Assembly (NCBI RefSeq): GCF_008369195.1
Contig: NZ_VOBC01000001.1
Location: forward strand, 496,001-560,000
Direction of reading: 5' to 3'
From: Sporosarcina sp. ANT_H38
Lineage (GTDB): Bacteria; Bacillota; Bacilli; Bacillales_A; Planococcaceae
DNA length: 64,000 nt
A program made the position numbers and the translations under genes. Shown here one piece after another: positions 1 through 64,000 of the stretch. The notes under the pieces were generated by a model. It saw nothing but the letters and a program-made list of their open reading frames with translations, was not told where the DNA came from and searched no databases. Within the stretch, counting starts at the first letter, position 1, and each line of letters starts with the position of its first letter.

Positions 1-1102
1 AAATTTGGAATGCGTGCCCAGCTTCATGTGTTAACACATCGATATCACCAGACGTTCCGTTGAAATTAGAGAAGATGAAAGGTGATTCGTAATTATCGAT
101 GAATGTGCAATAGCCGCCCGCTTCTTTTCCAGTTTTCGCTTCGACGTCCATTAAGTTCTTGTCCGTCATAAATTTGAAAAATGCATCCGTTTCAGGTGAA
201 AGTTCAGAGTACATCTTTTTACCGTTTTCAATGATCCAATCAGGAGACCCTTGTGGCGTTGCATTGCCTGTAAGGAAGTCTAAGGATTGATCATAAAACT
301 TCAACTCGTCAACGCCTATCCGTTCAGCTTGGCGCGTGTAAAGGCGGCTTGCGAGTGGAACGATATGATCGCGCACTTGATCACGGAATTTCTTAACCAT
401 ATTCGCATCATAATCGATACGGTTCATCCGTACGTAGCCAAGTTCGACAAAGTTTTTATAACCGAGTGTAATCGCAATTTCATGTCGAAGTTTAACGAGT
501 TTATCATAGATTTCATCGAACTTTTCACCATTGTCAGCGTAGAATTTGTAAGTAGCTTCCATAGCTGACTTACGAACGGAACGGTCCGTTGATTCTGCAT
601 AGGGTCCCATTTGAGCAAGTGTCAGTGTTTTTCCATCAAATTCGATTTGTGAAGATGCGACGAGTTTCGAATAATCGGAAGTTAGTTTGTTTTCTTTTTG
701 CAACATACCGATGATTTCTGGAGAAAACGATTTAATGGCGTTATCAGCTAAAGCAAATAGTTGAGTACCCCATTTCTCTTCGAGTTGTGCTCTAAAAGGG
801 GTGGAGACCAGTTCTTTATAGTAAGCGGTTTCAAGCTCTTGGTACTCCGGTCCGATTTCATCGAAGTAATCGCGTTCTTTCTGATAGAACTCATCGTTCG
901 TATCGATGGAAGAACGGATATAGGCAAGATTGGACATTGTTGAGTAGTCTTTGCTAATTGTATTTATTTTTGCAATGACTCCATTTTGTTGGTCATAAGA
1001 ACTCGCTGAACGGAATTCCTGTAGTAGTGCATTAAAATTTTGTTTTACGTCTTCCATATTGGGCTTAGTGTATTGATAGTCTTCAAATTTTATCAAAATC
1101 AT
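1..1102 (-). CDS. M3 family oligoendopeptidase, N-terminal part (cut by window edge)
   Basis: This is a zinc metallopeptidase of family M3 that degrades short peptides in the cytoplasm. The visible 367 codons run off the left edge, so the C-terminal third is missing. Translation starts MILIKFEDYQYTKPNMEDV, and the last visible residues contain the zinc-binding motif HEAGH (H359, E360, H363), where the HExxH of M3 enzymes is expected. The start is the ATG at 1102, directly behind an AGGGGG ribosome binding site. The family is usually about 560-600 residues. It is transcribed away from the P-ATPase gene. I am sure of the family; the natural substrate cannot be told from the sequence. Confidence 0.9.
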   Translation of the reverse strand, partial: MILIKFEDYQYTKPNMEDVKQNFNALLQEFRSASSYDQQNGVIAKINTISKDYSTMSNLAYIRSSIDTNDEFYQKERDYFDEIGPEYQELETAYYKELVSTPFRAQLEEKWGTQLFALADNAIKSFSPEIIGMLQKENKLTSDYSKLVASSQIEFDGKTLTLAQMGPYAESTDRSVRKSAMEATYKFYADNGEKFDEIYDKLVKLRHEIAITLGYKNFVELGYVRMNRIDYDANMVKKFRDQVRDHIVPLASRLYTRQAERIGVDELKFYDQSLDFLTGNATPQGSPDWIIENGKKMYSELSPETDAFFKFMTDKNLMDVEAKTGKEAGGYCTFIDNYESPFIFSNFNGTSGDIDVLTHEAGHAFQI

Positions 1103-1320
1103 TCCCCCTGCTATTTTACTAGTGAAATACTTCACAGTTTCTATTGTCCGTGAAGTTCCGGAATATTGCAAAATAAATTTTCGTGTTTCATGCAATTCAT
1201 CATGAAAAGCTTTTAAAAGAGATTTCATACATTAACGGCTAGAAATAGAACAAAATAAGAAAGCGGTCTATTACTCGTATAGATTGGAAAGTTTAGAAGT
1301 ATGTGAGAGGGGTCTGGAGA

Positions 1321-3956
1321 ATGCTGAATGGAACTGAGCAATTGCTGGATACGGATGTGAAAATAGGATTAAGTGAAGAGGAAGCGAACAAAAGGCTAAT
1401 GAATATGGGGTTAATAAACTTACAGGAAGTAAAAGTCGCTCTTTGATACAACGGATTTTTGCGCAAATCAATAATGTGTTAATTTATGTACTAATCGCTG
1501 CTGCTGTTATTTCTGGAATACTAGGGGAAGTGGCAGATTCAATTATTATAGGATTGGTCGTTATCATAAATGCTATTGTTGGAGTCGTCCAGGAATCGAA
1601 AGCTGAGGAAGCACTTCTAGCGTTGAAAAATATGGCAGTGCCTAAAGCGCTGGTAAGAAGGAATGGCGTTCAGAAGGAGATACCGTCGGAAGAAGTCGTC
1701 CCGGGTGATGTAGTTCTTCTTGATGCAGGAAGATACGTTCCATGTGATATAAGACTGATCGAATCGGTAAATTTGAAAATTGAAGAGGCGGCACTGACGG
1801 GCGAATCCGTTCCGGTCGATAAGGACGCACATTTTACTGGAGAGCTCTCAATGCCAATTGGAGATCGAAAAGATATGGCTTTTATGTCGACATTGACTAC
1901 ATATGGACGCGCAACAGGAATTGCCATTGCAACAGGCATGAAAACGGAAATAGGGAAAGTAGCAGCTATGCTAGACAAGGAAGTGGATGACGAGACGCCT
2001 CTCCAGAAAAGTCTTGCTCAATTAGGTAGATATCTTGGTATTGCGGCTGTTGCCATCTGTGTCATCATATTTGCTATTGGTGTACTTCAAGGGCGTGACT
2101 ATTTGGAAATGTTTATGTTAGCGGTCAGTCTTGCTGTTGCAGCAATACCCGAGGGGATGCCTGCAATCGTTTCAATCGTCCTTGCTATCGGCGTTCAACG
2201 GATGATCAAGCAGAACGTCATCATCCGCAAACTCCCTGCTGTGGAAGCGTTAGGCTCTGTGGATGTTATCTGTTCTGATAAAACAGGGACGTTGACTCAA
2301 AATAGAATGACGGTAACAACGTTTTTTGCAGAAGGTACTTTAAACGAATTAAGTAAAGCCAATCTGGGAAATCCAGTACAAAAACTGTTATTTGAGAATA
2401 TCGCATTGTGTAATGATGCGACGTATTCTAATACTGGAGAAACAGGAGATCCAACAGAAATTGCCCTTGTCGTAGCGGCGACAGAATCGGGATTGGAAAA
2501 AGAACAGTTGGATAAAAACTATCCTAGAATCACGGAGTTACCATTCGATTCAAACCGGAAACGAATGACTACGGTACATCGATCTGCAGATGCAATTTAT
2601 TCACATACAAAAGGTGCAATTGACGGCATCCTGCAGAAGTGTACACATATTGAAGTTGCTGAAGGGTCAAGAATACTTGATGACAGCGACCGTCAATCCA
2701 TCTTGGAAGCTGCAATGACAATGTCTTCTCTAGCGTTACGTGTATTAGGCTCAGCCTATAAGATTGTAGAAGAAGCCAAAGCCATGGAACTAGATCAATC
2801 TGAGGAAGGATTGACATTCCTGGGCCTTGTCGGAATGATTGACCCACCGCGTGAAGAAGTAAAAGACGCGATTAAAGTTACGAAAGAAGCTGGGATTCGA
2901 ACAGTCATGATTACTGGGGATCATCAGGACACGGCATTTGCAATAGCGAAAGAACTAGGAATTGCGACTCAGAAATCCGAGGTAATTGAAGGGAAAGCAA
3001 TTGAATCGATGACGGTGGATCAATTGATAGAAAAAACCGGAGATATTAATGTCTATGCCCGTGTTTCACCGGAGCATAAGGTAAAGATTGTGCAAGCACT
3101 TAAAGCGAAAGATCATACAGTATCGATGACAGGGGATGGAGTTAACGACGCCCCATCATTAAAAGCGGCAGATATTGGCGTGGCAATGGGGATTACAGGG
3201 ACAGATGTTGCAAAAGGTGCAGCAGATATGATTTTGACAGATGATAATTTTTCATCAATCGTGAAAGCAGTCGAAGAGGGACGCACGATTTACCGCAATA
3301 TTAAAAAGTCCGTCATATTTCTATTGTCGTGTAATCTTGGTGAAATCATCGCGCTTTTTGCTGCTGTTTTACTAGGCTGGCCATTAGTATTACGCCCGAT
3401 TCATATTCTGTGGATAAATCTTGTGACAGATACATTTCCAGCGCTATCACTCGGCGTGGATCCTGAAGAACCCGGAGTAATGAAAGAAAAACCGCGACAC
3501 CGGAATGAGAGTATATTCAAAGGGTCTATTCCATTTTTGATTTTTAACGGATTATTGATTGGTATGATTACGCTCGTCGCTTTTATGGTAGGCGTATACC
3601 TATCAGGTGAGTATTCAGGCGGTTTCCTAGCCATGTTTTCATCTGTAATTCCAGAGAGTGCACTAGTTCATGGACAGACAATGGCTTTCATCGCACTGAG
3701 TTTTTCTCAGCTTATTCACTCACTTAACTTCAGATCGATGGACCAGTCTATATTTACCGCAGGAATTTTCAAGAATAAATTCTTAATCTATTCGATTTTG
3801 TTTGGAGTTGTTTTGCAGGTGATCATCGTAACAGTTGGTCCAATCTCAAAAGTCTTCAGTGTACAGTCGCTAGGGCTTATAGAATGGGTAGTTATTGTCG
3901 TTATGAGCCTGTTGCCTCTTATACTGAATGAGTTAGTTAAATTCATCAAAAAGTAA
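1321..3956 (+). CDS. Calcium-type P-type ATPase, interrupted by a one-base frameshift near 1403
   Basis: This is a cation-pumping P2A ATPase of the calcium family, acting in the membrane. It shows TGES in the actuator domain, the phosphorylated aspartate in DKTGTLTQN (about residue 320), PEGMPAIV in helix M4, GDGVNDAP in the hinge, and [12 protein letters not shown] in M6. The ATG at 1321 follows a GGAG ribosome binding site and starts the typical N-domain ([13 protein letters not shown]), but that frame stops at 1444-1446. The next frame supplies [19 protein letters not shown] from 1404 onward, so one base is missing around 1401-1404. Repaired, the protein would be about 878 residues, the normal length. 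As written, only a start at TTG 1443 gives a protein, and it lacks the N-domain. The cause may be a real mutation or a sequence error. Confidence 0.88.
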
Positions 3957-4060
3957 GGTATAGGCCAAAATTAACCCTTTTGTTGTTGAATGATGTATTA
4001 TGGAGTGTAGTGGCTTTGTAGCCAGGAATCCAAAATTGTAAGTGAGAGGTTGATACTACT

Positions 4061-4342
4061 ATGGAAATAACTGAGTATATTATCAAAAAAATTAACGATC
4101 CTACGGGGATCATTGCTGGAGAACGTTATGAATACCGATTGTATATTGATCTTGACGAAGAAGATGAGCTTTATTCTGAAGGTGGAACGGGCTTACGAGT
4201 GATTTTTGCAATTGACGAGGATGAAGGGCGTATTGCTTCTTATCACTTCTTTGAGCGTTCAAGTGAGAAAGTTCTTGAATTCGAACTTGAAGATGATGAA
4301 AAAGAAATTGTTCTTGAGTATTGCAGAACACATCGTGAATAG
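4061..4342 (+). CDS. Small acidic hypothetical protein (DUF6509-like)
   Basis: The product is 93 residues, acidic, and has no membrane segment or signal peptide. It contains the stretch DEEDELYSEGGTGLRVIFAI and ends in an acidic helix followed by a Cys-Arg-Thr-His tail. The pattern resembles the uncharacterised DUF6509 proteins found mostly in Bacillales; this assignment is from memory of the family and is moderate. The ATG at 4061 follows a GAGAGG ribosome binding site with a longish spacer of about eleven bases. It is a single gene closed by its own terminator at 4355. No function is proposed. Confidence 0.7.
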   Translation: MEITEYIIKKINDPTGIIAGERYEYRLYIDLDEEDELYSEGGTGLRVIFAIDEDEGRIASYHFFERSSEKVLEFELEDDEKEIVLEYCRTHRE

Positions 4343-4354
4343 AAATTAAGTAGA

Positions 4355-4391
4355 AGCCTGTACACATTTGATATGTGTGCAGGCTATTTTT
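4355..4391 (+). terminator. Rho-independent terminator after the small acidic gene
   Basis: AGCCTG-TACACA pairs with TGTGTG-CAGGCT across a short loop, and the stem is followed by ATTTTT. It lies 12 bases after the stop codon of the upstream gene. Confidence 0.85.
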
Positions 4392-4625
4392 ACTGTCTAG
4401 GAAATAATGAAGTATCGTACTGTGGTTAAAAGTTACTAGATAGATACTTTACGGCTAGCATACCGGAATTATAAAGAAATAATTTGTAAAAGAAATTATT
4501 TTACCAGAAAAGATGCTATGCTTAAATCAGATTATGTGTGTTTTAGTGTGTTTTGTTAGATAATGTGGAGAGTGGGTAAAGAAGTAATCTTTTACCCGAG
4601 ACTAATCTAATTGGAGTGTTTGCAT

Positions 4626-5609
4626 ATGAATAATGAAATCGTTGATATTACAATTATCGGGGGAGGGCCGACAGGACTTTTCGCTTCTTTCTATTCTGGA
4701 ATGAGGGAGATGTCGGTGAAAATAATCGATAGCTTACCACAGTTAGGAGGTCAGCTGATTGAACTGTATCCCGATAAAGATATATATGATGTAGGCGGAT
4801 TCCCTAAAATTCTTGCGAAAGACTTCGTGGCGAATCTAGTAACTCAGGCTCATTATGCTAAACCTGAAATACTTCTAGGTGAGACGGCTTTGTCAGCAAC
4901 GCGTGATGGAGATCACTTCATTCTTAAAACAGACAAAGGTACTCATTTGACACGTACCATTCTTTTGACAGCTGGTATCGGGGCATTCCAACCACGTAAG
5001 ATTGGACTTCCTGAAGAAGCCTCTTTTGAAGGAAACACACTTCATTACAGCATTAAGGACTTAACGATTTTCAAAGACAAAAATGTACTTGTTTGCGGAG
5101 GCGGGGACTCGGCAGTTGACTGGTCACTCATGTTGGAGGATATCGCTTCCAGTGTAACACTGGTTCACCGACGTGAACGCTTTACAGCGCATGAGACAAG
5201 TGTTAATCAATTAATGGAATCGAAAGTTGACGTAAAAACTTCTCGTGCTGTGAAAGCGATTGAAGGGGTAGATGGCAAAGTTAGTGGAATTGTCTTAGCA
5301 GAAAAAGACGGAACTGAAGAACGTCTTGACGTCGATCATTTAATCGTTAACTACGGAAATATTTCTTCACTTGGACCTTTGAAAGAGTGGGGTCTTGAAA
5401 TGGATCGCAATTCGATTATGGTTAACACTCGTATGGAGACAAATATCGAAGGCATTTACGCGGCTGGAGACATTACGAACTACGAAGGCAAAGTGAAATT
5501 AATTGCTGTCGGACTTGGTGAAGCACCGATTGCAGTGAATCACGCAAAAGCCTACGTCGATCCAAAAGCTAGATTGCAACCACTTCATAGTACAAGTATT
5601 TTTAGTTAA
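4626..5609 (+). CDS. Ferredoxin--NADP(+) reductase, thioredoxin-reductase-like type (YumC family)
   Basis: This flavoenzyme passes electrons between NADPH and ferredoxin or flavodoxin. The 327-residue product has the FAD-binding GGGPTG near the N-terminus, a second dinucleotide motif GGGDSAVDW near residue 160, and the C-terminal FAD contact YAAGDITNYEGKVKLIA. It lacks the CxxC redox pair of thioredoxin reductases, and the motif VNYGNISSLGPLKEWG and its length fit the YumC/YcgT type (about 330 residues). The ATG at 4626 follows TTGGAGTG; an upstream in-frame TTG at 4611 overlaps that ribosome binding site and is unlikely. It is a single gene. Confidence 0.88.
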   Translation: MNNEIVDITIIGGGPTGLFASFYSGMREMSVKIIDSLPQLGGQLIELYPDKDIYDVGGFPKILAKDFVANLVTQAHYAKPEILLGETALSATRDGDHFILKTDKGTHLTRTILLTAGIGAFQPRKIGLPEEASFEGNTLHYSIKDLTIFKDKNVLVCGGGDSAVDWSLMLEDIASSVTLVHRRERFTAHETSVNQLMESKVDVKTSRAVKAIEGVDGKVSGIVLAEKDGTEERLDVDHLIVNYGNISSLGPLKEWGLEMDRNSIMVNTRMETNIEGIYAAGDITNYEGKVKLIAVGLGEAPIAVNHAKAYVDPKARLQPLHSTSIFS

Positions 5610-5863
5610 TTATCACGTCTGTTGATTAACCATGTATTTGCATTAAATACTGGTGAGAAGGGCTTGATAACCTTCATTTTCACAGGACTATTTCCGGACT
5701 GCTTTCGGCTAACTATTCATGACAGATTTAAGTAGGAATTGCAATTCATTCCTCCTTAGAAATACTGTTGCGAATAGTTGCCTGTCGCGTTCATGCAATA
5801 TTCAAGTGGAAAATGCTGTTGCTTTGAAAGAAAAGAATAGATGATTTTCTAAAGAAATTGTAA
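5610..5863. other. Intergenic stretch with no gene seen
   Basis: I see no coding frame with a ribosome binding site. The only structure is the 12-bp palindrome GAATTGCAATTC at 5736-5747. Confidence 0.5.
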
Positions 5864-5889
5864 GTGCCCGAAGATACAATTTCGGGCAC
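5864..5889 (+). repeat. Hairpin sharing its loop with the dispersed repeat
   Basis: GTGCCCGAA pairs with TTCGGGCAC around the loop GATACAAT. The same loop sits in the plus-strand hairpin at 10241-10266, whose stem is GCCGCCAAA / TTTGGCGGC. The stems differ in both arms while the loop is kept, which suggests one hairpin family. Confidence 0.55.
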
Positions 5890-5910
5890 GCTAGTACTTT
5901 ATACAATGTG

Positions 5911-6245
5911 CTCCTTGCATACTTTAAGCAAAGATTATACATGTACTCATGTCATACCTTATAGAAAATAACACTTCTTTACTAGTAAAGAAGAGAGAAC
6001 CCTAAATAAAGTTTCAGCCGCCAAAATTGCATCTTTGGCGGCTTTTATCCATGGAGATGCCCCTCTATTCTTTCATCCCAAAGAACCTTAGCACTTCATG
6101 TACTTATGCATTTGGAGAGCGACGGATGAAGAACCACAATACGATTACCGAAAAAATATATAGGGATACGACAAAGTCGCATCCCTATATATCCAGAAAT
6201 CTTAGTAATGGTATAGAAGTTATTCAATCCAAAGGCAATCGTACA
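5911..6245 (+). repeat. Dispersed non-coding repeat, copy A
   Basis: This ~335-bp stretch matches, on the opposite strand, 10030-10372. Both copies carry, in the same order, CTTGC...AGCAAAG near the left end, a CCTTATAGAAA block, a GCCGCCAAA...TTTGGCGGC hairpin with a T-run (6017-6046), an ACTTATGCATTT block with GCGACGGATGAAG, GATTACCGAAAAA, and a 37-nt near-perfect hairpin (6156-6192). In the long stem an A-T pair here is a G-C pair in copy B, so the pairing is kept. No open frame is shared by both copies. It may be a MITE, a REP-like element or a structured RNA. Confidence 0.75.
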
Positions 6246-6312
6246 AGGAGCGCCCAGTGTTTACTTAATAAATTTTATGGGTAATTATAGTTATCAATAG
6301 ATGTGATAAGCA

Positions 6313-6339
6313 ACAAAAAACCACCATGACTATGGTGGC
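6313..6339 (-). terminator. Terminator of the membrane-protein/GntR operon
   Basis: CCACCAT-GACT-ATGGTGG at 6321-6338 is followed on the minus strand by a T-run (A-run 6315-6320). It lies about 65 bases past the stop of the minus-strand membrane protein gene. Confidence 0.8.
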
Positions 6340-6401
6340 TTTTATGTTGCTTGATAATAATATCCTATGCGCTTTTGATTCTTAGATGTGTCACTTTAAA
6401 A

Positions 6402-7508
6402 TTATAATAGGAAAGTAATAGTTAAGATGAGCAACAGCGGGAGGAATAGGATGACATATCCAATTGGATTTCCCATGTTGATGGTCCAGCCGACTCCGAA
6501 TCTTTTCTCTACAAAAATTGACGAATCATCTTTATTCACATAAAAGATCCCGGCTTTCCAGTACTTATCGTCGTCAAAATCAGTGATGCCAGCAAGAATA
6601 TCCTCTTCAACTGCGGCATCAATTCGTGAGCCACTCTGACCGACTTTGAAAGCATATATAGCTGTCGTGATTAGGGTGATTAGTAAGAAACCTAGCGGCA
6701 ACGCGAGCATAAGTGCAGCATTTCCAAGATCTTCATGGATTGTTGTAAGTTGTAGGAATCCGAGGAGTACGGTCGTGAGCACGCTTGTCATAAATAGAAG
6801 CCAACTCGTATATTTACGGAACGATAATTGTTGAACTTGAGATGTTTTACGTTTTGCGGCATTCAATTTGATGCCGGATTTTTTTGTAAATGCATTGATC
6901 CCTAGCATCATTCCTTGTATAACCAACAGAATGAGCAAAAGGGCGATTACAGAGAAGGGTGTTTTCGGGCTAAAGGCATCTGGTTGGCCACTTGGTCCCC
7001 AATGTATTGGAATCATGCTAGGTATACTACTGTATTGAGTTGCGGTATAGGCAATTAGACCAGTAGTAATAATCATTGGCAAAGCATAGAGAAATGAGGG
7101 CAGCATTTCGTCTTTTGTCCGAATTGCTAAATCAGCAATTCGAACTTGTTTCAAATGTGAGCCCCATTCATTGTCTCTCTTCAGACGTGTTGTTTTAGCG
7201 TGAAAATAAAAATAGAGTCCCATACTCAAAAAGATGATACCGAACTGAATCGCTAATCCAGTTAAGATGATTTTTTCTTCTGTCAGACTACTAGTGTTCG
7301 CCCAGGTAAAATAAGCAATCAGTAAGATGAGGCCGGTAATGAAAATAGTTACAGCATATGTTTTCTTGAATGAAGCAATTGTAGCATCTTCTGTATGGCT
7401 TTCTGGAATCGTTACACCGAACGCAATTGTCCGTCTCAATAAGAATGGGGTAGCAGATTGCAATACAAAGATAAAACCAATCATGACTGAAAAAATTGTA
7501 AGTCCCAT
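6402..7508 (-). CDS. DUF1648/DUF5808 multi-pass membrane protein (SdpI-like context)
   Basis: The product is 368 residues with about nine hydrophobic membrane segments. A DUF1648 module lies in the middle (IPIHWGPSGQPDAFSPKT), and the C-terminal part has the DUF5808 pattern DDDKYWKAGIFYVNKDD before a final membrane helix. DUF1648 is shared with the SdpI immunity family, but the role of this longer group is not established. The ATG at 7508 lies three bases after the stop of the GntR gene, and its AGGAGG ribosome binding site is inside the end of that gene, so the two are one operon. The GntR protein likely controls it. Confidence 0.8.
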   Translation of the reverse strand: MGLTIFSVMIGFIFVLQSATPFLLRRTIAFGVTIPESHTEDATIASFKKTYAVTIFITGLILLIAYFTWANTSSLTEEKIILTGLAIQFGIIFLSMGLYFYFHAKTTRLKRDNEWGSHLKQVRIADLAIRTKDEMLPSFLYALPMIITTGLIAYTATQYSSIPSMIPIHWGPSGQPDAFSPKTPFSVIALLLILLVIQGMMLGINAFTKKSGIKLNAAKRKTSQVQQLSFRKYTSWLLFMTSVLTTVLLGFLQLTTIHEDLGNAALMLALPLGFLLITLITTAIYAFKVGQSGSRIDAAVEEDILAGITDFDDDKYWKAGIFYVNKDDSSIFVEKRFGVGWTINMGNPIGYVILFLPLLLILTITFLL

Positions 7509-7511
7509 TGT

Positions 7512-7895
7512 TTACTCCTCCTTAATAGATAAAATGATTGATGATATAAGTTTATTAATAGCCTCGGGTTTCATCCCAAGTACGATTGCTTCTGCGATTA
7601 AAGGCTTTATTTCTAAAGAAATCCTTTCAAGATGATCCGAACGAATCTCATTTTGTGAAAGTGGATTAACGATAGCCCCTGACTTTGGAACAATCCGAAT
7701 GATTTCTTTTCTTTCAAGTTCATGGTAAGCCTTATTGACGGTATGCATATTCATGCCAAGGTCTGCTGCTAATGATCGAACGGATGGTAGCGCATCTCCG
7801 CCTACCAGTTTTCCGCGAGCAATCGCTTCGATTAGTTGCGAAGCTAATTGTGCGTAAATTGGTATATCCGATTCCGGTTCGATTTGGATGAACAT
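7512..7895 (-). CDS. GntR-family transcriptional regulator (YtrA/YhcF type)
   Basis: This is a 127-residue repressor-type protein: an N-terminal winged helix (ALPSVRSLAADLGMNMHTVN is the recognition region) followed by a short helical C-terminus of the YtrA subfamily and no large ligand domain. The start is the ATG at 7895, seven bases after GGGAGG; upstream in-frame codons overlap the ribosome binding site. It is the first gene of a two-gene operon with the DUF1648 membrane protein. A perfect 9-bp inverted repeat just upstream of the ribosome binding site (7911-7933) overlaps a TATAAT box, which fits autorepression. In this subfamily the partner is often an ABC transporter; here it is a single membrane protein. 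Confidence 0.9.
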   Translation of the reverse strand: MFIQIEPESDIPIYAQLASQLIEAIARGKLVGGDALPSVRSLAADLGMNMHTVNKAYHELERKEIIRIVPKSGAIVNPLSQNEIRSDHLERISLEIKPLIAEAIVLGMKPEAINKLISSIILSIKEE

Positions 7896-7910
7896 TTGAT
7901 TACCTCCCAT

Positions 7911-7933
7911 CTGTTATAACTATATTATAACAG
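7911..7933 (-). promoter_or_regulatory. Likely GntR operator overlapping the promoter -10 box
   Basis: CTGTTATAA and TTATAACAG form a perfect 9-bp inverted repeat with a 5-bp centre. On the minus strand it contains TATAAT. It lies 16 bases upstream of the GntR start, so a dimer bound here would block transcription of its own operon. The protein-site link is inference. Confidence 0.7.
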
Positions 7934-7970
7934 ATGTACATTATGACATATAGTGATATTGCGGAATTAA

Positions 7971-8006
7971 AATAAAAAAAATCCCCTAAACATGAAGTAG
8001 AGGGGA
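7971..8006 (-). terminator. Terminator of the PdaC-like gene
   Basis: On the minus strand CCCCT...AGGGG is followed by a run of about eight T. It begins about ten bases after the deacetylase stop codon. Confidence 0.8.
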
Positions 8007-8015
8007 AGTGATTGC

Positions 8016-9521
8016 TTATTGTAACTCTGAAACTGTGACAAACGTATAACCTTCACTTTGTAAATAAGCTAGAACTGAATCAAGACCTTCTGCTGTTGAT
8101 TGGTGAATATCGTGCATAAGAATAATACTTCCGTCTTTTGCTGAGCCTTTTACATGTGTAAGAAGCTGGTTAGGATCCCTGTGTTTCCAGTCAAGTGTAT
8201 CGATGTCCCATAGAACGACAGGTAAGTTTGTCTGACTGCGAACAGTCTTGTTAACTGCACCATAAGGAGGTCTGAACACAGTTGCTTCCTCACCAGTGAC
8301 ATTTTTAATAATGGAAGATGTCTTGTTTATTTCAGCTTGAACCTTTTCTACTCCTGCCTTAGTCAGATCGGGGTGATTCCATGTGTGATTCCCGAGCTCG
8401 TGTCCTGCTTCCTGGACTTTTTTTGCGATTTCCGGATAGTATTCAACCCGACTACCAAGCATGAAAAATGTTGCTTTTGCATCGTATTTCTTCAAAGTCT
8501 CAAGAATTTGCATAGTTACTTTAGGGTCGGGTCCATCATCAAATGTAAGGGCGATTTGTTTAGTACTATTATCGACTTCTTCCTTCCCGTCTTCAGTAGA
8601 GGTACTATTGTTTTCGTCTTGATCGGTAGAGGACTCTGTTTCTTTAGGAGGGGTAGCTGCATTTTCCTCCTTTGATGGATCTATGATATTCGCATTTTTA
8701 TCAGTATCATCAACTAGTAATTGGAATTCATCGGAAAGTAAATTTTTTACATCACTTAATGGGATTGCAACAATCGGAGGACCCATTGTTCCTGCTGTCA
8801 GTTCATTTTCTTCGAAGTAGATAATAAGTGATTCGTCCGTGATTGCGAAATTACGGAAATTTCCCCAAAGAGGTTCAGTTTTAATATCTACTACTTTTGG
8901 AAAAAGGTAATCTACTAGTAGAGGATCATTGTACAAAGTTTCACGCACTAAAGTAGAAACAATCTTAAGATGTTTAGGATCACGTCCGAATACATCTGCA
9001 ATTGTAAAGTTTTCTCCTGTTTCAGGATTTAAATGGAATGATCGAATTTCAGTAGTACCGTTTGCGTCTCCAGTTGTCCTGCTGTTAATAAGTACAAAAG
9101 AATAGTTTCCTGAATGATGAGGGAGCGTTTCAAAAGAGATATTCAATTCCCCTTTTATTTTACTGTCACTTTTCCTGTTTTCTGTCATCGTAGTCAAGTA
9201 ATCTTGTTTTGCATTCTTTATGTAAGTAGAAATCGCTTCATTGAATGGACTATGTAAACTTTGTGGATATTGAATAGCGAATGGTGTATATAAATCATTA
9301 GAGGTTTCAGTTATAAGTTTAATACCCGGATAATGGGAATCGCTCGTATCAATCACAACCGGAGCTGGGTTTGCACCTTGTTTCTTTTCATGGAGCGAAG
9401 CAGCCTCATTTTTGGTGGTTTGTGAAATTAAATAGATGGCCGACACAGTCAGTGCGACGATAGCGATTGAAAATGTAACGTCAATCCAAGAGGAACGACG
9501 CTTTCGGTGCGTTATTTTCAT
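8016..9521 (-). CDS. pdaC: Membrane-anchored polysaccharide deacetylase (PdaC-like, DUF3298 plus NodB)
   Basis: This enzyme removes acetyl groups from peptidoglycan or a related glycan outside the cell. The 501-residue product has an N-terminal membrane anchor (about residues 14-34), a DUF4163/DUF3298 region (about 60-270), an acidic Ser/Thr linker, and a C-terminal NodB domain. The NodB motifs are intact: TFDDGP, GNHTWNHPD (metal His pair), FRPPYG, and ILMHDIH. This architecture is that of Bacillus PdaC (YjeA), an N-acetylmuramic acid deacetylase; other NodB enzymes remain possible. The ATG at 9521 follows AAGGAG with an 8-base spacer. It is a single gene closed by the terminator at 7971-8006. 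Confidence 0.85.
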   Translation of the reverse strand: MKITHRKRRSSWIDVTFSIAIVALTVSAIYLISQTTKNEAASLHEKKQGANPAPVVIDTSDSHYPGIKLITETSNDLYTPFAIQYPQSLHSPFNEAISTYIKNAKQDYLTTMTENRKSDSKIKGELNISFETLPHHSGNYSFVLINSRTTGDANGTTEIRSFHLNPETGENFTIADVFGRDPKHLKIVSTLVRETLYNDPLLVDYLFPKVVDIKTEPLWGNFRNFAITDESLIIYFEENELTAGTMGPPIVAIPLSDVKNLLSDEFQLLVDDTDKNANIIDPSKEENAATPPKETESSTDQDENNSTSTEDGKEEVDNSTKQIALTFDDGPDPKVTMQILETLKKYDAKATFFMLGSRVEYYPEIAKKVQEAGHELGNHTWNHPDLTKAGVEKVQAEINKTSSIIKNVTGEEATVFRPPYGAVNKTVRSQTNLPVVLWDIDTLDWKHRDPNQLLTHVKGSAKDGSIILMHDIHQSTAEGLDSVLAYLQSEGYTFVTVSELQ

Positions 9522-10029
9522 GTGAAAAACTCCTTTGCTGTTTATAGAAAGTTAGACGGGTGAATCGCATTAATAGTTTCAAAAAATATGTATTAATGTC
9601 GAAATCTATCATTATATATTCTTTTCTAGTATACATGAAAAAAATGAAAGTACCAAAGATTTACATATTCTTTGGTGGAACTATTTCCCCATGTTTAGTA
9701 AAAGGGAAATTCGTGACTATAAATGTTGATATTTTGGAAATGATGTATAACTTAGCATTTACGCAGGGGAATATTTGAATACAACACAGGTGATATATAG
9801 CGGGAGTCGAAGTCCTAAGACCGGTGTTTGAAACTACTTGGCTTATGGTGAAAGGCATCTCTTAAGCTCCCACGCTTTATTCATTGGAGTCATGCATTCA
9901 ACTTATCTATTTGAAATGTAGTGACTTTTTTGATAGCCATTTGAGATTTTGTCTATAGATTAATACGTCTGTTGATAAACTAAACGTAACAAGTACATAA
10001 CTTGATCACCCCTGGCTGCTATATATATA
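9522..10029. other. Intergenic stretch without a supported gene
   Basis: Short open frames occur but have no ribosome binding site. The arms AGCGGGAG (about 9799) and CTCCCACGCT (about 9868) are roughly complementary over 70 bp. The string ACGTCTGTTGAT near 9965 also occurs near 5617. Nothing else stands out. Confidence 0.45.
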
Positions 10030-10372
10030 GTTCCGCCTTTGGATCGCTTTTGATTGAATGACTTCTATTACGATTACCGAGATGTCTGGATATGTAGGGG
10101 TGCGACTTTGTCGCATCCCTACATATTTTTTTCGGTAATCATATGGTTGTCCTTCATCCGTCGCGCTCAAAATGCATAAGTGTACAGCGTGCTGGAGATT
10201 TTTTGGACGAAAGAGTAGTTGGCTTCTTACCTGGAGAAAAGCCGCCAAAGATACAATTTTGGCGGCTTATACTTTCTCTAGAATTATATCCTATTTATTT
10301 TAAAGAAATGTCGCTTTCTATAAGGCAACACATGATTAGATGTATATTCTTTGCTAAAGGTAAGCAAGGAAC
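10030..10372 (-). repeat. Dispersed non-coding repeat, copy B (inverted relative to copy A)
   Basis: Read on the minus strand, this stretch matches 5911-6245 block by block. It has the 37-nt hairpin at 10090-10126 (arms 17 nt, loop 3 nt), extended by an outer pair GATTACCGA / TCGGTAATC, and the GCCGCC hairpin at 10241-10266 with a T-run on the minus strand. Pairing in the long stem is kept by a compensating change relative to copy A. The two copies face each other across about 3.8 kb holding the GntR operon and the deacetylase. Confidence 0.75.
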
Positions 10373-10397
10373 ACCACGTCGCACCTGACCAAGGCTC

Positions 10398-10425
10398 TTG
10401 CGCTTTTCTTGATTTGTGCTATAAT
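10398..10425 (+). promoter_or_regulatory. Candidate sigma-A promoter of trhO
   Basis: TTGCGC and TATAAT are separated by 16 bp. They lie about 120 bases upstream of the trhO start, leaving an untranslated leader in which I recognise no known riboswitch. Confidence 0.55.
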
Positions 10426-10544
10426 ATCAGCGTCCCGGATCTTGCATATACGGGTTTGCTTTTGTATATTTACAATTATTTGTGAATAATTCGAGCCGAT
10501 TGTTGCTATAACATGCAATTATAAAAACAAGGTGGTTGGAGTAA

Positions 10545-11519
10545 ATGGAAAAAAACGAATACCAAGTTCTTCTTTATTACAAATATGTAACGATTGAAGA
10601 TCCTGAAACGTTGGCTGTTGAGCATTTGGCAGCATGTAATGAAATTGGTTTAAAAGGTCGTATTATCGTAGGTGCTGAAGGAATCAACGGTACATGTTCG
10701 GGCACCGTTGAACAGACGGAAGCTTACATGAACATGATGAGAAGCGATGATCGTTTCAAAGATATCGTTTTCAAAATCGACGAAGTAGATGGACATGCAT
10801 TCAAGAAAATGCATGTACGTGCACGTGGAGAAATCGTTAACTTGAGCTTGCCTGAGGACATTAACCCAAATGAATTGACGGGCAATTACTTAAGTCCTGA
10901 AGAGTTCTTCAAGCAGATGCAAGATGAAGATACAATAGTTATTGATGCGCGTAATGACTATGAGTTCGATCTCGGACATTTCCGTGGTGCTATTCGACCG
11001 GAAATTGAAAACTTCCGTGACCTGCCTGGGTGGATTCGCGACAATAAAGAACAGTTCGAAGGGAAGAAAATCCTGACGTATTGCACAGGTGGAATACGCT
11101 GTGAAAAGTTCTCAGGTTGGCTAGTACGTGAAGGTTTCGAAGATGTTGGTCAATTGCACGGGGGAATCGTCACGTACGGAAAAGATCCTGTTGCCAAAGG
11201 TCAGCTTTGGGACGGACAATGTTACGTATTTGACGAGCGAATTGCAGTTCCAATCAATCAAGTGGAGCATATCATCGTGGGCCGTGATCATTTCGATGGC
11301 ACGCCGTCAGAGCGCTATGTGAACTGTGCGAATCCAATATGTAACGCAAAAATCATTTGTTCTGAAGAAAATGAACATTTGTATATGCGTAGCTGTTCGG
11401 ACGAATGCCGTACACATCCACGAAACCGTTACTTCGTTGAGCATAACTTAACTGTAGAGCAATACGATGAGCGTCTTGAAGCAATTGAGCGTCGTAAAAA
11501 AGAAACACACGTGATTTAA
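10545..11519 (+). CDS. trhO: tRNA uridine(34) hydroxylase, rhodanese type
   Basis: TrhO (YceA/YbfQ family) carries out oxygen-dependent hydroxylation of the wobble uridine, a step toward 5-methoxyuridine-type modification. The 324-residue product has the N-terminal acylphosphatase-like domain ([19 protein letters not shown]), a rhodanese domain ([18 protein letters not shown]) with the catalytic cysteine in [16 protein letters not shown] near residue 180, and a cysteine-rich C-terminus (CANPICN...[14 protein letters not shown]). The ATG at 10545 follows TTGGAG. Length and all motifs fit. It is a single gene between its own promoter and terminator. Confidence 0.95.
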
Positions 11520-11523
11520 TTGG

Positions 11524-11564
11524 AAAATGTCTGAGCAGATTAATATCTGCTCGGACATTTTTTT
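11524..11564 (+). terminator. Terminator of trhO
   Basis: AAAATGTC-GAGCAGA pairs with TCTGCTC-GACATTTTT across TTAATA, ending in seven T. It starts four bases after the trhO stop. Confidence 0.85.
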
Positions 11565-11900
11565 GTGTGGAAAGGAATTTTTAGTATGGTTTTGCTTTGA
11601 ATAATAGGTAAGTAAATACAAATGCAGAATGGGTGTGAAAGTCAAAAGTATTCTTTTGTCTTAACGAATGTATACTTTTTAGTCTTAAATTCATTAAAAT
11701 CTACCAAACTTTTACAGTAGATTTACTGCTTTCCAGCCGGTTGTTTAAACAGAAAAAAGTTCTCTAGTAATTCTATTTTTATATTCGTATCTTGATCTGT
11801 AACATTTCAATGACTCTCTTATTCTAATTTAACCAGAGCTGATAATAATTAAATTTGATACAGGTCGAGTTTTATCCTAGGCCTATTGGAATAAGACAAA
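11565..11900. other. Intergenic stretch between convergent genes
   Basis: No gene is seen. A weak minus-strand stem, TTATTCC...GGATAA near 11875, could end the sigma-54 activator transcript but has no T-run. Confidence 0.4.
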
Positions 11901-14039
11901 TTAATCCTCTGACTTAAATTGTGAATTTTCTTTGATACGATATTTTTTCAATTTGTGATAAAGGGTAGAACGGCTAATTTTCAGGATTTCCGCTGCTTTG
12001 GTACGGTTGCCGTTTGCCTCTGTAAGTGCCTGAATCAATACAGACCTTTCTGTTTCATTCAGAAGTTCTTTCCGGTTTATTCCGTTTGATTGTGTGAAAG
12101 TTTGGGTGGGCACTTTGTGAGTTTCTTCAACAGATTGTACTCGGTAACTATCAAAATATAGATTATCTTTTTCAATCCAATTGCTAGTAGAAAAGTGAAA
12201 TGCACGTTCCAGTACATTTTCCAATTCTCTCACGTTTCCAGGCCACTCGTATTGGGTTAACTTTTCTAATGCATCCCTTGTTAATCCCTCTATATGTTTA
12301 AACTTTTTTGTTGTGAATTTTTGAAGGAAAAATTCACATAATAATGGAATGTCATTTATTCTTTCCCGGAGTGGAGGAAGGTGTAACTGGATAACATGGA
12401 TTCGGTAATACAAGTCCTCTCGAAATAGTCCTTTATGAACCATATTGAGTAAATCTTTATTCGTTGCTGTAAGGATTCTTACATCTATTTTTGTTGTTTT
12501 TGTATCTCCTATCCGCTCAAATTCTTTTTCTTGCAATACTCTCAAAAGTTTGACTTGTAAAGATAGAGGCATGTCTCCAATTTCGTCTAAAAAAATTGTC
12601 CCACCTTCGGCTAATTCAAATTTGCCTGGTTTTCCACCTTTTCTTGCCCCCGTAAATGCACCATCTACATACCCGAAAAACTCGGATTCCAAAAGCTCCT
12701 CTGGAATGGCACCACAATTTACTTTAATAAAAGCCCCGGGTCTTCCTGAGGACTGATGGATTCCGTCAGCGATTAATTCTTTTCCTGTCCCGCTTTCTCC
12801 AGTAATTAAGATGTTTGAAAAGGTTTGTGAAGCAATATAAGCTTCTTTTTTTAGTTGATTGATGTTTTTGTTTTTTGAAATGATGAGGCCAAATGGATCA
12901 TTTTCAAATGATACTTTGATTAATTCACCGCGATAGTATGAAATCTCACCTTCCAATCGCTCCATATGGTGCAAAAGGTCCTTCCACACATCCAATTGTT
13001 TGAAGATTATCTTGAAAATAGCGCCAATTTTTTCCCCATCTTGAATGATGGGCATTTGGGTTAAAATTGCTTTCTTGTTTCTGATTTCTATAAGCTCACC
13101 TTCAATTTTCTCATTGTGTAGGATGCTTTTGTCAGAGGGGATTTCAGGGACAATATGCTTGATCGGTTGATTGATAACTTCTTGTAGGGATTGATAGCCA
13201 AATAATGAAAGGAAACTATGATTGACCCTTGTGATTATACCTTCCGTATCGGTTATCAATACCCCATCGTAGGCTAGTTCAAGTGCGCTCTCCAGTACTT
13301 TTTCAATTCTTTTGGTTGACTCTAGTTCCTTTGCCACTTTTTCAAAATCAGTAACATCCTTCAGTACGACCATTGCTCCGGTAACTGAAGACCATTCTCT
13401 TATCGGAATGAAAGATGCGATGGTTGTCATATTTGGAAAGTACAATCTTTTTATGAAAGTTTGTTCAGTTGTAATTGAGTCCTGCAAGCCCGCAGATAGA
13501 TTAGAGAAGTATTGCGAGATTGAACGGTTCAGTAACTCTTGCTCTTGAAGTTGAAACAGTGCTAAAGCAGTGGTGTTTACAGAAGTAATACGCATTTCTA
13601 AATCAACAGATATGACAGCTTCCTGTAGATGATTCACCAATGATTTCAATCGATTGGCTACATTATGAGCGCTTGTAATTAATCCTTTAATTAATTCGGA
13701 TTTTGCCATGACTCCCGTCACTTTCCCCATCTTGTTTATAACGACAGCATGTCCAACACCTTTTTTAATCAATAAATCTTTTGCATAGTAAGCGTTTTCT
13801 TCCTCATAGATAGTGACAACATTTTTTATAATGATCGGCTCTATGGATACATCCAGTGATCCATTTTCAAGAAGCAAGCGATATAGAGAATATTTAGTGA
13901 CAATTCCGAGTAATTGTTCATTTTCAATAACGCAGGCGAGATCTTGTTGCTGATTCAGAAAGTGTTTCATAACATCTCTTACAGTGCTTTTTCGAGTAAT
14001 TTTAATGAAATTAGAGGAAGAAAGCTGATGAACCTGCAA
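11901..14039 (-). CDS. Sigma-54-dependent transcriptional activator with CBS pair and PAS domains
   Basis: This 712-residue enhancer-binding protein uses ATP to open sigma-54 promoters. From the N-terminus: a CBS domain pair (about 10-125; STVRDVMKHFL and ALVVINK-type strands), a PAS domain (about 130-230), a second PAS (about 255-350; DTEGIITRVNHSFLSLFGY), the AAA+ domain with Walker A GESGTGKE (about 411) and the sigma-54 contact GAFTGA (about 463), and a Fis-type helix-turn-helix (NRTKAAEILKISRSTLYHKL). CBS pairs commonly bind adenosyl ligands, so an adenylated or CoA-type signal is possible; that is inference. It is divergent from the catabolic cluster, whose -24/-12 promoter lies 224 bases away, and is its likely activator. 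Confidence 0.93.
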   Translation of the reverse strand: MQVHQLSSSNFIKITRKSTVRDVMKHFLNQQQDLACVIENEQLLGIVTKYSLYRLLLENGSLDVSIEPIIIKNVVTIYEEENAYYAKDLLIKKGVGHAVVINKMGKVTGVMAKSELIKGLITSAHNVANRLKSLVNHLQEAVISVDLEMRITSVNTTALALFQLQEQELLNRSISQYFSNLSAGLQDSITTEQTFIKRLYFPNMTTIASFIPIREWSSVTGAMVVLKDVTDFEKVAKELESTKRIEKVLESALELAYDGVLITDTEGIITRVNHSFLSLFGYQSLQEVINQPIKHIVPEIPSDKSILHNEKIEGELIEIRNKKAILTQMPIIQDGEKIGAIFKIIFKQLDVWKDLLHHMERLEGEISYYRGELIKVSFENDPFGLIISKNKNINQLKKEAYIASQTFSNILITGESGTGKELIADGIHQSSGRPGAFIKVNCGAIPEELLESEFFGYVDGAFTGARKGGKPGKFELAEGGTIFLDEIGDMPLSLQVKLLRVLQEKEFERIGDTKTTKIDVRILTATNKDLLNMVHKGLFREDLYYRIHVIQLHLPPLRERINDIPLLCEFFLQKFTTKKFKHIEGLTRDALEKLTQYEWPGNVRELENVLERAFHFSTSNWIEKDNLYFDSYRVQSVEETHKVPTQTFTQSNGINRKELLNETERSVLIQALTEANGNRTKAAEILKISRSTLYHKLKKYRIKENSQFKSED

Positions 14040-14121
14040 TTATATGAACTCCTTTACAGCTAACAGATTTTAATAAATTATAGGCTACATACTTTTCAAA
14101 AGATTATATAGCTACTCCACT

Positions 14122-14171
14122 TCTTAATTGTAAGGAATTTGAATCGAAGAATCAATACAACTGTCTTAATT
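14122..14171 (+). promoter_or_regulatory. Candidate upstream activator sites (two TCTTAATT repeats)
   Basis: TCTTAATT occurs at 14122-14129 and 14164-14171, 42 bp apart, which is close to four helical turns. They lie about 92 to 141 bp upstream of the -24 box, where sigma-54 activators bind. The octamer is A+T-rich and short, so chance is possible. Confidence 0.3.
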
Positions 14172-14262
14172 TTCGGACATTAGATAGAGCATATACACAG
14201 TTGAAAGAAAGTCGTTATGTATATTTTTGTGGAATTCCTAGATTTATAGCCATTTTAAATAG

Positions 14263-14279
14263 TGGCATAGAAATTGCAT
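14263..14279 (+). promoter_or_regulatory. Sigma-54 (-24/-12) promoter of the catabolic cluster
   Basis: TGGCAT-AGAAA-TTGCAT matches the sigma-54 consensus TGGCAC-N5-TTGCA, with the invariant GG and GC at the right distance. Transcription would start near 14289, about 36 bases before the first coding sequence. The divergent gene encodes a sigma-54 activator. Confidence 0.85.
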
Positions 14280-14324
14280 ATATAAAGAGTGAGACAAAAA
14301 TTTGTTTATCGGGAGTGTGTGCAA

Positions 14325-15854
14325 TTGCGAACGGATTATCAAAGGTATTATTCAGAAAAGGAACGTATCCTGAAAGGCGGTAAAGAAAAATATCACGAAC
14401 AGAACAAGGTAAAAGGAAAAATGTTTGTACGGGAACGGCTAGCAAGAATTTTTGATCCAAACTCAATTGTCGAAGATGGTGTTTTTGCAAACAGTGAAGA
14501 TTCATCACTTCCAGCTGATGGCTGTGTGACAGGAATTGGAGAAGTAAATGGGCGCACAGTTTGTTTTTTAGCCGCAGATTCTACAGTCAAGGCGGGTTCG
14601 TGGGGTCCAAAGTCGGTAGAAAAAAATATTCGTATTCAGGAAAAAGCGGCAGACTTAAAAATTCCGATTTTATACCTGATCGACTCCGCGGGAGCAAGAA
14701 TTACAGAACAATTAAATGTTTTCCCTGGTAAACGCCATGGCGGTAAAATTTTCTATAATCAGATTCAATTGTCAGGAGTTGTTCCGCAAATCACTATTTT
14801 ATTTGGGCCTTCGCCGGCAGGAGCTGCTTATGTTCCTGCATTTTCGGATTTGGTTATTATGATTGATCAAAATTCGAGTGCATACTTAGGTTCTCCGAGA
14901 ATGGTAGAGATGGCAATTGGGGAAAAAACAACGATGGATAAAATGGGCGGTGCAAAAATGCATTGTTCAGTAAGCGGGTTAGGCGATGTACTTGTAGAAA
15001 GTGAGGAAGAGGCAATTGAAGCTTGTAAACGTTATTTAGGATATATGCCTCAAAATTGGCAAGAAACCCCTTCTAAAGAAGATGCGAAAAATCCGATAAG
15101 TGGTAGAAATATAGCAGAAATCATTCCTTTGAATCAAAATACACCATTTGACATGTACGAACTAATTGATCAAGTGATTGACGAGGGTAGTTGGTTTGAG
15201 TATAAAAAATTATTCGCCCCCGAACTAATCACAGGATTTGCACGATTGAATGGGGAGGTTAAAGGAATTATCGCCAACCAATCCAAAGTCAAAGGGGGGA
15301 CATTGTTCGTCGATTCTCCTGATAAGGCAGCACGGTTTATCATGATTTGTAATGCTTATAGTATCCCTTTACTCTACTTGTCCGATGTTCCGGGATACAT
15401 GATCGGTTCAAAAGTAGAACAGAGTGGAATTATTCGGCATGGTGCAAAAATGATTTCAGCGCTATCCGAAGCGACTGTTCCAATTGTATCGGTCATTGTA
15501 CGTAAATGTTATGGTGCCGGGCTTTATGCAATGGCAGGTCCAGCGTTTGGATCAGATGCCGTATTGGCTTTGCCAAGTGCCCAAATTGCTGTGATGGGAC
15601 CTGAAGCAGCAATCAATGCTGTATATTTCAACAAAATCCAAGAAATTCCGGAAGAGGAACGTCCAGCTTTTATAAGCGAAAAAAGAAAGGAGTATACAGA
15701 AGACATCGATATTTTCAAACTTGCTTCGGAGCTGATTATTGATGATTTGGTCGGATTCGATGAAATGAGAACAGAACTGATTCGCCGATTTAATCTATAT
15801 CGAACGAAGAGTGTGACAAAATACGAAAAACGTAACGCGATTCATCCAGTGTGA
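14325..15854 (+). CDS. Acyl-CoA carboxylase carboxyltransferase subunit (beta)
   Basis: This subunit transfers CO2 from carboxybiotin to an acyl-CoA, as in propionyl-, methylcrotonyl- or geranyl-CoA carboxylases. The 509-residue product has both crotonase-like halves: DSAGARITEQ and GPSPAGAAYVPAFSDL in the first, RKCYGAGLYAMAGPAFGSD in the second. The segment MGGAKMHCSVSGLGD resembles methylcrotonyl/geranyl-type subunits rather than PccB. The likely start is TTG 14325, nine bases after GGGAG; GTG 14319 and GTG 14289 are in frame but too near the ribosome binding site or the predicted transcription start. It is the first gene of the cluster; the biotin carrier and biotin carboxylase are encoded downstream. 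Substrate not determined. Confidence 0.9.
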   Translation: MRTDYQRYYSEKERILKGGKEKYHEQNKVKGKMFVRERLARIFDPNSIVEDGVFANSEDSSLPADGCVTGIGEVNGRTVCFLAADSTVKAGSWGPKSVEKNIRIQEKAADLKIPILYLIDSAGARITEQLNVFPGKRHGGKIFYNQIQLSGVVPQITILFGPSPAGAAYVPAFSDLVIMIDQNSSAYLGSPRMVEMAIGEKTTMDKMGGAKMHCSVSGLGDVLVESEEEAIEACKRYLGYMPQNWQETPSKEDAKNPISGRNIAEIIPLNQNTPFDMYELIDQVIDEGSWFEYKKLFAPELITGFARLNGEVKGIIANQSKVKGGTLFVDSPDKAARFIMICNAYSIPLLYLSDVPGYMIGSKVEQSGIIRHGAKMISALSEATVPIVSVIVRKCYGAGLYAMAGPAFGSDAVLALPSAQIAVMGPEAAINAVYFNKIQEIPEEERPAFISEKRKEYTEDIDIFKLASELIIDDLVGFDEMRTELIRRFNLYRTKSVTKYEKRNAIHPV

Positions 15855-15880
15855 TTATTTAGAATGCCGAGGTGATAAAA

Positions 15881-16666
15881 GTGAGCTATGAAACCATATT
15901 GTATGAAGTGACTGATAATATAGCCAAAATTACGATGAATCTTCCTGAGATGAGAAACCCTTTAACGAAGCAGTTAACAAAGGATTTAATAGTTGCTATT
16001 CGAACAGCAGATCAAGATCGAGATGTTCATGCGATTATTTTAACTGGGGCTGGAAAGGTGTTTTCGGCGGGTGGCAATTTAAATGAGTTTAAAGAGAACT
16101 TCGAAAAAGCGGTCCCGCAACTTCATCATGAGGGCAAAGAAAGTACTGAATTGTTTAAGCTGGGAGCAACGGTTAAAACACCTATTATTGCTTCCGTTAA
16201 TGGTCCCGCATTGGGGGGAGGGACAGGGCTCGTAGCAATGTCACATATTGCGATTGCGTCGAATAAGGCCAAACTAGGATTAACTGAGCTGAAACTCGGA
16301 CTTGTACCTTTTGTAATCTTGCCATGGGTAAGACGAGCAGTTGGCGATCGACGCGCTATGGAGCTTATGTTAACGGCTGAAATCATTGATGCGGAAAGAG
16401 CAAAAGACTATGAACTTGTTCATCGGGTAGTACCGCATGAAGAGTTGGAAGAGGAAACGTGGGCTCTAGCAAAAATAGTTGCTTCACACAGTCCTTTAGC
16501 GGTTAATTTAGGCATGGATGCCTATTTTACAACAGAACAAATGGATTTCATGAAGTCATTTGATTATTTATCGACATTGAGGCTTGTGTCTTTTCAAAGT
16601 GAGGATTTGAAAGAAGGCGCATCTGCATTTTTGGAAAAAAGAAAACCAAAATGGCAAGGCAAATAA
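15881..16666 (+). CDS. Enoyl-CoA hydratase family protein, methylglutaconyl-CoA hydratase-like
   Basis: This is a crotonase-fold enzyme of 261 residues. The oxyanion-hole strands are visible in FSAGGNLNEF and NGPALGGGTGL. The first catalytic glutamate of standard hydratases is a glycine here (GGGTGL in place of GGGCEL), while the second is kept in LTELKLGL. This pattern, with LGLVPFVILPWVRRAVG, is like LiuC/AtuE and YngF, which hydrate branched glutaconyl-CoA products of a carboxylase. The GTG at 15881 follows GAGGTGA; an upstream GTG at 15872 is inside that site. The position next to the carboxyltransferase supports hydration of the carboxylated product. Confidence 0.87.
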   Translation: MSYETILYEVTDNIAKITMNLPEMRNPLTKQLTKDLIVAIRTADQDRDVHAIILTGAGKVFSAGGNLNEFKENFEKAVPQLHHEGKESTELFKLGATVKTPIIASVNGPALGGGTGLVAMSHIAIASNKAKLGLTELKLGLVPFVILPWVRRAVGDRRAMELMLTAEIIDAERAKDYELVHRVVPHEELEEETWALAKIVASHSPLAVNLGMDAYFTTEQMDFMKSFDYLSTLRLVSFQSEDLKEGASAFLEKRKPKWQGK

Positions 16667-16677
16667 AGGAGGAAAAA

Positions 16678-16890
16678 ATGATGGAAATTCAATCGCCAAT
16701 GAGTGGTAGTATATGGAAAGTTGAAGTTCGTGAAGGGGATACAGTAGCAGCAGGGGATATCGTCATGATTTTAGAATCGATGAAAATGGAAATTCCGATT
16801 GAGGTAACAGATGCAGGGATGGTAAAGGAAATAAAGGTGGCAGAAGGAGATTTTGTACAAGAAGGGGATTCAGTTGTAGTAATTGGATAA
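16678..16890 (+). CDS. Biotin carboxyl carrier protein (biotin/lipoyl attachment domain)
   Basis: This 70-residue stand-alone carrier swings biotin between the carboxylase and carboxyltransferase subunits. The biotinylated lysine is in ESMKMEI, flanked by the usual hairpin (PMSGSIWKVEVREGD and EGDFVQEGDSVVVIG). It corresponds in size to the short YngHB-type carriers and is too short for a fatty-acid AccB. AAAGGAGG precedes ATG 16678 and ATG 16681; either could be used. It lies 11 bases after the hydratase gene. Confidence 0.93.
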   Translation: MMEIQSPMSGSIWKVEVREGDTVAAGDIVMILESMKMEIPIEVTDAGMVKEIKVAEGDFVQEGDSVVVIG

Positions 16891-16910
16891 TAGCAGAAAG
16901 AAGGTTTGAC

Positions 16911-18290
16911 ATGATGAAGAAAATTCGAATTGGTGCTGCACAAGGTTTTTATGGTGATACCATCGAACCTGCTATTGCGACTGCTAAATACGGCAATGTC
17001 GATTATATTAGTTTTGATTGTTTAGCAGAATTGACAATGGCAATTTTGCTGAAGGACAAACAAAAAGACGACAATCTTGGTTATACCAGGGACATTACAA
17101 CGTCAATGAAAGCCTTGCTTCCTTATGTGAAGGAGAAGGGCATTAAACTGTTGACTAATGCAGGGGGCATTAACCCAGTTGCTGCTCAGCAAGAGGTTAT
17201 TCGTGTAGCTAAAGAGTTGGGAATGGATGATTTAAAAGTGGCGGTTGTCACAGGTGATAATTTAATTGATCAAATCGATGACCTTATTGCACAGGGAGTT
17301 TCATTTAATCATATGGAAACAGGTGCATCCATTGATAGTGTGAAAGAGAAACTGAAGTTTGCGAATGCTTATCTCGGCTCTATGCCAATTGTTGAGGCGC
17401 TGAAACAGGGGGCGGATGTGGTAGTGACGGGTAGAACTACAGATACGGCGCAGTTTCTTGCCCCTTTAATTTATGAATATGGTTGGTCAGTAGAAGATTG
17501 GAATCAGCTCGCGAGTGGGGTTTTCATGGGGCATCTTTTGGAATGCTCGGCCCAGTCGACAGGCGGTAACTTCAGTGGCGATTGGGAGCAGGTTGAACGA
17601 GTAGAGGAAATTGGTTATCCCATTGCTGAAGTGGACGCGTCTGGTGAATTCATTATAACAAAAGTGGGTGAGCGTGGCGGTCTAGTAAGTGTTGACACTG
17701 TTAAAGAACAAATGCTGTATGAAATACATGACCCATCTGCTTATATTACGCCAGACGTCATTGTCGATTTGACGCAAGTCAAACTGGAGAATGTTGGGGA
17801 GCATCATGTGAAGGTTAGCGGCGTTAAAGGCAAACCGAAGCCTGACCAATTAAAGGTTGTGATGGGCTATGAGGATGGTTATATGGGGCAAGTTCTTATG
17901 GGATTCTCATGGCCGGATGCGCTGAAAAAAGCGAGGAAAGCGGATGAAGTCATTCGTAAGCAAATCGAGCAAAAGGGCTTGCTTTATAAGGAAATTCATA
18001 CGAGCTATCTAGGCTATGATTCTTTACACGGTCCACTTGCTAAGGAGCCGAGTGAGGACTTGAATGAGGTCTATTTACGGATGGCGGTTAGGTCGAAAAC
18101 GAAGCAAGACGCTGCACAATTAGGCCGTTTGTTTCCTCCCTTGTTTTTGAATGGTCCGCCAGCAGCAGGTGGCTTCTATGGTAATATCCCAACCAGACAG
18201 CTCCTTGGCATGTGGTCGGCACTTATTCCGAGAGAAATTGTAGAAAGCCAAGTGAAGATTCGTGTGGAAGAGGTGGGAACATATGTCTAA
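16911..18290 (+). CDS. AtuA family protein (DUF1446), large part
   Basis: This 459-residue protein belongs to the acyclic terpene utilization AtuA family. It begins KKIRIGAAQGFYGDTIEPA and carries conserved stretches such as NAGGINPVAAQQE, VVTGRTTDTAQFLAPL and AQSTGGNFSGDW. No biochemical activity is firmly established for AtuA. The C-terminal ferredoxin-like part found in full-length AtuA is a separate gene here (18283-18615), overlapping this one by 8 bp. It sits inside a carboxylase cluster that lacks an HMG-CoA lyase, so a role in cleaving or processing the carboxylated and hydrated intermediate is an attractive but unproven idea. Confidence 0.88.
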   Translation: MMKKIRIGAAQGFYGDTIEPAIATAKYGNVDYISFDCLAELTMAILLKDKQKDDNLGYTRDITTSMKALLPYVKEKGIKLLTNAGGINPVAAQQEVIRVAKELGMDDLKVAVVTGDNLIDQIDDLIAQGVSFNHMETGASIDSVKEKLKFANAYLGSMPIVEALKQGADVVVTGRTTDTAQFLAPLIYEYGWSVEDWNQLASGVFMGHLLECSAQSTGGNFSGDWEQVERVEEIGYPIAEVDASGEFIITKVGERGGLVSVDTVKEQMLYEIHDPSAYITPDVIVDLTQVKLENVGEHHVKVSGVKGKPKPDQLKVVMGYEDGYMGQVLMGFSWPDALKKARKADEVIRKQIEQKGLLYKEIHTSYLGYDSLHGPLAKEPSEDLNEVYLRMAVRSKTKQDAAQLGRLFPPLFLNGPPAAGGFYGNIPTRQLLGMWSALIPREIVESQVKIRVEEVGTYV

Positions 18291-18615
18291 CGTTTTGTTG
18301 AAGGACATGGCACAAGTGCGATCTGGGGATAAAGGAAATACGGTGAATATCGGTTTATTTGCTGCTAATGAAGACATGTACAAGCTCTTTGCAAAACAAG
18401 TGACGGCTGATAAAGTGAAAGCGCATTTTCAGGGCTTAGTCGATGGAGAAGTAATCCGTTACGAAGTGCCAACGATTCATGCTTTTAATTTCATCTTAAA
18501 AGATGCTTTGAACGGCGGAGGTTCAACGTCGATTCGAGTAGATAATCTGGGGAAATGTTTTGGTGCAAACTTACTGCGAATGGAAATTGAAGTGCCAGAA
18601 GAGGTGGGGGTGTGA
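18283..18615 (+). CDS. AtuA-related small protein (C-terminal AtuA domain as separate gene)
   Basis: The 110-residue product corresponds to the C-terminal domain of AtuA proteins: LKDMAQVRSGDKGNTVNIG near the start and ALNGGGSTSIRVDNLGKCFG near the end. The first motif looks like a binding loop. The ATG at 18283 overlaps the 3' end of the AtuA gene by 8 bp, so the two are probably translationally coupled and work as a two-chain version of a protein that is one chain elsewhere. An upstream in-frame ATG at 18262 lies deeper in the AtuA gene and lacks a better ribosome binding site. Confidence 0.83.
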   Translation: MSNVLLKDMAQVRSGDKGNTVNIGLFAANEDMYKLFAKQVTADKVKAHFQGLVDGEVIRYEVPTIHAFNFILKDALNGGGSTSIRVDNLGKCFGANLLRMEIEVPEEVGV

Positions 18616-18617
18616 GT

Positions 18618-19766
18618 ATGGCATACGAACCTTACTTTACAGAAGAGCATGAAGAATTGCGTAAAACAATTCGCAAATTTGTCAGCAAAGAGGTTGTTCC
18701 CTTTGTAGAAGAATGGGAAGAGGCAGGAATCTTTCCAATGGAATTGTTAAAGCGAATGGGTGATTTAGGTTTTCTTGGTTTACGCTATTCGGAAGAAGTT
18801 GGTGGCCAGGGTGGCGATTATTTTACAAGCATTATCTTTGCGGAAGAGCTTGCAAAATGTGGCTGTGGAGGAGTACCGATGGCGATTGCTGTTCAAACAG
18901 ATATGGCAACACCGCCCATCGCTGAATTTGGTAATGCCGAACAAAAGGAACGTTTTCTGACGCCAGCCATAAAAGGAGATAAGCTGGCTGCGATTGGCAT
19001 TAGTGAGCCGAACCACGGTTCTGATGTTGCCTCTGTTGAAACAAGAGCGCGTAGAGACGGTGATGATTGGATTATCGATGGTTCAAAAATGTTTATCACA
19101 AATGGGACACGCGCAGATTTCGTCACGCTTGTCACGCGAACGTCAGACGAACCGGGTTACAAAGGAATCAGTCTATTTATAGTGGAACTCGATAGCCCAG
19201 GTGTGTCAGTTAGTCGGAAGTTGGACAAAGTTGGTATGCGTTCCTCTGATACAGCTGAGCTGATATTCGATAATGTACGAGTGCCACATGCTAATTTACT
19301 TGGTGAAGAGGGCAAAGGGTTTTCTTATATTATGTGGGAGTTGCAAGGGGAGCGCATGATCGCTGCCGCCGGCTCCATTGGAATGGCGGAGCAAGCCTAT
19401 GAGCTAGCCTATGACTATGCCAAATCGAGAAAACAATTCAATCAGCCAATTGCAAATTTCCAAGTGATTGCTCATTTGCTTGCGGAGATGAAAACAGAAA
19501 TCGAAGTGTGTAGGGAATTGACGTATGCAACGGCCTATCGTTTTTCAAAAGGCGAAGTACCGAGTAAAGAAATTTCGATGACTAAGCTTGCAGCTGCACA
19601 AATGGCTCATTGGGTAGCAGACCGTGCGCTCCAAATCTTCGGTGGTAATGGCTATATGATGGAATATCCAATTCAACGTATTTGGCGTGATACGAGGCTA
19701 TATCGCATTGGTGGCGGAGCAGATGAAGTGATGAAGGAAATCATCGCCAAACAAATGGGCTTGTGA
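18618..19766 (+). CDS. Acyl-CoA dehydrogenase (isovaleryl/long-chain type), first copy
   Basis: This 382-residue FAD enzyme forms an alpha,beta double bond in an acyl-CoA and passes electrons to ETF. Visible signatures are GISEPNHGSDVAS, a FITNGT strand, RKQFNQPIANFQ and GGNGYMMEYPIQRIWRD. The C-terminal catalytic Glu of medium-chain enzymes (YEGT) is replaced by IGGGA; a glutamate in GERMIAA sits where isovaleryl- and long-chain enzymes keep their base. This favours branched or long acyl substrates. GTG 18612 overlaps the previous stop, but ATG 18618, eight bases after GGTGGGGG, is more likely. It forms a pair with the next gene. Confidence 0.92.
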   Translation: MAYEPYFTEEHEELRKTIRKFVSKEVVPFVEEWEEAGIFPMELLKRMGDLGFLGLRYSEEVGGQGGDYFTSIIFAEELAKCGCGGVPMAIAVQTDMATPPIAEFGNAEQKERFLTPAIKGDKLAAIGISEPNHGSDVASVETRARRDGDDWIIDGSKMFITNGTRADFVTLVTRTSDEPGYKGISLFIVELDSPGVSVSRKLDKVGMRSSDTAELIFDNVRVPHANLLGEEGKGFSYIMWELQGERMIAAAGSIGMAEQAYELAYDYAKSRKQFNQPIANFQVIAHLLAEMKTEIEVCRELTYATAYRFSKGEVPSKEISMTKLAAAQMAHWVADRALQIFGGNGYMMEYPIQRIWRDTRLYRIGGGADEVMKEIIAKQMGL

Positions 19767-19789
19767 ACCTGAGAAAAGGAAGTGAGTAA

Positions 19790-20944
19790 ATGACCCACTG
19801 GATGTTTACTGAAGAGCATAACATGTTTCGGAATTCAGTTAAGAAATTTGTGGAAAAAGAAATCACCCCATTTGTTGAAGAGTGGGAAGAAGCAGGAGAA
19901 GTTCCAAGAAGCGTGTTTGAGAGAGTGGGAGAGTTAGGGTATTTGGGGACGAAATTTCCGGTCGAATACGGTGGTGCAGGATCCGATCTGATTATGGATG
20001 CTATTTTCAATGAGGAACTCACCAAATGTGGATCGGGTGGAATTGGTGCTTCGATTGTTGCGCATATCGGCATTGCACTGACTCCGATTTGGCGTTTTGG
20101 CAATCATGAGCAGAAGCTAAAATACCTGCAGCCTGGCGTTGAAGGAAAAAAGATTGCCGCATTAGGCATTACGGAACCAAATGCAGGTAGTGATGTTTCT
20201 TCGATTGGCACGAAGGCAGTCGATAAGGGCGATCATTATTTGTTAAATGGCTCAAAAACCTTTATTACAAATGGTGTGAACGCTGATTATGTCGTTGTTG
20301 CTGCAAAAACGGCTGATGGTTCTGGGCATCGAAACATGAGTCTGTTCATTGTAGAAAGTACTTGGGAGGGGTTTTCTGTTGGTAAGAAACTCGACAAGTT
20401 AGGGTGGCGGGGGTCTGATACAGGCGAGTTGTACTTTGAAAATGTAAAAGTGCCTAAGGAGAATTTGATTGGACGCCTAAATGAAGGATTCAAGTATATT
20501 ATGATCAATTTTCAATGGGAACGATTGACATTAGCCCTTTCAAGTATTGCATTGGCCGAAAAGGCATTGGAGGACACGGTGCGTTACAGTAAAGAACGCA
20601 TCCAATTCGGAGGTCCACTGGCTCAATTCCAAGTGCTTCGGCACAAAATGGTTGATATGGCCATTGACATTGAAAAGGCAAGAAGTATTACCTATCGGAC
20701 GGTTTATCGCTATGACAAAGGCCAAGATGTCACAACAGAAGCGACGATGGCTAAAGCCTATGCCGCGGAAATGGTGAGCAGAGTATGTGACCAAGCCCTT
20801 CAAATCCACGGTGGCAATGGTTATATGATGGAATATCCTGTTCAACGTTATTGGCGTGATGCACGTCTTCAATCGATTGGCGGAGGAACGACGCAAATTA
20901 TGAATGAGATACTCACGAAAAGACTGCAAATCATTGAAAACTAA
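19790..20944 (+). CDS. Acyl-CoA dehydrogenase (isovaleryl/long-chain type), second copy
   Basis: The 384-residue product is a paralogue of the preceding dehydrogenase, sharing the N-terminal EEWEEAG region and the GGNGYMMEYPVQRYWRD block. FAD and substrate motifs are GITEPNAGSDVSS and RIQFGGPLAQFQ. The likely catalytic base is the glutamate in WERLTLA; the medium-chain position is SIGGGT. Two dehydrogenases in a row suggest either two different acyl chains or two oxidation rounds. ATG 19790 follows AGGAAGTG. ETF genes are not in the cluster, so general ETF is presumably used. Confidence 0.92.
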   Translation: MTHWMFTEEHNMFRNSVKKFVEKEITPFVEEWEEAGEVPRSVFERVGELGYLGTKFPVEYGGAGSDLIMDAIFNEELTKCGSGGIGASIVAHIGIALTPIWRFGNHEQKLKYLQPGVEGKKIAALGITEPNAGSDVSSIGTKAVDKGDHYLLNGSKTFITNGVNADYVVVAAKTADGSGHRNMSLFIVESTWEGFSVGKKLDKLGWRGSDTGELYFENVKVPKENLIGRLNEGFKYIMINFQWERLTLALSSIALAEKALEDTVRYSKERIQFGGPLAQFQVLRHKMVDMAIDIEKARSITYRTVYRYDKGQDVTTEATMAKAYAAEMVSRVCDQALQIHGGNGYMMEYPVQRYWRDARLQSIGGGTTQIMNEILTKRLQIIEN

Positions 20945-20963
20945 TGTGGTGGAGGCAATGACA

Positions 20964-22526
20964 ATGAGAGAAGAAATTTCAGTGATTAATCGCGTTGCAA
21001 TTGGTGATATCATCCGCAGAGCGGCAGGTCGCTATGAGAATAAGACGGCGCTTGTGGAAGGGGAACAGAAGCTGACGTATCGAGAGCTTGACCAAGCCTG
21101 TAACCGCTTTGCAAATTACTTGATTGGAAGCGGTTATAAAAAAGGAGATGGCATTGCGACGATATGTGGCAACTCGATTGACCATGTAATTGCAATGTAC
21201 GGCATTCAAAAAGCAGGTCTAATTTGGGTGCCGGTAAATCCAGGACTTTCGAGTGTGGAGCAACAATATATTTTAAACAAAGCAGATGTGAAAGTAATCA
21301 TTATCGATCATGCTTTTTTGCAAGCAGATCGTTCTCGCTTTGATAGTTCGACAATTATTATTGTGAACAACATAGAGGGAGAGGCTGGAAAGTCTTTTAC
21401 TGAAACACTCGTTGGGCAATCTCATGAAGAGCCAGATGTCGACATTCATGACCGTGATGTCGCACAAATTATGTTTACCAGTGGCACTACGGGCAATCCA
21501 AAAGGGGTTTGTATTAGCCATTTAACTGTTTATCTTGCGAGTTTAGGAAATATTGCTGACCTGCTTATTAAGGAAAGTGAAGTACTACTAGTCATTATGC
21601 CAATGTTCCATTGTGCGCAGCATTCATTTAACACCTCCTTCTTATCCATTGGTGCCAAGCTCGTGGTGGCGAAAAAATTTGAACCTGAGAATTTTATGCA
21701 AACGATTGAAAGGGAACAAGGAACATTTATATTCGCGTTACCTATGATGTATCGAGCGATAATTCATCATCCAAATCGGAAAAATTATAATTTGACATCG
21801 TTACAAACTTGTTTGTATGCCATGGCACCTATGGATCAAACGACATTGAAAAAAGGGATCGCAGAGCTAGAGGCTGACTTTTTACTTGGAACAGGGCAAA
21901 CGGAAATGTATCCCGCGACGATGTTCTTTAAATCAGAAGAGCAACTGAAACGCTTTGGTTCTTATTGGGGAACGACCGCGATTATCAATGACACGGCTGT
22001 AATGGACGACGAGGGTAATCTATTGGGAAAAGGTCAAATTGGGGAAATTGTCCACCGTGGCCCAAATGTGATGAATGGCTACCTAGATAATGAGGAAGCG
22101 ACAAAGGAAACACGGTTATTTGGTTGGCATCATACAGGGGATTTAGGCTATTGGGATGAAGACGGGCAAATGGTGTTTGTAGATCGGAAAAAAGACATGA
22201 TTAAAACTGGCGGCGAAAATGTGGCTTCCATTAAAATTGAGCAAATGCTCTTAAACCACGAAAAGATTGAAAATGCCATCGTTGTCGGCCTGCCGCATGA
22301 AAAGTGGATTGAAGCCGTAACGGCCATTGTTCGTCCGAAAACGGGACAAGAGGTGACGGAGGACGAAATTATTGCTTATTGTAAAGAGAATCTGGGCGGT
22401 TTCCAAGTGCCGAAAAAAGTAATATTCGTAGATGAATTTCCGATGACCACGACAGGTAAAATTCAAAAGCAAAAACTACGTGTACAGTATGAAAGCTTAT
22501 TTGAAGATGTAACGAGTATGCACTGA
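20964..22526 (+). CDS. AMP-dependent acyl-CoA ligase 1
   Basis: This 520-residue adenylate-forming enzyme couples a carboxylic acid to CoA with ATP. The P-loop is FTSGTTGNPKGV, the A8-type hinge is HHTGDLGYWDEDG...DRKKDMIKTGGENV, and the catalytic lysine is in TTGKIQKQKL. The ATG at 20964 lies eight bases after GGTGGAGG; the ATG at 20958 is too close. It belongs to the CaiC/FadK-like group by overall pattern; the acid cannot be read from the sequence. It is the first of five ligases in the cluster. Confidence 0.92.
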   Translation: MREEISVINRVAIGDIIRRAAGRYENKTALVEGEQKLTYRELDQACNRFANYLIGSGYKKGDGIATICGNSIDHVIAMYGIQKAGLIWVPVNPGLSSVEQQYILNKADVKVIIIDHAFLQADRSRFDSSTIIIVNNIEGEAGKSFTETLVGQSHEEPDVDIHDRDVAQIMFTSGTTGNPKGVCISHLTVYLASLGNIADLLIKESEVLLVIMPMFHCAQHSFNTSFLSIGAKLVVAKKFEPENFMQTIEREQGTFIFALPMMYRAIIHHPNRKNYNLTSLQTCLYAMAPMDQTTLKKGIAELEADFLLGTGQTEMYPATMFFKSEEQLKRFGSYWGTTAIINDTAVMDDEGNLLGKGQIGEIVHRGPNVMNGYLDNEEATKETRLFGWHHTGDLGYWDEDGQMVFVDRKKDMIKTGGENVASIKIEQMLLNHEKIENAIVVGLPHEKWIEAVTAIVRPKTGQEVTEDEIIAYCKENLGGFQVPKKVIFVDEFPMTTTGKIQKQKLRVQYESLFEDVTSMH

Positions 22527-22553
22527 CACTAAAAAATGAGGAGTGTTCGATTT

Positions 22554-24089
22554 ATGATAAATGGTATTGGTTCATGGCTCGTGAAGCATAGTGATCGACA
22601 GGCGAATAAAACAGCAATCGTCTACAAAGACAAACGCTTTACGTATCGACAGCTAAATGACCGCGTAAATCGTTTAGCGCATTCACTTGTCGATCTTGGT
22701 GTCAGAAAAGGTGATCGAGTCAATGCGCTTCTTTTTAACAGAAATGAGTTAATGGAAGCATTGTTTGCCTGTGCGAAAATTGGCGCCATTTTTGTGCCGA
22801 TTAATTTCCGTTTAAGCCTTGAGGAAGTTGAATATATTGTGCATGATTCAGGCGGTATTATTTTCATATATGATGACAGATTGGAAGGCATTGCGGAGGG
22901 ACTTACAGCACGGACGCCGCAAATTCGTTCGTTTATTCGAGTGGGGGACGATCAGACAGGAATGCATCTAGCGTACGAGCTGCTCCTTGCAGATGCAAAG
23001 CGTGAAGAGCCGGAATATGTTGTGTGCTTAGACGATGCACATATGATGATGTATACATCTGGGACAACGGGCAGACCTAAGGGAGCTGTCCTAACACATG
23101 GCAATACGCAATGGAATGCCATCAATTGCCTGGACGCGCTACCAATTACTGAAGATATGATTACGTTAACAGTGGCACCATTGTTTCATATTGGTGGGAT
23201 GAATATCTTTACAACGCCAGCCTTATACAAAGGTGGGACAGTTATCTTAGAGGATAAATTCGATCCGCAATTGACATTGGAGCTCGTTGAACGCGAAAAA
23301 ATAACAGCTTTGTTTCTTGTACCGGCAATGTGGCTGGCTATTACGCAATTTCCAAATCTAGAAAACTATGATGTCAGCTCGTTAACCTTTAATATCTCAG
23401 GCGGGGCTCCTTGTCCGCTTACAATCATTGAATTTTTTCAAAATCGTGGCATCCCGTTCTACGAAGGTTTTGGTTTAACGGAAACGGCACCGGTTGTCGC
23501 AGTGCTTGATAGCGAAAATAGTGTAAGGAGAAATGGCTCTGTCGGTAAGCCACCGATACACACAGAGATAAAAGTTGTAGATGCATATGGCAATGAAGTG
23601 CCAACTGGAGAAGTAGGAGAGTTAGTGGTGAAAGGACCTAATATTTTTGTTGAATATTGGAACAAGCCTGAGGCAACGAAAGAAGCGATTCGAAACGGTT
23701 GGTTTTTTACAGGAGACCTTGCTAAACAAGATGAAGAAGGTTTTCTTTACATCGTAGATCGTATGAAAGACATGATTATTACAGGTGGTGAAAACGTCTA
23801 CCCGATTGAGGTGGAGCAAGTCTTAATCCGCCATCCGAATATAAGAGAGGTCGCGGTTGTAGGCTATCCAGATGAAAAATGGGGCGAGTCCGTAAAAGCG
23901 GTAATCGCTTTGAAGAATCCAAACGAATCGCTGGATTTACAGGAGGTTCGTGCATTTTGTGAAGAGAAACTTGCTTCGTTTAAAATTCCGAAGCAAATCG
24001 ACTTGGTGAATGAATTGCCGAGAAATGCAACAGGAAAGGTTTTGAAAATCGTTTTACGTGCAAAAGAGACGGAAAATTCTTTGATTTAA
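22554..24089 (+). CDS. AMP-dependent acyl-CoA ligase 2 (long-chain type)
   Basis: The 511-residue ligase has the P-loop YTSGTTGRPKGAVLTH, the motif GFGLTETAPVV, the hinge DRMKDMIITGGENVYPIEVE, and the lysine motif NATGKVLKIVLR. The pattern is like medium/long-chain acyl-CoA synthetases of Bacillales. The ATG at 22554 follows GAGGAG with a suitable gap; an upstream start at 22536 overlaps the ribosome binding site. It lies 27 bases after ligase 1, with the MaoC gene next. Confidence 0.92.
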   Translation: MINGIGSWLVKHSDRQANKTAIVYKDKRFTYRQLNDRVNRLAHSLVDLGVRKGDRVNALLFNRNELMEALFACAKIGAIFVPINFRLSLEEVEYIVHDSGGIIFIYDDRLEGIAEGLTARTPQIRSFIRVGDDQTGMHLAYELLLADAKREEPEYVVCLDDAHMMMYTSGTTGRPKGAVLTHGNTQWNAINCLDALPITEDMITLTVAPLFHIGGMNIFTTPALYKGGTVILEDKFDPQLTLELVEREKITALFLVPAMWLAITQFPNLENYDVSSLTFNISGGAPCPLTIIEFFQNRGIPFYEGFGLTETAPVVAVLDSENSVRRNGSVGKPPIHTEIKVVDAYGNEVPTGEVGELVVKGPNIFVEYWNKPEATKEAIRNGWFFTGDLAKQDEEGFLYIVDRMKDMIITGGENVYPIEVEQVLIRHPNIREVAVVGYPDEKWGESVKAVIALKNPNESLDLQEVRAFCEEKLASFKIPKQIDLVNELPRNATGKVLKIVLRAKETENSLI

Positions 24090-24101
24090 AGGGGGATAAA
24101 C

Positions 24102-24539
24102 ATGTTTAATAAAAAATTTGACCACTTCGAAGTCGGTGAAACGTGGCGTTCGAGAGGGCGCACCATTACGGAGGCAGATATTGTCATGTTTTCTGCATTT
24201 AGTGGAGACTGGTACCCGCTTCATACAGATAAAGAGTATGCGGAAAACAACACACCGTTTAAGCAAAGAATTGCCCATGGCATGCTTGTGTTATCGGTAG
24301 CTACTGGACTGCAAGTGATGGAACCAGAAGTCATTGTTGCATTTTATGGCATTGAACATCTACGATTTATTCGCCCAACCTTCATCAATGACACGATACA
24401 TGTGGAATTGGAGGTCACTGATTTACTAGACAAAGGAAATGGCACGGGTGTGGTAACAGCTATTCAAAAAGTTGTGAAACAAACAGGTGAACCCGTGACG
24501 ACAGGCGTATTAAAAATACTCATCAATAAAGAGCAATAA
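24102..24539 (+). CDS. MaoC-like (R)-specific hydratase
   Basis: This 145-residue hot-dog-fold enzyme probably adds water to an enoyl-CoA. The hydratase motif is visible as FSGDWYPLHTD (about residues 47-57), with Asp and His as the catalytic pair, followed by RIAHGMLVLSVATGL. A second hot-dog strand set is EHLRFIRPTFINDT. The ATG at 24102 follows AAAGGGGG. In this cluster it would be a third hydratase beside two crotonase-fold proteins, which suggests a differently configured or different-length intermediate. Confidence 0.88.
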   Translation: MFNKKFDHFEVGETWRSRGRTITEADIVMFSAFSGDWYPLHTDKEYAENNTPFKQRIAHGMLVLSVATGLQVMEPEVIVAFYGIEHLRFIRPTFINDTIHVELEVTDLLDKGNGTGVVTAIQKVVKQTGEPVTTGVLKILINKEQ

Positions 24540-24565
24540 TCGATTATGAGAGAGGTGGTATTGAC

Positions 24566-25348
24566 ATGGTCAATACAACAGAGACGTACGACTGGCAGCT
24601 GATTGTCAATCAGCTGTATACCTATTTACGCTTAAAAACAGTTCCGGTTGGTATGAAAATGTTCGAGAAAGCAGAGGACATGGAAGCAATCCCGAAGATC
24701 AGACGGCCACAATCGGTACACACGGCTGATCAGATTGTGGCACAAGCAGCTAGGCTGGGCTGGACCGTGGGCATAACTGAAGAAGATTTGGTGATGCCGC
24801 AGTGTAGTGCGGTTCTTGGCTTACATCCCCGTGATGAACAATGGTTAGATGGGAAGGAAATGGCAGGGATTTGGTTTGAAAACCAGAAGGATTCTGCTGC
24901 TCATCAGTCGGCGATGACTGTCAATCCTTATGGGAGGCATGCAGCAATGGCTGTTTCACCTCTTGTCTCGAATCGACTAAGTCCTCCAGATATTTGTTTG
25001 ATTTACGCAACACCGGGACAGATGATTTTGCTCATTAACGGCCTACAGTGGAAGGATTATAAAAAACTCGAGTGGGGAGTTGTCGGCGAGTCTTCCTGTG
25101 CGGACTCTTGGGGACGGGCGCTTGCAACGGGTGAACCGAGCTTGTCGATTCCTTGTTATGCGGAAAGGCGATATGGTGGTGTCTTGGATGATGAAATGCT
25201 AATGGCGTTAGCGCCGGCTGATCTAGTGAAGGCCCTCGAAGGCGTAGAGAAGTTAAGTCGAAATGGCTTGCGTTACCCAATTCCTCAGTATGGCATTCAA
25301 ATGGATGCGCGTAGTGGGTTGGAAGCTAGTTACGGCAAACGCAGTTGA
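24566..25348 (+). CDS. DUF169 domain-containing protein
   Basis: The 260-residue product fits the DUF169 family, whose function is not known. The N-terminal helix region (LIVNQLYTYLRLKTVPVGMK) is typical, followed by cysteines in MPQCSAVLGLH, GESSCADSWG and SIPCYAERRYGG, which could bind a metal or cofactor. No membrane segment or signal peptide is seen. The ATG at 24566 follows AGAGGTGG. Its place in the middle of a CoA-ester cluster suggests a catalytic or cofactor role in the pathway, but that is only context. Confidence 0.8.
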   Translation: MVNTTETYDWQLIVNQLYTYLRLKTVPVGMKMFEKAEDMEAIPKIRRPQSVHTADQIVAQAARLGWTVGITEEDLVMPQCSAVLGLHPRDEQWLDGKEMAGIWFENQKDSAAHQSAMTVNPYGRHAAMAVSPLVSNRLSPPDICLIYATPGQMILLINGLQWKDYKKLEWGVVGESSCADSWGRALATGEPSLSIPCYAERRYGGVLDDEMLMALAPADLVKALEGVEKLSRNGLRYPIPQYGIQMDARSGLEASYGKRS

Positions 25349-25373
25349 TGGTTACGAAAGGGGGGCTTTTATA

Positions 25374-26150
25374 ATGCGAAACTGGGTGCTATATGAAAAA
25401 GTGTCTAACAAGGCTTATATAACTTTGAATAGACCGGAGGCCATGAACGCCATGCCTCCGAGTGGCTTTCAACAGCTCGCTGAAGCATTTAAGGAATCGA
25501 GAGAAGACGATGAGGTTCGAGTGATTATTTTAACAGGTGCAGGGGAGCAGGCATTTTGTGCTGGGGCTGATTTAAAGGAAACCATTCCTGCAATCACCGA
25601 AGGGACAATGGATCCAGGTCTATTAGATGATGTCGTGTTGAAACATACGCCATTATGGAAGCCGATTATTGCCGCGGTCAATGGCCATTGTTTGGCGGGG
25701 GGCATGGAAATCCTTCAGGCAACAGATATTCGAATTGCGGCTGAGCACGCAACTTTTGGCTTGCCTGAACCGAAATGGTCGATTATGGCGGCAGCGGGTT
25801 CCCTAGTCAGGCTCGTTCGACAAATCCCTTATTGCAGGGCAATGGAAATCTTACTGACAGGGGAATCCATCACGGCTAAAGAAGCACTTGATATTGGCTT
25901 GATCAACAAGGTTGTGCCGTCTAGTCAACTCTTAGCTGAAGCCGAATCCTATGCAGAGAAAATTTGCAGGAACGGCCCGATTGCTGTACAAGCAACGAAA
26001 GAGGCTGTAGTTCGTTTACAAAGTTTGCCGATGGAATTAGCGTTCCGAGAAGAATGGAACTATGCAAATAAAGCGTTTATGAGTGAGGATGCAAAAGAAG
26101 GTTTGAAAGCATTCGCGGAAAAACGAGCACCGCTTTTTGTGGGGCGTTGA
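25374..26150 (+). CDS. Enoyl-CoA hydratase/isomerase family protein
   Basis: The 258-residue crotonase-fold protein has the oxyanion segments FCAGADLKE and NGHCLAGGMEIL. Both catalytic glutamate positions appear occupied (GGMEIL and LPEPKW), unlike the other crotonase of the cluster, so ordinary enoyl-CoA hydration is plausible. The ATG at 25374 follows AAAGGGGGG; upstream in-frame starts lie within the DUF169 gene. It is 25 bases after DUF169 and 24 before ligase 3. Confidence 0.88.
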   Translation: MRNWVLYEKVSNKAYITLNRPEAMNAMPPSGFQQLAEAFKESREDDEVRVIILTGAGEQAFCAGADLKETIPAITEGTMDPGLLDDVVLKHTPLWKPIIAAVNGHCLAGGMEILQATDIRIAAEHATFGLPEPKWSIMAAAGSLVRLVRQIPYCRAMEILLTGESITAKEALDIGLINKVVPSSQLLAEAESYAEKICRNGPIAVQATKEAVVRLQSLPMELAFREEWNYANKAFMSEDAKEGLKAFAEKRAPLFVGR

Positions 26151-26174
26151 ATACAGTTAGGGGGATTTTTTAAG

Positions 26175-27734
26175 ATGAAGACGATAAATGACATATTGCA
26201 AGAAGCAGTAAACAAATGTCCCACTTACATCTTTTTATACGAAGGTTCGAAAAGTCTGACCTATAAGCAATTGGATGAAGTGACAGATCGGCTGGCCTCG
26301 GCTTTTCTAGAGGAAGGGTTAACAAGAGGCGATCATATTGCAATCCTTGCTTTAAACCAAATGGAATGGCTCATTTCGTATTTTGCCGCAGCGAAAATTG
26401 GTGTGGGCGCTGTCGCGTTAAGCGTTCGGTATCGGGATACTGAATTGGAATACATGCTCAATCATTCCGAGGTAAAAGCAATTGTGTCTATCGATAAAAT
26501 TCCGGGTTTTAATTTCTCGGAGTTTTTCTTCGACTTCCAATCAGAAATCCCAACTGTTGAAAAGTATATCTTTATCGGTGAGGGATTTGAAGGCAGTTTG
26601 TCTTTTTCCGAACTAATTGGAAGAAGCACGGATAGCGATAAATTAAACTCATGTAAAAAAGAAGTGATTCCTGAAGATCTTGCCGTCATGATTTATACTT
26701 CTGGAACGACTGGAAAGCCCAAAGGAGCCATGATCACCCATCGAAGTATATTAGCTTCAGCGCGTGCGCAGGTTAATCATTTTCAAATAAATGAGGAAGA
26801 TGTAACTATTCAAAGCCTACCACTGAACCACGTTGGTGGTATTACATGTCAGGTTATAGTGACATTGATCAGTAAAGGAATGGCTGTGCTCATTCCAGAG
26901 TTCCGACCAGAAAATGTGTTATCAGCTATTCACCAACATAAAGCCACACTTTTTGGTGGTGTCCCGACAATGTATTTAATGTTGCTTTCCCATAAAGGCT
27001 TTTCGACCTATGATCTGAGTACCGTGCGGATTAGCATTATTGGTGGTTCGAATGTTGAACCGGCGTTATGTCAAGAAATCACAAAATTGATGCCAAATGC
27101 GAAATTGGTAAACCTATATGGGCTGAGTGAGAGCTCGGGCGCATGTATCTTGTCAAGGGTAAGTGATTCAATCGAAAAAGTTCAAAAGACAATCGGTGTG
27201 ATAATTGGAGATTTCGTCGCTAAAGTTGTGGATGGGAAGCGACAAGAAGTCGTGAATGGTGAAATGGGCGAGCTAGTAGTGAAAGGTGATTGTCTAGCGA
27301 AGGGGTATTATAGGGATGAAGAAAATACGGAAGATACCTTTTCAGAAGACGGCTGGTTATACACAGGAGATATTGTGAGCACTGATGAGGAAGGCTATAT
27401 CAGTTTTAAAGGAAGAAAAAAAGAAATCTATATTCAAGGTGGATTTAACGTGTTGCCTGTTGAGATTGAAAATGTGTTAACCGCACATCCGTCTATTTCG
27501 ATTGCGGCAGGCATCGGGGTTCCCGATTCGTTTTACGGTGAAGTGGGGCGCTATTATATTGTTCTGGCCGTTGGTAAGCAACTAGCGGAGGCAGAATTAG
27601 TCACCTATTGCCAAGAACATCTCGCAGATTACAAAGTACCAAAGCAGTTCGTATTTGTCGATGAATTGCCGATGACACCATCCGGGAAAATTCAAAAAAC
27701 TAAACTAAAAGAACGGTATACACAACCGCAGTAA
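26175..27734 (+). CDS. AMP-dependent acyl-CoA ligase 3
   Basis: The 519-residue ligase has the P-loop YTSGTTGKPKGAMITH, the motif NLYGLSESSGA, the hinge GRKKEIYIQGGFNVLPVEIE, and the lysine motif TPSGKIQKTKL. The hinge differs from the others in having EIYIQGG rather than DMI-GG, so it may form a separate substrate class. ATG 26175 follows AGGGGGA. The biotin carboxylase gene follows 40 bases later. Confidence 0.91.
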   Translation: MKTINDILQEAVNKCPTYIFLYEGSKSLTYKQLDEVTDRLASAFLEEGLTRGDHIAILALNQMEWLISYFAAAKIGVGAVALSVRYRDTELEYMLNHSEVKAIVSIDKIPGFNFSEFFFDFQSEIPTVEKYIFIGEGFEGSLSFSELIGRSTDSDKLNSCKKEVIPEDLAVMIYTSGTTGKPKGAMITHRSILASARAQVNHFQINEEDVTIQSLPLNHVGGITCQVIVTLISKGMAVLIPEFRPENVLSAIHQHKATLFGGVPTMYLMLLSHKGFSTYDLSTVRISIIGGSNVEPALCQEITKLMPNAKLVNLYGLSESSGACILSRVSDSIEKVQKTIGVIIGDFVAKVVDGKRQEVVNGEMGELVVKGDCLAKGYYRDEENTEDTFSEDGWLYTGDIVSTDEEGYISFKGRKKEIYIQGGFNVLPVEIENVLTAHPSISIAAGIGVPDSFYGEVGRYYIVLAVGKQLAEAELVTYCQEHLADYKVPKQFVFVDELPMTPSGKIQKTKLKERYTQPQ

Positions 27735-27774
27735 ATGAGTGAATCAAACGACATAGAAAGGGGTACGATCCGTT

Positions 27775-29130
27775 ATGTTTACTAAAATATTGATTGCCAA
27801 TCGAGGAGAAATTGCAGCAAGAATCATTCGAACATGTAAGGAAATGGGGATTGCAACGGTTGCGATTTATTCGGAGGCAGATGCGGAGGCCCTTCATGTC
27901 CAAGCTGCTGATGAAGCCTATTTAATTGGACCGCCACGTGTCAACGAGAGTTATCTAAACATCGATAAGATTATTGAAGTGGCGCAAGCTTCTGGGGCCG
28001 AAGCGGTTCATCCGGGCTATGGTTTACTATCGGAAAACGCGGATTTTGTGAAGCGTTGTCAAGAGGTTGGACTCGTTTTCATAGGACCTGAAACGGAAGC
28101 AATCGCAAAAATGGGCAGTAAAATTGAAGCGCGAAAGTTAATGAAAGCAGCGGGTGTTCCGATTGTTCTGGGTATTGACTATCCGTTACAAGACACGGAG
28201 GAAGCAATTATGGTTGCTAACGACATCGGCTATCCCGTCATGTTAAAAGCCTCTGCAGGTGGAGGGGGCATAGGTATACAAATTGTAAACGACAGTGAGG
28301 AATTGAGGAAAGCCTTCGCGGGCAATCAAAAAAGGGCGACCGACTATTTTGGTGATGGTGCCATGTTTATAGAAAAGTATGTAGCAAATCCAAGACATAT
28401 TGAAATTCAAATACTTGCTGACAATCAGCACAATACCGTGTACCTATGGGAACGAGAATGTTCGATTCAACGCCGCCATCAAAAAATTCTGGAAGAAGCG
28501 CCATCTCCATTTTTAGACGAAGAAACGCGCATAAAAATGGGAGAAGTAGCTGTAAAAGCAGCCAAATCAATCGGATACATCAACGCGGGGACGATTGAAT
28601 TTTTAGTAGATGAAGAAAAGAATTTCTACTTTCTTGAGATGAATACAAGATTGCAAGTAGAACACCCAATCACAGAGGAAATAACGGGGATAGATTTGGT
28701 TAAAGAACAACTAAACATTGCATTCGGTAAAAAGCTGTCATTTCTTCAATCGGATATTGCTAGAAGTGGTCATGCAATTGAAGTGAGAATCTATGCGGAA
28801 GATCCAAAAACATTTTTTCCATCTCCAGGTAAAATCACAAAAATGACATTACCAAGTGGAGATAATATCCGTCATGAACTTGCTGTAAACGAACAATCAA
28901 CGGTTACTCCGTTTTATGACCCGATGATTGCTAAATTAATCGTAAAAGGCCATACAAGAGAACAAGCAATTGAAGAAATGAAACAAGCTCTTGATTACTA
29001 TGTGGTGGAAGGCATTAAAACAAATATTCCCATGTTGAAAAATATTATTGCGCATGAAGCTTTTTTGAATGGTGATACAACTACCAACTTTGTGGCACAG
29101 CATTTGCAAGCCAAATCCTTAACGTTATAA
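27775..29130 (+). CDS. Biotin carboxylase subunit (AccC-like) of the acyl-CoA carboxylase
   Basis: This 451-residue ATP-grasp enzyme carboxylates biotin on the carrier protein. It shows KILIANRGEIAARIIRT at the start, the ATP loop KASAGGGGIGIQ, ECSIQRRHQKILEEAPS, EMNTRLQVEHPITEE, and a C-terminal B3-type domain. It completes a three-gene carboxylase with the carboxyltransferase (14325) and carrier (16678), although eleven genes separate it from the carrier. ATG 27775 follows GAAAGGGG. The length matches stand-alone AccC; a housekeeping AccC for fatty acid synthesis would normally sit next to accB, so this is judged a catabolic paralogue. Confidence 0.93.
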   Translation: MFTKILIANRGEIAARIIRTCKEMGIATVAIYSEADAEALHVQAADEAYLIGPPRVNESYLNIDKIIEVAQASGAEAVHPGYGLLSENADFVKRCQEVGLVFIGPETEAIAKMGSKIEARKLMKAAGVPIVLGIDYPLQDTEEAIMVANDIGYPVMLKASAGGGGIGIQIVNDSEELRKAFAGNQKRATDYFGDGAMFIEKYVANPRHIEIQILADNQHNTVYLWERECSIQRRHQKILEEAPSPFLDEETRIKMGEVAVKAAKSIGYINAGTIEFLVDEEKNFYFLEMNTRLQVEHPITEEITGIDLVKEQLNIAFGKKLSFLQSDIARSGHAIEVRIYAEDPKTFFPSPGKITKMTLPSGDNIRHELAVNEQSTVTPFYDPMIAKLIVKGHTREQAIEEMKQALDYYVVEGIKTNIPMLKNIIAHEAFLNGDTTTNFVAQHLQAKSLTL

Positions 29131-29152
29131 AAAAATGGGGAGGGGTTCGAAG

Positions 29153-29533
29153 ATGTCTATTTCCGATAAGATTATCTACACATTTCTATTGCTCGTTAGC
29201 GTAACACTTATTGGGATGCTTACGGGTTCATGGCGCATAATTCTTTATCCTTATTTAGTCGTTATCGGTATCGCTATTTTGGCGGGATTAGTGAAAAATG
29301 TGAAAAGAAATCCTCGTAAAATATGGATTCCAGCATCTGTTTCACTTGCCTATATCATTTTATATAGCTGGCTCGATATGATCACGATTGATTCACCAAC
29401 AGGAGGAACTTCGTATATTTTAGGGCTAACCCCAAGCATGGCCATCTATTTATTAGGTATTTGGCCATTAGCTAATCTCATTTGTTTACTTTACGCATGG
29501 ACCTTTACTTACGAGGAATCAGTTCATAATTAA
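29153..29533 (+). CDS. Small four-helix membrane protein, likely partner of the downstream symporter
   Basis: The 126-residue product has four predicted membrane helices and little else; I do not recognise the family. Its position directly upstream of a sodium:solute symporter recalls the small partner subunits (DUF3311-type, DUF485-type) of such transporters, but it is larger than those. The ATG at 29153 follows GGGGAGGGG. It is separated from the symporter by 100 bases that hold a short tandem repeat and a hairpin. Confidence 0.7.
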   Translation: MSISDKIIYTFLLLVSVTLIGMLTGSWRIILYPYLVVIGIAILAGLVKNVKRNPRKIWIPASVSLAYIILYSWLDMITIDSPTGGTSYILGLTPSMAIYLLGIWPLANLICLLYAWTFTYEESVHN

Positions 29534-29550
29534 TAGTATTTCCCGATTTT

Positions 29551-29597
29551 ATCCGGTAGATATCCGGTAGATATCCGCTACTTCTAATAAGTAGCGG
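29551..29597 (+). repeat. Short tandem repeat followed by a hairpin upstream of the symporter
   Basis: ATCCGGTAGAT is repeated head-to-tail (29551 and 29562, then a partial third copy). It runs into CCGCTACTT-CTAAT-AAGTAGCGG (29575-29597), a perfect 9-bp stem without a T-run. It may act as an mRNA processing or stabilising element inside the cluster. Confidence 0.55.
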
Positions 29598-29632
29598 GAT
29601 GGTTTGTAGACTAACGAAAAGGGGTGGGGTAA

Positions 29633-31099
29633 ATGAGCGGTACGATTATTACGATTGTCATCATCTATCTACTTATTTGTATTTTAATCGGTGTATGGGC
29701 AACGGGGAAAACGAAGACAACAAGTGATTTTTTAATAGCTGGTAAAAGTCTAGGTATGTTTGTTATGGCTATTGCTGCATTCTCTTCCATTCAAAGCGGT
29801 TTTGGCATGTTGGGCGGGACGGGATTAACGTTTTCTGGAGGCATGGGGTTTTTAGCTGGCGTTGGAATTGCCGCCCCTTTAGGTTTTGCACTAACTTGGT
29901 TTTTAGTTGGGAAAAGAATGTGGAAGATTGGTCAACTAGGTGAAATATACACACTTGGAGATGTGGTCGAGAAAAGATACAACAGTAAGGCTGTAAGGGG
30001 ATGGATTGGACTAGCCGTTACGCTTGGTGTTATTGGCTATCTAGGTACACAGGTCCAAGCCATGGGCATTATTATGCATACGGTTTTTGGTGTTTCTCCA
30101 AAGATAGGAGCACTTATTGGACTTGCAATACTCGGATTTTACTGCGTTGGTGGTGGAGTTATTGCGGGTGTATATACGGATTTATTCCAAGGGATCATTA
30201 TGGTTACGGTTTCCGTTGTGATTTTCTTCATGGCGCTGAATATTGGTGGCGGTGTTCAGAATATCACGGAGAGTTTACAAAGTGCTGATCCACTTATGGC
30301 TTCGCCATTTGGAACTTACTCCATACTATCCATTGCCTGTTGGATCTTTTTGTTTAGTTTAGGTGCGGCTGGACAGCCCCATTTTATCACGAAATTTTTA
30401 ATGATAAAAGATCAGAAGCAATTGAAATGGGGAGCATTTACCGCTGGGTTTGCGTACACATTGAGCACTCTATTAGTGATTGGTATCGGCTTAACTGCTA
30501 GATCTCTTTATATAAAAGGGGAATTTCCAGAACTAGCCTCACCAGATGAAGCATTGACTGTATTTATTACACATTTTACATCCCCAATTATTGGCGGTTT
30601 AGTCATTGCGGGATTGCTTGCGGCTATTATGTCTACGGGCTCAAGCTTTGTGACGCTTGGTGCTTCAGGGTTAACTAGGGATATTCCGAAAGCTTTTAAT
30701 ATGAAAGTGAAAAATGAATTGCTTTGGAATCGAATAGCTGTCGTAGGTTTGCTTGTACTTTCTACGCTATTTTCATTTTATATGGATACATTGGTAGCCC
30801 TACTTGGGGTTTTTGGTTGGGGAACTTTTGCATCCGCAGTCTTTCCAGCCGTTGTACTCGGGCTCATTTGGGAAAAGGCGACGAAGTATGGAGCGATTTC
30901 AAGTATCATTATTGGCCTAGGCTTGAATTTTGCATTAGAGATTGGCGGAAAATATGGTGTGGTCATACTTCCACCAGGAGTTATTGTGGGAGCTGTTGCA
31001 TTTGCGATTTCAATTATTGTCTTCATTGTCGTTTCGTTGCTAACGCAAAAGTCGATTGTCCAACTCGACGAAGAGATGCTCGATGCGATGGAGGGCTAA
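29633..31099 (+). CDS. Sodium:solute symporter family transporter
   Basis: The 488-residue membrane protein of the SSS (PutP/PanF) family has about thirteen helices. Typical features are TTSDFLIAGKSLG after the first helix, GGVIAGVYTDLFQGIIM around helix 5, and AIMSTGSSFVTLGASGL near helix 8, the sodium-site region. It probably brings the carboxylic acid substrate of the cluster into the cell with sodium. The ATG at 29633 follows GGGGTGGGG. Placement between the carboxylase and ligase genes supports uptake of the pathway substrate; the exact solute is not readable. Confidence 0.9.
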   Translation: MSGTIITIVIIYLLICILIGVWATGKTKTTSDFLIAGKSLGMFVMAIAAFSSIQSGFGMLGGTGLTFSGGMGFLAGVGIAAPLGFALTWFLVGKRMWKIGQLGEIYTLGDVVEKRYNSKAVRGWIGLAVTLGVIGYLGTQVQAMGIIMHTVFGVSPKIGALIGLAILGFYCVGGGVIAGVYTDLFQGIIMVTVSVVIFFMALNIGGGVQNITESLQSADPLMASPFGTYSILSIACWIFLFSLGAAGQPHFITKFLMIKDQKQLKWGAFTAGFAYTLSTLLVIGIGLTARSLYIKGEFPELASPDEALTVFITHFTSPIIGGLVIAGLLAAIMSTGSSFVTLGASGLTRDIPKAFNMKVKNELLWNRIAVVGLLVLSTLFSFYMDTLVALLGVFGWGTFASAVFPAVVLGLIWEKATKYGAISSIIIGLGLNFALEIGGKYGVVILPPGVIVGAVAFAISIIVFIVVSLLTQKSIVQLDEEMLDAMEG

Positions 31100-31120
31100 C
31101 GCTTAGGGGAGGTATGGAAA

Positions 31121-32674
31121 ATGGACGTCGGGTACTTAGTCAATAGGGTGGAAAAGAACTATCAAACAATAGATCCAGAAAAAATCGCTTTAAGATTTGA
31201 ATCGAATGAAGCATGGACCTATGGCGATTTAAATCATCAGGCAAACCAATATGCGCATGCACTTCGTCAAATGGGCGTTAAAAAAGGAGATCGAGTTGGG
31301 ATTTTGTTATACAACTGTCTTGAATACTTTGCCCTCTATTTCGCAATTGCAAAGCTAGGAGCGATTGCCGTTCGCATTAACTTTCGATTAACCAGTGAAG
31401 AGTTTACCTATATTTTGAATGATTCAGGCCCGGAAATATTGTGTTTACATTCGAATATAGCTGAAAGAATAGCGTCAATTCGAGACGCAGTCCAGGTGAA
31501 AGAATACCTATGTCTTGAAAAAGATGGGCATTCAATTCCTGAATGGTCAAAGAGTTGGCGTAAGTTAGAAGAGGGAAATGGAACAGGGCCGGTCCATACA
31601 GATATCGATAAAGCTGACCCGGTTATGTTGATGTACACATCGGGCACTACGGGAAGTCCTAAAGGTGCTCTATGGTCGCATGAAAATACGTTATGGTTTG
31701 CGAACATGCAAATACTGAAATGGGGGCTACATGCAGAGACAATCGGCATGTCAACAGGTCCTCTTTATCATGTCGGAGCCATGGAAGATCTTGTGATTCC
31801 GACACTTTTAGTGGGTGGAACAATCATCGTAACGCAGAGTGGAGGCTTTGAAATTGAACGAATCGTCAATGTGATTGAAAAGGAACAAGTAACAGATTGC
31901 TTCCTGTTTCCATTTATGATCTATGATTTGTTGAATCATCCTACAGCATCCAAATACAAATTTTCGAATTTACGACAAATCTATTCTGGGGGCGACCCTG
32001 TAATTCCTTGGGCAATTGAACAACTCTATGCGAAGTATCCGCATGTTGGATTTGTTCAAGTTTATGGCCTAACGGAAGGCACACCCATTGCTGCTTCTCT
32101 TGACTCGAAGGATGCACAAACGAAAGGGCATACAGTTGGAAAGCCCATGCCGTTTACGGAAATTAAAATTGTAGATGATGAAGAAAACGTGTTGGGCTTT
32201 GATCATGTCGGAGAAATTTGCATAAAGGGTCCGTCTGTTTCGATGGGATATTGGCGAAAAGAAGCAGAGACAGCACGTACATTTATCGATGGATGGTGTC
32301 ATACGGGCGATCTCGGTTATATTGATCAACATGGTTATCTTGCCATATCAGGTCGAAAAAAAGACATGATCCGAAGTGGTGGTGAAAATATTTATCCAGT
32401 AGAAGTAGAGGATGTGCTCATACGCCACCCGGCCATACGAGATGTAGCCATTATTGGAATTCCTGATCCGAAATTTATAGAGTCAGTTTGTGCAGTCATT
32501 GTTCTGACACCAGGAATGACGATAACAAAACAGGAAATAGAAGAATTCATCTCAGAAAAACTTGCACGCTACAAAAAACCAAAAGAAATAGTCTTTGTGG
32601 ATGAACTTCCGAGAACGCCCTCAGGGAAAATTCAAAAATATCGATTGAGAGAACAATTTAGTTTGACGGTCTGA
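31121..32674 (+). CDS. AMP-dependent acyl-CoA ligase 4
   Basis: The 517-residue ligase has the P-loop YTSGTTGSPKGALWSH, the motif VYGLTEGTPIA, the hinge GRKKDMIRSGGENIYPVEVE, and the lysine motif TPSGKIQKYRL. Its C-terminal tail (EKLARYKKPKE...LREQFS) matches the decayed fragment at 35571-35732 best of the five ligases. ATG 31121 follows GGGGAGG. It lies 21 bases after the symporter gene. Confidence 0.92.
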   Translation: MDVGYLVNRVEKNYQTIDPEKIALRFESNEAWTYGDLNHQANQYAHALRQMGVKKGDRVGILLYNCLEYFALYFAIAKLGAIAVRINFRLTSEEFTYILNDSGPEILCLHSNIAERIASIRDAVQVKEYLCLEKDGHSIPEWSKSWRKLEEGNGTGPVHTDIDKADPVMLMYTSGTTGSPKGALWSHENTLWFANMQILKWGLHAETIGMSTGPLYHVGAMEDLVIPTLLVGGTIIVTQSGGFEIERIVNVIEKEQVTDCFLFPFMIYDLLNHPTASKYKFSNLRQIYSGGDPVIPWAIEQLYAKYPHVGFVQVYGLTEGTPIAASLDSKDAQTKGHTVGKPMPFTEIKIVDDEENVLGFDHVGEICIKGPSVSMGYWRKEAETARTFIDGWCHTGDLGYIDQHGYLAISGRKKDMIRSGGENIYPVEVEDVLIRHPAIRDVAIIGIPDPKFIESVCAVIVLTPGMTITKQEIEEFISEKLARYKKPKEIVFVDELPRTPSGKIQKYRLREQFSLTV

Positions 32675-32730
32675 GGCGTTTTATGTTACCAGTTCTTTAG
32701 CACGATAAAATCCGAGAAAGGGTGGAGAGA

Positions 32731-34269
32731 TTGTTCCTTATCAATCAATTATTAGATCATCATGCGAAACATTTACCGGAAAAAGCGTATTTATTTACGA
32801 ATAACGATCGATTGACCTACCGTGATGTGCACGCCCGCGTCAATGCTTTGGCCCTTTCATTTTGTTCGCTTGGTATTCAGAAGGGAGATAGAATTGCTTT
32901 ATATCTTCAAAATCGCCCTGAATTTATCTACGCCTGGTTTGCGTTAAATCGGATTGGCGCAGTGATGGTGCCGATCAACACTGCTTTAGTAGAAAAAGAA
33001 GTGTCCTATATTCTAAATGACAGCGCTGTAATTGGGGTGATAGGCGAGGATCAGGAAATTGAGCATATTTTAGATCCAGCTATTGCGCAATGTGATTCGA
33101 TTCGATTTTGTATAACGACTGGGATAGCCAGAAACGGTTGGATGTCCATGGATAGTTTACTAGAGAATGAAGGATTCATTCGCTATGAAATACCGAATGA
33201 CGAGGATCTAGCTTCGATACTATATACGTCGGGTACAACCGGAAATCCAAAAGGGGTCATGTGCCCGCATAGGTATTATATACACCTGGCTCAGTCCGCA
33301 AAAAAAGCTTTGGAGCTCACTGAAAAAGACAGGCTGTTAACATGTTTGCCTCTATTTCATATGAACGCTCAAGTACTGACGGTTACGACATCACTTTTAT
33401 CAGAATCTAGTATTGTGCTATTAGACAAGTTTAAACCCACTACATTTTGGCAGCAAGTAGCCGACTATCAGGCAACGGTTTTCTATTATTTGGGTTCCAT
33501 TCTACCTTTACTATCAAAATTAACTGAGACAGAGGAAGAGATGAAGAATACACTTCGATTAGCTGTAGGTGCACAAGCAGACCCGGAAAGAATTGTGGAA
33601 TATGAAACAAGATGGAAGCTGGAAATGATTGAATTATACGGAATGACAGAGGGTGGAGGTACGGTAAATCATGTGGGGAACCGCAGGGGTGGTTCCAGTG
33701 GAACAGCCTTTGAAAATCATGAAATCATGATCGTAGACGAAATGGGAAATCCTTTGCCAGCGCTACAAGCAGGTGAAATAATCTTTACAGGTCCATCCTT
33801 AACACTTGGTTACTGGAACAACATTGCTGAAACGCAAAAGGCCTATCGTGATGGTTGGTTGTATTCTGGAGATATTGGTTATATGGATGAGGATGGTTTT
33901 TTGTACTTTTTAGATCGAAAAAATGATATCATTCGACGAAATGGAGAAAATATATCTTCGGCTGAGATTGAAAGGGTTTTAATGGCGCATCCGAAAATTC
34001 TGGAGGTAGCAGCCATTTCGGTTCCAGATGACTTACGTGGTGAAGAAGTAAAAGTGTATGTCGTTGTGAAAACAGGTGAACGTATCCAAGCAGAAGAAAT
34101 CATAGAATGGTGCGAGTCTGTAATGGCAAAGTATAAAATTCCGCGTTTCATCGAATTTCGGGCAAGCTTGCCGAAGACAGCGACTCAAAAAATCCAAAAA
34201 TCCGTTTTGAAAAATGAAATAAGTGATTCGAGTTCGACTGTTTGGGAACGCAGAACAATTAGTGCTTAA
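32731..34269 (+). CDS. AMP-dependent acyl-CoA ligase 5 (CaiC-like)
   Basis: The ligase is about 512 residues, with the P-loop YTSGTTGNPKGVMCPH, the motif ELYGMTEGGGTVNHVG, and the hinge DRKNDIIRRNGENISSAEIE. In the lysine motif the usual Gly before Lys is Gln (TATQKIQK), with the lysine kept; the hinge RRNGENIS is like crotonobetaine/carnitine-type ligases. The start is uncertain: TTG 32731 follows GGTGGAG, while the in-frame GTG 32722 lies inside that site. It is the last ligase of the cluster, 152 bases before the flavoprotein gene. Confidence 0.9.
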   Translation: MFLINQLLDHHAKHLPEKAYLFTNNDRLTYRDVHARVNALALSFCSLGIQKGDRIALYLQNRPEFIYAWFALNRIGAVMVPINTALVEKEVSYILNDSAVIGVIGEDQEIEHILDPAIAQCDSIRFCITTGIARNGWMSMDSLLENEGFIRYEIPNDEDLASILYTSGTTGNPKGVMCPHRYYIHLAQSAKKALELTEKDRLLTCLPLFHMNAQVLTVTTSLLSESSIVLLDKFKPTTFWQQVADYQATVFYYLGSILPLLSKLTETEEEMKNTLRLAVGAQADPERIVEYETRWKLEMIELYGMTEGGGTVNHVGNRRGGSSGTAFENHEIMIVDEMGNPLPALQAGEIIFTGPSLTLGYWNNIAETQKAYRDGWLYSGDIGYMDEDGFLYFLDRKNDIIRRNGENISSAEIERVLMAHPKILEVAAISVPDDLRGEEVKVYVVVKTGERIQAEEIIEWCESVMAKYKIPRFIEFRASLPKTATQKIQKSVLKNEISDSSSTVWERRTISA

Positions 34270-34421
34270 AGTCGTATGGAAATCTTTAGCACAAATTGTG
34301 TCAGGGCAAGTGAAATGAAAATAGTGTTAGCCGTTTCTCGTAGCGAAACACCGTTCTGTAACAGTCGGTGTAGCGATTATATTTAGTCGCGGTGGGTAAG
34401 GAATTGGGAGGGGGATTGTAC

Positions 34422-35336
34422 ATGTTGAAATTGCCAGTTATCGTTGCACCGATGTTTTTAGTATCGACGCCTAACATGGTCATAGAAGCAGGAAAAGCAG
34501 GTGTCATTGGTTCGTTACCTCTATTAAATGCTCGTCCAGTCGAGCAATGTGCAGAATGGCTTCAAGAAGTGAAGGATGGATTGGGCAATCGACCTTGGGC
34601 AGTGAATTTTATCTGCCATAAAAAAACAAATAGTCGATATCAGGAGGATTTGATATTAATTCGAGACTATCAACCTCCGATTGTGATTACTTCACTTGGT
34701 CATCCAGGAGAAGTACTCGAAATCGTTCACGCATACGGAGGGCTCGTCTATTCGGATGTAGCTACTGTCAAACATGCTGAAAAGGCGGCGGCAACTGGGG
34801 TGGATGGCTTGATTTTAGTTTGTACGGGGGCAGGGGGACATGGTGGGAGCTTAAATCCGTTCGCTTTTATTGCAGCGGTAAAACAATTTTACGAAGGCAC
34901 GATTATTTTATCGGGTTCGATTTCCAATGGTGCGGACGTGGTCGCCGCCCGAATAATGGGTGCTGATTATGCATTCATGGGTACGCGCTTCTTAGCGGCA
35001 GACGAAAGCCATGCATCGGAAGCCTATAAGCAAATGGTGCTCGACGCAACAATTGAAGATATTTTGTACACAGATTCCTTTAGTGGGGTACATGCAAATT
35101 TATTGATTCCGAGTATCGTGAAAGAGGGCATTGATCCTACGACACTCAAATCAAAAGAAGAAGTGGATTTTTCACATTTGGTTAGCGTTAAGGCTTGGCG
35201 TGACATTTGGTCGGCAGGGCAAGGGGTAACGACTGTTACTAAACGGGAAACGACAAAGGAAATTGTCGAAACGCTGGTGAAAGAATATGCGGAAGCCTTG
35301 CATACGTTTGTTGAGATAAAGATCACGAATAGGTAA
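34422..35336 (+). CDS. Nitronate monooxygenase-like FMN protein
   Basis: The 304-residue TIM-barrel flavoprotein is of the nitronate monooxygenase/FabK group. Visible parts are PVIVAPMFLVSTPNMV at the start, AGKAGVIGSLP, the FMN/substrate loop TGAGGHGGSLNPFAF, and SGSISNGADVVAARIMGAD. The family oxidises alkyl nitronates but also includes enoyl reductases, so an alternative role in the pathway is possible. The ATG at 34422 follows GGGAGGGGG. It is the last gene of the cluster, closed by the terminator at 35341. Confidence 0.86.
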   Translation: MLKLPVIVAPMFLVSTPNMVIEAGKAGVIGSLPLLNARPVEQCAEWLQEVKDGLGNRPWAVNFICHKKTNSRYQEDLILIRDYQPPIVITSLGHPGEVLEIVHAYGGLVYSDVATVKHAEKAAATGVDGLILVCTGAGGHGGSLNPFAFIAAVKQFYEGTIILSGSISNGADVVAARIMGADYAFMGTRFLAADESHASEAYKQMVLDATIEDILYTDSFSGVHANLLIPSIVKEGIDPTTLKSKEEVDFSHLVSVKAWRDIWSAGQGVTTVTKRETTKEIVETLVKEYAEALHTFVEIKITNR

Positions 35337-35340
35337 GTGT

Positions 35341-35370
35341 AAGAGCGTCCATCCGGGCGTTCTTTTTATT
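35341..35370 (+). terminator. Terminator of the catabolic cluster
   Basis: A ten-pair stem (AAGAGCGTCC with GGGCGTTCTT, two G-U pairs) around ATCC is followed by TTTTTATTTT. It lies five bases after the last stop codon of the cluster. Confidence 0.85.
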
Positions 35371-35570
35371 TTGGCGCTAATGGATAGCGCTAAGAGAGGC
35401 GTTGTCGTTGTTCCATGTTGATGGAGTAATAGCTTTTTAATTATACTCACTAAGAGTGCAATTCTAAAAAAATAATAATTCAGAAATTAAGTTTTAAAGT
35501 TGGCACTTTGCTGCGTTAACATATCTATGTTTGGAGGAATCCCAAACCTTACAGCGTTTCTTGTATTTAG

Positions 35571-35732
35571 TTTATTTTAGAAAAGCTTGCACACTACAAG
35601 AGGCCAAAAAAGTATTTTTTTATTTATATGCTACCGAGAACGTCTTCAGCTAAAATACAAAAGTATATATTAAGGGAAGAATTTAGTGGGAATCAGCATG
35701 ATGTTAAAAGTACTTTTAACATCAGTAAATGA
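35571..35732 (+). pseudogene. Decayed C-terminal fragment of an acyl-CoA ligase
   Basis: One frame reads FILEKLAHYKRPKK, then LPRTSSAKIQKYILREEFS, and stops at 35732. This aligns with the tail of ligase 4 (EKLARYKKPKE...LPRTPSGKIQKYRLREQFS). The catalytic-motif glycine is Ala here, the central strand is degraded, a stop codon lies just before the match, and there is no start. It is a remnant about 50 residues long, left downstream of the cluster terminator, probably from a duplicated or rearranged sixth ligase. Confidence 0.75.
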
Positions 35733-36020
35733 TCATGTCAAGCTCGAAAATAGATATTCGTTTAAGAAAAAGTACCAGTATATGTGAACTGGCACTTTTA
35801 CTATATTCATTGCAAATAATGATAACGGTAAGAAAAGTAATAAGCGAACAAACCTGCGATGGGTATGAAAGTCGCAAAGAGAACATGATCTTAACTGAAA
35901 AATAGAAACCGTATGCACATAAAAAAAGGTGTATAGATAAGAACGACTGAAAACGCTGCTTTCGCCGCATTCTCTGTGAATTCTACTTCGCCTAATCCTT
36001 TGAGTTGAATTCTGGAAATA
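35733..36020. other. Intergenic stretch with one hairpin
   Basis: AAAAGT-A-CCAGT pairs with ACTGG-C-ACTTTT at 35768-35799, a terminator-like stem for either strand. Short minus-strand frames here have no ribosome binding site and are not called. Confidence 0.45.
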
Positions 36021-36239
36021 TCAATTCTTTATAATAAATAGGCCGTGGGGACTGTTCTTTATATGTTTATACATCTGTAAATGAATGAGCCCTATTACGA
36101 TCCAAGAGGAAAGTATGAAATAAAATCTGGTACCATTAAATGAAGTAGGTGAATCATAATAAAAGATGCCAAACGCCTTAAGACTAAATGTGATAATTAT
36201 CAAAACCCTAAGAGATATAGCTATTGTTAAGCCTCTCAT
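36021..36239 (-). CDS. Small two-helix membrane protein
   Basis: The 72-residue product has two hydrophobic helices (GLTIAISLRVLIIITFSLKA and FILSSWIVIGLIHL) and no recognised domain. The ATG at 36239 follows GGGTGGGG; an alternative ATG at 36260 overlaps the preceding gene stop (TAATG), which would give 79 residues. It is the third gene of a tightly packed set with an XRE regulator and another membrane protein, so it probably serves the same unknown system. Confidence 0.55.
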   Translation of the reverse strand: MRGLTIAISLRVLIIITFSLKAFGIFYYDSPTSFNGTRFYFILSSWIVIGLIHLQMYKHIKNSPHGLFIIKN

Positions 36240-36259
36240 CTGAAATCCCCACCCTTTCA

Positions 36260-36696
36260 TTATTTATGTTGCAGTGCTTTAAATGATATCAAATACGTCA
36301 GCAATCCAACTATAGGAATGGAGGCTGTTGTAAAGAGTGGATACCAAATGTATTCAACAAAATAACTTGGAATGAACATGTAGGAACCAATAATGAAGAA
36401 GGAGTAAACTACAATAAAGACGAATGCAATACTGACTGTCTTATGTGTAATTGGAACAGCTCGTTCATCTGAAACATCATATTCTGTCACTAAGAAGGCA
36501 TTCAAGATAGAATGTTTGTTTCTACGGACGAGAATACATTGTCTAGTATTTATGATTACAAATAACAAGGCTATAATTATAAAAATAAACCCTAGCCAAA
36601 GAGAGATAACTGCTCCAACCTTAAATAATCAAAAACCATTACTGAGAGAGATAGCAGCAGCATAATCCTTAAAAAGACTGTAATGTACATATTCAT
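36260..36696 (-). pseudogene. Frameshifted membrane protein (DUF2178-like), coupled to the XRE regulator
   Basis: The ATG at 36696 overlaps the stop of the XRE gene (ATGA). The first frame encodes a helix (ITVFLRIMLLLSLSVMVF) and stops at about 36594. A different frame continues with KVGAVISLWLGFIFIII and the rest of a four-helix protein containing YDVSDERAVPITHK, like the DER motif of DUF2178 proteins. One base is missing near GTTTTTGATTATTTAAGG. Together the pieces would give about 145 residues. The intact part downstream could start at TTG 36568 (102 residues), but it would lack the first helices. Confidence 0.65.
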
Positions 36697-36884
36697 TTTT
36701 TCATTTCCTCCTCCGAAAAAATCCTCTCAATCGGCATTTCAAACACTCCTGCGATATTCAATGCTAGCAGCAGGGAAGGTGTATAGCTGCCTTTTTCTAG
36801 CGAGCCGATTGTTTGCCTTGTTCCCCCGACTTTTTCGGCAATATTACCTTGTGTCAAATTGAAACGTGCTCTTAATCCCTTCAC
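36693..36884 (-). CDS. XRE-family helix-turn-helix regulator, start uncertain
   Basis: The product is about 63 residues, a single helix-turn-helix: KGLRARFNLTQGNIAEKVGG then TRQTIGSLEKGSYTPSLLLA. It is the YvaO-like mini-repressor type usually paired with small membrane proteins. The expected start (Met-x-Asn-Arg-Val) would lie just upstream, but no ATG, GTG or TTG is there; GTG 36884 is the first usable codon and AGGAGG is about twenty bases away. The start codon may have been lost. The stop overlaps the next gene start, showing translational coupling. Confidence 0.75.
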   Translation of the reverse strand: MKGLRARFNLTQGNIAEKVGGTRQTIGSLEKGSYTPSLLLALNIAGVFEMPIERIFSEEEMKK

Positions 36885-37087
36885 GCGGTTTGTGGGAAAA
36901 TGGATTCCTCCTTGCTGTATGTTAAGTAGTGTGTATAAAAATGATATTCTTATTGCAAAGCAAACTATAGAATTAGAAGACTGGGCTTTACATGATATCG
37001 ACCTAAATTGTCACTTATGCCCTTAGCTATGGACTCGTTAAAGTGGTATACTAAAAACATTCAATTGAAATTGGAGGAACTATAGTT

Positions 37088-37915
37088 ATGCAATGGAGAA
37101 ATTTATATCGCGGATTCTTTATGGGGATTAGCGATCTTATACCTGGAGTGAGCGGGGGAACGATTGCGTTCATATTAGGAATTTATGATGAATTATTAGC
37201 GTCGATTAGCGGGATTTTTAGCCGTAATTGGAAAAAACACATTGGGTTTTTATTGCCTTTAGGTATTGGAATCGGTGCTACCCTTTTACTGTTCAGTAGG
37301 GTAATTGAATATTTACTAAAGTATCATACCGCACCTACCCAGTATTTCTTTATGGGTCTAGTCATCGGTGTGCTACCCTTTATTTCGAGGCAAGCCGATG
37401 TGAAAAGAAATTTCACTTGGAAACACTTCATGATTATTTTACTAGTTGGAGCAGCACTCGCTTCTCTAGCATTCATAAAACCACAAGATACGACGGTTAT
37501 TACTTCATTGACTGCTTCCAATGCGATTGGGCTCTTTTTCGCTGGTTGGGCGGGAAGCATGGCGATGTTATTGCCTGGTATTAGCGGTTCATTCATTTTG
37601 CTGATTTTAGGTGTCTATTCGACAGCAATCGGTGCATTATCGAACTTTAATTTGCCGATTATTGCCGTTATTGGTGCGGGAGTCATTGTCGGATTCATCG
37701 TCAGCAGTAAAGCAATCAGTTATTTGTTGAAATACTTTACGTACATCACTTTCGCCATAATAATCGGACTGATTATCGGTTCGTTATTCGTCATCTACCC
37801 GGGAATTCCTGAAAGTGGAACGCCGTTTGTTATGAGTGTTATTGCTTTCTTTACAGGTCTTGTCGTTGCAAATATGTTCAGTTCACCGAACAAAGCATCA
37901 ATCATAAACAATTAG
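37088..37915 (+). CDS. popT: DUF368 undecaprenyl-phosphate translocase (PopT family)
   Basis: The 275-residue membrane protein has about eight helices and the DUF368 signature DLIPGVSGGTIAFILGIYDE at the N-terminus, repeated in the second half as MLLPGISGSFILLILGVYS. The two-fold repeat is typical of this family, which returns the lipid carrier undecaprenyl phosphate across the membrane for cell-wall synthesis. The ATG at 37088 follows TTGGAGG. It is a single gene with a strong terminator. Family identity is firm; the gene name rests on the published DUF368 link. Confidence 0.88.
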   Translation: MQWRNLYRGFFMGISDLIPGVSGGTIAFILGIYDELLASISGIFSRNWKKHIGFLLPLGIGIGATLLLFSRVIEYLLKYHTAPTQYFFMGLVIGVLPFISRQADVKRNFTWKHFMIILLVGAALASLAFIKPQDTTVITSLTASNAIGLFFAGWAGSMAMLLPGISGSFILLILGVYSTAIGALSNFNLPIIAVIGAGVIVGFIVSSKAISYLLKYFTYITFAIIIGLIIGSLFVIYPGIPESGTPFVMSVIAFFTGLVVANMFSSPNKASIINN

Positions 37916-37916
37916 T

Positions 37917-37968
37917 AAAAAGTGCCGCGTCAGAAACGGATTGAATCGTTTCTGGACGCGGCACTTTT
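37917..37968 (+). terminator. Terminator of the DUF368 gene
   Basis: GTGCCGCGTC-GAAACG pairs with CGTTTC-GACGCGGCAC around GATTGAAT, followed by TTTT. It starts within three bases of the stop codon. Confidence 0.9.
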
Positions 37969-37979
37969 CGCATTGTTCA

Positions 37980-38008
37980 GCATTATAATTCCCCCCGATG
38001 CATACTAT
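37980..38008 (+). promoter_or_regulatory. Candidate sigma-E promoter of prkA
   Basis: CATACTAT at 38001-38008 is close to the sigma-E -10 consensus CATACAAT, with an A+T-rich CATTATA about 13 bases upstream as a possible -35. prkA is a mother-cell (sigma-E) gene in Bacillus subtilis. The -35 match is weak. Confidence 0.5.
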
Positions 38009-38041
38009 GGATAAAACCATGCCCTGACTGGAGGGAAATTG

Positions 38042-39937
38042 ATGGATATCTTAAACAAAGTAAGACGCTACCGAGAAGAAGAAAACAGGCTTAAGTGGGA
38101 AGGTACGTTTGCTGAGTATTTGGCCATTGTGAAGGAAAGAAAAGAAGTCGCACAAACTGCACATTCTCGTGTATACAATATGATTAAAAGTTCTGGTTTA
38201 GTGGAGAAAGATGGTAACAAGCTCTATCAGTTTTTCGGAAATGAGATTTTTGGACTTGAAGAGTCAATTGAAAGACTTGTGGAAGAATACTTTCACCCCG
38301 CAGCTAAAAGACTAGAAGTTCGTAAACGGATTCTGTTATTGATGGGTCCCGTAAGCGGCGGTAAATCCACGATTGTGACTTTGTTGAAACGTGGACTTGA
38401 GAGCTATTCTAAAACAGATGAAGGCGCGGTTTACGCCATTAAAGGCTGTCCTATGCATGAAGATCCGCTGCATTTAATTCCGAGTCATTTGCGCAAAGAT
38501 TTCTTAGAGAGTTATGGAATTCGTATTGAAGGCAGTTTGTCGCCGTTGAATACAATGCGGCTTGAACAAGAATACGATGGTGAAATTGAAAACGTACTTG
38601 TGGAACGAATCTTTTTCTCCGAAGACAAACGAGTAGGTATCGGGACATTTACACCTTCCGATCCAAAATCACAGGATATTGCCGATTTAACAGGGAGTAT
38701 AGACTTTTCGACAATTGCTGAATTCGGTTCCGAATCGGATCCGCGTGCTTATCGCTTCGATGGAGAGTTGAATAAAGCGAATCGGGGAATGATGGAATTT
38801 CAGGAAATGTTGAAACTCGATGAGAAATTTCTTTGGCATTTACTATCGTTAACACAGGAAGGCAACTTTAAAGCTGGTAGGTTCGCGCTGATTAGTGCAG
38901 ACGAGTTGATTGTCGCGCATACCAACGAAACAGAGTACCGATCTTTTATTTCCAATAAAAAGAATGAGGCCCTTCACTCGAGAATTATTGTGATGCCGAT
39001 TCCTTATAATCTAAAAGTTAGTCAGGAAGAATGTATTTACGAAAAAATGATTAAAGAAAGTGATATGATACATGTCCATATTGCTCCTCATGCCTTAAAA
39101 GTGGCTGCGATTTTTTCAGTTTTGACACGGTTGGAAGACTCAAAGAAACAAGGAATTGATGTTGTAAAGAAAATGCGTCTCTATGACGGGGAAAGTGTAG
39201 AAGGATTTAACCAGATGGATGTGGAGGAATTGAAGAAGGAATTTCCGAATGAAGGGATGAATGGAATTGATCCGCGTTATGTCATCAATCGTATTTCATC
39301 GGCTATCATTCGAAAAGAAGTTTCTTCTATCAACGCACTTGATGTGTTACGGTCCCTAAAGGATGGGTTAGATCAGCATGCTTCCATTTCACCAGCAGAT
39401 CGCGAAAAGTATATGAACTATATTGCAATCGCAAGAAAAGAATTTGATGAGATTGCAAAGAAAGAAGTTCAAAAGGCATTCGTCTATTCGTATGAAGAGT
39501 CCGCAATTTCGATGATGGATAATTATCTTGATAATGTAGAGGCATTTTGCAATAAAAATAAATTGAGGGACTTCTTAACGGGTGAGGAAATGAATCCGGA
39601 TGAGAAACTCATGCGCTCCATTGAAGAGCAAATTGGTATTTCGGAAAATGCAAAAAAGGCGTTTCGAGAGGAAATTCTCATTCGGCTTTCCGCTTATGCA
39701 AGGAAAGGAAAGCGTTTCGACTACAATTCTCATGAACGTTTGAGAGAAGCCATCCAAAAGAAACTATTTTCAGATTTAAAAGATGTTGTGAAGATCACGA
39801 CTTCATCCAAAACACCAGATGAATCACATCTTAAAAAGGTTAACGAAGTTATTGCGAGACTTATCGATGAGTATGGCTATAACTCAATTTCGGCAAATGA
39901 ATTATTGCGCTACGTTGGAAGTCTGCTTAATCGATAA
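38042..39937 (+). CDS. prkA: PrkA family serine protein kinase / AAA+ protein
   Basis: PrkA acts in the mother cell during sporulation and is variously described as a kinase or an AAA+ Lon-like protein. The 631-residue product has the same length as the Bacillus protein. It starts MDILNKVRRYREEENRLKWE, has a Walker A in GPVSGGKSTIV near residue 105, and ends in the helical PrkA C-terminal domain. The ATG at 38042 lies eight bases after GGAGGGA. The next genes, yhbH and spoVR, form the conserved PrkA-YhbH-SpoVR set (YeaG-YeaH-YcgB in enteric bacteria). Confidence 0.96.
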   Translation: MDILNKVRRYREEENRLKWEGTFAEYLAIVKERKEVAQTAHSRVYNMIKSSGLVEKDGNKLYQFFGNEIFGLEESIERLVEEYFHPAAKRLEVRKRILLLMGPVSGGKSTIVTLLKRGLESYSKTDEGAVYAIKGCPMHEDPLHLIPSHLRKDFLESYGIRIEGSLSPLNTMRLEQEYDGEIENVLVERIFFSEDKRVGIGTFTPSDPKSQDIADLTGSIDFSTIAEFGSESDPRAYRFDGELNKANRGMMEFQEMLKLDEKFLWHLLSLTQEGNFKAGRFALISADELIVAHTNETEYRSFISNKKNEALHSRIIVMPIPYNLKVSQEECIYEKMIKESDMIHVHIAPHALKVAAIFSVLTRLEDSKKQGIDVVKKMRLYDGESVEGFNQMDVEELKKEFPNEGMNGIDPRYVINRISSAIIRKEVSSINALDVLRSLKDGLDQHASISPADREKYMNYIAIARKEFDEIAKKEVQKAFVYSYEESAISMMDNYLDNVEAFCNKNKLRDFLTGEEMNPDEKLMRSIEEQIGISENAKKAFREEILIRLSAYARKGKRFDYNSHERLREAIQKKLFSDLKDVVKITTSSKTPDESHLKKVNEVIARLIDEYGYNSISANELLRYVGSLLNR

Positions 39938-39954
39938 ATGCTTGAAGAAGAAAG

Positions 39955-39989
39955 AACAAGACTGATGAAGCATTAGTCTTGTTTTTTTT
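39955..39989 (+). terminator. Terminator between prkA and yhbH
   Basis: AACAAGACT pairs perfectly with AGTCTTGTT and is followed by eight T. It means yhbH-spoVR probably has its own promoter; a sigma-E-like -10, CATACATT, lies at 40002-40009. Confidence 0.85.
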
Positions 39990-40034
39990 CAAAAATCCAA
40001 ACATACATTGGATAAAAGATGGGTGTGGATGAAA

Positions 40035-41201
40035 ATGAATGAAAAAGACAACGAACATTTTGCTATCTCACAGGAAAACTGGTCCCTCCACCGTAAGGGC
40101 CATCAAGATCAGCAACGTCATTTAGATAAAGTAAAAGAAGCAATTCAGAATAACTTGCCTGATTTAATCAGCGAGGAGAGTATTATCTTATCAAAAGGTA
40201 AGGACGTTATTAAAATCCCTATACGTTCGCTCGATGAATATAAAATTCGCTACAATCATGACAAGTCAAAACATGTCGGGCAAGGCAATGGTGACAGTCA
40301 GGTTGGTGATGTCGTCGCAAAAGATGGATCACAGGGGAAAAGTGCTGCTGGGACAGGAAAACAAGCTGGGGATCAAGCGGGGCAAGATTATTATGAGGCG
40401 GAGGTGTCGATTGCAGAATTAGAAGATGCCTTGTTTAAAGAAATGGAATTACCAGATTTGGAACAAAAAGAACAAGCTGAAAATACAGCTGAAAAAATAG
40501 AGTTTAATGATATTCGTAAAAAAGGACTTATCGGAAATATTGATAAAAAAAGAACGATTTTAACAGCTATTAAAAGGAATGCAATAAAAGGAAAAGCTGA
40601 AATTGCGCCATTTCACAATGACGACTTACGTTTTAAAACGTGGGATGATGTGAAAAAACCAGAATCCAAAGCAGTTGTACTTGCAATGATGGATACAAGT
40701 GCATCAATGGGGAATTTTGAAAAAATGATGGCAAGAAGTTTTTTCTTCTGGATGGCAAACTTTTTGCGAACAAAATATGAAACAGTTGAATTTGAATTTA
40801 TTGCGCATCATACAGAAGCAAAAGTGGTGACCGAAGAAGACTTTTTCTCTAAAGGAGAAAGTGGAGGTACGATTTGTTCATCTGCCTATTTAAAAGCACT
40901 TGAGCTAATTGAGGAAAAATACAATCCTACACGCTATAATATCTATCCATTTCACTTTTCTGATGGTGAAAATATGTCATCCGATAATGACAAATGCATA
41001 AAGCTTGTTGAAGAAATTATGGCTGTTTCAAATATGTTTGGTTACGGTGAGGTCAACGCATATAACCGTTTTTCAACAATGATGTCCTCGTTTAAAAAAA
41101 TCGATGACCCTAAATTCCGTCATTATATATTGAAGGATAAAAGAGATGTCTACTTTGCGCTTAAAAGCTTTTTTCATAAAAACTCGGAGGGGTTCGATTG
41201 A
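40035..41201 (+). CDS. yhbH: YhbH family sporulation protein (DUF444)
   Basis: The 388-residue product belongs to the DUF444/YeaH family. It starts with [19 protein letters not shown], has a glycine-rich linker ([20 protein letters not shown]), and a von Willebrand-like domain with the metal-site motif MMDTSASMG near residue 220. It works with PrkA and SpoVR in sporulation or stress survival, by an unclear mechanism. ATG 40035 lies six bases after GGTGTGG; ATG 40029 is immediately next to that site. The 3' end overlaps spoVR by four bases. Confidence 0.94.
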
Positions 41202-42607
41202 CGGAAATAAAAGCGCTTCATCGTGCGATTGACGATATCACAGAAATCGCAACTGGCTTTGGTCTCGATTTTTATCCCATGCGGTATGAAATTTGCCCAG
41301 CTGATATAATTTATACATTTGGGGCGTATGGGATGCCGACGCGTTTTACTCATTGGAGTTTCGGAAAGCAATTTCATAAAATGAAGCTTCAATATGATCT
41401 TGGGTTGAGTCAGATATACGAGCTTGTCATTAATTCAAATCCTTGTTATGCGTTTTTGTTGGATACGAACAGTCTTATTCAAAATAAACTTATTGTTGCC
41501 CATGTTCTTGCCCATTGCGACTTTTTCAAAAATAATGTTCGGTTCTCTAATACGAGAAAGGACATGGTAGAGAGTATGACAGCAACGGCCGAGCGAATTG
41601 CAAATTATGAGATGATTCATGGTAAAGATGAGGTAGAGCGTTTTTTAGATGCTGTATTAGCCATTCAAGAGCATATAGATCCTTCAATACTCAGGCATCA
41701 ACGTCCAGCAAGTAACGTGAATGAGGAAAGTGTTGAGGAAGAAGTTATACGAAAAACGCCTTACGATGATTTATGGAATTTGGATCGAAAAGCGGCAGAG
41801 AAGAAAGTAATAACACCGAAAGGCAAGAAAGTACCTCCAAATCAGGAAAAAGATATTTTGCTATTTATTTTAGAATATAGTCGTGAACTAGAAGAGTGGC
41901 AACGTGATATATTAACGATGATGCGTGAGGAAATGCTCTACTTTTGGCCACAGCTTGAAACGAAAATTATGAATGAGGGTTGGGCTTCTTTTTGGCATCA
42001 ACGCATTTTGAGGGAAATGGATTTAACGTCAGATGAAACAATTGAATTTGCTACATTGAATGCGAATGTTATCCAACCTTCGAAAACCTCAATCAATCCC
42101 TATTATCTCGGATTAAAAATCTATGAGGATATTGAAAAAAGATACAACAATCCGACCGAGAAAATGAGAAGGCTAGGAGTACAGCCTAATACTGGTATAG
42201 ATAAAATATTTGAAGTGAGAGAAATTGAATCGGACATATCGTTTATTCGTAACTATGTCACCAAGGAATTGGTTCAGCAGGAAGATTTATATCTCTTTGA
42301 AAAGAAAGGCAGCAACTATCAAATTACCACTAAAGATTATGAAAATGTAAGAAATCAACTAGTCTCCATGCGCGTAAACGGTGGTTTTCCCTATATTGTA
42401 GTTGAAAACGGGGATTACTTGCGAAATGGAGAACTGTATTTAGTGCATAAATATGAAGGAACAGAACTGGATTTGAAGTATTTAGAAAGTGTTCTACCTT
42501 ATATTTATCAATTATGGGGACGGATTGTCCATCTTGAAACGTATGTAGAAAATTTACAAGTTGTTTATTCGTTTGATCGGAATAAGGTGTATCGCCGTTA
42601 TGTGTAG
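41198..42607 (+). CDS. spoVR: Stage V sporulation protein R
   Basis: SpoVR is needed for normal spore cortex formation in Bacillus. The 469-residue product equals the usual length, with the typical N-terminal segment [34 protein letters not shown], and a large helical domain ([12 protein letters not shown]) related to thermolysin-fold metal proteins. It starts at TTG 41198, overlapping the yhbH stop and preceded by GGAGGGG, so translation is coupled. The terminator at 42679 ends the set. Confidence 0.95.
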
Positions 42608-42678
42608 GTGACTGTACTCTAAATGATACCTAAACAATGTGGCAATTATGTGATTTTAAATGTTGCAATAAATAGCAT

Positions 42679-42717
42679 ATATCCCGCAATCGGATTTTCG
42701 ATTGTGGGATATTTTGT
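42679..42717 (+). terminator. Terminator of yhbH-spoVR
   Basis: ATATCCCGCAATCG pairs with CGATTGTGGGATAT around GATTTT and is followed by TTTTG. It lies about 70 bases after the spoVR stop. Confidence 0.85.
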
Positions 42718-42896
42718 TATAATGAAAAAGAGGTTATTACGCAAATCTTGAAGAACATCTTTGGATGAATGAAAACATAGAATTACCCGTTTTATTAATA
42801 CAGAAAATATTATTCTGAAGATTGTGATATTATTTAGTAAATATGTTAGAATAACAGTTAGAATTATATTTGGTTCAAAAACGGGGAGGGATATAG

Positions 42897-44723
42897 ATGC
42901 CGAATTCTTGTGTATTGCATGAAGATAAGGGTCTGATGACTGGAAATGCATATGTTGAAAAACTTATTTTCAGTTTGACAAAAAGTGGAGTAATTCTGAA
43001 TGCAAGTAGAGATTTTTGTACTATTTCGGTGGAAAAAATCCCTTCTATAATTGGTACGTCAATCTATGAATTTGTTCATGAAGATGATCGCCCGTTGTTC
43101 ATCGAACGAATCAATGAATCCTATGGTGCAAGTTTGATTCCGTTTACTTTCAGATTCACTAAAAGCAAATGGAGCTTTTTGCCGTTTTATGTGAATATGT
43201 GCAGTTGGATTTCACATAACGAAGTACATATACAAGCAATTCCAATTTTTGAAACGTCCGCCTATACATCTGTTGAACGTGCGTTAATTGATAAAGAAAT
43301 TACGGTATTTGACATTACGGATGGTGCTGCAATCAATTATACTTTTGACGGAACTGTTACTGGCGTTAACGACGCTTATGTTGAGTTGTTTGGATGGACA
43401 AAAGAAGAGCTAGAAGGGAAGGAAGCTTCGATAATTCCTGATTTTCTTTTGTACGAATTTATAGAAATTAAGGAGCGACTAGAGAATGGTGAAAAAGTAG
43501 TCCAATTGAACACTGTACGAATAACGAAAAATGGACTAATGCTTCCAGTTAATATCAAGGTTTTGGCAGATTATGATGACGATGGAATGGTTCGGAGCGT
43601 TTTCGCACTTTTGAGAAAGCTTGAGGAAACACTTGAAATGAAAGCGTTTGTCGAAAAGCAATTGGGTAATATTTTGCAACAGGAAGTATTAATAAAGGAT
43701 ATTACGAGAAATTCGGAATTTGGAATTTGTCAATTTGATGTTGAAAAGGGGATGTACCTCTACGTAAGTCCTGGAATAGAACGACTTATCGGTATTCCAG
43801 TTTTAGACTTAATGAAAGATCCTGCACTGTTTGTCTCAACATGTCATCCAGATGATAAAATAGAATTGTTTCGTTTTTATGAAGAGTTATCTAAAGAAAC
43901 GACCGAAATTGAGTATCGCGTGGTAAATAAGGATGAAAAAATTTGCTGGATTCGAACAAAGATTACCCCTGTTATTGATGGAGTGGGAGAAGTAATGAGG
44001 TATGTTTCAATTACACAGGATATTTCTAAACTAAAAATGCAAGATGAGCTTCTTAGAAAGTGGGACATGCTTCACATTGTTGGACAATTATCTGCAAGCT
44101 TTGCTCATCAAGTAAGAAATCCATTAACAACTATAAAAGGGTTCATTCAATTACTTCCAATGGGTCCAGAAAATACGTTTGGTTCGATTATGACAGAAGA
44201 GCTTAGTAAAATTGAATTGATAATAGAAGAATTTCTTCAACTTGCAAAACCGAGTAACGGAACGGGGTTCACAACTACATCCATATATAACGAAATAACT
44301 CGAACCATTGCATTGATGGAAAAAGAAGCAATGCTGAATAATATATCATTCAATATGAAACTTAATGCTAAAGATCAATTCATACATTGTGAATCAAAGC
44401 AAATCCAGCAAGTGTTCATTAATTTAATGAAAAATTCTATAGATGCAATGCCGAACGGTGGAGTAATAACGATAAGTACAGTAGCTGCGGAAGGTAGAGT
44501 TGTTAAAGTTACCCTCTCAGATACTGGTATTGGAATTCCACCGGAACGTCTCAGTAAACTGGGCGAGCCGTACTATTCACTGAAAGAGAAAGGAACGGGT
44601 CTAGGCCTAATGGTTAGCTATAAAATTATTGAAAACCATCATGGATCTATTCAATTCAAAAGTAAAGAAGGTTTTGGAACTACTGTAGAGATCAGTCTTC
44701 CGATAAGTGTCCCTGCTAGTTGA
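42897..44723 (+). CDS. PAS-domain sensor histidine kinase, sporulation-kinase-like
   Basis: The 608-residue kinase has no membrane segments. Two or three PAS domains are seen (about 20-110; 140-250 with TFDGTVTGVNDAYVELFGWT; 280-385 with YLYVSPGIERLIGIPVLDL). A HisKA domain follows, with the phosphorylated His near residue 404 in FAHQVRNPLTTIKGFIQLL, and an ATPase domain with NLMKNSIDAMPNGG, DTGIGIP and KGTGLGLMVSYKI. This soluble PAS-PAS-PAS layout and the phosphorylation-site sequence resemble KinA/KinE kinases that feed the Spo0F phosphorelay. No response regulator lies next to it, which also fits. ATG 42897 follows GGGGAGGG. Confidence 0.9.
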   Translation: MPNSCVLHEDKGLMTGNAYVEKLIFSLTKSGVILNASRDFCTISVEKIPSIIGTSIYEFVHEDDRPLFIERINESYGASLIPFTFRFTKSKWSFLPFYVNMCSWISHNEVHIQAIPIFETSAYTSVERALIDKEITVFDITDGAAINYTFDGTVTGVNDAYVELFGWTKEELEGKEASIIPDFLLYEFIEIKERLENGEKVVQLNTVRITKNGLMLPVNIKVLADYDDDGMVRSVFALLRKLEETLEMKAFVEKQLGNILQQEVLIKDITRNSEFGICQFDVEKGMYLYVSPGIERLIGIPVLDLMKDPALFVSTCHPDDKIELFRFYEELSKETTEIEYRVVNKDEKICWIRTKITPVIDGVGEVMRYVSITQDISKLKMQDELLRKWDMLHIVGQLSASFAHQVRNPLTTIKGFIQLLPMGPENTFGSIMTEELSKIELIIEEFLQLAKPSNGTGFTTTSIYNEITRTIALMEKEAMLNNISFNMKLNAKDQFIHCESKQIQQVFINLMKNSIDAMPNGGVITISTVAAEGRVVKVTLSDTGIGIPPERLSKLGEPYYSLKEKGTGLGLMVSYKIIENHHGSIQFKSKEGFGTTVEISLPISVPAS

Positions 44724-44780
44724 AACGCTTTTGGTTACCTACAGATCTAACAAGACTGACGGACTTTCATTCCATTATGT

Positions 44781-44814
44781 CGCTTAATCTGATATTCTTA
44801 TATAAGATTAAGCG
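44781..44814 (+). promoter_or_regulatory. 10-bp inverted repeat upstream of recQ
   Basis: CGCTTAATCT and AGATTAAGCG form a perfect inverted repeat around 14 bases. There is no T-run, so it is more likely an operator or mRNA hairpin than a terminator. Confidence 0.4.
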
Positions 44815-44856
44815 AATCGGTGAAGAACGCATGCTTTTGAAAACTAAACCAACAGT

Positions 44857-44883
44857 AAGCACCATTATCCGGTGCTTTTTTCT
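44857..44883 (+). terminator. Terminator between the kinase and recQ
   Basis: AAGCACC-ATTATCC-GGTGCTT is followed by TTTT. It lies just 18 bases before the recQ start, so recQ expression may depend on read-through or attenuation. Confidence 0.7.
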
Positions 44884-44901
44884 TTGATATATAGTTAGGA
44901 G

Positions 44902-46680
44902 ATGGTCCAAATCGAAAAAGCTTTATCGATATTGACAACATATTTCGGATATCCTTCATTCAGAACGGGGCAGGAGCAAGTTATCCGAAGCGTTATGAGC
45001 TATCAGGATACGCTTTGTGTCATGCCGACTGGGGGAGGGAAATCTGTTTGTTATCAGGTGCCCGCACTTGTGATGGAAGGCACTGTTCTTGTTATTTCAC
45101 CCCTTATTTCATTAATGAAAGATCAGGTCGATGCGCTCCATCAGGCAGGAATTCCGGCGGCATACATTAATAGTTCAATGTCATCTGAGGAATATTTTGA
45201 AACGATGGAAAGAGCAGTACTAGGTGAATACCAGCTTCTTTACGTAGCGCCAGAGCGACTGGATTCGCCGTCTTTCAAAAACCAGTTGCGCCGAATGACA
45301 GTTCCGATGGTGGCAATCGATGAGGCGCATTGTATTTCGCAATGGGGACACGATTTCCGCCCAAGTTACCGCAATATAAGCAGTATCGTTTCTTTGTTTG
45401 ATAAAAAACCGGTCCTACTTGCACTCACAGCTACCGCTACACCGGCTGTCCGAGAAGATATTTGCCGACAGCTTGGGATTAGAGAAGACAATACGGTTAT
45501 GACTGGTTTTGAACGGGCAAATCTTACTTTTTCAGTAGTTAAAGGTCAGGACCGTGAGAAATTCGTCAAAGAATATGTCAGGAAAAATGAAGGGGAAGCG
45601 GGTATCATTTACGCTGCCACACGAAAAGCGGTTGATCATGTTCATGATATCCTTCAGAAAAGTGGCGTGTCAGTTGCTAAATACCATGCAGGACTTGGCG
45701 ATATTGAACGCCAGTCTGGACAAGACCGCTTTTTAAATGATGAAGCTTCTGTGATGGTTGCCACGAATGCATTTGGTATGGGAATTGATAAATCTAATAT
45801 CCGTTATGTTATTCATTACCAGATGCCGAAAAATATGGAAAGTTATTATCAGGAGGCAGGACGTGCGGGAAGGGACGGGCTAGACAGTGCTTGTACTGTG
45901 CTCTTTTCATCACAGGACGTCCAGACGCAACGTTTTCTAATTGATCAATCACAAGACCCGAATAGAATTCCAGCAGAGCTTGAAAAATTACAGTCGATGA
46001 TTGACTACTGCCATACGGAAACATGCCTTCAGAAATTCATTATTTTGTATTTCGGAGAGACAGATGTGAAGAACTGTGGCCGCTGTGCAAATTGTACAGA
46101 CACACGTGAAAGTACGGATGTGACTGAAGACGTTCAAAAAGTATTGTCATGCGTTATTCGAATGGGACAACGATTCGGCAAGGCAATGATTGCACAAGTA
46201 TTAACAGGATCCAGAAATAAAAAAGTGATTGAATTTGGATTCGATAAATTAACGACATATGGTTTAATGAAAGGGCGCAGTGCCAAAGATATTTCCGATT
46301 TCATCGAATTCATTATTTCGGAAAGTTATCTTGGTGTAGAAAATGGCCAATTTCCAACCATTTACGTTAGTGAACAGGGGAAAGACGTACTGACCGGCAA
46401 AGTGGTTGTCAATCGAAAAGTGACTGTTATAACAATGCAAGTTGCAAATGATGATCCGCTATTCGACCAGCTTCGTGCACTGCGTATGAAACTTGCTCAA
46501 GAAGCCGGTGTACCACCGTTCGTCGTATTTTCAGATAAAACGTTACGTGATATAGCAGCAAGAATGCCAGTTACAAATGATGATTTCCTCGAAGTAAGTG
46601 GTGTCGGTCTTGCGAAGTTGGAAAGATATGGGGAACCGTTTATGGAAGAAATTAAGAACTTCCAGACGCAAAACGTTTGA
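44902..46680 (+). CDS. recQ: ATP-dependent DNA helicase RecQ
   Basis: This 3'-5' DNA helicase works in recombination and fork repair. The 592-residue product has Walker A TGGGKSVCYQ (about 46), the DEAH box in IDEAHCISQWGHDFRPSY (about 141), the arginine finger in YYQEAGRAGRDG, the zinc-binding RQC cysteines (CLQKF...NCGRCANCTD), and a C-terminal HRDC domain (LFDQLRALRMKLAQE). The only available start is ATG 44902, with TTAGGAG immediately before it, an unusually short spacing. A strong terminator follows. Confidence 0.95.
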   Translation: MVQIEKALSILTTYFGYPSFRTGQEQVIRSVMSYQDTLCVMPTGGGKSVCYQVPALVMEGTVLVISPLISLMKDQVDALHQAGIPAAYINSSMSSEEYFETMERAVLGEYQLLYVAPERLDSPSFKNQLRRMTVPMVAIDEAHCISQWGHDFRPSYRNISSIVSLFDKKPVLLALTATATPAVREDICRQLGIREDNTVMTGFERANLTFSVVKGQDREKFVKEYVRKNEGEAGIIYAATRKAVDHVHDILQKSGVSVAKYHAGLGDIERQSGQDRFLNDEASVMVATNAFGMGIDKSNIRYVIHYQMPKNMESYYQEAGRAGRDGLDSACTVLFSSQDVQTQRFLIDQSQDPNRIPAELEKLQSMIDYCHTETCLQKFIILYFGETDVKNCGRCANCTDTRESTDVTEDVQKVLSCVIRMGQRFGKAMIAQVLTGSRNKKVIEFGFDKLTTYGLMKGRSAKDISDFIEFIISESYLGVENGQFPTIYVSEQGKDVLTGKVVVNRKVTVITMQVANDDPLFDQLRALRMKLAQEAGVPPFVVFSDKTLRDIAARMPVTNDDFLEVSGVGLAKLERYGEPFMEEIKNFQTQNV

Positions 46681-46697
46681 TATTAATGTGAATAAAA

Positions 46698-46738
46698 GAG
46701 GCAGGTACTATCTCAAATCGAGATGGTGCCTGCCTCTT
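46698..46738 (+). terminator. Terminator between recQ and the convergent queuosine genes
   Basis: A 17-pair stem starting GAGGCAGGTAC and ending GTGCCTGCCTC (two G-U pairs) is followed by TTCTT. It sits between convergent genes and could act for both. Confidence 0.8.
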
Positions 46739-46765
46739 CTTAATGAAGGATAATACATTGCAGCT

Positions 46766-47407
46766 TTAATTATGTACGGTAACCCTATTCAAGTTGGCCT
46801 TCTTTTCTGTCCTATTGCATAATGCAACAAGGGCGTAGACGATCGGTGTATCCAGTATTGCGACGATGAATTTGAAAATATATTGACTGAAAATCATTCC
46901 AATTAGTATGCTTAACGGCATTGTGCCATAAAAAGCAATTGAAATAAAAATTGTTGTATCAACGAGCTGGCTCACCATCGTGGAAGCATTATTTCGAACC
47001 CACAATTTCTTTGTGCCGTGTCGTTTTTTCAGTTTGTCAAAAATGATTACATCTAAGTTCTGGCTAATCAAATAAGCGACCAAACTGGCGATTGTCACTC
47101 TGAAGCCTGCGCTGAAAATCGTTTCGAACGATTGCTGATGTTCATAGAAAGGGGCGGCAGGTAACTTAATGGAAATCCAGATAAAGAAAATCGCGAAAAG
47201 TTGTGCAATGAACCCTGTCAGAACGGTTCTTCTAGCTGCTTCTTTTCCATAGGCTTCCGTTATGACATCTAGGAGCGGATAGGTACAAACGTAAATAAGT
47301 GCAGCGGCAGGCAACACAACCCATTCGCCGATACTGAATAATTTTACAGCTAATATATTGGACAAAATCAATAACCCGACAAAAAGTCCATTTAAATAGT
47401 AAAGCAT
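46766..47407 (-). CDS. Queuosine precursor transporter (YhhQ family)
   Basis: The 213-residue membrane protein has about six helices and the YhhQ/DUF165 pattern: NILAVKLFSIG, PLLDVITEAYGKEAARR and STMVSQLVDTTIFI. The family imports preQ0/preQ1. The ATG at 47407 follows AGAGGTG and lies 17 bases after queF, so the two are one operon under the upstream preQ1 riboswitch. Import plus reduction gives the cell two ways to obtain preQ1. Confidence 0.92.
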   Translation of the reverse strand: MLYYLNGLFVGLLILSNILAVKLFSIGEWVVLPAAALIYVCTYPLLDVITEAYGKEAARRTVLTGFIAQLFAIFFIWISIKLPAAPFYEHQQSFETIFSAGFRVTIASLVAYLISQNLDVIIFDKLKKRHGTKKLWVRNNASTMVSQLVDTTIFISIAFYGTMPLSILIGMIFSQYIFKFIVAILDTPIVYALVALCNRTEKKANLNRVTVHN

Positions 47408-47424
47408 AATTGTAACACCTCTTC

Positions 47425-47922
47425 TTATCGGTTATCGATTTTTTCCGGATACATATCGTGATTCATCATCCGGTGTTCCGCCATCTGTTCGTACTTCGTA
47501 GCAGGTTTCCCATAGTTGCAATAAGGGTCAATCGATAAGCCACCACGCGGAGTAAATTTCCCCCAAACTTCGATATAACGCGGTTCAATCAGCTTGATCA
47601 AATCATTCATAATAATGTTGACGCAGTCTTCATGGAAATCGCCATGATTTCGGAAACTGAAAAGATACAACTTGAGGGCTTTACTTTCCACAAGCTTCTT
47701 ATCTGGCATGAAACTAATATACATTGTCGCAAAGTCCGGTTGCCCCGTCATCGGACAAAGTGATGTGAACTCCGGACAGTTGAATTTCACAAAGTAATCG
47801 CGATCCACATGCATATTGTCGACAGCCTCTAAAACGTCGGGGTTGTACTCGTACAAGTATTTCGTGTTTTGGTTGCCGAGCAAAGTTAAGTCGGTTAATG
47901 TTGCTTCATCTCTTCCAGCCAA
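47425..47922 (-). CDS. queF: NADPH-dependent 7-cyano-7-deazaguanine (preQ0) reductase
   Basis: QueF reduces preQ0 to preQ1 for tRNA queuosine. The 165-residue unimodular protein has the catalytic cysteine in [14 protein letters not shown], the family strand [20 protein letters not shown], and [12 protein letters not shown]. The start is TTG 47922, behind the ribosome binding site GGGAGG, which is itself buried in a hairpin (47931-47957). It is the first gene after the preQ1 riboswitch and is cotranscribed with the YhhQ-type transporter. Confidence 0.95.
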
Positions 47923-47924
47923 TT

Positions 47925-47957
47925 AAAAAAACCTCCCGTGTAATTTGTCAGGGAGGT
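47925..47957 (-). promoter_or_regulatory. Hairpin covering the queF ribosome binding site, with T-run
   Basis: On the minus strand ACCTCCC pairs with GGGAGGT and is followed by seven T. The 3' arm is the queF ribosome binding site, so the hairpin can both hide it and act as a terminator. Confidence 0.7.
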
Positions 47958-47970
47958 CCATAGGCGGCGG

Positions 47971-47999
47971 AAAAAATGGCCATATTGATTGAATATGGC
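47971..47999 (-). terminator. Riboswitch-associated terminator
   Basis: GCCATATT pairs with AATATGGC around a five-base loop and is followed on the minus strand by a T-run. It lies just after the preQ1 aptamer. Confidence 0.7.
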
Positions 48000-48013
48000 T
48001 AAATTCCGTCATC

Positions 48014-48050
48014 CATAGTTTTTTATAGAGGGTCGCTATGAACCTCTCCC
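48014..48050 (-). ncRNA. PreQ1-I riboswitch aptamer
   Basis: On the minus strand the sequence reads AGAGGTTC, AT, AGC, GAC, CCTCT, ATAAAAAACTA. This is the I-type preQ1 aptamer: a stem AGAGG/CCTCT, a C-containing loop, and an A-rich tail forming the pseudoknot. It lies about 90 bases upstream of queF and its transporter, both queuosine functions, so binding of preQ1 should shut them off. Confidence 0.93.
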
Positions 48051-48078
48051 GAACAGGGTATTCATTTCGTATCTGACA

Positions 48079-49245
48079 CTATAGGACATGCGATGATTTG
48101 TCAATAGATCCTTTGTTTTTTAATCCAATCAGGGCATAGCAAGCGACAGCGAGCAGTATGAATCCCGTCAGCATGAAAGCGCCTTTGTATTCTAAGTCCA
48201 AGAATCCAATTAGGCTTGAACCTGCAACGACACCAATCGAGAAGAACGCGTAAAAATAACCATATGCTTTTCCACGAAATTCAGGAGAGGATGAATCGAT
48301 TAACAGTGAGTTGATAGATGGGAATAAGAAAGCGAATCCAGCCCCATAAATACACATCGCCATATATAAGTAATTCAATTCCTCAATTTGACTTAAGAAC
48401 AACATGCTTAATCCCATAAGTGATATGCCGAGTGCGAGTGTCACAACTGGCCGAACACGGTCAAAGATCCTGTTGATCGGCAGTAAAAAGATGAGAATTG
48501 CGACGACACCGAAAGTACTTAGTAATAAACCAGTTGTTTTCGTATCAAATCCGAGTGATTCAATTTTTAAAGGTAACACAAGAGCGAGTACACCTTGTGA
48601 GAACATTAAAAAGAATGCACCTGCAAATGCTCTGACAATGCCCGGATGTTGGAAAAGATATCTGACACGGAAATTGTCAGCTCCTTTTGAAGGCTGTTTT
48701 GGTACAAATGTAAACGATCGGAGAACAAAGAAAGCAAGAATTGCCAATAGCATCATAAGGCCGCCGTTGACAGCCATAATGAAAGGTGTACTTGTTTTAG
48801 CAGCCACTATACCGCCATACGCTGGGCCAATAATTGCTGCTAACCCAACGAATGCACCCGATATGGCTACACTTTTACCTCGTTTAGATTCTTCTGCACG
48901 GTTTGCCAGGAAAGTGAAAGCAGCTGGTACAATTAGCCCTTCCATGAAACCATGGACAAAGCGGACACCGAGCAATGACATTGGTCCAGCAACAAACGTG
49001 TAGAGGAAGAGAGAGATTGCCGAAGCGAATAACCCGAGTACAAGTATGAGGAAAGGACCTCTTTTGTCAGTCATGAAACCGGAAATGATATTCCCGATTG
49101 TATTTGAAAATGAATACATACCAACCGCTAGTCCAACCAAAAATGGCGTAGCACCAAGAGATAATGCAAATGGGCTCATGACGGGCAGTTGCGAAAATAA
49201 ATCAAAAAACGAGAAGAAAACGATGAGGTAAACAAAACCACGCAT
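48079..49245 (-). CDS. Major facilitator superfamily transporter
   Basis: The 388-residue membrane protein has about twelve helices and the MFS loop motif GFMTDKRGPFL between helices 2 and 3; the second half carries NRIFDRVRP at the matching place. It looks like the drug/metabolite efflux subgroup (YfkF/YtbD-like), but the substrate is not readable. ATG 49245 follows AAGAGGC. It is not part of the queuosine operon, whose riboswitch lies immediately after its 3' end. Confidence 0.85.
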   Translation of the reverse strand: MRGFVYLIVFFSFFDLFSQLPVMSPFALSLGATPFLVGLAVGMYSFSNTIGNIISGFMTDKRGPFLILVLGLFASAISLFLYTFVAGPMSLLGVRFVHGFMEGLIVPAAFTFLANRAEESKRGKSVAISGAFVGLAAIIGPAYGGIVAAKTSTPFIMAVNGGLMMLLAILAFFVLRSFTFVPKQPSKGADNFRVRYLFQHPGIVRAFAGAFFLMFSQGVLALVLPLKIESLGFDTKTTGLLLSTFGVVAILIFLLPINRIFDRVRPVVTLALGISLMGLSMLFLSQIEELNYLYMAMCIYGAGFAFLFPSINSLLIDSSSPEFRGKAYGYFYAFFSIGVVAGSSLIGFLDLEYKGAFMLTGFILLAVACYALIGLKNKGSIDKSSHVL

Positions 49246-49407
49246 AAATGAAGCCTCTTTTCAATTAATAGATATCATCCTACCCTATACTTTAGCATTA
49301 TTTAGACCTAAGGGGAAAAGGAGAGATTGTGAACAATATAAAAAAGATGGATTTTATTAAGATACAGAGATAAAATAATAAACAGATATTGAAAGGGGAA
49401 ATAATAG

Positions 49408-50388
49408 ATGACTATCAGAGTGGGAATTGCAGGTTACGGAAATTTGGGACGCGGTGTTGAATTCGCAATTGGTCAAAACAAAGATATGGAACTAGTCGGT
49501 GTGTTTACTAGAAGGAATCCAGATGACGTGGAATTACTAAATGGCAATGTACCTGTTCATATAATGGATGATATTCATAAATTTACAGACGCGATCGATG
49601 TCCTAATTCTTTGTGGCGGATCGAAAAACGATTTGCCGGAACAAGGGCCGGCATTATCAGCTCTGTTCAACACGGTGGATAGCTTCGATACGCATGCAAA
49701 AATCCCGGGATACTTTGAAGCTGTCGATGCATCAGCTAAACCAAACGGTAAGACAGCCATTATTTCTGTCGGCTGGGATCCAGGTTTATTCTCCATTAAT
49801 CGTTTATATGGCGAGGCAGTCTTGACGGAAGGTGCAACATACACGTTTTGGGGGAAAGGCTTAAGCCAAGGACATTCCGATGCTGTAAGAAGAATTCCAG
49901 GCGTAAAAGGTGCTGTCCAATATACAATTCCTGTTCCTGAAGCTGTAGATAAAGTGCGCAGCGGTTCATTACCTGAACTGACTACGCGTGAAAAGCATAC
50001 GCGTGATTGCTATGTTGTGTTGACTGCAGGGGCGGATGCTGAGGAAGTGAAGCAGGCTATCGTAACAATGCCGGATTATTTCACGGATTATGATACAACG
50101 GTGTCATTCATTTCTGAAGATGAATTGGAACGCGATCATTCTGCTATGCCACATGGCGGTTTCGTCATTCGTAGTGGTAAAACAGGCGAAGGCACTGCAC
50201 AGGTCATGGAGTATTCATTGAAACTCGACAGCAACCCAGAGTTCACATCAAGCGTCCTCGTTGCTTATGCACGCGCAGCTTACCGCTTGCATAAAAACGG
50301 AGATACTGGCGCGAAATCAGTGTTTGATATTGCACCTGGATTATTATCGCCGAAAAGTGCGGCAGATTTACGCAAGGAATTGCTGTAA
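49408..50388 (+). CDS. ddh: meso-Diaminopimelate D-dehydrogenase
   Basis: This NADPH enzyme makes meso-diaminopimelate in one step from tetrahydrodipicolinate for lysine and peptidoglycan. The 326-residue product has the Rossmann motif GIAGYGNLGRGVE, GVFTRRNP, and the characteristic segments CGGSKNDLPEQGP, FDTHAKIPGYF, SVGWDPGLFS and WGKGLSQGHSDA. It is scattered among Bacillales, notably Lysinibacillus and Sporosarcina relatives. ATG 49408 follows AAAGGGG. It is a single gene with its own terminator. Confidence 0.95.
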   Translation: MTIRVGIAGYGNLGRGVEFAIGQNKDMELVGVFTRRNPDDVELLNGNVPVHIMDDIHKFTDAIDVLILCGGSKNDLPEQGPALSALFNTVDSFDTHAKIPGYFEAVDASAKPNGKTAIISVGWDPGLFSINRLYGEAVLTEGATYTFWGKGLSQGHSDAVRRIPGVKGAVQYTIPVPEAVDKVRSGSLPELTTREKHTRDCYVVLTAGADAEEVKQAIVTMPDYFTDYDTTVSFISEDELERDHSAMPHGGFVIRSGKTGEGTAQVMEYSLKLDSNPEFTSSVLVAYARAAYRLHKNGDTGAKSVFDIAPGLLSPKSAADLRKELL

Positions 50389-50416
50389 TTTATAGATTGT
50401 TTGTCGAATGACTAAC

Positions 50417-50454
50417 TATGGCGTTACCTTGCTAATTGAGGTAACGCTATTTTA
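50417..50454 (+). terminator. Terminator of ddh
   Basis: ATGGCGTTACCT pairs with AGGTAACGCTAT around TGCTAATTG and is followed by TTTTA. Confidence 0.8.
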
Positions 50455-50478
50455 GTAGAGTAAAAAGGGGCGGAGTGT

Positions 50479-50886
50479 ATGAAGTTTTACGTTGCATCTG
50501 GTTTTCTTAATAAAGAAGCTGTAAATTATGTAAGTGAAAAGTTAATAGAAACAGGTTGTATACAGACATACGATTGGACGAAAAATGACAGGGCCTCAAC
50601 ACTTGAAGACTTAAAGGCAATTGGTGAAAAAGAGAAAAATGCAATACTAACATCTGATGTTGTTGTGATTTTATTGCCAGCAGGAAAAGGGAGCCATATA
50701 GAATTAGGGATTGCACTAGGACGGGGAAAGAAAATCTTTTTATATTCAGTTGATGAAAAAGTGAATGATTTTGCAACAACAAGTACTTTTTATCTATTGC
50801 CTGAAGTTGAACAGGTAATTGGTACATTGGATGAGTTAGTGGAGCGGGTTTGTTGCTATCGGATGGACTATTTTGTTGAAGGTTAG
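50479..50886 (+). CDS. Nucleoside 2-deoxyribosyltransferase-like protein
   Basis: The 135-residue protein has the fold pattern of nucleoside 2-deoxyribosyltransferases: KFYVASGFLNKEA at the N-terminus, SDVVVILLPAGKGSHIELG with the likely catalytic glutamate near residue 75, and IALGRGKKIFLYS. Such enzymes swap bases on deoxynucleosides or hydrolyse nucleotides; the exact reaction is not determined. ATG 50479 follows GGGCGGAG closely. It is a single gene. Confidence 0.78.
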   Translation: MKFYVASGFLNKEAVNYVSEKLIETGCIQTYDWTKNDRASTLEDLKAIGEKEKNAILTSDVVVILLPAGKGSHIELGIALGRGKKIFLYSVDEKVNDFATTSTFYLLPEVEQVIGTLDELVERVCCYRMDYFVEG

Positions 50887-51110
50887 GGAAACCGAATATT
50901 CGATATAAATACTATTAACTAGCCAAATATCTCCAACAAAAATAAAGAAAAAAGTCACCTAAACCTACAGAATGTTAAACGTGCAACCTCAACAGGGGAT
51001 ACAGGGAGGGTGACAAGTGGACTATCTATTTATTGCATTTCAACAGCTTTATGTATATTCAAATAAGGTAGAGTATATAGTGTTAGAAAGACTGTTTTGG
51101 AGGTGTCAAT

Positions 51111-51830
51111 ATGAAATGGCTTGCGCTATTCAGCTTCCTGTTAATGATTATTGTCAATGGGATAGCTAATACAATAGGCATTAATGGGAAAAAAACAGGT
51201 GAAATTTCTGGTCAAATCGATGTCCTATTTACCCCTGCAGGATATGTATTCTCTATTTGGGCCCTTATATATATTTTATTGGCTATTTGGATAATCCTAC
51301 AGTTTTTTTCGTCTACCCAGAACCAGGATTCTAATATATGGCCTCTTTTCATAGCAACTTGTTTTTATAATATTGCTTGGTTATTAAGCTGGCATTACGA
51401 ATACTTTTTTGTGTCAATTATCGTAATGGTCGGTCTATTAATTAGCTTAATACTCCTTTATCTAAGCTATCCAATAGGGGATTATCATTTTTCTGGAAGA
51501 TTACCCTTTTCAATCTATTTAGGTTGGATTAGTGTGGCACTTATGGCGAATATAAGTTTTGTACTAAAATATTATAATTGGTCTGGTTTCGGTATGACAG
51601 AACAATTTTGGGCCAATATTTTACTATTACTTGCAACGTTACTTGCGATGTATATACGTTTTTACTATAAAGATATTTTGTTTCCACTCGTCGTTATTTG
51701 GTCCTTCATTGGTATTTCTATTCAAAATGGAAAAGATGCAGGAAGTCTATTCTATATGCCATTGGTCTACAGTGTAATCCTCGTCATTTGGATTTTTATC
51801 GGGAAAAATAACAAACAAAAACTTATATGA
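51111..51830 (+). CDS. TspO/MBR-related tryptophan-rich membrane protein
   Basis: The 239-residue membrane protein has about seven helices and a motif FTPAGYVFSIWALIYILL that matches the WAxxY region of the TspO/MBR group; many helices carry Trp (SIWALIY, NIAWLLSWH, YNWSGFG). Longer Bacillales members are annotated as tryptophan-rich sensory proteins, but no ligand or role is known. ATG 51111 follows TGGAGGTG. It is a single gene. Confidence 0.75.
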   Translation: MKWLALFSFLLMIIVNGIANTIGINGKKTGEISGQIDVLFTPAGYVFSIWALIYILLAIWIILQFFSSTQNQDSNIWPLFIATCFYNIAWLLSWHYEYFFVSIIVMVGLLISLILLYLSYPIGDYHFSGRLPFSIYLGWISVALMANISFVLKYYNWSGFGMTEQFWANILLLLATLLAMYIRFYYKDILFPLVVIWSFIGISIQNGKDAGSLFYMPLVYSVILVIWIFIGKNNKQKLI

Positions 51831-52140
51831 TTTCGCAACTTCGTAAGTAACCATATACTGGAATAAGATAGTGATAAGGTAGGCGCAAAAGTTTTCATAT
51901 GGACTAGTACGTTCCCGGTTCGCTTTCGGCTAAAATAATCAATACAATTGTCCACAGGTCTACCTGTTGCATCTATTGAAATCCCAACTGCCCTAGCGTA
52001 AAAAAAGTTTAGAGGTTAATTTTTCTTCAAACTCGCTATTCCATATACCGGACAATAATTGGCCTTGGGTATCGCATTCTACGGTAAAATTTACCCTTGA
52101 GTTTCACGTCTCTGGAGATTATTACTTTTTTTACGTTGCT
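51831..52140. other. Intergenic stretch with a possible decayed coding remnant
   Basis: On the minus strand a frame between about 51990 and 51840 reads RAVGISIDATGRPVD...FSRKRTGN, without start or ribosome binding site; it faintly recalls an IS transposase but is too short to call. CGTAAAAAAAGT near 51995 has its complement near 52125, enclosing about 130 bp. No intact gene is seen. Confidence 0.3.
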
Positions 52141-52190
52141 TATTAAGAAGACCACAACGATGCAACAACATCGTTGTGGTCTTCTTAATA
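52141..52190 (+). repeat. Perfect 22-bp inverted repeat (long hairpin)
   Basis: The arms start TATTAAGAAGACCACAACGA and end in the exact reverse complement, with a six-base loop CAACAA. All 22 pairs match. It is not next to a gene end and is followed by AGTACTT rather than a T-run, so it is not an ordinary terminator. Confidence 0.8.
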
Positions 52191-52472
52191 GTACTTAAAC
52201 AGCTGATATGAAAAGATAAACAGCATTATTTTTGCCGTATTAAAAAGCGATAGCCCAACTTCTCCTGTTCTTATCAAAGGTTCTTTCTCCAATTCAAGCG
52301 TTCGTTATTGAAGAAAGTGCTGGCACACCAATTTTATGCTGGAAGAGAACTCTATCACTTCAGTTAGAGTTGAGATGTAGGGGCAGACATGTCAGTGAAA
52401 TAAAGGTATTTTCAATAGAATATTGAAACTCATAGAGTGTATGTAGTTTAAGAGGAAGAGGGGGACTAGAAA
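52191..52472. other. Intergenic stretch upstream of the metallo-beta-lactamase-fold gene
   Basis: No gene, clear promoter or structured element is recognised here. Confidence 0.4.
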
Positions 52473-53261
52473 TTGGTTATCATTAAAGATCCTTGGTTTA
52501 CGGTTGAAACAATTGATGATTTTACTTTTGTAATTAGTGAGTACGGACACTGGGAAAAGGTTCATTCTTATTTATTAATTGGTGAAGAACAAGCGGCACT
52601 AATCGATACAGGTCTTGGAATTGATAATATAAAAAGAATTACAGATCAACTGACAAACCTTCCAATTCTTGTTCTGACAACACATGTTCATTGGGATCAT
52701 ATTGGAAGTCATGGTGAATTTGAAAATTTGTATGTACATAAAGATGAAGAGGATTGGTTGCTCAATGGCATTCAAAAGTTACCCATTGAGCAAATTAGAA
52801 AAGATGTACGTCGTGATATTACAATTCCTTTGCCAGCAACTTTTAATGCAGAGACGTATAAGCCTTTTCAAGGAATTCCGAAAGGTTTGTTGTCTGATGG
52901 CGATGAAATTAATATTGGCAATCGGATTTTGACTGTTTATCATACGCCTGGCCATTCCCCAGGTCATATATCCATTTTAGATACTAATAATGGATACTTA
53001 TTTACGGGAGATTTGCTGTATGATGAGACCCCAATCTATGCATTTTTTTCTACAACCAATCCAATAGATTTGGTTGAGTCATTAGAAAAAATAGCAAAAA
53101 TACCACATGTCACTAAAATTTACGGAGGACATAATACAGTTGGTATTAGTTCTGATATTCTAGAAGTAGTTAATAATGCAGTTACGAGCCTAAGGGAAAA
53201 TGATCTTGTAAGATTTGGAACTGGCATTCATAAATTTGAAGGTTTTAGTGTTCAATTTTAA
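52473..53261 (+). CDS. Metallo-beta-lactamase-fold hydrolase
   Basis: The 262-residue metal hydrolase has the motif THVHWDHIGSHG (HxHxDH, near residue 72), ALIDTGLG before it, HTPGHSPGHISI for the third metal ligand, FTGDLLYD for the bridging aspartate, and a final GGHNTV. The pattern is that of glyoxalase-II-like/thioesterase-type members rather than true beta-lactamases. The substrate is unknown. It starts at TTG 52473 behind AGAGGGGG. No signal peptide is seen, so it acts in the cytoplasm. Confidence 0.85.
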   Translation: MVIIKDPWFTVETIDDFTFVISEYGHWEKVHSYLLIGEEQAALIDTGLGIDNIKRITDQLTNLPILVLTTHVHWDHIGSHGEFENLYVHKDEEDWLLNGIQKLPIEQIRKDVRRDITIPLPATFNAETYKPFQGIPKGLLSDGDEINIGNRILTVYHTPGHSPGHISILDTNNGYLFTGDLLYDETPIYAFFSTTNPIDLVESLEKIAKIPHVTKIYGGHNTVGISSDILEVVNNAVTSLRENDLVRFGTGIHKFEGFSVQF

Positions 53262-53366
53262 TCATGAAACGTATAGGAGTGCGAGTAACGGGAATGATTT
53301 GCTGCGGGATTTCAAAGCTTCTACTAGAATCGGATGAATAGACGCTTATATTGATGGAGGAATTTA

Positions 53367-53822
53367 ATGGATTTAGTAAATCGACTTAAAGACAAGCAAG
53401 TACAAGTCAGAGAAATACCAGGGTGGGGGCCTTACGTGCGACAACAGTGGGAAGGAAATTTTGCTGACCACCTTAGTCATGAAGAGAAGGAAGAAATTTA
53501 TCTATATTATAACGGTTTTGCCTGTGGCTATTTATGGCATGTATTTAGTTTTGAGAAAAGAGATTGTTTAAAAGAGAGCCGAGCTGATGAAGCATTTAAT
53601 AATGCACCTAAAAATGCATGTTATGTATTCTATCAAAACTCTGATTATGCGTTAATTATAGAAAACGCAACACTTGTTACTGCCGGTGATTTTGTAAAGA
53701 AAGATGATTTCGATGAAGGTGACATTTATGTAGTTGATAAAGATTTCACGTGGACGTATGTCAATACACACGAAGCAAGTTGCGGTCCTTATTTTAGTAG
53801 AAGTAATGAGAATAAACTATAG
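53367..53822 (+). CDS. DUF4275 family protein
   Basis: The 151-residue soluble protein fits DUF4275, a Bacillales family without known function. Conserved parts are YLWHVFSFEKRDCL, NACYVFYQNSDYALIIENA, and DIYVVDKDFTWTYVNTHE near the C-terminus. The abundance of Trp and Tyr recalls immunity-type proteins, but there is no toxin gene next to it. ATG 53367 follows TGGAGG. It converges with the DinB gene. Confidence 0.82.
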   Translation: MDLVNRLKDKQVQVREIPGWGPYVRQQWEGNFADHLSHEEKEEIYLYYNGFACGYLWHVFSFEKRDCLKESRADEAFNNAPKNACYVFYQNSDYALIIENATLVTAGDFVKKDDFDEGDIYVVDKDFTWTYVNTHEASCGPYFSRSNENKL

Positions 53823-53835
53823 CAGTCTATTCTCA

Positions 53836-54306
53836 TTAGGTATATTCCCTAAATAGTAAATCAGAAGAAACAGGTTTTATTTCAAGTTCCCTAGACCAAA
53901 CGGATAATTGTCCAATATGATGAATTTCGTGTGAAATGATATGACGAATTATTTTCTCATATGTAAAGCTAGATGTACCACCATTTCTCCTTTTCATTTC
54001 TAAGACTTTACGCTCCATTTCAGATGTCCATGATTGAATAAAACGTTGGGTAGTCAATTTTGTACTGTTAGAGAACGCTAGGACATCATTAAGAGTTGCA
54101 ATATCATTTCTATCTTTAATGATAACTGGCGTCCCATTCATTTGATTAATCCAGATTTGCTCACAATCAATTACATGAAATAAATTATGCAATATGCTCC
54201 CCATGCCACCAGTACGTTTTTTACTAAGTTCTTCAATCGAAATATTTTGGCTCCAATTAAACCAGTCTTCCCTTACTTGCCAGTTATAAGAAAACATATC
54301 TAACAT
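53836..54306 (-). CDS. DinB family protein
   Basis: The 156-residue four-helix protein is of the DinB/YfiT-like group. Metal-ligand histidines are visible in HNLFHVIDCE (about 43) and ISHEIHHIGQLSVW (about 130). Members bind a divalent metal and some act as thiol-dependent transferases; many are stress-induced, with no fixed substrate. ATG 54306 follows AGGAGGAG. It is a single gene, convergent with DUF4275. Confidence 0.85.
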   Translation of the reverse strand: MLDMFSYNWQVREDWFNWSQNISIEELSKKRTGGMGSILHNLFHVIDCEQIWINQMNGTPVIIKDRNDIATLNDVLAFSNSTKLTTQRFIQSWTSEMERKVLEMKRRNGGTSSFTYEKIIRHIISHEIHHIGQLSVWSRELEIKPVSSDLLFREYT

Positions 54307-54464
54307 GTGCGACTCCTCCTGAAAAATAATATATTCTCTTTATAGTAACTTAAATATTGTAAAATTTGTTAAAATTCTATTTAATCGGATTGGGAAATGA
54401 AACAAAGAATTGGTGCAAGAGAATTTCCTGCTCATTTAATAAGAATATCGGGAGAAGGGGAATT

Positions 54465-54956
54465 ATGAGTAAATGGATTGATCTATATGAGGAATTTATA
54501 AATGTTTCAAAAACTTTAAACCAACAGTTAGCAATTGTGCCTGTATTATATGGATCTTTGGGACTTGAAAAAGTAACACAAGTGGACTTTTCTCCACAGG
54601 ATATCGATATTCTTGTTCCCCTAGCTTTTTTAGAAGAAAAGTGGGAATTACTTAAAGATACTATGGAGCAGCTAAATTATACGCTGGTTGATGTAAATGA
54701 GCATGAATTTATCAAAAATGAAAGTAAAATTGGATTCGCTTTTATTGAGGATTTAGTAGAATTTGCAGATGTAGATTATAAAAGCTTAAAGGTATTTGAA
54801 GAAAGCGGGGCCAAATACTATTTACTTACTATCTCGGATTACCTTAAAGTCTATACTAAGTCGCTACAGGACGGGTATAGAAGAACGAAAAATAATAATA
54901 AAGACTTACATAAATTAGAGATTTTGAATCGGCTTTTACATGATCAAACAAGGTAA
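54465..54956 (+). CDS. Nucleotidyltransferase-like protein
   Basis: The 163-residue protein has VLYGSLGLEKVT followed by QDIDILVPLAFL, resembling the GS...DxD active-site pattern of the nucleotidyltransferase fold. The rest is helical and ends in a basic tail (YRRTKNNNKDLHKLE). Similar Bacillales proteins have been labelled phosphoribosylanthranilate isomerase by error; no TrpF motif is visible. The ATG at 54465 follows GAAGGGG; longer in-frame starts have no ribosome binding site. The substrate is unknown; antibiotic- or tRNA-type nucleotidyl transfer cannot be claimed. Confidence 0.65.
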   Translation: MSKWIDLYEEFINVSKTLNQQLAIVPVLYGSLGLEKVTQVDFSPQDIDILVPLAFLEEKWELLKDTMEQLNYTLVDVNEHEFIKNESKIGFAFIEDLVEFADVDYKSLKVFEESGAKYYLLTISDYLKVYTKSLQDGYRRTKNNNKDLHKLEILNRLLHDQTR

Positions 54957-55010
54957 CTCATAATATTTCATTACATTTAGTTGTAAATAAAGTCGATGGA
55001 GGAATGAAAG

Positions 55011-55904
55011 ATGAAGTCAGTAAAGGTTTACCATTATGATGCATTTAGTACAGAACCAAACAAAGGAAATCCTGCGGGGGTAGTGTTAAACGGAGAAGAC
55101 TTAACAGACAAAGAGATGCAAGAAATCGCTGCTAGAGTAGGTTTCAATGAAACTGCTTTTCCCATGAAATCAGCTGTGGCGGACCTTAGAATCCGCTATT
55201 TTACCCCGGGATCCGAAACGGATTTATGCGGCCATGCGACAATGGCTTCCATATTTGCCTTAAAGTCTAGGGGTTTATTAACTGAAAAAGAAGAACTAAC
55301 TATTGAAACAAGAGCAGGGGTTTTACCGATACATATAGTATCGCTGTCGGATGGTACTTTCGACATAACGATGAGACAGGCTTCACCACAGTTTGAGGAA
55401 TTTAAGGGTTCATCTGAAGAATTGGCTCAGTCAATCGGACTTAATAAGGAAGATATTGATGTAGATTTACCAATTGTCTATGGGAGTACAGGGTCTTGGA
55501 CGCTATTAGTTCCCATTAAGACACTTAGTGCTTTTACTAGAATGAAACCAAATACTAAAATATTCCCAAGTATTTTAAAAGAGATGTCCAAAGCATCAAT
55601 TCATCCATTTTGCTTAGAAACCTACGATGCAAATGCTCATATGCATGCTCGTCATTTCTCTTCACCTTATTCTGGCACAATTGAAGACGCTGTTACAGGA
55701 ACAGCTTCAGGTGTAATGGGTGCTTTTTACGCAACATATATAGTCACTGATTTTGAAAAACATCTAAATCTTGTTGTAGAGCAAGGTCATGAAATCAGTA
55801 AAGATGGTCGTGTACGAGTCAAAGTTTCTAAAAAACAGGCTGGTTTTGAAATAGAGATAACGGGAAATGCGGTGTATGTGAAAGAATTGGAGATTGATAT
55901 TTAA
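55011..55904 (+). CDS. PhzF family isomerase/epimerase-like protein
   Basis: The 297-residue protein has the two-fold PhzF/diaminopimelate epimerase-like fold: [20 protein letters not shown] at the start, the catalytic glutamate in FNETAFPM near residue 47, [16 protein letters not shown], and [20 protein letters not shown] in the second half. In phenazine producers PhzF isomerises DHHA, but there are no other phenazine genes here, so it is a general PhzF-like enzyme of unknown substrate. ATG 55011 follows TGGAGG. Confidence 0.88.
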
Positions 55905-56365
55905 CATTTTGAATACCTAGGGAAGACCGTTTCTAGAAAACAACTTGTAAGCGATGGCTCATAAGAATGAAAAAGTGACTAAATGGCCTCGGACTTCTTA
56001 CTACACACTCCGAGGCTGAAAGGTCGATAAATAGTTGAAATAAGGTTCCGTATATTCTTCGGGAAGACATCATTCTCATGGGTGACTGTCGCAGTTTAAT
56101 TTCAACTGAGTTTACATCTTATTAAAAAATCGGAAGCACGCGAGAGATTTCACCTATAATGATTAAATTTTCATGGACCGCAAAGTCATGAATGTATGTG
56201 GTCCACAACATTCGGTAACTGTATCGCTTATTTTTACATTTATTTACTATTATTATCATTCTTAAGGTTGTCATTATTTTTAGATGCTCAATCCGAAATG
56301 TTTTGATAATAGCAACCATTTCGCATATACTACACATATACAAACTATTTAGGAGGTCGAAGTAA
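55905..56365. other. Intergenic stretch with one inverted repeat
   Basis: GCCTCGGA (55986-55993) and TCCGAGGC (56009-56016) form a perfect 8-bp stem without a T-run. No gene is seen. Confidence 0.45.
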
Positions 56366-57454
56366 TTGACGAAATTAGATGCAACTTTAGCGATGCTGAA
56401 AGAACTTACAGACGCAAAAGGGATACCAGGTAATGAACGTGAACCCCGTGAAATTATGAGAAAGTACATAGAGCCATTTGCAGATGAAATTGAACAGGAT
56501 GGTCTTGGTTCGTTAATCGCAAAGAAAACAGGTGTTGAGAATGGGCCTAAAATAATGCTAGCAGGACATCTCGACGAAGTCGGATTCATGATTTCTAGAA
56601 TTGACGATAAAGGTTTCCTATCATTTCAAACGGTTGGCGGCTGGTGGTCACAAGTAATGCTTGCACAGCGCGTGACAATCGTTACACGCAAAGGAGATAC
56701 AGTGACAGGAGTCATCGGATCAAAACCACCGCACATCTTATCACCGGAAGCGCGTAAAAAACCGGTCGATATAAAAGATATGTTCATTGACGTTGGTGCA
56801 ACTTCGAAAAAAGAAGCAATGGAGTGGGGCATTCTACCAGGAGATATGGTTGTACCATATTTCGAATTCACAGTGATGAATAATGAAAAATACCTTCTTG
56901 CAAAAGCCTGGGACAATCGTATCGGCTGTGCAATTGCAATTGATGTAATGAAAGCGCTTAAAGATGAAAAACACCCGAACATTGTTTACGGAGTTGGGGC
57001 TGCACAAGAAGAAATCGGTCTTCGAGGTGCACGTACAGCGGCAACGAAAATTCAGCCGGACATCGGGTTTGCAGTTGATGTAGGAATCGCTGGCGACACG
57101 CCGGGCGTTACGTCTAAAGAAGCTACTGGTAAAATGGGCGATGGTCCACAACTTCTACTATTTGATGCTTCAATGGTATCGCATAAAGGATTGCGTGAAC
57201 TGGTTGTTGATACAGCAGAAGAGAATGGCATTCCTTATCAGTTTGAAACAATCCCTGGCGGTGGAACGGATGCGGGTTCAATTCACCTTTCTGGTAATGG
57301 AGTTCCATCACTTGCGATCTGTATTCCAACACGCTATATACATTCACATGCAGGTATCCTACACCGTGACGATTATGAAAATACAGTGAAACTGATCGTC
57401 GCAGTCATTAAGAAATTAGATCGCGACACAGTGAATAGGATTACATTCGAATAA
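56366..57454 (+). CDS. M42 family metallo-aminopeptidase (YtoP/FrvX-like)
   Basis: The 362-residue di-zinc aminopeptidase or glutamyl-aminopeptidase is of family M42 and acts in the cytoplasm as a large assembly. The metal and catalytic residues are visible in [53 protein letters not shown] and [16 protein letters not shown]. The start is TTG 56366, behind GGAGG. A degraded copy of its last ~60 codons lies downstream at 58571-58744. Confidence 0.93.
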
Positions 57455-57493
57455 TTAGCTGCGGAAAAAACTAAATGGGAATATCATTGTTTT

Positions 57494-57525
57494 GCCTTCT
57501 AACTAAAATGTTAGGAGGCTTTTTG
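57494..57525 (+). terminator. Terminator of the M42 peptidase gene
   Basis: GCCTTCTAAC pairs with GTTAGGAGGC around TAAAAT and is followed by TTTTT. Confidence 0.85.
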
Positions 57526-57754
57526 CGTTGGTCAGACCAAAAAAGTATATCAATATTGATATTGATTCGAGAATTTTAGCGATTTATGTTAAAAATGAAT
57601 ACCATTTGGCGATGAATTATTTTACTTAGTTTTTAATGTTTTATTGATATATGCAAGGTTAGCGGTAAACTAATTAGGTTTACTTCAGTAAAATAAGGTA
57701 TATTATATTTGTTGAATAGATTCTCTTTAAAGACAAGAAAAGTAGGTGAACAAA

Positions 57755-57904
57755 GTGGGGAAATATCAATTGGATACCAAAGGTCATGCAGCTGTGACAA
57801 AGTATCATGAAAAACTCAAGCCTGCCAAATTTGATAAAAAGCAGCAACTTGAAAAAATACGTGCGGAGTATTTGAAAAAGAAGCAAAAACAAACAGATAA
57901 ATAA
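57755..57904 (+). CDS. Small lysine-rich hypothetical protein (49 residues)
   Basis: GTG 57755 follows the ribosome binding site TAGGTGA with a proper spacer and opens a 49-codon frame: MGKYQLDTKGHAAVTKYHEK, then LKPAKFDKKQQLEKIRAEYL, then a Lys/Gln tail. About a third of the residues are Lys or Arg, the second half is likely one charged helix, and there are no cysteines or membrane segments. Small basic proteins of this sort occur in spore-formers, but I do not recognise the family. It is a single gene downstream of the M42 terminator. Confidence 0.65.
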   Translation: MGKYQLDTKGHAAVTKYHEKLKPAKFDKKQQLEKIRAEYLKKKQKQTDK

Positions 57905-58570
57905 AAGGAAGATATATCTTCAATATTATAAAAAATAGACCAATGGCAAAAGGCTATTTTAGAATAAGTGACGGTATAATACTTGTTTAAGTATGGTAGA
58001 ACCTTAATATAGGGCAAGTGTGAGGTAAGAGAATAGCTTATGAGCGCTCCTACGAAGGCAAATGTATAAATTGCTCAGTTAAGTTCAAAAAAGCGTGTAG
58101 AGCAATTTCAGACTGTTGAGAAGCAAGAGAATATGAGTAGCAATGAAGCGAGGTAAACCATGTGTTTATCTCGTTTTTTATTTGTATTGTCAAAACAGAG
58201 AATGCCATCTGAGAACATCCTATGAACGTTCCTATGCTTTGATGTTGACTTGCTTTCATTGTTTCTCCTTATGAGTGCAAACAGAGCTTATTGTGGAAAT
58301 AGGGGGCGTAGTTTCCGATAATGAGGTAGGGTATCTTCTTAATATAAAAGTGACCTCAAACACCCACACGAAATGGTACTGAGAACGATGCTATATTACA
58401 GAGTATAAGATTGAAAATTGAATAACATAAATCTAAATAGCAAACCAATACTAATGAAGGCAAAACTTTGTTCTGATATAGTTCCTTCCGATAAAGTACG
58501 TTCTTTTAACAGCGAAACGCATATATACTGTATTTATAGGTGGAAATGATAGAGGTACAGGAGTCATTGT
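57905..58570. other. Intergenic stretch with hairpins and a terminator
   Basis: AAATTGCTC and GAGCAATTT (about 58068-58108) pair across 23 bases, and GAGGTAAAC...GTTTATCTC with TTTTTTA at 58150-58181 forms a terminator. There is no coding frame with a ribosome binding site, so a small RNA ending at 58181 is possible. GTATAATAC at 57973 could be its -10, without a good -35. Confidence 0.4.
58150..58181 (+). terminator. Terminator of a possible non-coding transcript
   Basis: GAGGTAAAC pairs with GTTTATCTC (one G-U) around CATGT and is followed by GTTTTTTA. It has no gene directly upstream. Confidence 0.6.
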
Positions 58571-58744
58571 GATGCGGGTTGAATTTACCTTTCTGGTAAT
58601 GGAGTACCATCACTTGCGATCTGTATTCCGACACGCTATATACATTCGCATGCAGGTATCCTACGCCGTGATGATTATGAAACTGATTGTCGCAGACATT
58701 AAGAAATTAAATCGTGACACAGTGAATTGGATTACATTTGAATA
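58571..58744 (+). pseudogene. Degraded duplicate of the 3' end of the M42 peptidase gene
   Basis: The stretch from GATGCGGGTT to the TAA at 58744 is a near copy of 57268-57454, including the codons for [21 protein letters not shown] and the final region. It has single-base changes, a TGA in the third codon, and an 11-bp deletion around GAAA that shifts the frame. There is no start. It lies about 1.1 kb after the parent gene in the same direction, so a tandem duplication followed by decay is likely. Confidence 0.9.
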
Positions 58745-58821
58745 AATGAACGATTATTCTGTTCACGCCAACAAAATGGCTTGAGCAGTTTTTTCATTCG
58801 AATAAATCTATAAAAATGCAC

Positions 58822-58850
58822 TTGACTTTATAATTATGCATACATATAAT
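58822..58850 (+). promoter_or_regulatory. Sigma-A promoter of argF
   Basis: TTGACT and TATAAT are separated by exactly 17 bp, 40 bases upstream of argF. The spacer contains AATTATGCATACATAT, which loosely resembles an ArgR/AhrC box half-site, so arginine repression is possible. Confidence 0.8.
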
Positions 58851-58889
58851 CAGAGATACCAATTGAAATAAACGATAGGGGATGAGGGA

Positions 58890-59852
58890 ATGGTGAAGTT
58901 TGATATGGATACCACGAAAATAGAAGAAGGATTGAAAGGAAGAGACTTACTAACACTGCTTGATTTTACACATGAAGAGGTATCGTATTTATTGCATAAA
59001 GCAGATGCAATGAAAAAAGATATGGCTGCTGGGAAGATGCCAAATTTATTGGCTGGAAAAACACTGGGGATGATTTTTGAGAAGCATTCAACGCGCACAC
59101 GTATTTCATTCGAAGTGGGAATGATCCAGCTTGGTGGGCATGCGATGTTCATGAATGCGCGGGACTTGCAAATTGGTCGTGGGGAGTCCGTTTATGACAC
59201 AGGCCATGTATTATCTGAGTACTTAGACGGCGTCATGATCCGTGCGAACTCACATGAAATGGTGAAAGAGCTGGCACAGCATACTTCGGTTCCTATTATC
59301 AATGGCTTAACGGATATCTTCCATCCGTGTCAGGCATTAGCGGACTTACTTACGATTTTGGAAGTGAAAGGTTCATTAGCGGGAATGAAGTTAGCGTATG
59401 TTGGTGACGGTAATAATGTAGCGCATTCACTAGTGATTGCCGCGGCACATATGGGCATGCACGTAGCTGTCGCAACGCCAAAAGGATTTGAATACAATCC
59501 GAACCTCTTAGTGAAAGCGAAAGCCATTGCTGTTAAAAATGGCGGCAGTGTCTTTGAAACAACGAATCCGGTGGAGGCTGTTGCTGGGGCTGATGTCGTT
59601 TATACAGATGTCTGGACGAGTATGGGCCAGGAAGAAGAAGCGGCTGCACGTTTAGAAGCGTTCAAAGCGTTTCAAATTAACGATGGATTAGTCGCTCATG
59701 CGAAAAAAGATTATATGTTCTTGCACTGCTTGCCCGCACACCGTGAAGAAGAAGTGGCGACTTCGGTTATCGATGGACCGAATTCTTATGTTTTCCAACA
59801 GGCGGGCAATCGACTGCATGCGCAGAAAGCAGTTCTTGCTTCATTGTTGTAA
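58890..59852 (+). CDS. argF: Ornithine carbamoyltransferase
   Basis: This enzyme makes citrulline from ornithine and carbamoyl phosphate in arginine synthesis. The 320-residue product has the carbamoyl-phosphate loop EKHSTRTRISFEVG, the second-site motif FHPCQALADLLT, and the ornithine-binding FLHCLPAHREEEV. ATG 58890 follows GATGAGGGA. It is a single gene under its own promoter rather than in an arg operon; without arcA and arcC beside it, the biosynthetic rather than the catabolic form is assumed. Confidence 0.94.
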   Translation: MVKFDMDTTKIEEGLKGRDLLTLLDFTHEEVSYLLHKADAMKKDMAAGKMPNLLAGKTLGMIFEKHSTRTRISFEVGMIQLGGHAMFMNARDLQIGRGESVYDTGHVLSEYLDGVMIRANSHEMVKELAQHTSVPIINGLTDIFHPCQALADLLTILEVKGSLAGMKLAYVGDGNNVAHSLVIAAAHMGMHVAVATPKGFEYNPNLLVKAKAIAVKNGGSVFETTNPVEAVAGADVVYTDVWTSMGQEEEAAARLEAFKAFQINDGLVAHAKKDYMFLHCLPAHREEEVATSVIDGPNSYVFQQAGNRLHAQKAVLASLL

Positions 59853-59893
59853 TGGGATAGGTTAACGAGTCTGGATTTTTGTGTGAGTACCAT

Positions 59894-60019
59894 GTGGCGG
59901 TCATAAGTATCACCGTGGCGAGCATAACGGGCTTCGTGGCGGTCATAAGTGTACCCGTGGCGAGCATAACAGGCTCCATGGCGGTCATAAGTGCGCCCAT
60001 GGCGATCATAACATAATCG
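59894..60019. repeat. 21-bp tandem repeat, six units
   Basis: Units start at 59894, 59915, 59936, 59957, 59978 and 59999. Two alternating types are seen: GTGGCGGTCATAAGT plus six variable bases, and GTGGCGAGCATAAC plus seven. On the minus strand they encode a seven-residue periodic peptide such as VMLATGT-LMTATKP, in a frame without a convincing ribosome binding site. It lies between argF and sspI. Confidence 0.88.
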
Positions 60020-60076
60020 CCGCTTGTTTCTACATCAAAAAACACCTTGAAACTATATAGGACATTTTAGTATAAA

Positions 60077-60114
60077 ACAAAAAAGATTAGCCAATTTACG
60101 CTAATCTTTTTTGT
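60077..60114. terminator. Bidirectional terminator between argF and sspI
   Basis: ACAAAAAAGATTAGC pairs with GCTAATCTTTTTTGT around CAATTTAC, giving T-runs on both strands between two convergent genes. Confidence 0.85.
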
Positions 60115-60149
60115 TTTAATTTGGGTGCCCCACGTAATCCTTGAACGAT

Positions 60150-60362
60150 TTAACTAGCCGCAAATACTTGCGCTAATTCACCAGCCATTTTAGACTTTTC
60201 TTGTTCTCCTGCGTGGTTCCAAAGTTTTTCGAAAAACACCCCTAGGCCAGGTAACAGGTGCTCTTCTCCTCGCTTAATGGCATCTTCCACAACGTTTCGG
60301 ATATCTTCCGCTGTATTATTCGTCATGTTTGCCGAAATTGCATCCCGTATTTGAAAATCCAT
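60150..60362 (-). CDS. sspI: Small acid-soluble spore protein SspI
   Basis: The 70-residue minor spore protein is made in the forespore and packed into the spore core. The sequence MDFQIRDAISANMTNNTAED, HLLPGLGVFFEKLWNHAG and the C-terminal ELAQVF match the SspI family closely. ATG 60362 follows GGGAGG. Its neighbourhood (sspI divergent from the TrmH-type methyltransferase, then pheS-pheT) is the same as in Bacillus subtilis. A sigma-G promoter is expected but not clearly seen. Confidence 0.95.
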   Translation of the reverse strand: MDFQIRDAISANMTNNTAEDIRNVVEDAIKRGEEHLLPGLGVFFEKLWNHAGEQEKSKMAGELAQVFAAS

Positions 60363-60453
60363 TTTATCAACCTCCCACTTTCATTTTGGACACAAATATC
60401 GCCAACTATACCGACATTTGATACACTGAAAAGAAAAAGGCGGTCACCTACAT

Positions 60454-61218
60454 ATGAAACGCATTGAATCATCACAAAACGCACTCGTGAAACATTGGAA
60501 AAAACTTATCACAACACGAAAAGAACGCGACCAGTCGAAAGAATTCCTTGTCGAAGGATTTCATCTCGTTGAAGAAGCATTAAAAAGTGACGGAACAATT
60601 CTCGCGTTAATCACCCGTGACGGAGTAGAAATCCCTCAAGGCTGGTCTCTTGAAGGTGTTAAACTTGTTGAAATAACAGAGGCAATTGCGAAAGAACTAT
60701 CGGAGACGGAGCAGTCGCAGGGTATTTATGCACATTGCCGTCAGCCGGAGCACGCTGAAGAAGACTATTCAACATGGAAAAAACTTCTATTAATTGACGC
60801 AGTTCAAGATCCTGGAAATGTCGGTACGATGATTCGAACGGCTGACGCTGCTGGAATGGATGCAGTTATTCTTGGAGTGGGTTCCGCTGATTCATATAAC
60901 CCGAAAACAGTACGATCTGCGCAAGGTTCTCATTTCAATATTCCGATTGTCAAAGGTGATCTTATTGAATGGACGGCTAAGGTGAAAGAAGCGGGAATTC
61001 AAGTATTAGGAACGGGATTGAAAAATGCTGTGAATCATTCAGATATCTGGCCACAAGCTGAGTTTGCCTTGATCGTCGGAAATGAAGGCAGCGGCGTCAA
61101 TCCGGAATTGCTCGAAATGGCGGACAATACGGTTAAGATTCCAATGCACGGTAAAGCGGAATCGTTGAACGTTGCAGTTGCAACGGGAATCCTACTGTAC
61201 ACGTACTCTAAAATTTGA
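60454..61218 (+). CDS. TrmH family (SpoU) RNA 2'-O-methyltransferase (YsgA-like)
   Basis: This SAM-dependent, knot-fold methyltransferase acts on rRNA or tRNA. The 254-residue product has an N-terminal substrate-binding domain (RKERDQSKEFLVEGFHLVEE) and the three SpoU motifs: DPGNVGTMIRTADAAG (about 115), ALIVGNEGSGVN (about 206) and IPMHGKAESLNVAVATGIL (about 228). ATG 60454 follows AAGGCGGT. It lies upstream of the Phe T-box and pheS, as in other Bacillales. The RNA target is not determined. Confidence 0.92.
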   Translation: MKRIESSQNALVKHWKKLITTRKERDQSKEFLVEGFHLVEEALKSDGTILALITRDGVEIPQGWSLEGVKLVEITEAIAKELSETEQSQGIYAHCRQPEHAEEDYSTWKKLLLIDAVQDPGNVGTMIRTADAAGMDAVILGVGSADSYNPKTVRSAQGSHFNIPIVKGDLIEWTAKVKEAGIQVLGTGLKNAVNHSDIWPQAEFALIVGNEGSGVNPELLEMADNTVKIPMHGKAESLNVAVATGILLYTYSKI

Positions 61219-61264
61219 AAATCAGCATGTTGTTGATGAACAAATCATAATCGGGTATACTATT

Positions 61265-61535
61265 GATTATGAACAGAAATGAAAAGCAATGATCGGGAAA
61301 AGTAAGCAATACATGAGCCGAAAGGGAGTCTGCGCCTTGACTGAAAGCGCGGATGGGTAAGTGGTTGTCGAAGTTCACCCCGTGAGCTGCCGCCAGGACC
61401 AGCGTAAGCTGTAAAGGTGTGCCGGTGCCGGACCGTTATTCCGATTTGAGTGATCATATCTTCGGGTATGGTAATCAGGGTGGTACCGCGAAATCGTCCT
61501 CGTCCCTTTTATAAGGGGCGGGGTTTTTATTGTCT
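61265..61535 (+). ncRNA. T-box leader of pheST
   Basis: The untranslated leader carries the conserved T-box AGGGTGGTACCGCG at 61477-61490, followed by a terminator (CCTCGTCCCTT...GGGGCGGGG, then TTTTT, 61498-61535). A TTC triplet in the Stem I region at about 61374 is a fitting phenylalanine specifier. Uncharged tRNA-Phe would stabilise the antiterminator and turn on pheS-pheT. The exact 5' end is uncertain. Confidence 0.93.
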
Positions 61536-61588
61536 AGACGTTTAATCAGGCGTCTTGCACTTTTGTTTATTTTGAAAGGAGAATTGAC

Positions 61589-62626
61589 ATGGAAGCACAA
61601 TTAGAACTGTTGAAAGTAGAGGCGCTTGCAAAAATTGAAGCAGCTTCAGATGTAAAATCATTAAATGACGTCCGTGTTGCCTATTTAGGAAAAAAGGGGC
61701 CAATTACCGATTTGCTGAAAGGCATGGGTAAACTTCCTGCTGACGAACGACCTAAAATGGGGGCGCTTGTCAATGTTATCCGTGAAGCGGTAACAGAAGT
61801 TCTGGAAGACCGTATGGCGAAACTCGAGGAATTGGCAATCAATGAACAGCTTGAAAAAGAATCAATCGATGTAACATTGCCTGGACGTCCTGCACGTACA
61901 GGGAATCACCATCCGTTAACACGAGTTGTTGAGGAAATCGAAGACTTCTTCATAAGCATGGGCTATGAAATTGCTGAGGGCCCTGAAGTTGAGAAAGACT
62001 ATTATAATTTCGAAGCTCTGAACTTACCAAAAGGTCATCCAGCACGGGATATGCAAGACTCGTTCTACATATCCGAAGATATTCTTCTACGTACACATAC
62101 ATCACCAGTTCAAGCGCGGACGATGGAAGCAAAAGGCGGCGCGCCGATTAAGATTATTTGCCCAGGTAAAGTGTACCGTCGTGATAGTGACGACGCGACG
62201 CATTCTCATCAATTCACGCAAATTGAAGGGCTTGTTATTGGAGAAGATATCCGCATGAGTGACTTGAAAGGGACACTTTCTTTATTCGCTAAAAAAATGT
62301 TTGGCGATGAGCGTGAAATTCGTTTGCGTCCAAGCTTCTTCCCATTCACGGAACCTTCTGTTGAAATGGACATTTCATGCTTCAAATGTGGCGGAGACGG
62401 CTGTAACGTTTGTAAGAAAACCGGCTGGCTTGAAATTTTGGGTGCCGGTATGGTACACCCGAATGTGCTAAAAATGGCTGGTTATGACCCCGCTGTTGTA
62501 TCCGGTTTCGCTTTTGGAATGGGACCTGAACGTATTGCAATGTTGAAATATGGTGTGGAAGATATTCGTCATTTCTATACAAATGACGTTCGATTTGTAT
62601 CGCAATTCCACCGGACGGAAGCTTGA
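61589..62626 (+). CDS. pheS: Phenylalanine--tRNA ligase alpha subunit
   Basis: PheS is the catalytic subunit of the alpha2-beta2 enzyme. The 345-residue product has the N-terminal coiled coil (about 1-90), class II motif 2 in [20 protein letters not shown], and motif 3 in [17 protein letters not shown] near the C-terminus; a [17 protein letters not shown] cysteine segment is also present. ATG 61589 follows AAAGGAG. It is cotranscribed with pheT 13 bases downstream, under the T-box leader. Confidence 0.97.
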
Positions 62627-62639
62627 GGAGGAGACAAAT

Positions 62640-64000
62640 ATGTTAGTATCTACAAAATGGTTAAGTGAATATGTAAATATAGAGGGAATTTCTACGGCAG
62701 ACCTTGCGGAGAAAATTACACGTTCTGGCATTGAAGTCGATTCTATTATCGACCGTTCTCACGGTATGACAAACGTTGTAGTAGGTTATGTGTTGGAATG
62801 TGTCAAACATCCAGAAGCAGACAAGTTGCGCATTTGCCAAGTGGACGTTGGGGGAGAGACAACACAAATCATTTGTGGCGCACCAAACGTTGCGGAAGGT
62901 CAAAAAGTTATCGTTGCACGTCCGGGAGCAGTTCTTCCAGGCGGCATGAAGATTAAAAAAGCAAAACTTCGCGGTGAAGAATCGAACGGCATGATTTGTT
63001 CTCTTCAAGAACTTGCGATTGAAGGAAAGCTTGTACCGAAAGCTTATTCAGAAGGTATCTATGTTTTACCCGAAACCGCTGTACCTGGAGAATCAGCACT
63101 TCCATTGCTAGGTCTTGATGATCAAGTACTTGAATTCGATTTAACGCCAAACCGTTCAGACGCACTCAGCATGATAGGTGTTGCATATGAAGTCGGTGCG
63201 ATTTTATCACAAGGTATCCAGCTCCCTGAAATTAACTACACTTCTTCAAATGAGAAGGCAGAAGATATGCTGAAACTGCGTATCGATGCAAAAGAAGATA
63301 ATCCGATGTACGTAGCGAAAGTCGTGAAGAACGTTAAAGTAAAAGCGTCTCCATTATGGCTTCAAAACCGTTTGATGGCTGCTGGCGTACGTCCACATAA
63401 TAACGTTGTCGATATTACAAACTTTGTGTTGATGGAATACGGCCAACCACTTCATGCATTTGACTATGACCGTCTCGGAACTGGAGAAATCGCTGTTCGT
63501 CTTGCGGAACAAGGTGAAAAAATTACGACGTTGGATGATACTGAAAGAACGCTTGAAGCGCATCAACTTGTTATTACGAATGGTAAAGAACCAGTAGCAA
63601 TTGCAGGTATAATGGGCGGATTAAATACGGAAGTGCATGATGGAACGACGACGGTTGTCATCGAATCTGCTTATTTCGCACCGGGATCTGTCCGCCGCAC
63701 GTCGAGAGAGCTTGGACTTCGCAGTGATGCAAGTACACGCCTTGAAAAAGGGGTCGATCCTAATCGGGTAGAAGCAGCAGCAGAACGTGCCGCACAGCTT
63801 ATGGCTGAAATTGCGGGTGGGGAAGTGCTTGCTGGATCTGTCATTGTTGATGAACTCGATAAAACGCCTATACGCATTACAGTTTCACCGGATTATATCA
63901 ACAACCGCCTTGGTATGAAAATCCCTCTTGAAGAAATGTTAGCTATTTTAGACGGATTGCAAATTCCTACAGAAGCGGTGAACGGTAAACTCATTATAGA
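62640..64000 (+). CDS. pheT: Phenylalanine--tRNA ligase beta subunit, N-terminal part (cut by window edge)
   Basis: The visible 453 codons of PheT, usually about 800 residues, run off the right edge. They contain the N-terminal B1 domain (MLVSTKWLSEYVNIEGIS), the EMAP/OB-fold tRNA-binding domain (CGAPNVAEGQKVIVARPGAV), the B3/B4 editing region (NNVVDITNFVLMEYGQPLHA) and the start of B5 (AIAGIMGGLNTEV precedes it). ATG 62640 follows GGAGGAG 13 bases after the pheS stop. No disruption is seen in the visible part. Confidence 0.97.
   Translation, partial: MLVSTKWLSEYVNIEGISTADLAEKITRSGIEVDSIIDRSHGMTNVVVGYVLECVKHPEADKLRICQVDVGGETTQIICGAPNVAEGQKVIVARPGAVLPGGMKIKKAKLRGEESNGMICSLQELAIEGKLVPKAYSEGIYVLPETAVPGESALPLLGLDDQVLEFDLTPNRSDALSMIGVAYEVGAILSQGIQLPEINYTSSNEKAEDMLKLRIDAKEDNPMYVAKVVKNVKVKASPLWLQNRLMAAGVRPHNNVVDITNFVLMEYGQPLHAFDYDRLGTGEIAVRLAEQGEKITTLDDTERTLEAHQLVITNGKEPVAIAGIMGGLNTEVHDGTTTVVIESAYFAPGSVRRTSRELGLRSDASTRLEKGVDPNRVEAAAERAAQLMAEIAGGEVLAGSVIVDELDKTPIRITVSPDYINNRLGMKIPLEEMLAILDGLQIPTEAVNGKLII

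What the first reader, a model, noticed from the sequence alone, without database searches (positions are those of the whole stretch)
14263..35370. A 19-gene sigma-54-controlled acyl-CoA carboxylase cluster with AtuA but without a lyase
One promoter and one terminator bracket a full three-part biotin carboxylase, a split AtuA, two branched/long-chain acyl-CoA dehydrogenases, a LiuC/AtuE-like and a standard crotonase, MaoC, five CoA ligases, DUF169, a sodium symporter and a nitronate-monooxygenase-like protein. The gene set matches the logic of the liu (leucine) and atu (acyclic terpene) pathways: activate, desaturate, carboxylate, hydrate. However, HMG-CoA lyase, thiolase and short-chain dehydrogenase are absent, and AtuA and DUF169 have no known reaction. 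The cluster may be a new catabolic route for an isoprenoid or branched acid in a Gram-positive spore-former, with AtuA and its small partner standing in for the missing lyase. The substrate is not known.
Basis: partly seen in the sequence, partly recalled or inferred. Interest (0 to 1): 0.8.

Follow-up and report, generated by a model that had tools for sequence, protein, structure and literature searches.

The report
Branched-acid operon with AtuA-type lyase
A bacterium carries a long gene set that looks built to break down branched organic acids, in which a little-understood protein pair (AtuA and its small partner) probably cuts the carbon chain and releases acetate, a job for which the usual lyase gene is missing from the set.

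The parts
11901..14039 (-). Sigma-54 activator (CBS pair, PAS pair, AAA+ with GAFTGA loop, Fis-type HTH), divergent
   Evidence: Pfam Sigma54_activat 224 bits, CBS, PAS, HTH_8; GAFTGA seen in sequence (meaning of the motif recalled); homologues upstream of related clusters
14262..14278 (+). -24/-12 sigma-54 promoter GTGGCATAGAAATTGCA
   Evidence: score 15/17 against a recalled consensus; similar sites in related loci
14319..15854 (+). Carboxyltransferase (beta) subunit of a biotin acyl-CoA carboxylase (ORF 14289-15854)
   Evidence: Pfam Carboxyl_trans 488 bits; sister to HMGL-linked clade
15872..16666 (+). ECH1, crotonase; proposed 3-alkylglutaconyl-CoA hydratase
   Evidence: Pfam ECH_1; ECH within 600 bp upstream of AtuA in 28 of 30 long-type loci, two duplicate pairs included; no NCBIfam model over its cut-off (best 25 shown)
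16651..16890 (+). BCCP, biotin carboxyl carrier
   Evidence: Pfam Biotin_lipoyl, ESMKME
16911..18290 (+). AtuA large subunit; proposed acetate-releasing C-C lyase
18262..18615 (+). Small AtuA partner (ferredoxin-like), proposed lyase subunit
   Evidence: PF23544 96.7 bits; beside AtuA in 102 of 109 loci; remote match to the DUF4387 partner of the CmlA type
18612..19766 (+). ACAD1, acyl-CoA dehydrogenase with IVD/LCAD-type base placement
   Evidence: Pfam; GGG near the C-terminus and ER in helix G (the rule is recalled)
19790..20944 (+). ACAD2, same type
20904..22526 (+). ACS1, AMP-forming acyl-CoA ligase
22536..24089 (+). ACS2, AMP-forming acyl-CoA ligase
24102..24539 (+). MaoC-like hydratase
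24566..25348 (+). DUF169 protein, function unknown
   Evidence: no fold match; also near AtuA in L042, L086/L087 and L107
25374..26150 (+). ECH2, crotonase (ORF from 25263; likely start 25374)
26175..27734 (+). ACS3, AMP-forming acyl-CoA ligase
27775..29130 (+). Biotin carboxylase subunit
   Evidence: NCBIfam NF006367 652 bits over cut-off 597
29135..29533 (+). 132-aa protein beside the symporter, hydrophobic by eye
   Evidence: no Pfam match; next to SSS in G050, G034, G087
29633..31099 (+). Sodium:solute symporter (SSS), possible substrate uptake
   Evidence: Pfam SSF 152 bits
31121..32674 (+). ACS4, AMP-forming acyl-CoA ligase
32722..34269 (+). ACS5, AMP-forming ligase; CaiC/PRK06155-type models score high but under their cut-offs
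34392..35336 (+). NMO/FabK-like flavoprotein
   Evidence: Pfam NMO 94 bits
35341..35364 (+). Intrinsic terminator
   Evidence: 10-pair stem, T tail

Best explanation
The cluster is a sigma-54-switched catabolic operon for a beta-branched carboxylic acid. The acid is activated to a CoA ester, desaturated by the two IVD/LCAD-type dehydrogenases, carboxylated at the branch by the BC/BCCP/CT enzyme, hydrated by ECH1 to a 3-hydroxy-3-alkylglutaryl-CoA, and then cut by AtuA plus its small partner. The cut is a retro-aldol one between the tertiary carbinol and the carboxymethyl arm, giving a 3-oxoacyl-CoA and free acetate, unlike HMG-CoA lyase, which gives acetyl-CoA. Thiolases encoded elsewhere finish the work. 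Shown by computation: gene content, promoter type, predicted fold of AtuA, conserved gene neighbours. Inferred: every reaction, the order of steps, the substrate class, uptake by the symporter. Unknown: the exact substrate and the roles of DUF169, NMO, MaoC, ECH2 and the surplus ligases.
Against: No enzyme assay of this AtuA, or of any with a 3-alkylglutaryl-CoA, was found in the searches made. A sequence search with AtuA alone found no PDB chain; only the profile and the model did. One review gives the corresponding terpene-pathway step to LiuE (PMC4097962, passage). The genome holds two HMG-CoA lyases, and 17 of the 20 genomes with a strong AtuA hit, own included, have one somewhere, so a lyase in trans is possible. 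The exclusion is not significant by Fisher's test (p 0.19), as most carboxyltransferases have neither neighbour. One AtuA of the citrate-symporter type (G011) has an HMG-CoA lyase within 12 kb (1 of 21). The window AtuA is 18% identical to the citramalate lyase subunit, and the ADP in that structure is unexplained. The symporter and BC are seldom near AtuA in other long-type loci (0 and 3 of 28).
Confidence: 0.7

Rival explanations
1. A chromosomal HMG-CoA lyase acts in trans on the pathway intermediate, as LiuE is said to do in Pseudomonas, and AtuA does something else, such as isomerisation or thioester transfer.
For: Two HMG-CoA lyase genes over cut-off at C1:1997515 and C1:2471779; a review assigns the step to liuE.
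Against: AtuA's only full-length structural match among those found is a lyase; the ThnQ/ThnS report; 0 of 12 searched genomes with AtuA-CitMHS operons have an HMG-CoA lyase over cut-off, though all 12 have weaker family hits.
Confidence: 0.15
2. It is a second leucine/isovalerate route: a methylcrotonyl-CoA carboxylase paralogue with AtuA making acetoacetyl-CoA and acetate.
For: CT is sister to HMGL-linked enzymes of Bacilli, about 60-62% identical; IVD-type dehydrogenases.
Against: The genome already has a similar ECH, BC, BCCP, CT set near C1:2203428 and HMG-CoA lyase elsewhere; five ligases and two dehydrogenases are more than isovalerate needs.
Confidence: 0.2
3. Two modules are fused in one operon: an AtuA branched-acid core (first half) and a general carboxylate uptake/activation module (symporter, ACS4, ACS5, NMO) for other acids.
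For: In G034 no DUF169, BC, ACS5 or NMO was found in the stretches fetched, and in G001 (contig cut) BC lies on the far side of the activator and DUF169 is absent between MaoC and ACS3, while the CT-to-ACS1 core is kept; around 28 long-type loci SSS is seen in 0 and NMO-like in 3; a hairpin lies between HP132 and SSS.
Against: G050 keeps all 19 genes in order; G034 keeps HP132, SSS and ACS4, and G087 has HP132, SSS and ACS4 homologues near its AtuA cluster. The fetched flanks cut off the far part of many loci.
Confidence: 0.35

Closest known systems
atu pathway of Pseudomonas (AtuABCDEFGH, AtuR)
   Same: AtuA, biotin acyl-CoA carboxylase, hydratase, acyl-CoA dehydrogenase, ligase in one cluster; no HMG-CoA lyase gene among atuA-H (names from PMC4847356)
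   Different: AtuA and its small domain in two genes here (the 615-aa Thauera AtuA suggests a fusion there, not tested), three-subunit carboxylase, sigma-54 activator instead of TetR-type AtuR, no alcohol/aldehyde dehydrogenases, symporter and five ligases
liu/yng-type leucine operon of Bacilli (e.g. L194, L200; the names are recalled)
   Same: BC, BCCP, ECH and a closely related CT
   Different: AtuA + small partner where these have HMG-CoA lyase
Citramalate lyase CmlA (PDB 9erq/9evf); CmlA-type genes with a DUF4387-type partner in Bacilli
   Same: whole fold of the large subunit; a roughly 110-aa partner gene next to it
   Different: 18% identity; partner is PF23544, only remotely related to DUF4387; ATP/ADP use untested
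ThnQ/ThnS of anaerobic naphthalene degraders
   Same: two-gene AtuA-like lyase acting on a tertiary 3-hydroxyacyl-CoA (as reported in PMC12016498)
   Different: cyclic substrate, no biotin carboxylase in the operon table of that review; sequences not compared here

Membership tests
AtuA family (PF07287) | profile match over cut-off | tested here: met
   501.7 bits vs cut-off 22.8
AtuA family (PF07287) | AtuA ferredoxin-like domain, fused or as partner | tested here: met
   18262-18615, 96.7 bits vs 27
atu pathway | geranyl-CoA-specific carboxylase | tested here: inconclusive
   by bits the CT is nearer PCC-type (357) than MCC (282) or GCC (228) PDB chains, yet sister to HMGL-linked CTs
atu pathway | AtuE/LiuC-type hydratase | tested here: inconclusive
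   PRK05674 gamma-carboxygeranoyl-CoA hydratase model 135.9 bits, cut-off 426; position beside AtuA conserved
atu pathway | AtuB/AtuG dehydrogenases and AtuR-type (TetR) regulator | tested here: not met
   no SDR or TetR family among the 19 genes and the divergent regulator
liu operon | HMG-CoA lyase in the operon | tested here: not met
   the two NF004283 matches over cut-off lie about 1.5 and 1.9 Mb away on the same contig
Citramalate lyase CmlA/CmlB | CmlA fold | tested here: met
Citramalate lyase CmlA/CmlB | close sequence kinship to CmlA and a DUF4387-type partner | tested here: not met
   18% identity; partner is PF23544; the CmlA-type relative L030 scores 412 bits to 9erq
Sigma-54-dependent operon | activator with sigma-54 domain and -24/-12 site | tested here: met
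   (sequence only)
C-C lyase of tertiary 3-hydroxyacyl-CoA | activity | not testable with these tools
   needs an assay

The most novel reading that the evidence does not exclude
AtuA with its small partner, CmlA with a DUF4387-type partner, and ThnQ/ThnS form one superfamily of two-subunit lyases that release acetate, or another free carboxylate arm, from tertiary hydroxy acids, free or as CoA esters, with a carbon-carbon cut unlike that of HMG-CoA lyase. The window holds a branched-acid version coupled to a carboxylase. The Snodgrassella operon symporter-AtuA-partner-CoA-transferase-thiolase would then be the unannotated 3-hydroxy-3-methylglutarate route, giving acetate and acetoacetate.
Probability: 0.6. 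Interest if true: 0.75.

Novelty: new variant of a known kind. Interest (0 to 1): 0.6.

Why it matters
AtuA has long lacked a firm reaction in terpene catabolism: papers seen here name either AtuA (speculated) or LiuE as the lyase. The combination of fold, neighbours and the honey-bee symbiont's metabolism turns this into a cheap test with two proteins and a few substrates. It would also give a function to AtuA operons seen here in Bacillota, Pseudomonadota, Campylobacterota MAGs and haloarchaeal plasmids, and could explain how Snodgrassella uses host-made 3-hydroxy-3-methylglutarate.

Tried and rejected

Caveats on counts: the 109 AtuA loci are a convenience sample from three searches (relatives, a spread of plasmid hits of which I fetched 16 of 60 listed, and genome contigs); 2 pairs have identical AtuA (107 distinct), and L046 and L109 are the same contig. 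L041 was left out as it overlaps L042. The 7 loci of 109 without an adjacent partner call were L083, L075, L140, L070, L056, L077 and L146; in L083, L075, L077 and L070 the record annotates a small gene right after AtuA, so some misses come from my ORF filter. HMG-CoA lyase was sought in the loci by BLAST with two own-genome queries; the one hit was a partial 30% match in L151. ORFs were called by script, not by a gene finder. In one search, 39 loci were tried, with mononucleotide shuffles: 5 had no activator upstream (L107, L037, L103, L104, L105), 22 were carboxylase-type and 12 citrate-symporter-type. One search used the 21 strong AtuA matches only, and HMG-CoA-lyase matches to E 1e-50, a few of them below cut-off.
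Full report
What is there. The window lies in a 4.63 Mb genome. Its genus is probably Sporosarcina: the same-genus genome G001 holds a contig identical to the record titled Sporosarcina sp. P32b (L046 = L109). Gaps are small except 99 bp before the symporter and 122 bp before the last gene. A divergent sigma-54 activator with CBS and PAS matches lies at 11901-14039. The site GTGGCATAGAAATTGCA at 14262-14278 fits the -24/-12 consensus (15 of 17). In the 22 carboxylase-type loci with the activator upstream the best site scored 14 to 17, reached by at most 3% of 200 mononucleotide shuffles in each; the two weakest were L084 and L097 (14), and the L097 site lies inside the called gene start. The 12 citrate-symporter-type loci were mixed: 15-17 in L045, L049, L117, L136, L139 and L144, but 12-14 in L044, L047, L048, L050, L052 and L137, of which only L052 was beaten by fewer than 5% of shuffles. 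A 10-pair terminator follows the last gene. Whether all 19 genes share one transcript is not shown.

How conserved it is. AtuA (PF07287) occurs in 23 of 101 genomes searched, own included, at E <= 0.001, 22 over the cut-off. Within the same genus the type seen here is in the window genome, G001, G034 (C3, and a rearranged relative on C1) and G050; G004, G011, G016, G023, G032 and G051 instead have activator-AtuA-partner-CitMHS. G050 keeps all 19 genes in order (its NMO is in L066). G034 C3 has no DUF169, BC, ACS5 or NMO call in the stretches fetched; G001 has BC on the far side of the activator and is cut by its contig end. Across 107 distinct AtuA loci, 28 have CT, ECH, ACAD and ACS near AtuA. 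Around those 28, BC is seen in 3, NMO-like in 3, DUF169 in 2, HP132 in 1 and SSS in 0, with flanks of limited length. So a core of CT, ECH, AtuA, partner, ACADs and ACS is recurrent, and the second half of the window's operon is not.

Where the carboxylase belongs. PDB chains rank PCC-type first by bits (357), then MCC (282) and GCC (228). Within Bacilli the picture is sharper: the genome's other CT (C1:2203428, 62%) belongs to a type with matches at E <= 1e-120 in 83 of 101 genomes, a count that includes matches of the window type. In a FastTree with the genome's 37% paralogue as outgroup, the window CT and its AtuA-linked relatives form a clade (0.98) sister to a clade (0.99) holding the 8 CTs I fetched from beside HMG-CoA lyase and the genome's other CT; other AtuA-linked CTs fall in three further lineages, one of them proteobacterial (L071, L077; L077 has an MCC chain as best PDB match). 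Of the 8 HMG-CoA-lyase clusters, 6 read BC-BCCP-HMGL-ECH-CT; L195 lacks the ECH before CT and L198 shows only CT and HMGL. I read this as repeated coupling of AtuA to branch-carboxylating enzymes.

The dehydrogenases. Both have glycines where MCAD has its C-terminal catalytic glutamate, and a Glu-Arg in the helix where isovaleryl-CoA and long-chain dehydrogenases carry theirs (the rule is recalled). This favours beta-branched substrates.

Literature. A 2025 review (PMC12016498; [quoted passage not shown] The CoA stays on the 3-oxo part, which is the regiochemistry I propose. PMC9973270 and PMC4847356 (passages) call AtuA a speculated or tentatively identified acetate lyase; PMC4097962 (passages) gives the step to liuE.

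Neighbours as witnesses. AtuA's partner is adjacent in 102 of 109 loci. In 17 of 107 distinct loci a citrate-type symporter, a CoA-transferase subunit and a thiolase lie with AtuA; in Snodgrassella L119 these pass the cut-offs of citMHS, acetate CoA-transferase alpha and 3-oxoacid CoA-transferase A and B, and acetyl-CoA C-acyltransferase. In 5 loci of Clostridia (L136, L137, L139, L140, L144) a 284-285 aa gene follows that is of the acetoacetate-decarboxylase family where tested (L137, 74 bits over 29.8). In the archaeon Salinigranum AtuA follows a degradative HMG-CoA reductase, and 3 Advenella loci have one about 8 kb away on the other strand. These fit a 3-oxo product or an HMG-type substrate. 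[quoted passage not shown] passages). They also report that it did not support growth as a sole carbon source but sped growth with citrate. None of 12 genomes with AtuA-CitMHS loci, 3 of them Snodgrassella, has an HMG-CoA lyase over cut-off; all 12 have weaker family hits, in ORFs of 342-1169 aa.

Other AtuA contexts fit less clearly: AtuA with tripartite, TRAP or ABC transporters and no CoA enzymes nearby (e.g. L078, L079, L081, L082). These suggest that some members act on free acids, and they do not test the lyase idea.

Exclusion test. Of 100 CT matches in 101 genomes, 24 have HMG-CoA lyase within 6 kb, 8 have AtuA within 12 kb (a ninth, in G087, lies just beyond and was counted as neither), none has both, 68 have neither. 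This is in the expected direction but not significant (p 0.19). The genome itself holds HMG-CoA lyases at C1:1997515, beside a thiolase, and C1:2471779, in a CaiB/TRAP cluster (neighbours named by reading and by later BLAST), so a dispersed leucine route probably exists and leucine is an unlikely sole substrate here.

Verdict. Which branched acid is degraded is open, and terpenes are only one option.

Noticed in passing
L119:8607-14316 (Snodgrassella alvi) and like loci L114, L115, L118, L121, L123-L129, L131-L133, L138, L156: CitMHS-AtuA-partner-CoA-transferase-thiolase operon, a candidate for the unannotated 3-hydroxy-3-methylglutarate route of the bee symbiont; several hosts are insect-associated by name.
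   Followed up: partly
L044, L045, L047, L048, L050, L052 (same genus): A second, minimal AtuA operon: sigma-54 activator, AtuA, small partner, citrate-type symporter.
   Followed up: partly
L188, L189, L190, L191, L193: CmlA-type AtuA relatives with a DUF4387-type partner; candidate citramalate lyases in Bacilli.
   Followed up: partly
L136, L137, L139, L140, L144: Acetoacetate-decarboxylase-family gene (family tested on L137) after the AtuA pair in Clostridia.
   Followed up: partly
L070:6730-9347: Degradative HMG-CoA reductase directly before AtuA on a haloarchaeal plasmid.
   Followed up: no
L078, L079, L081, L082: AtuA pairs with tripartite or ABC transporters and no CoA enzymes in the annotated vicinity.
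   Followed up: no
L007:4562-11524: HMG-CoA-lyase-like gene in what reads as a CoA-transferase, TRAP transporter and GntR cluster elsewhere in the window's genome.
   Followed up: no
window 24566-25348; L042, L086, L107: DUF169 recurs near AtuA in a few Bacilli but has no fold match in the PDB; weak thiolase-fold rows are at noise level.
   Followed up: yes
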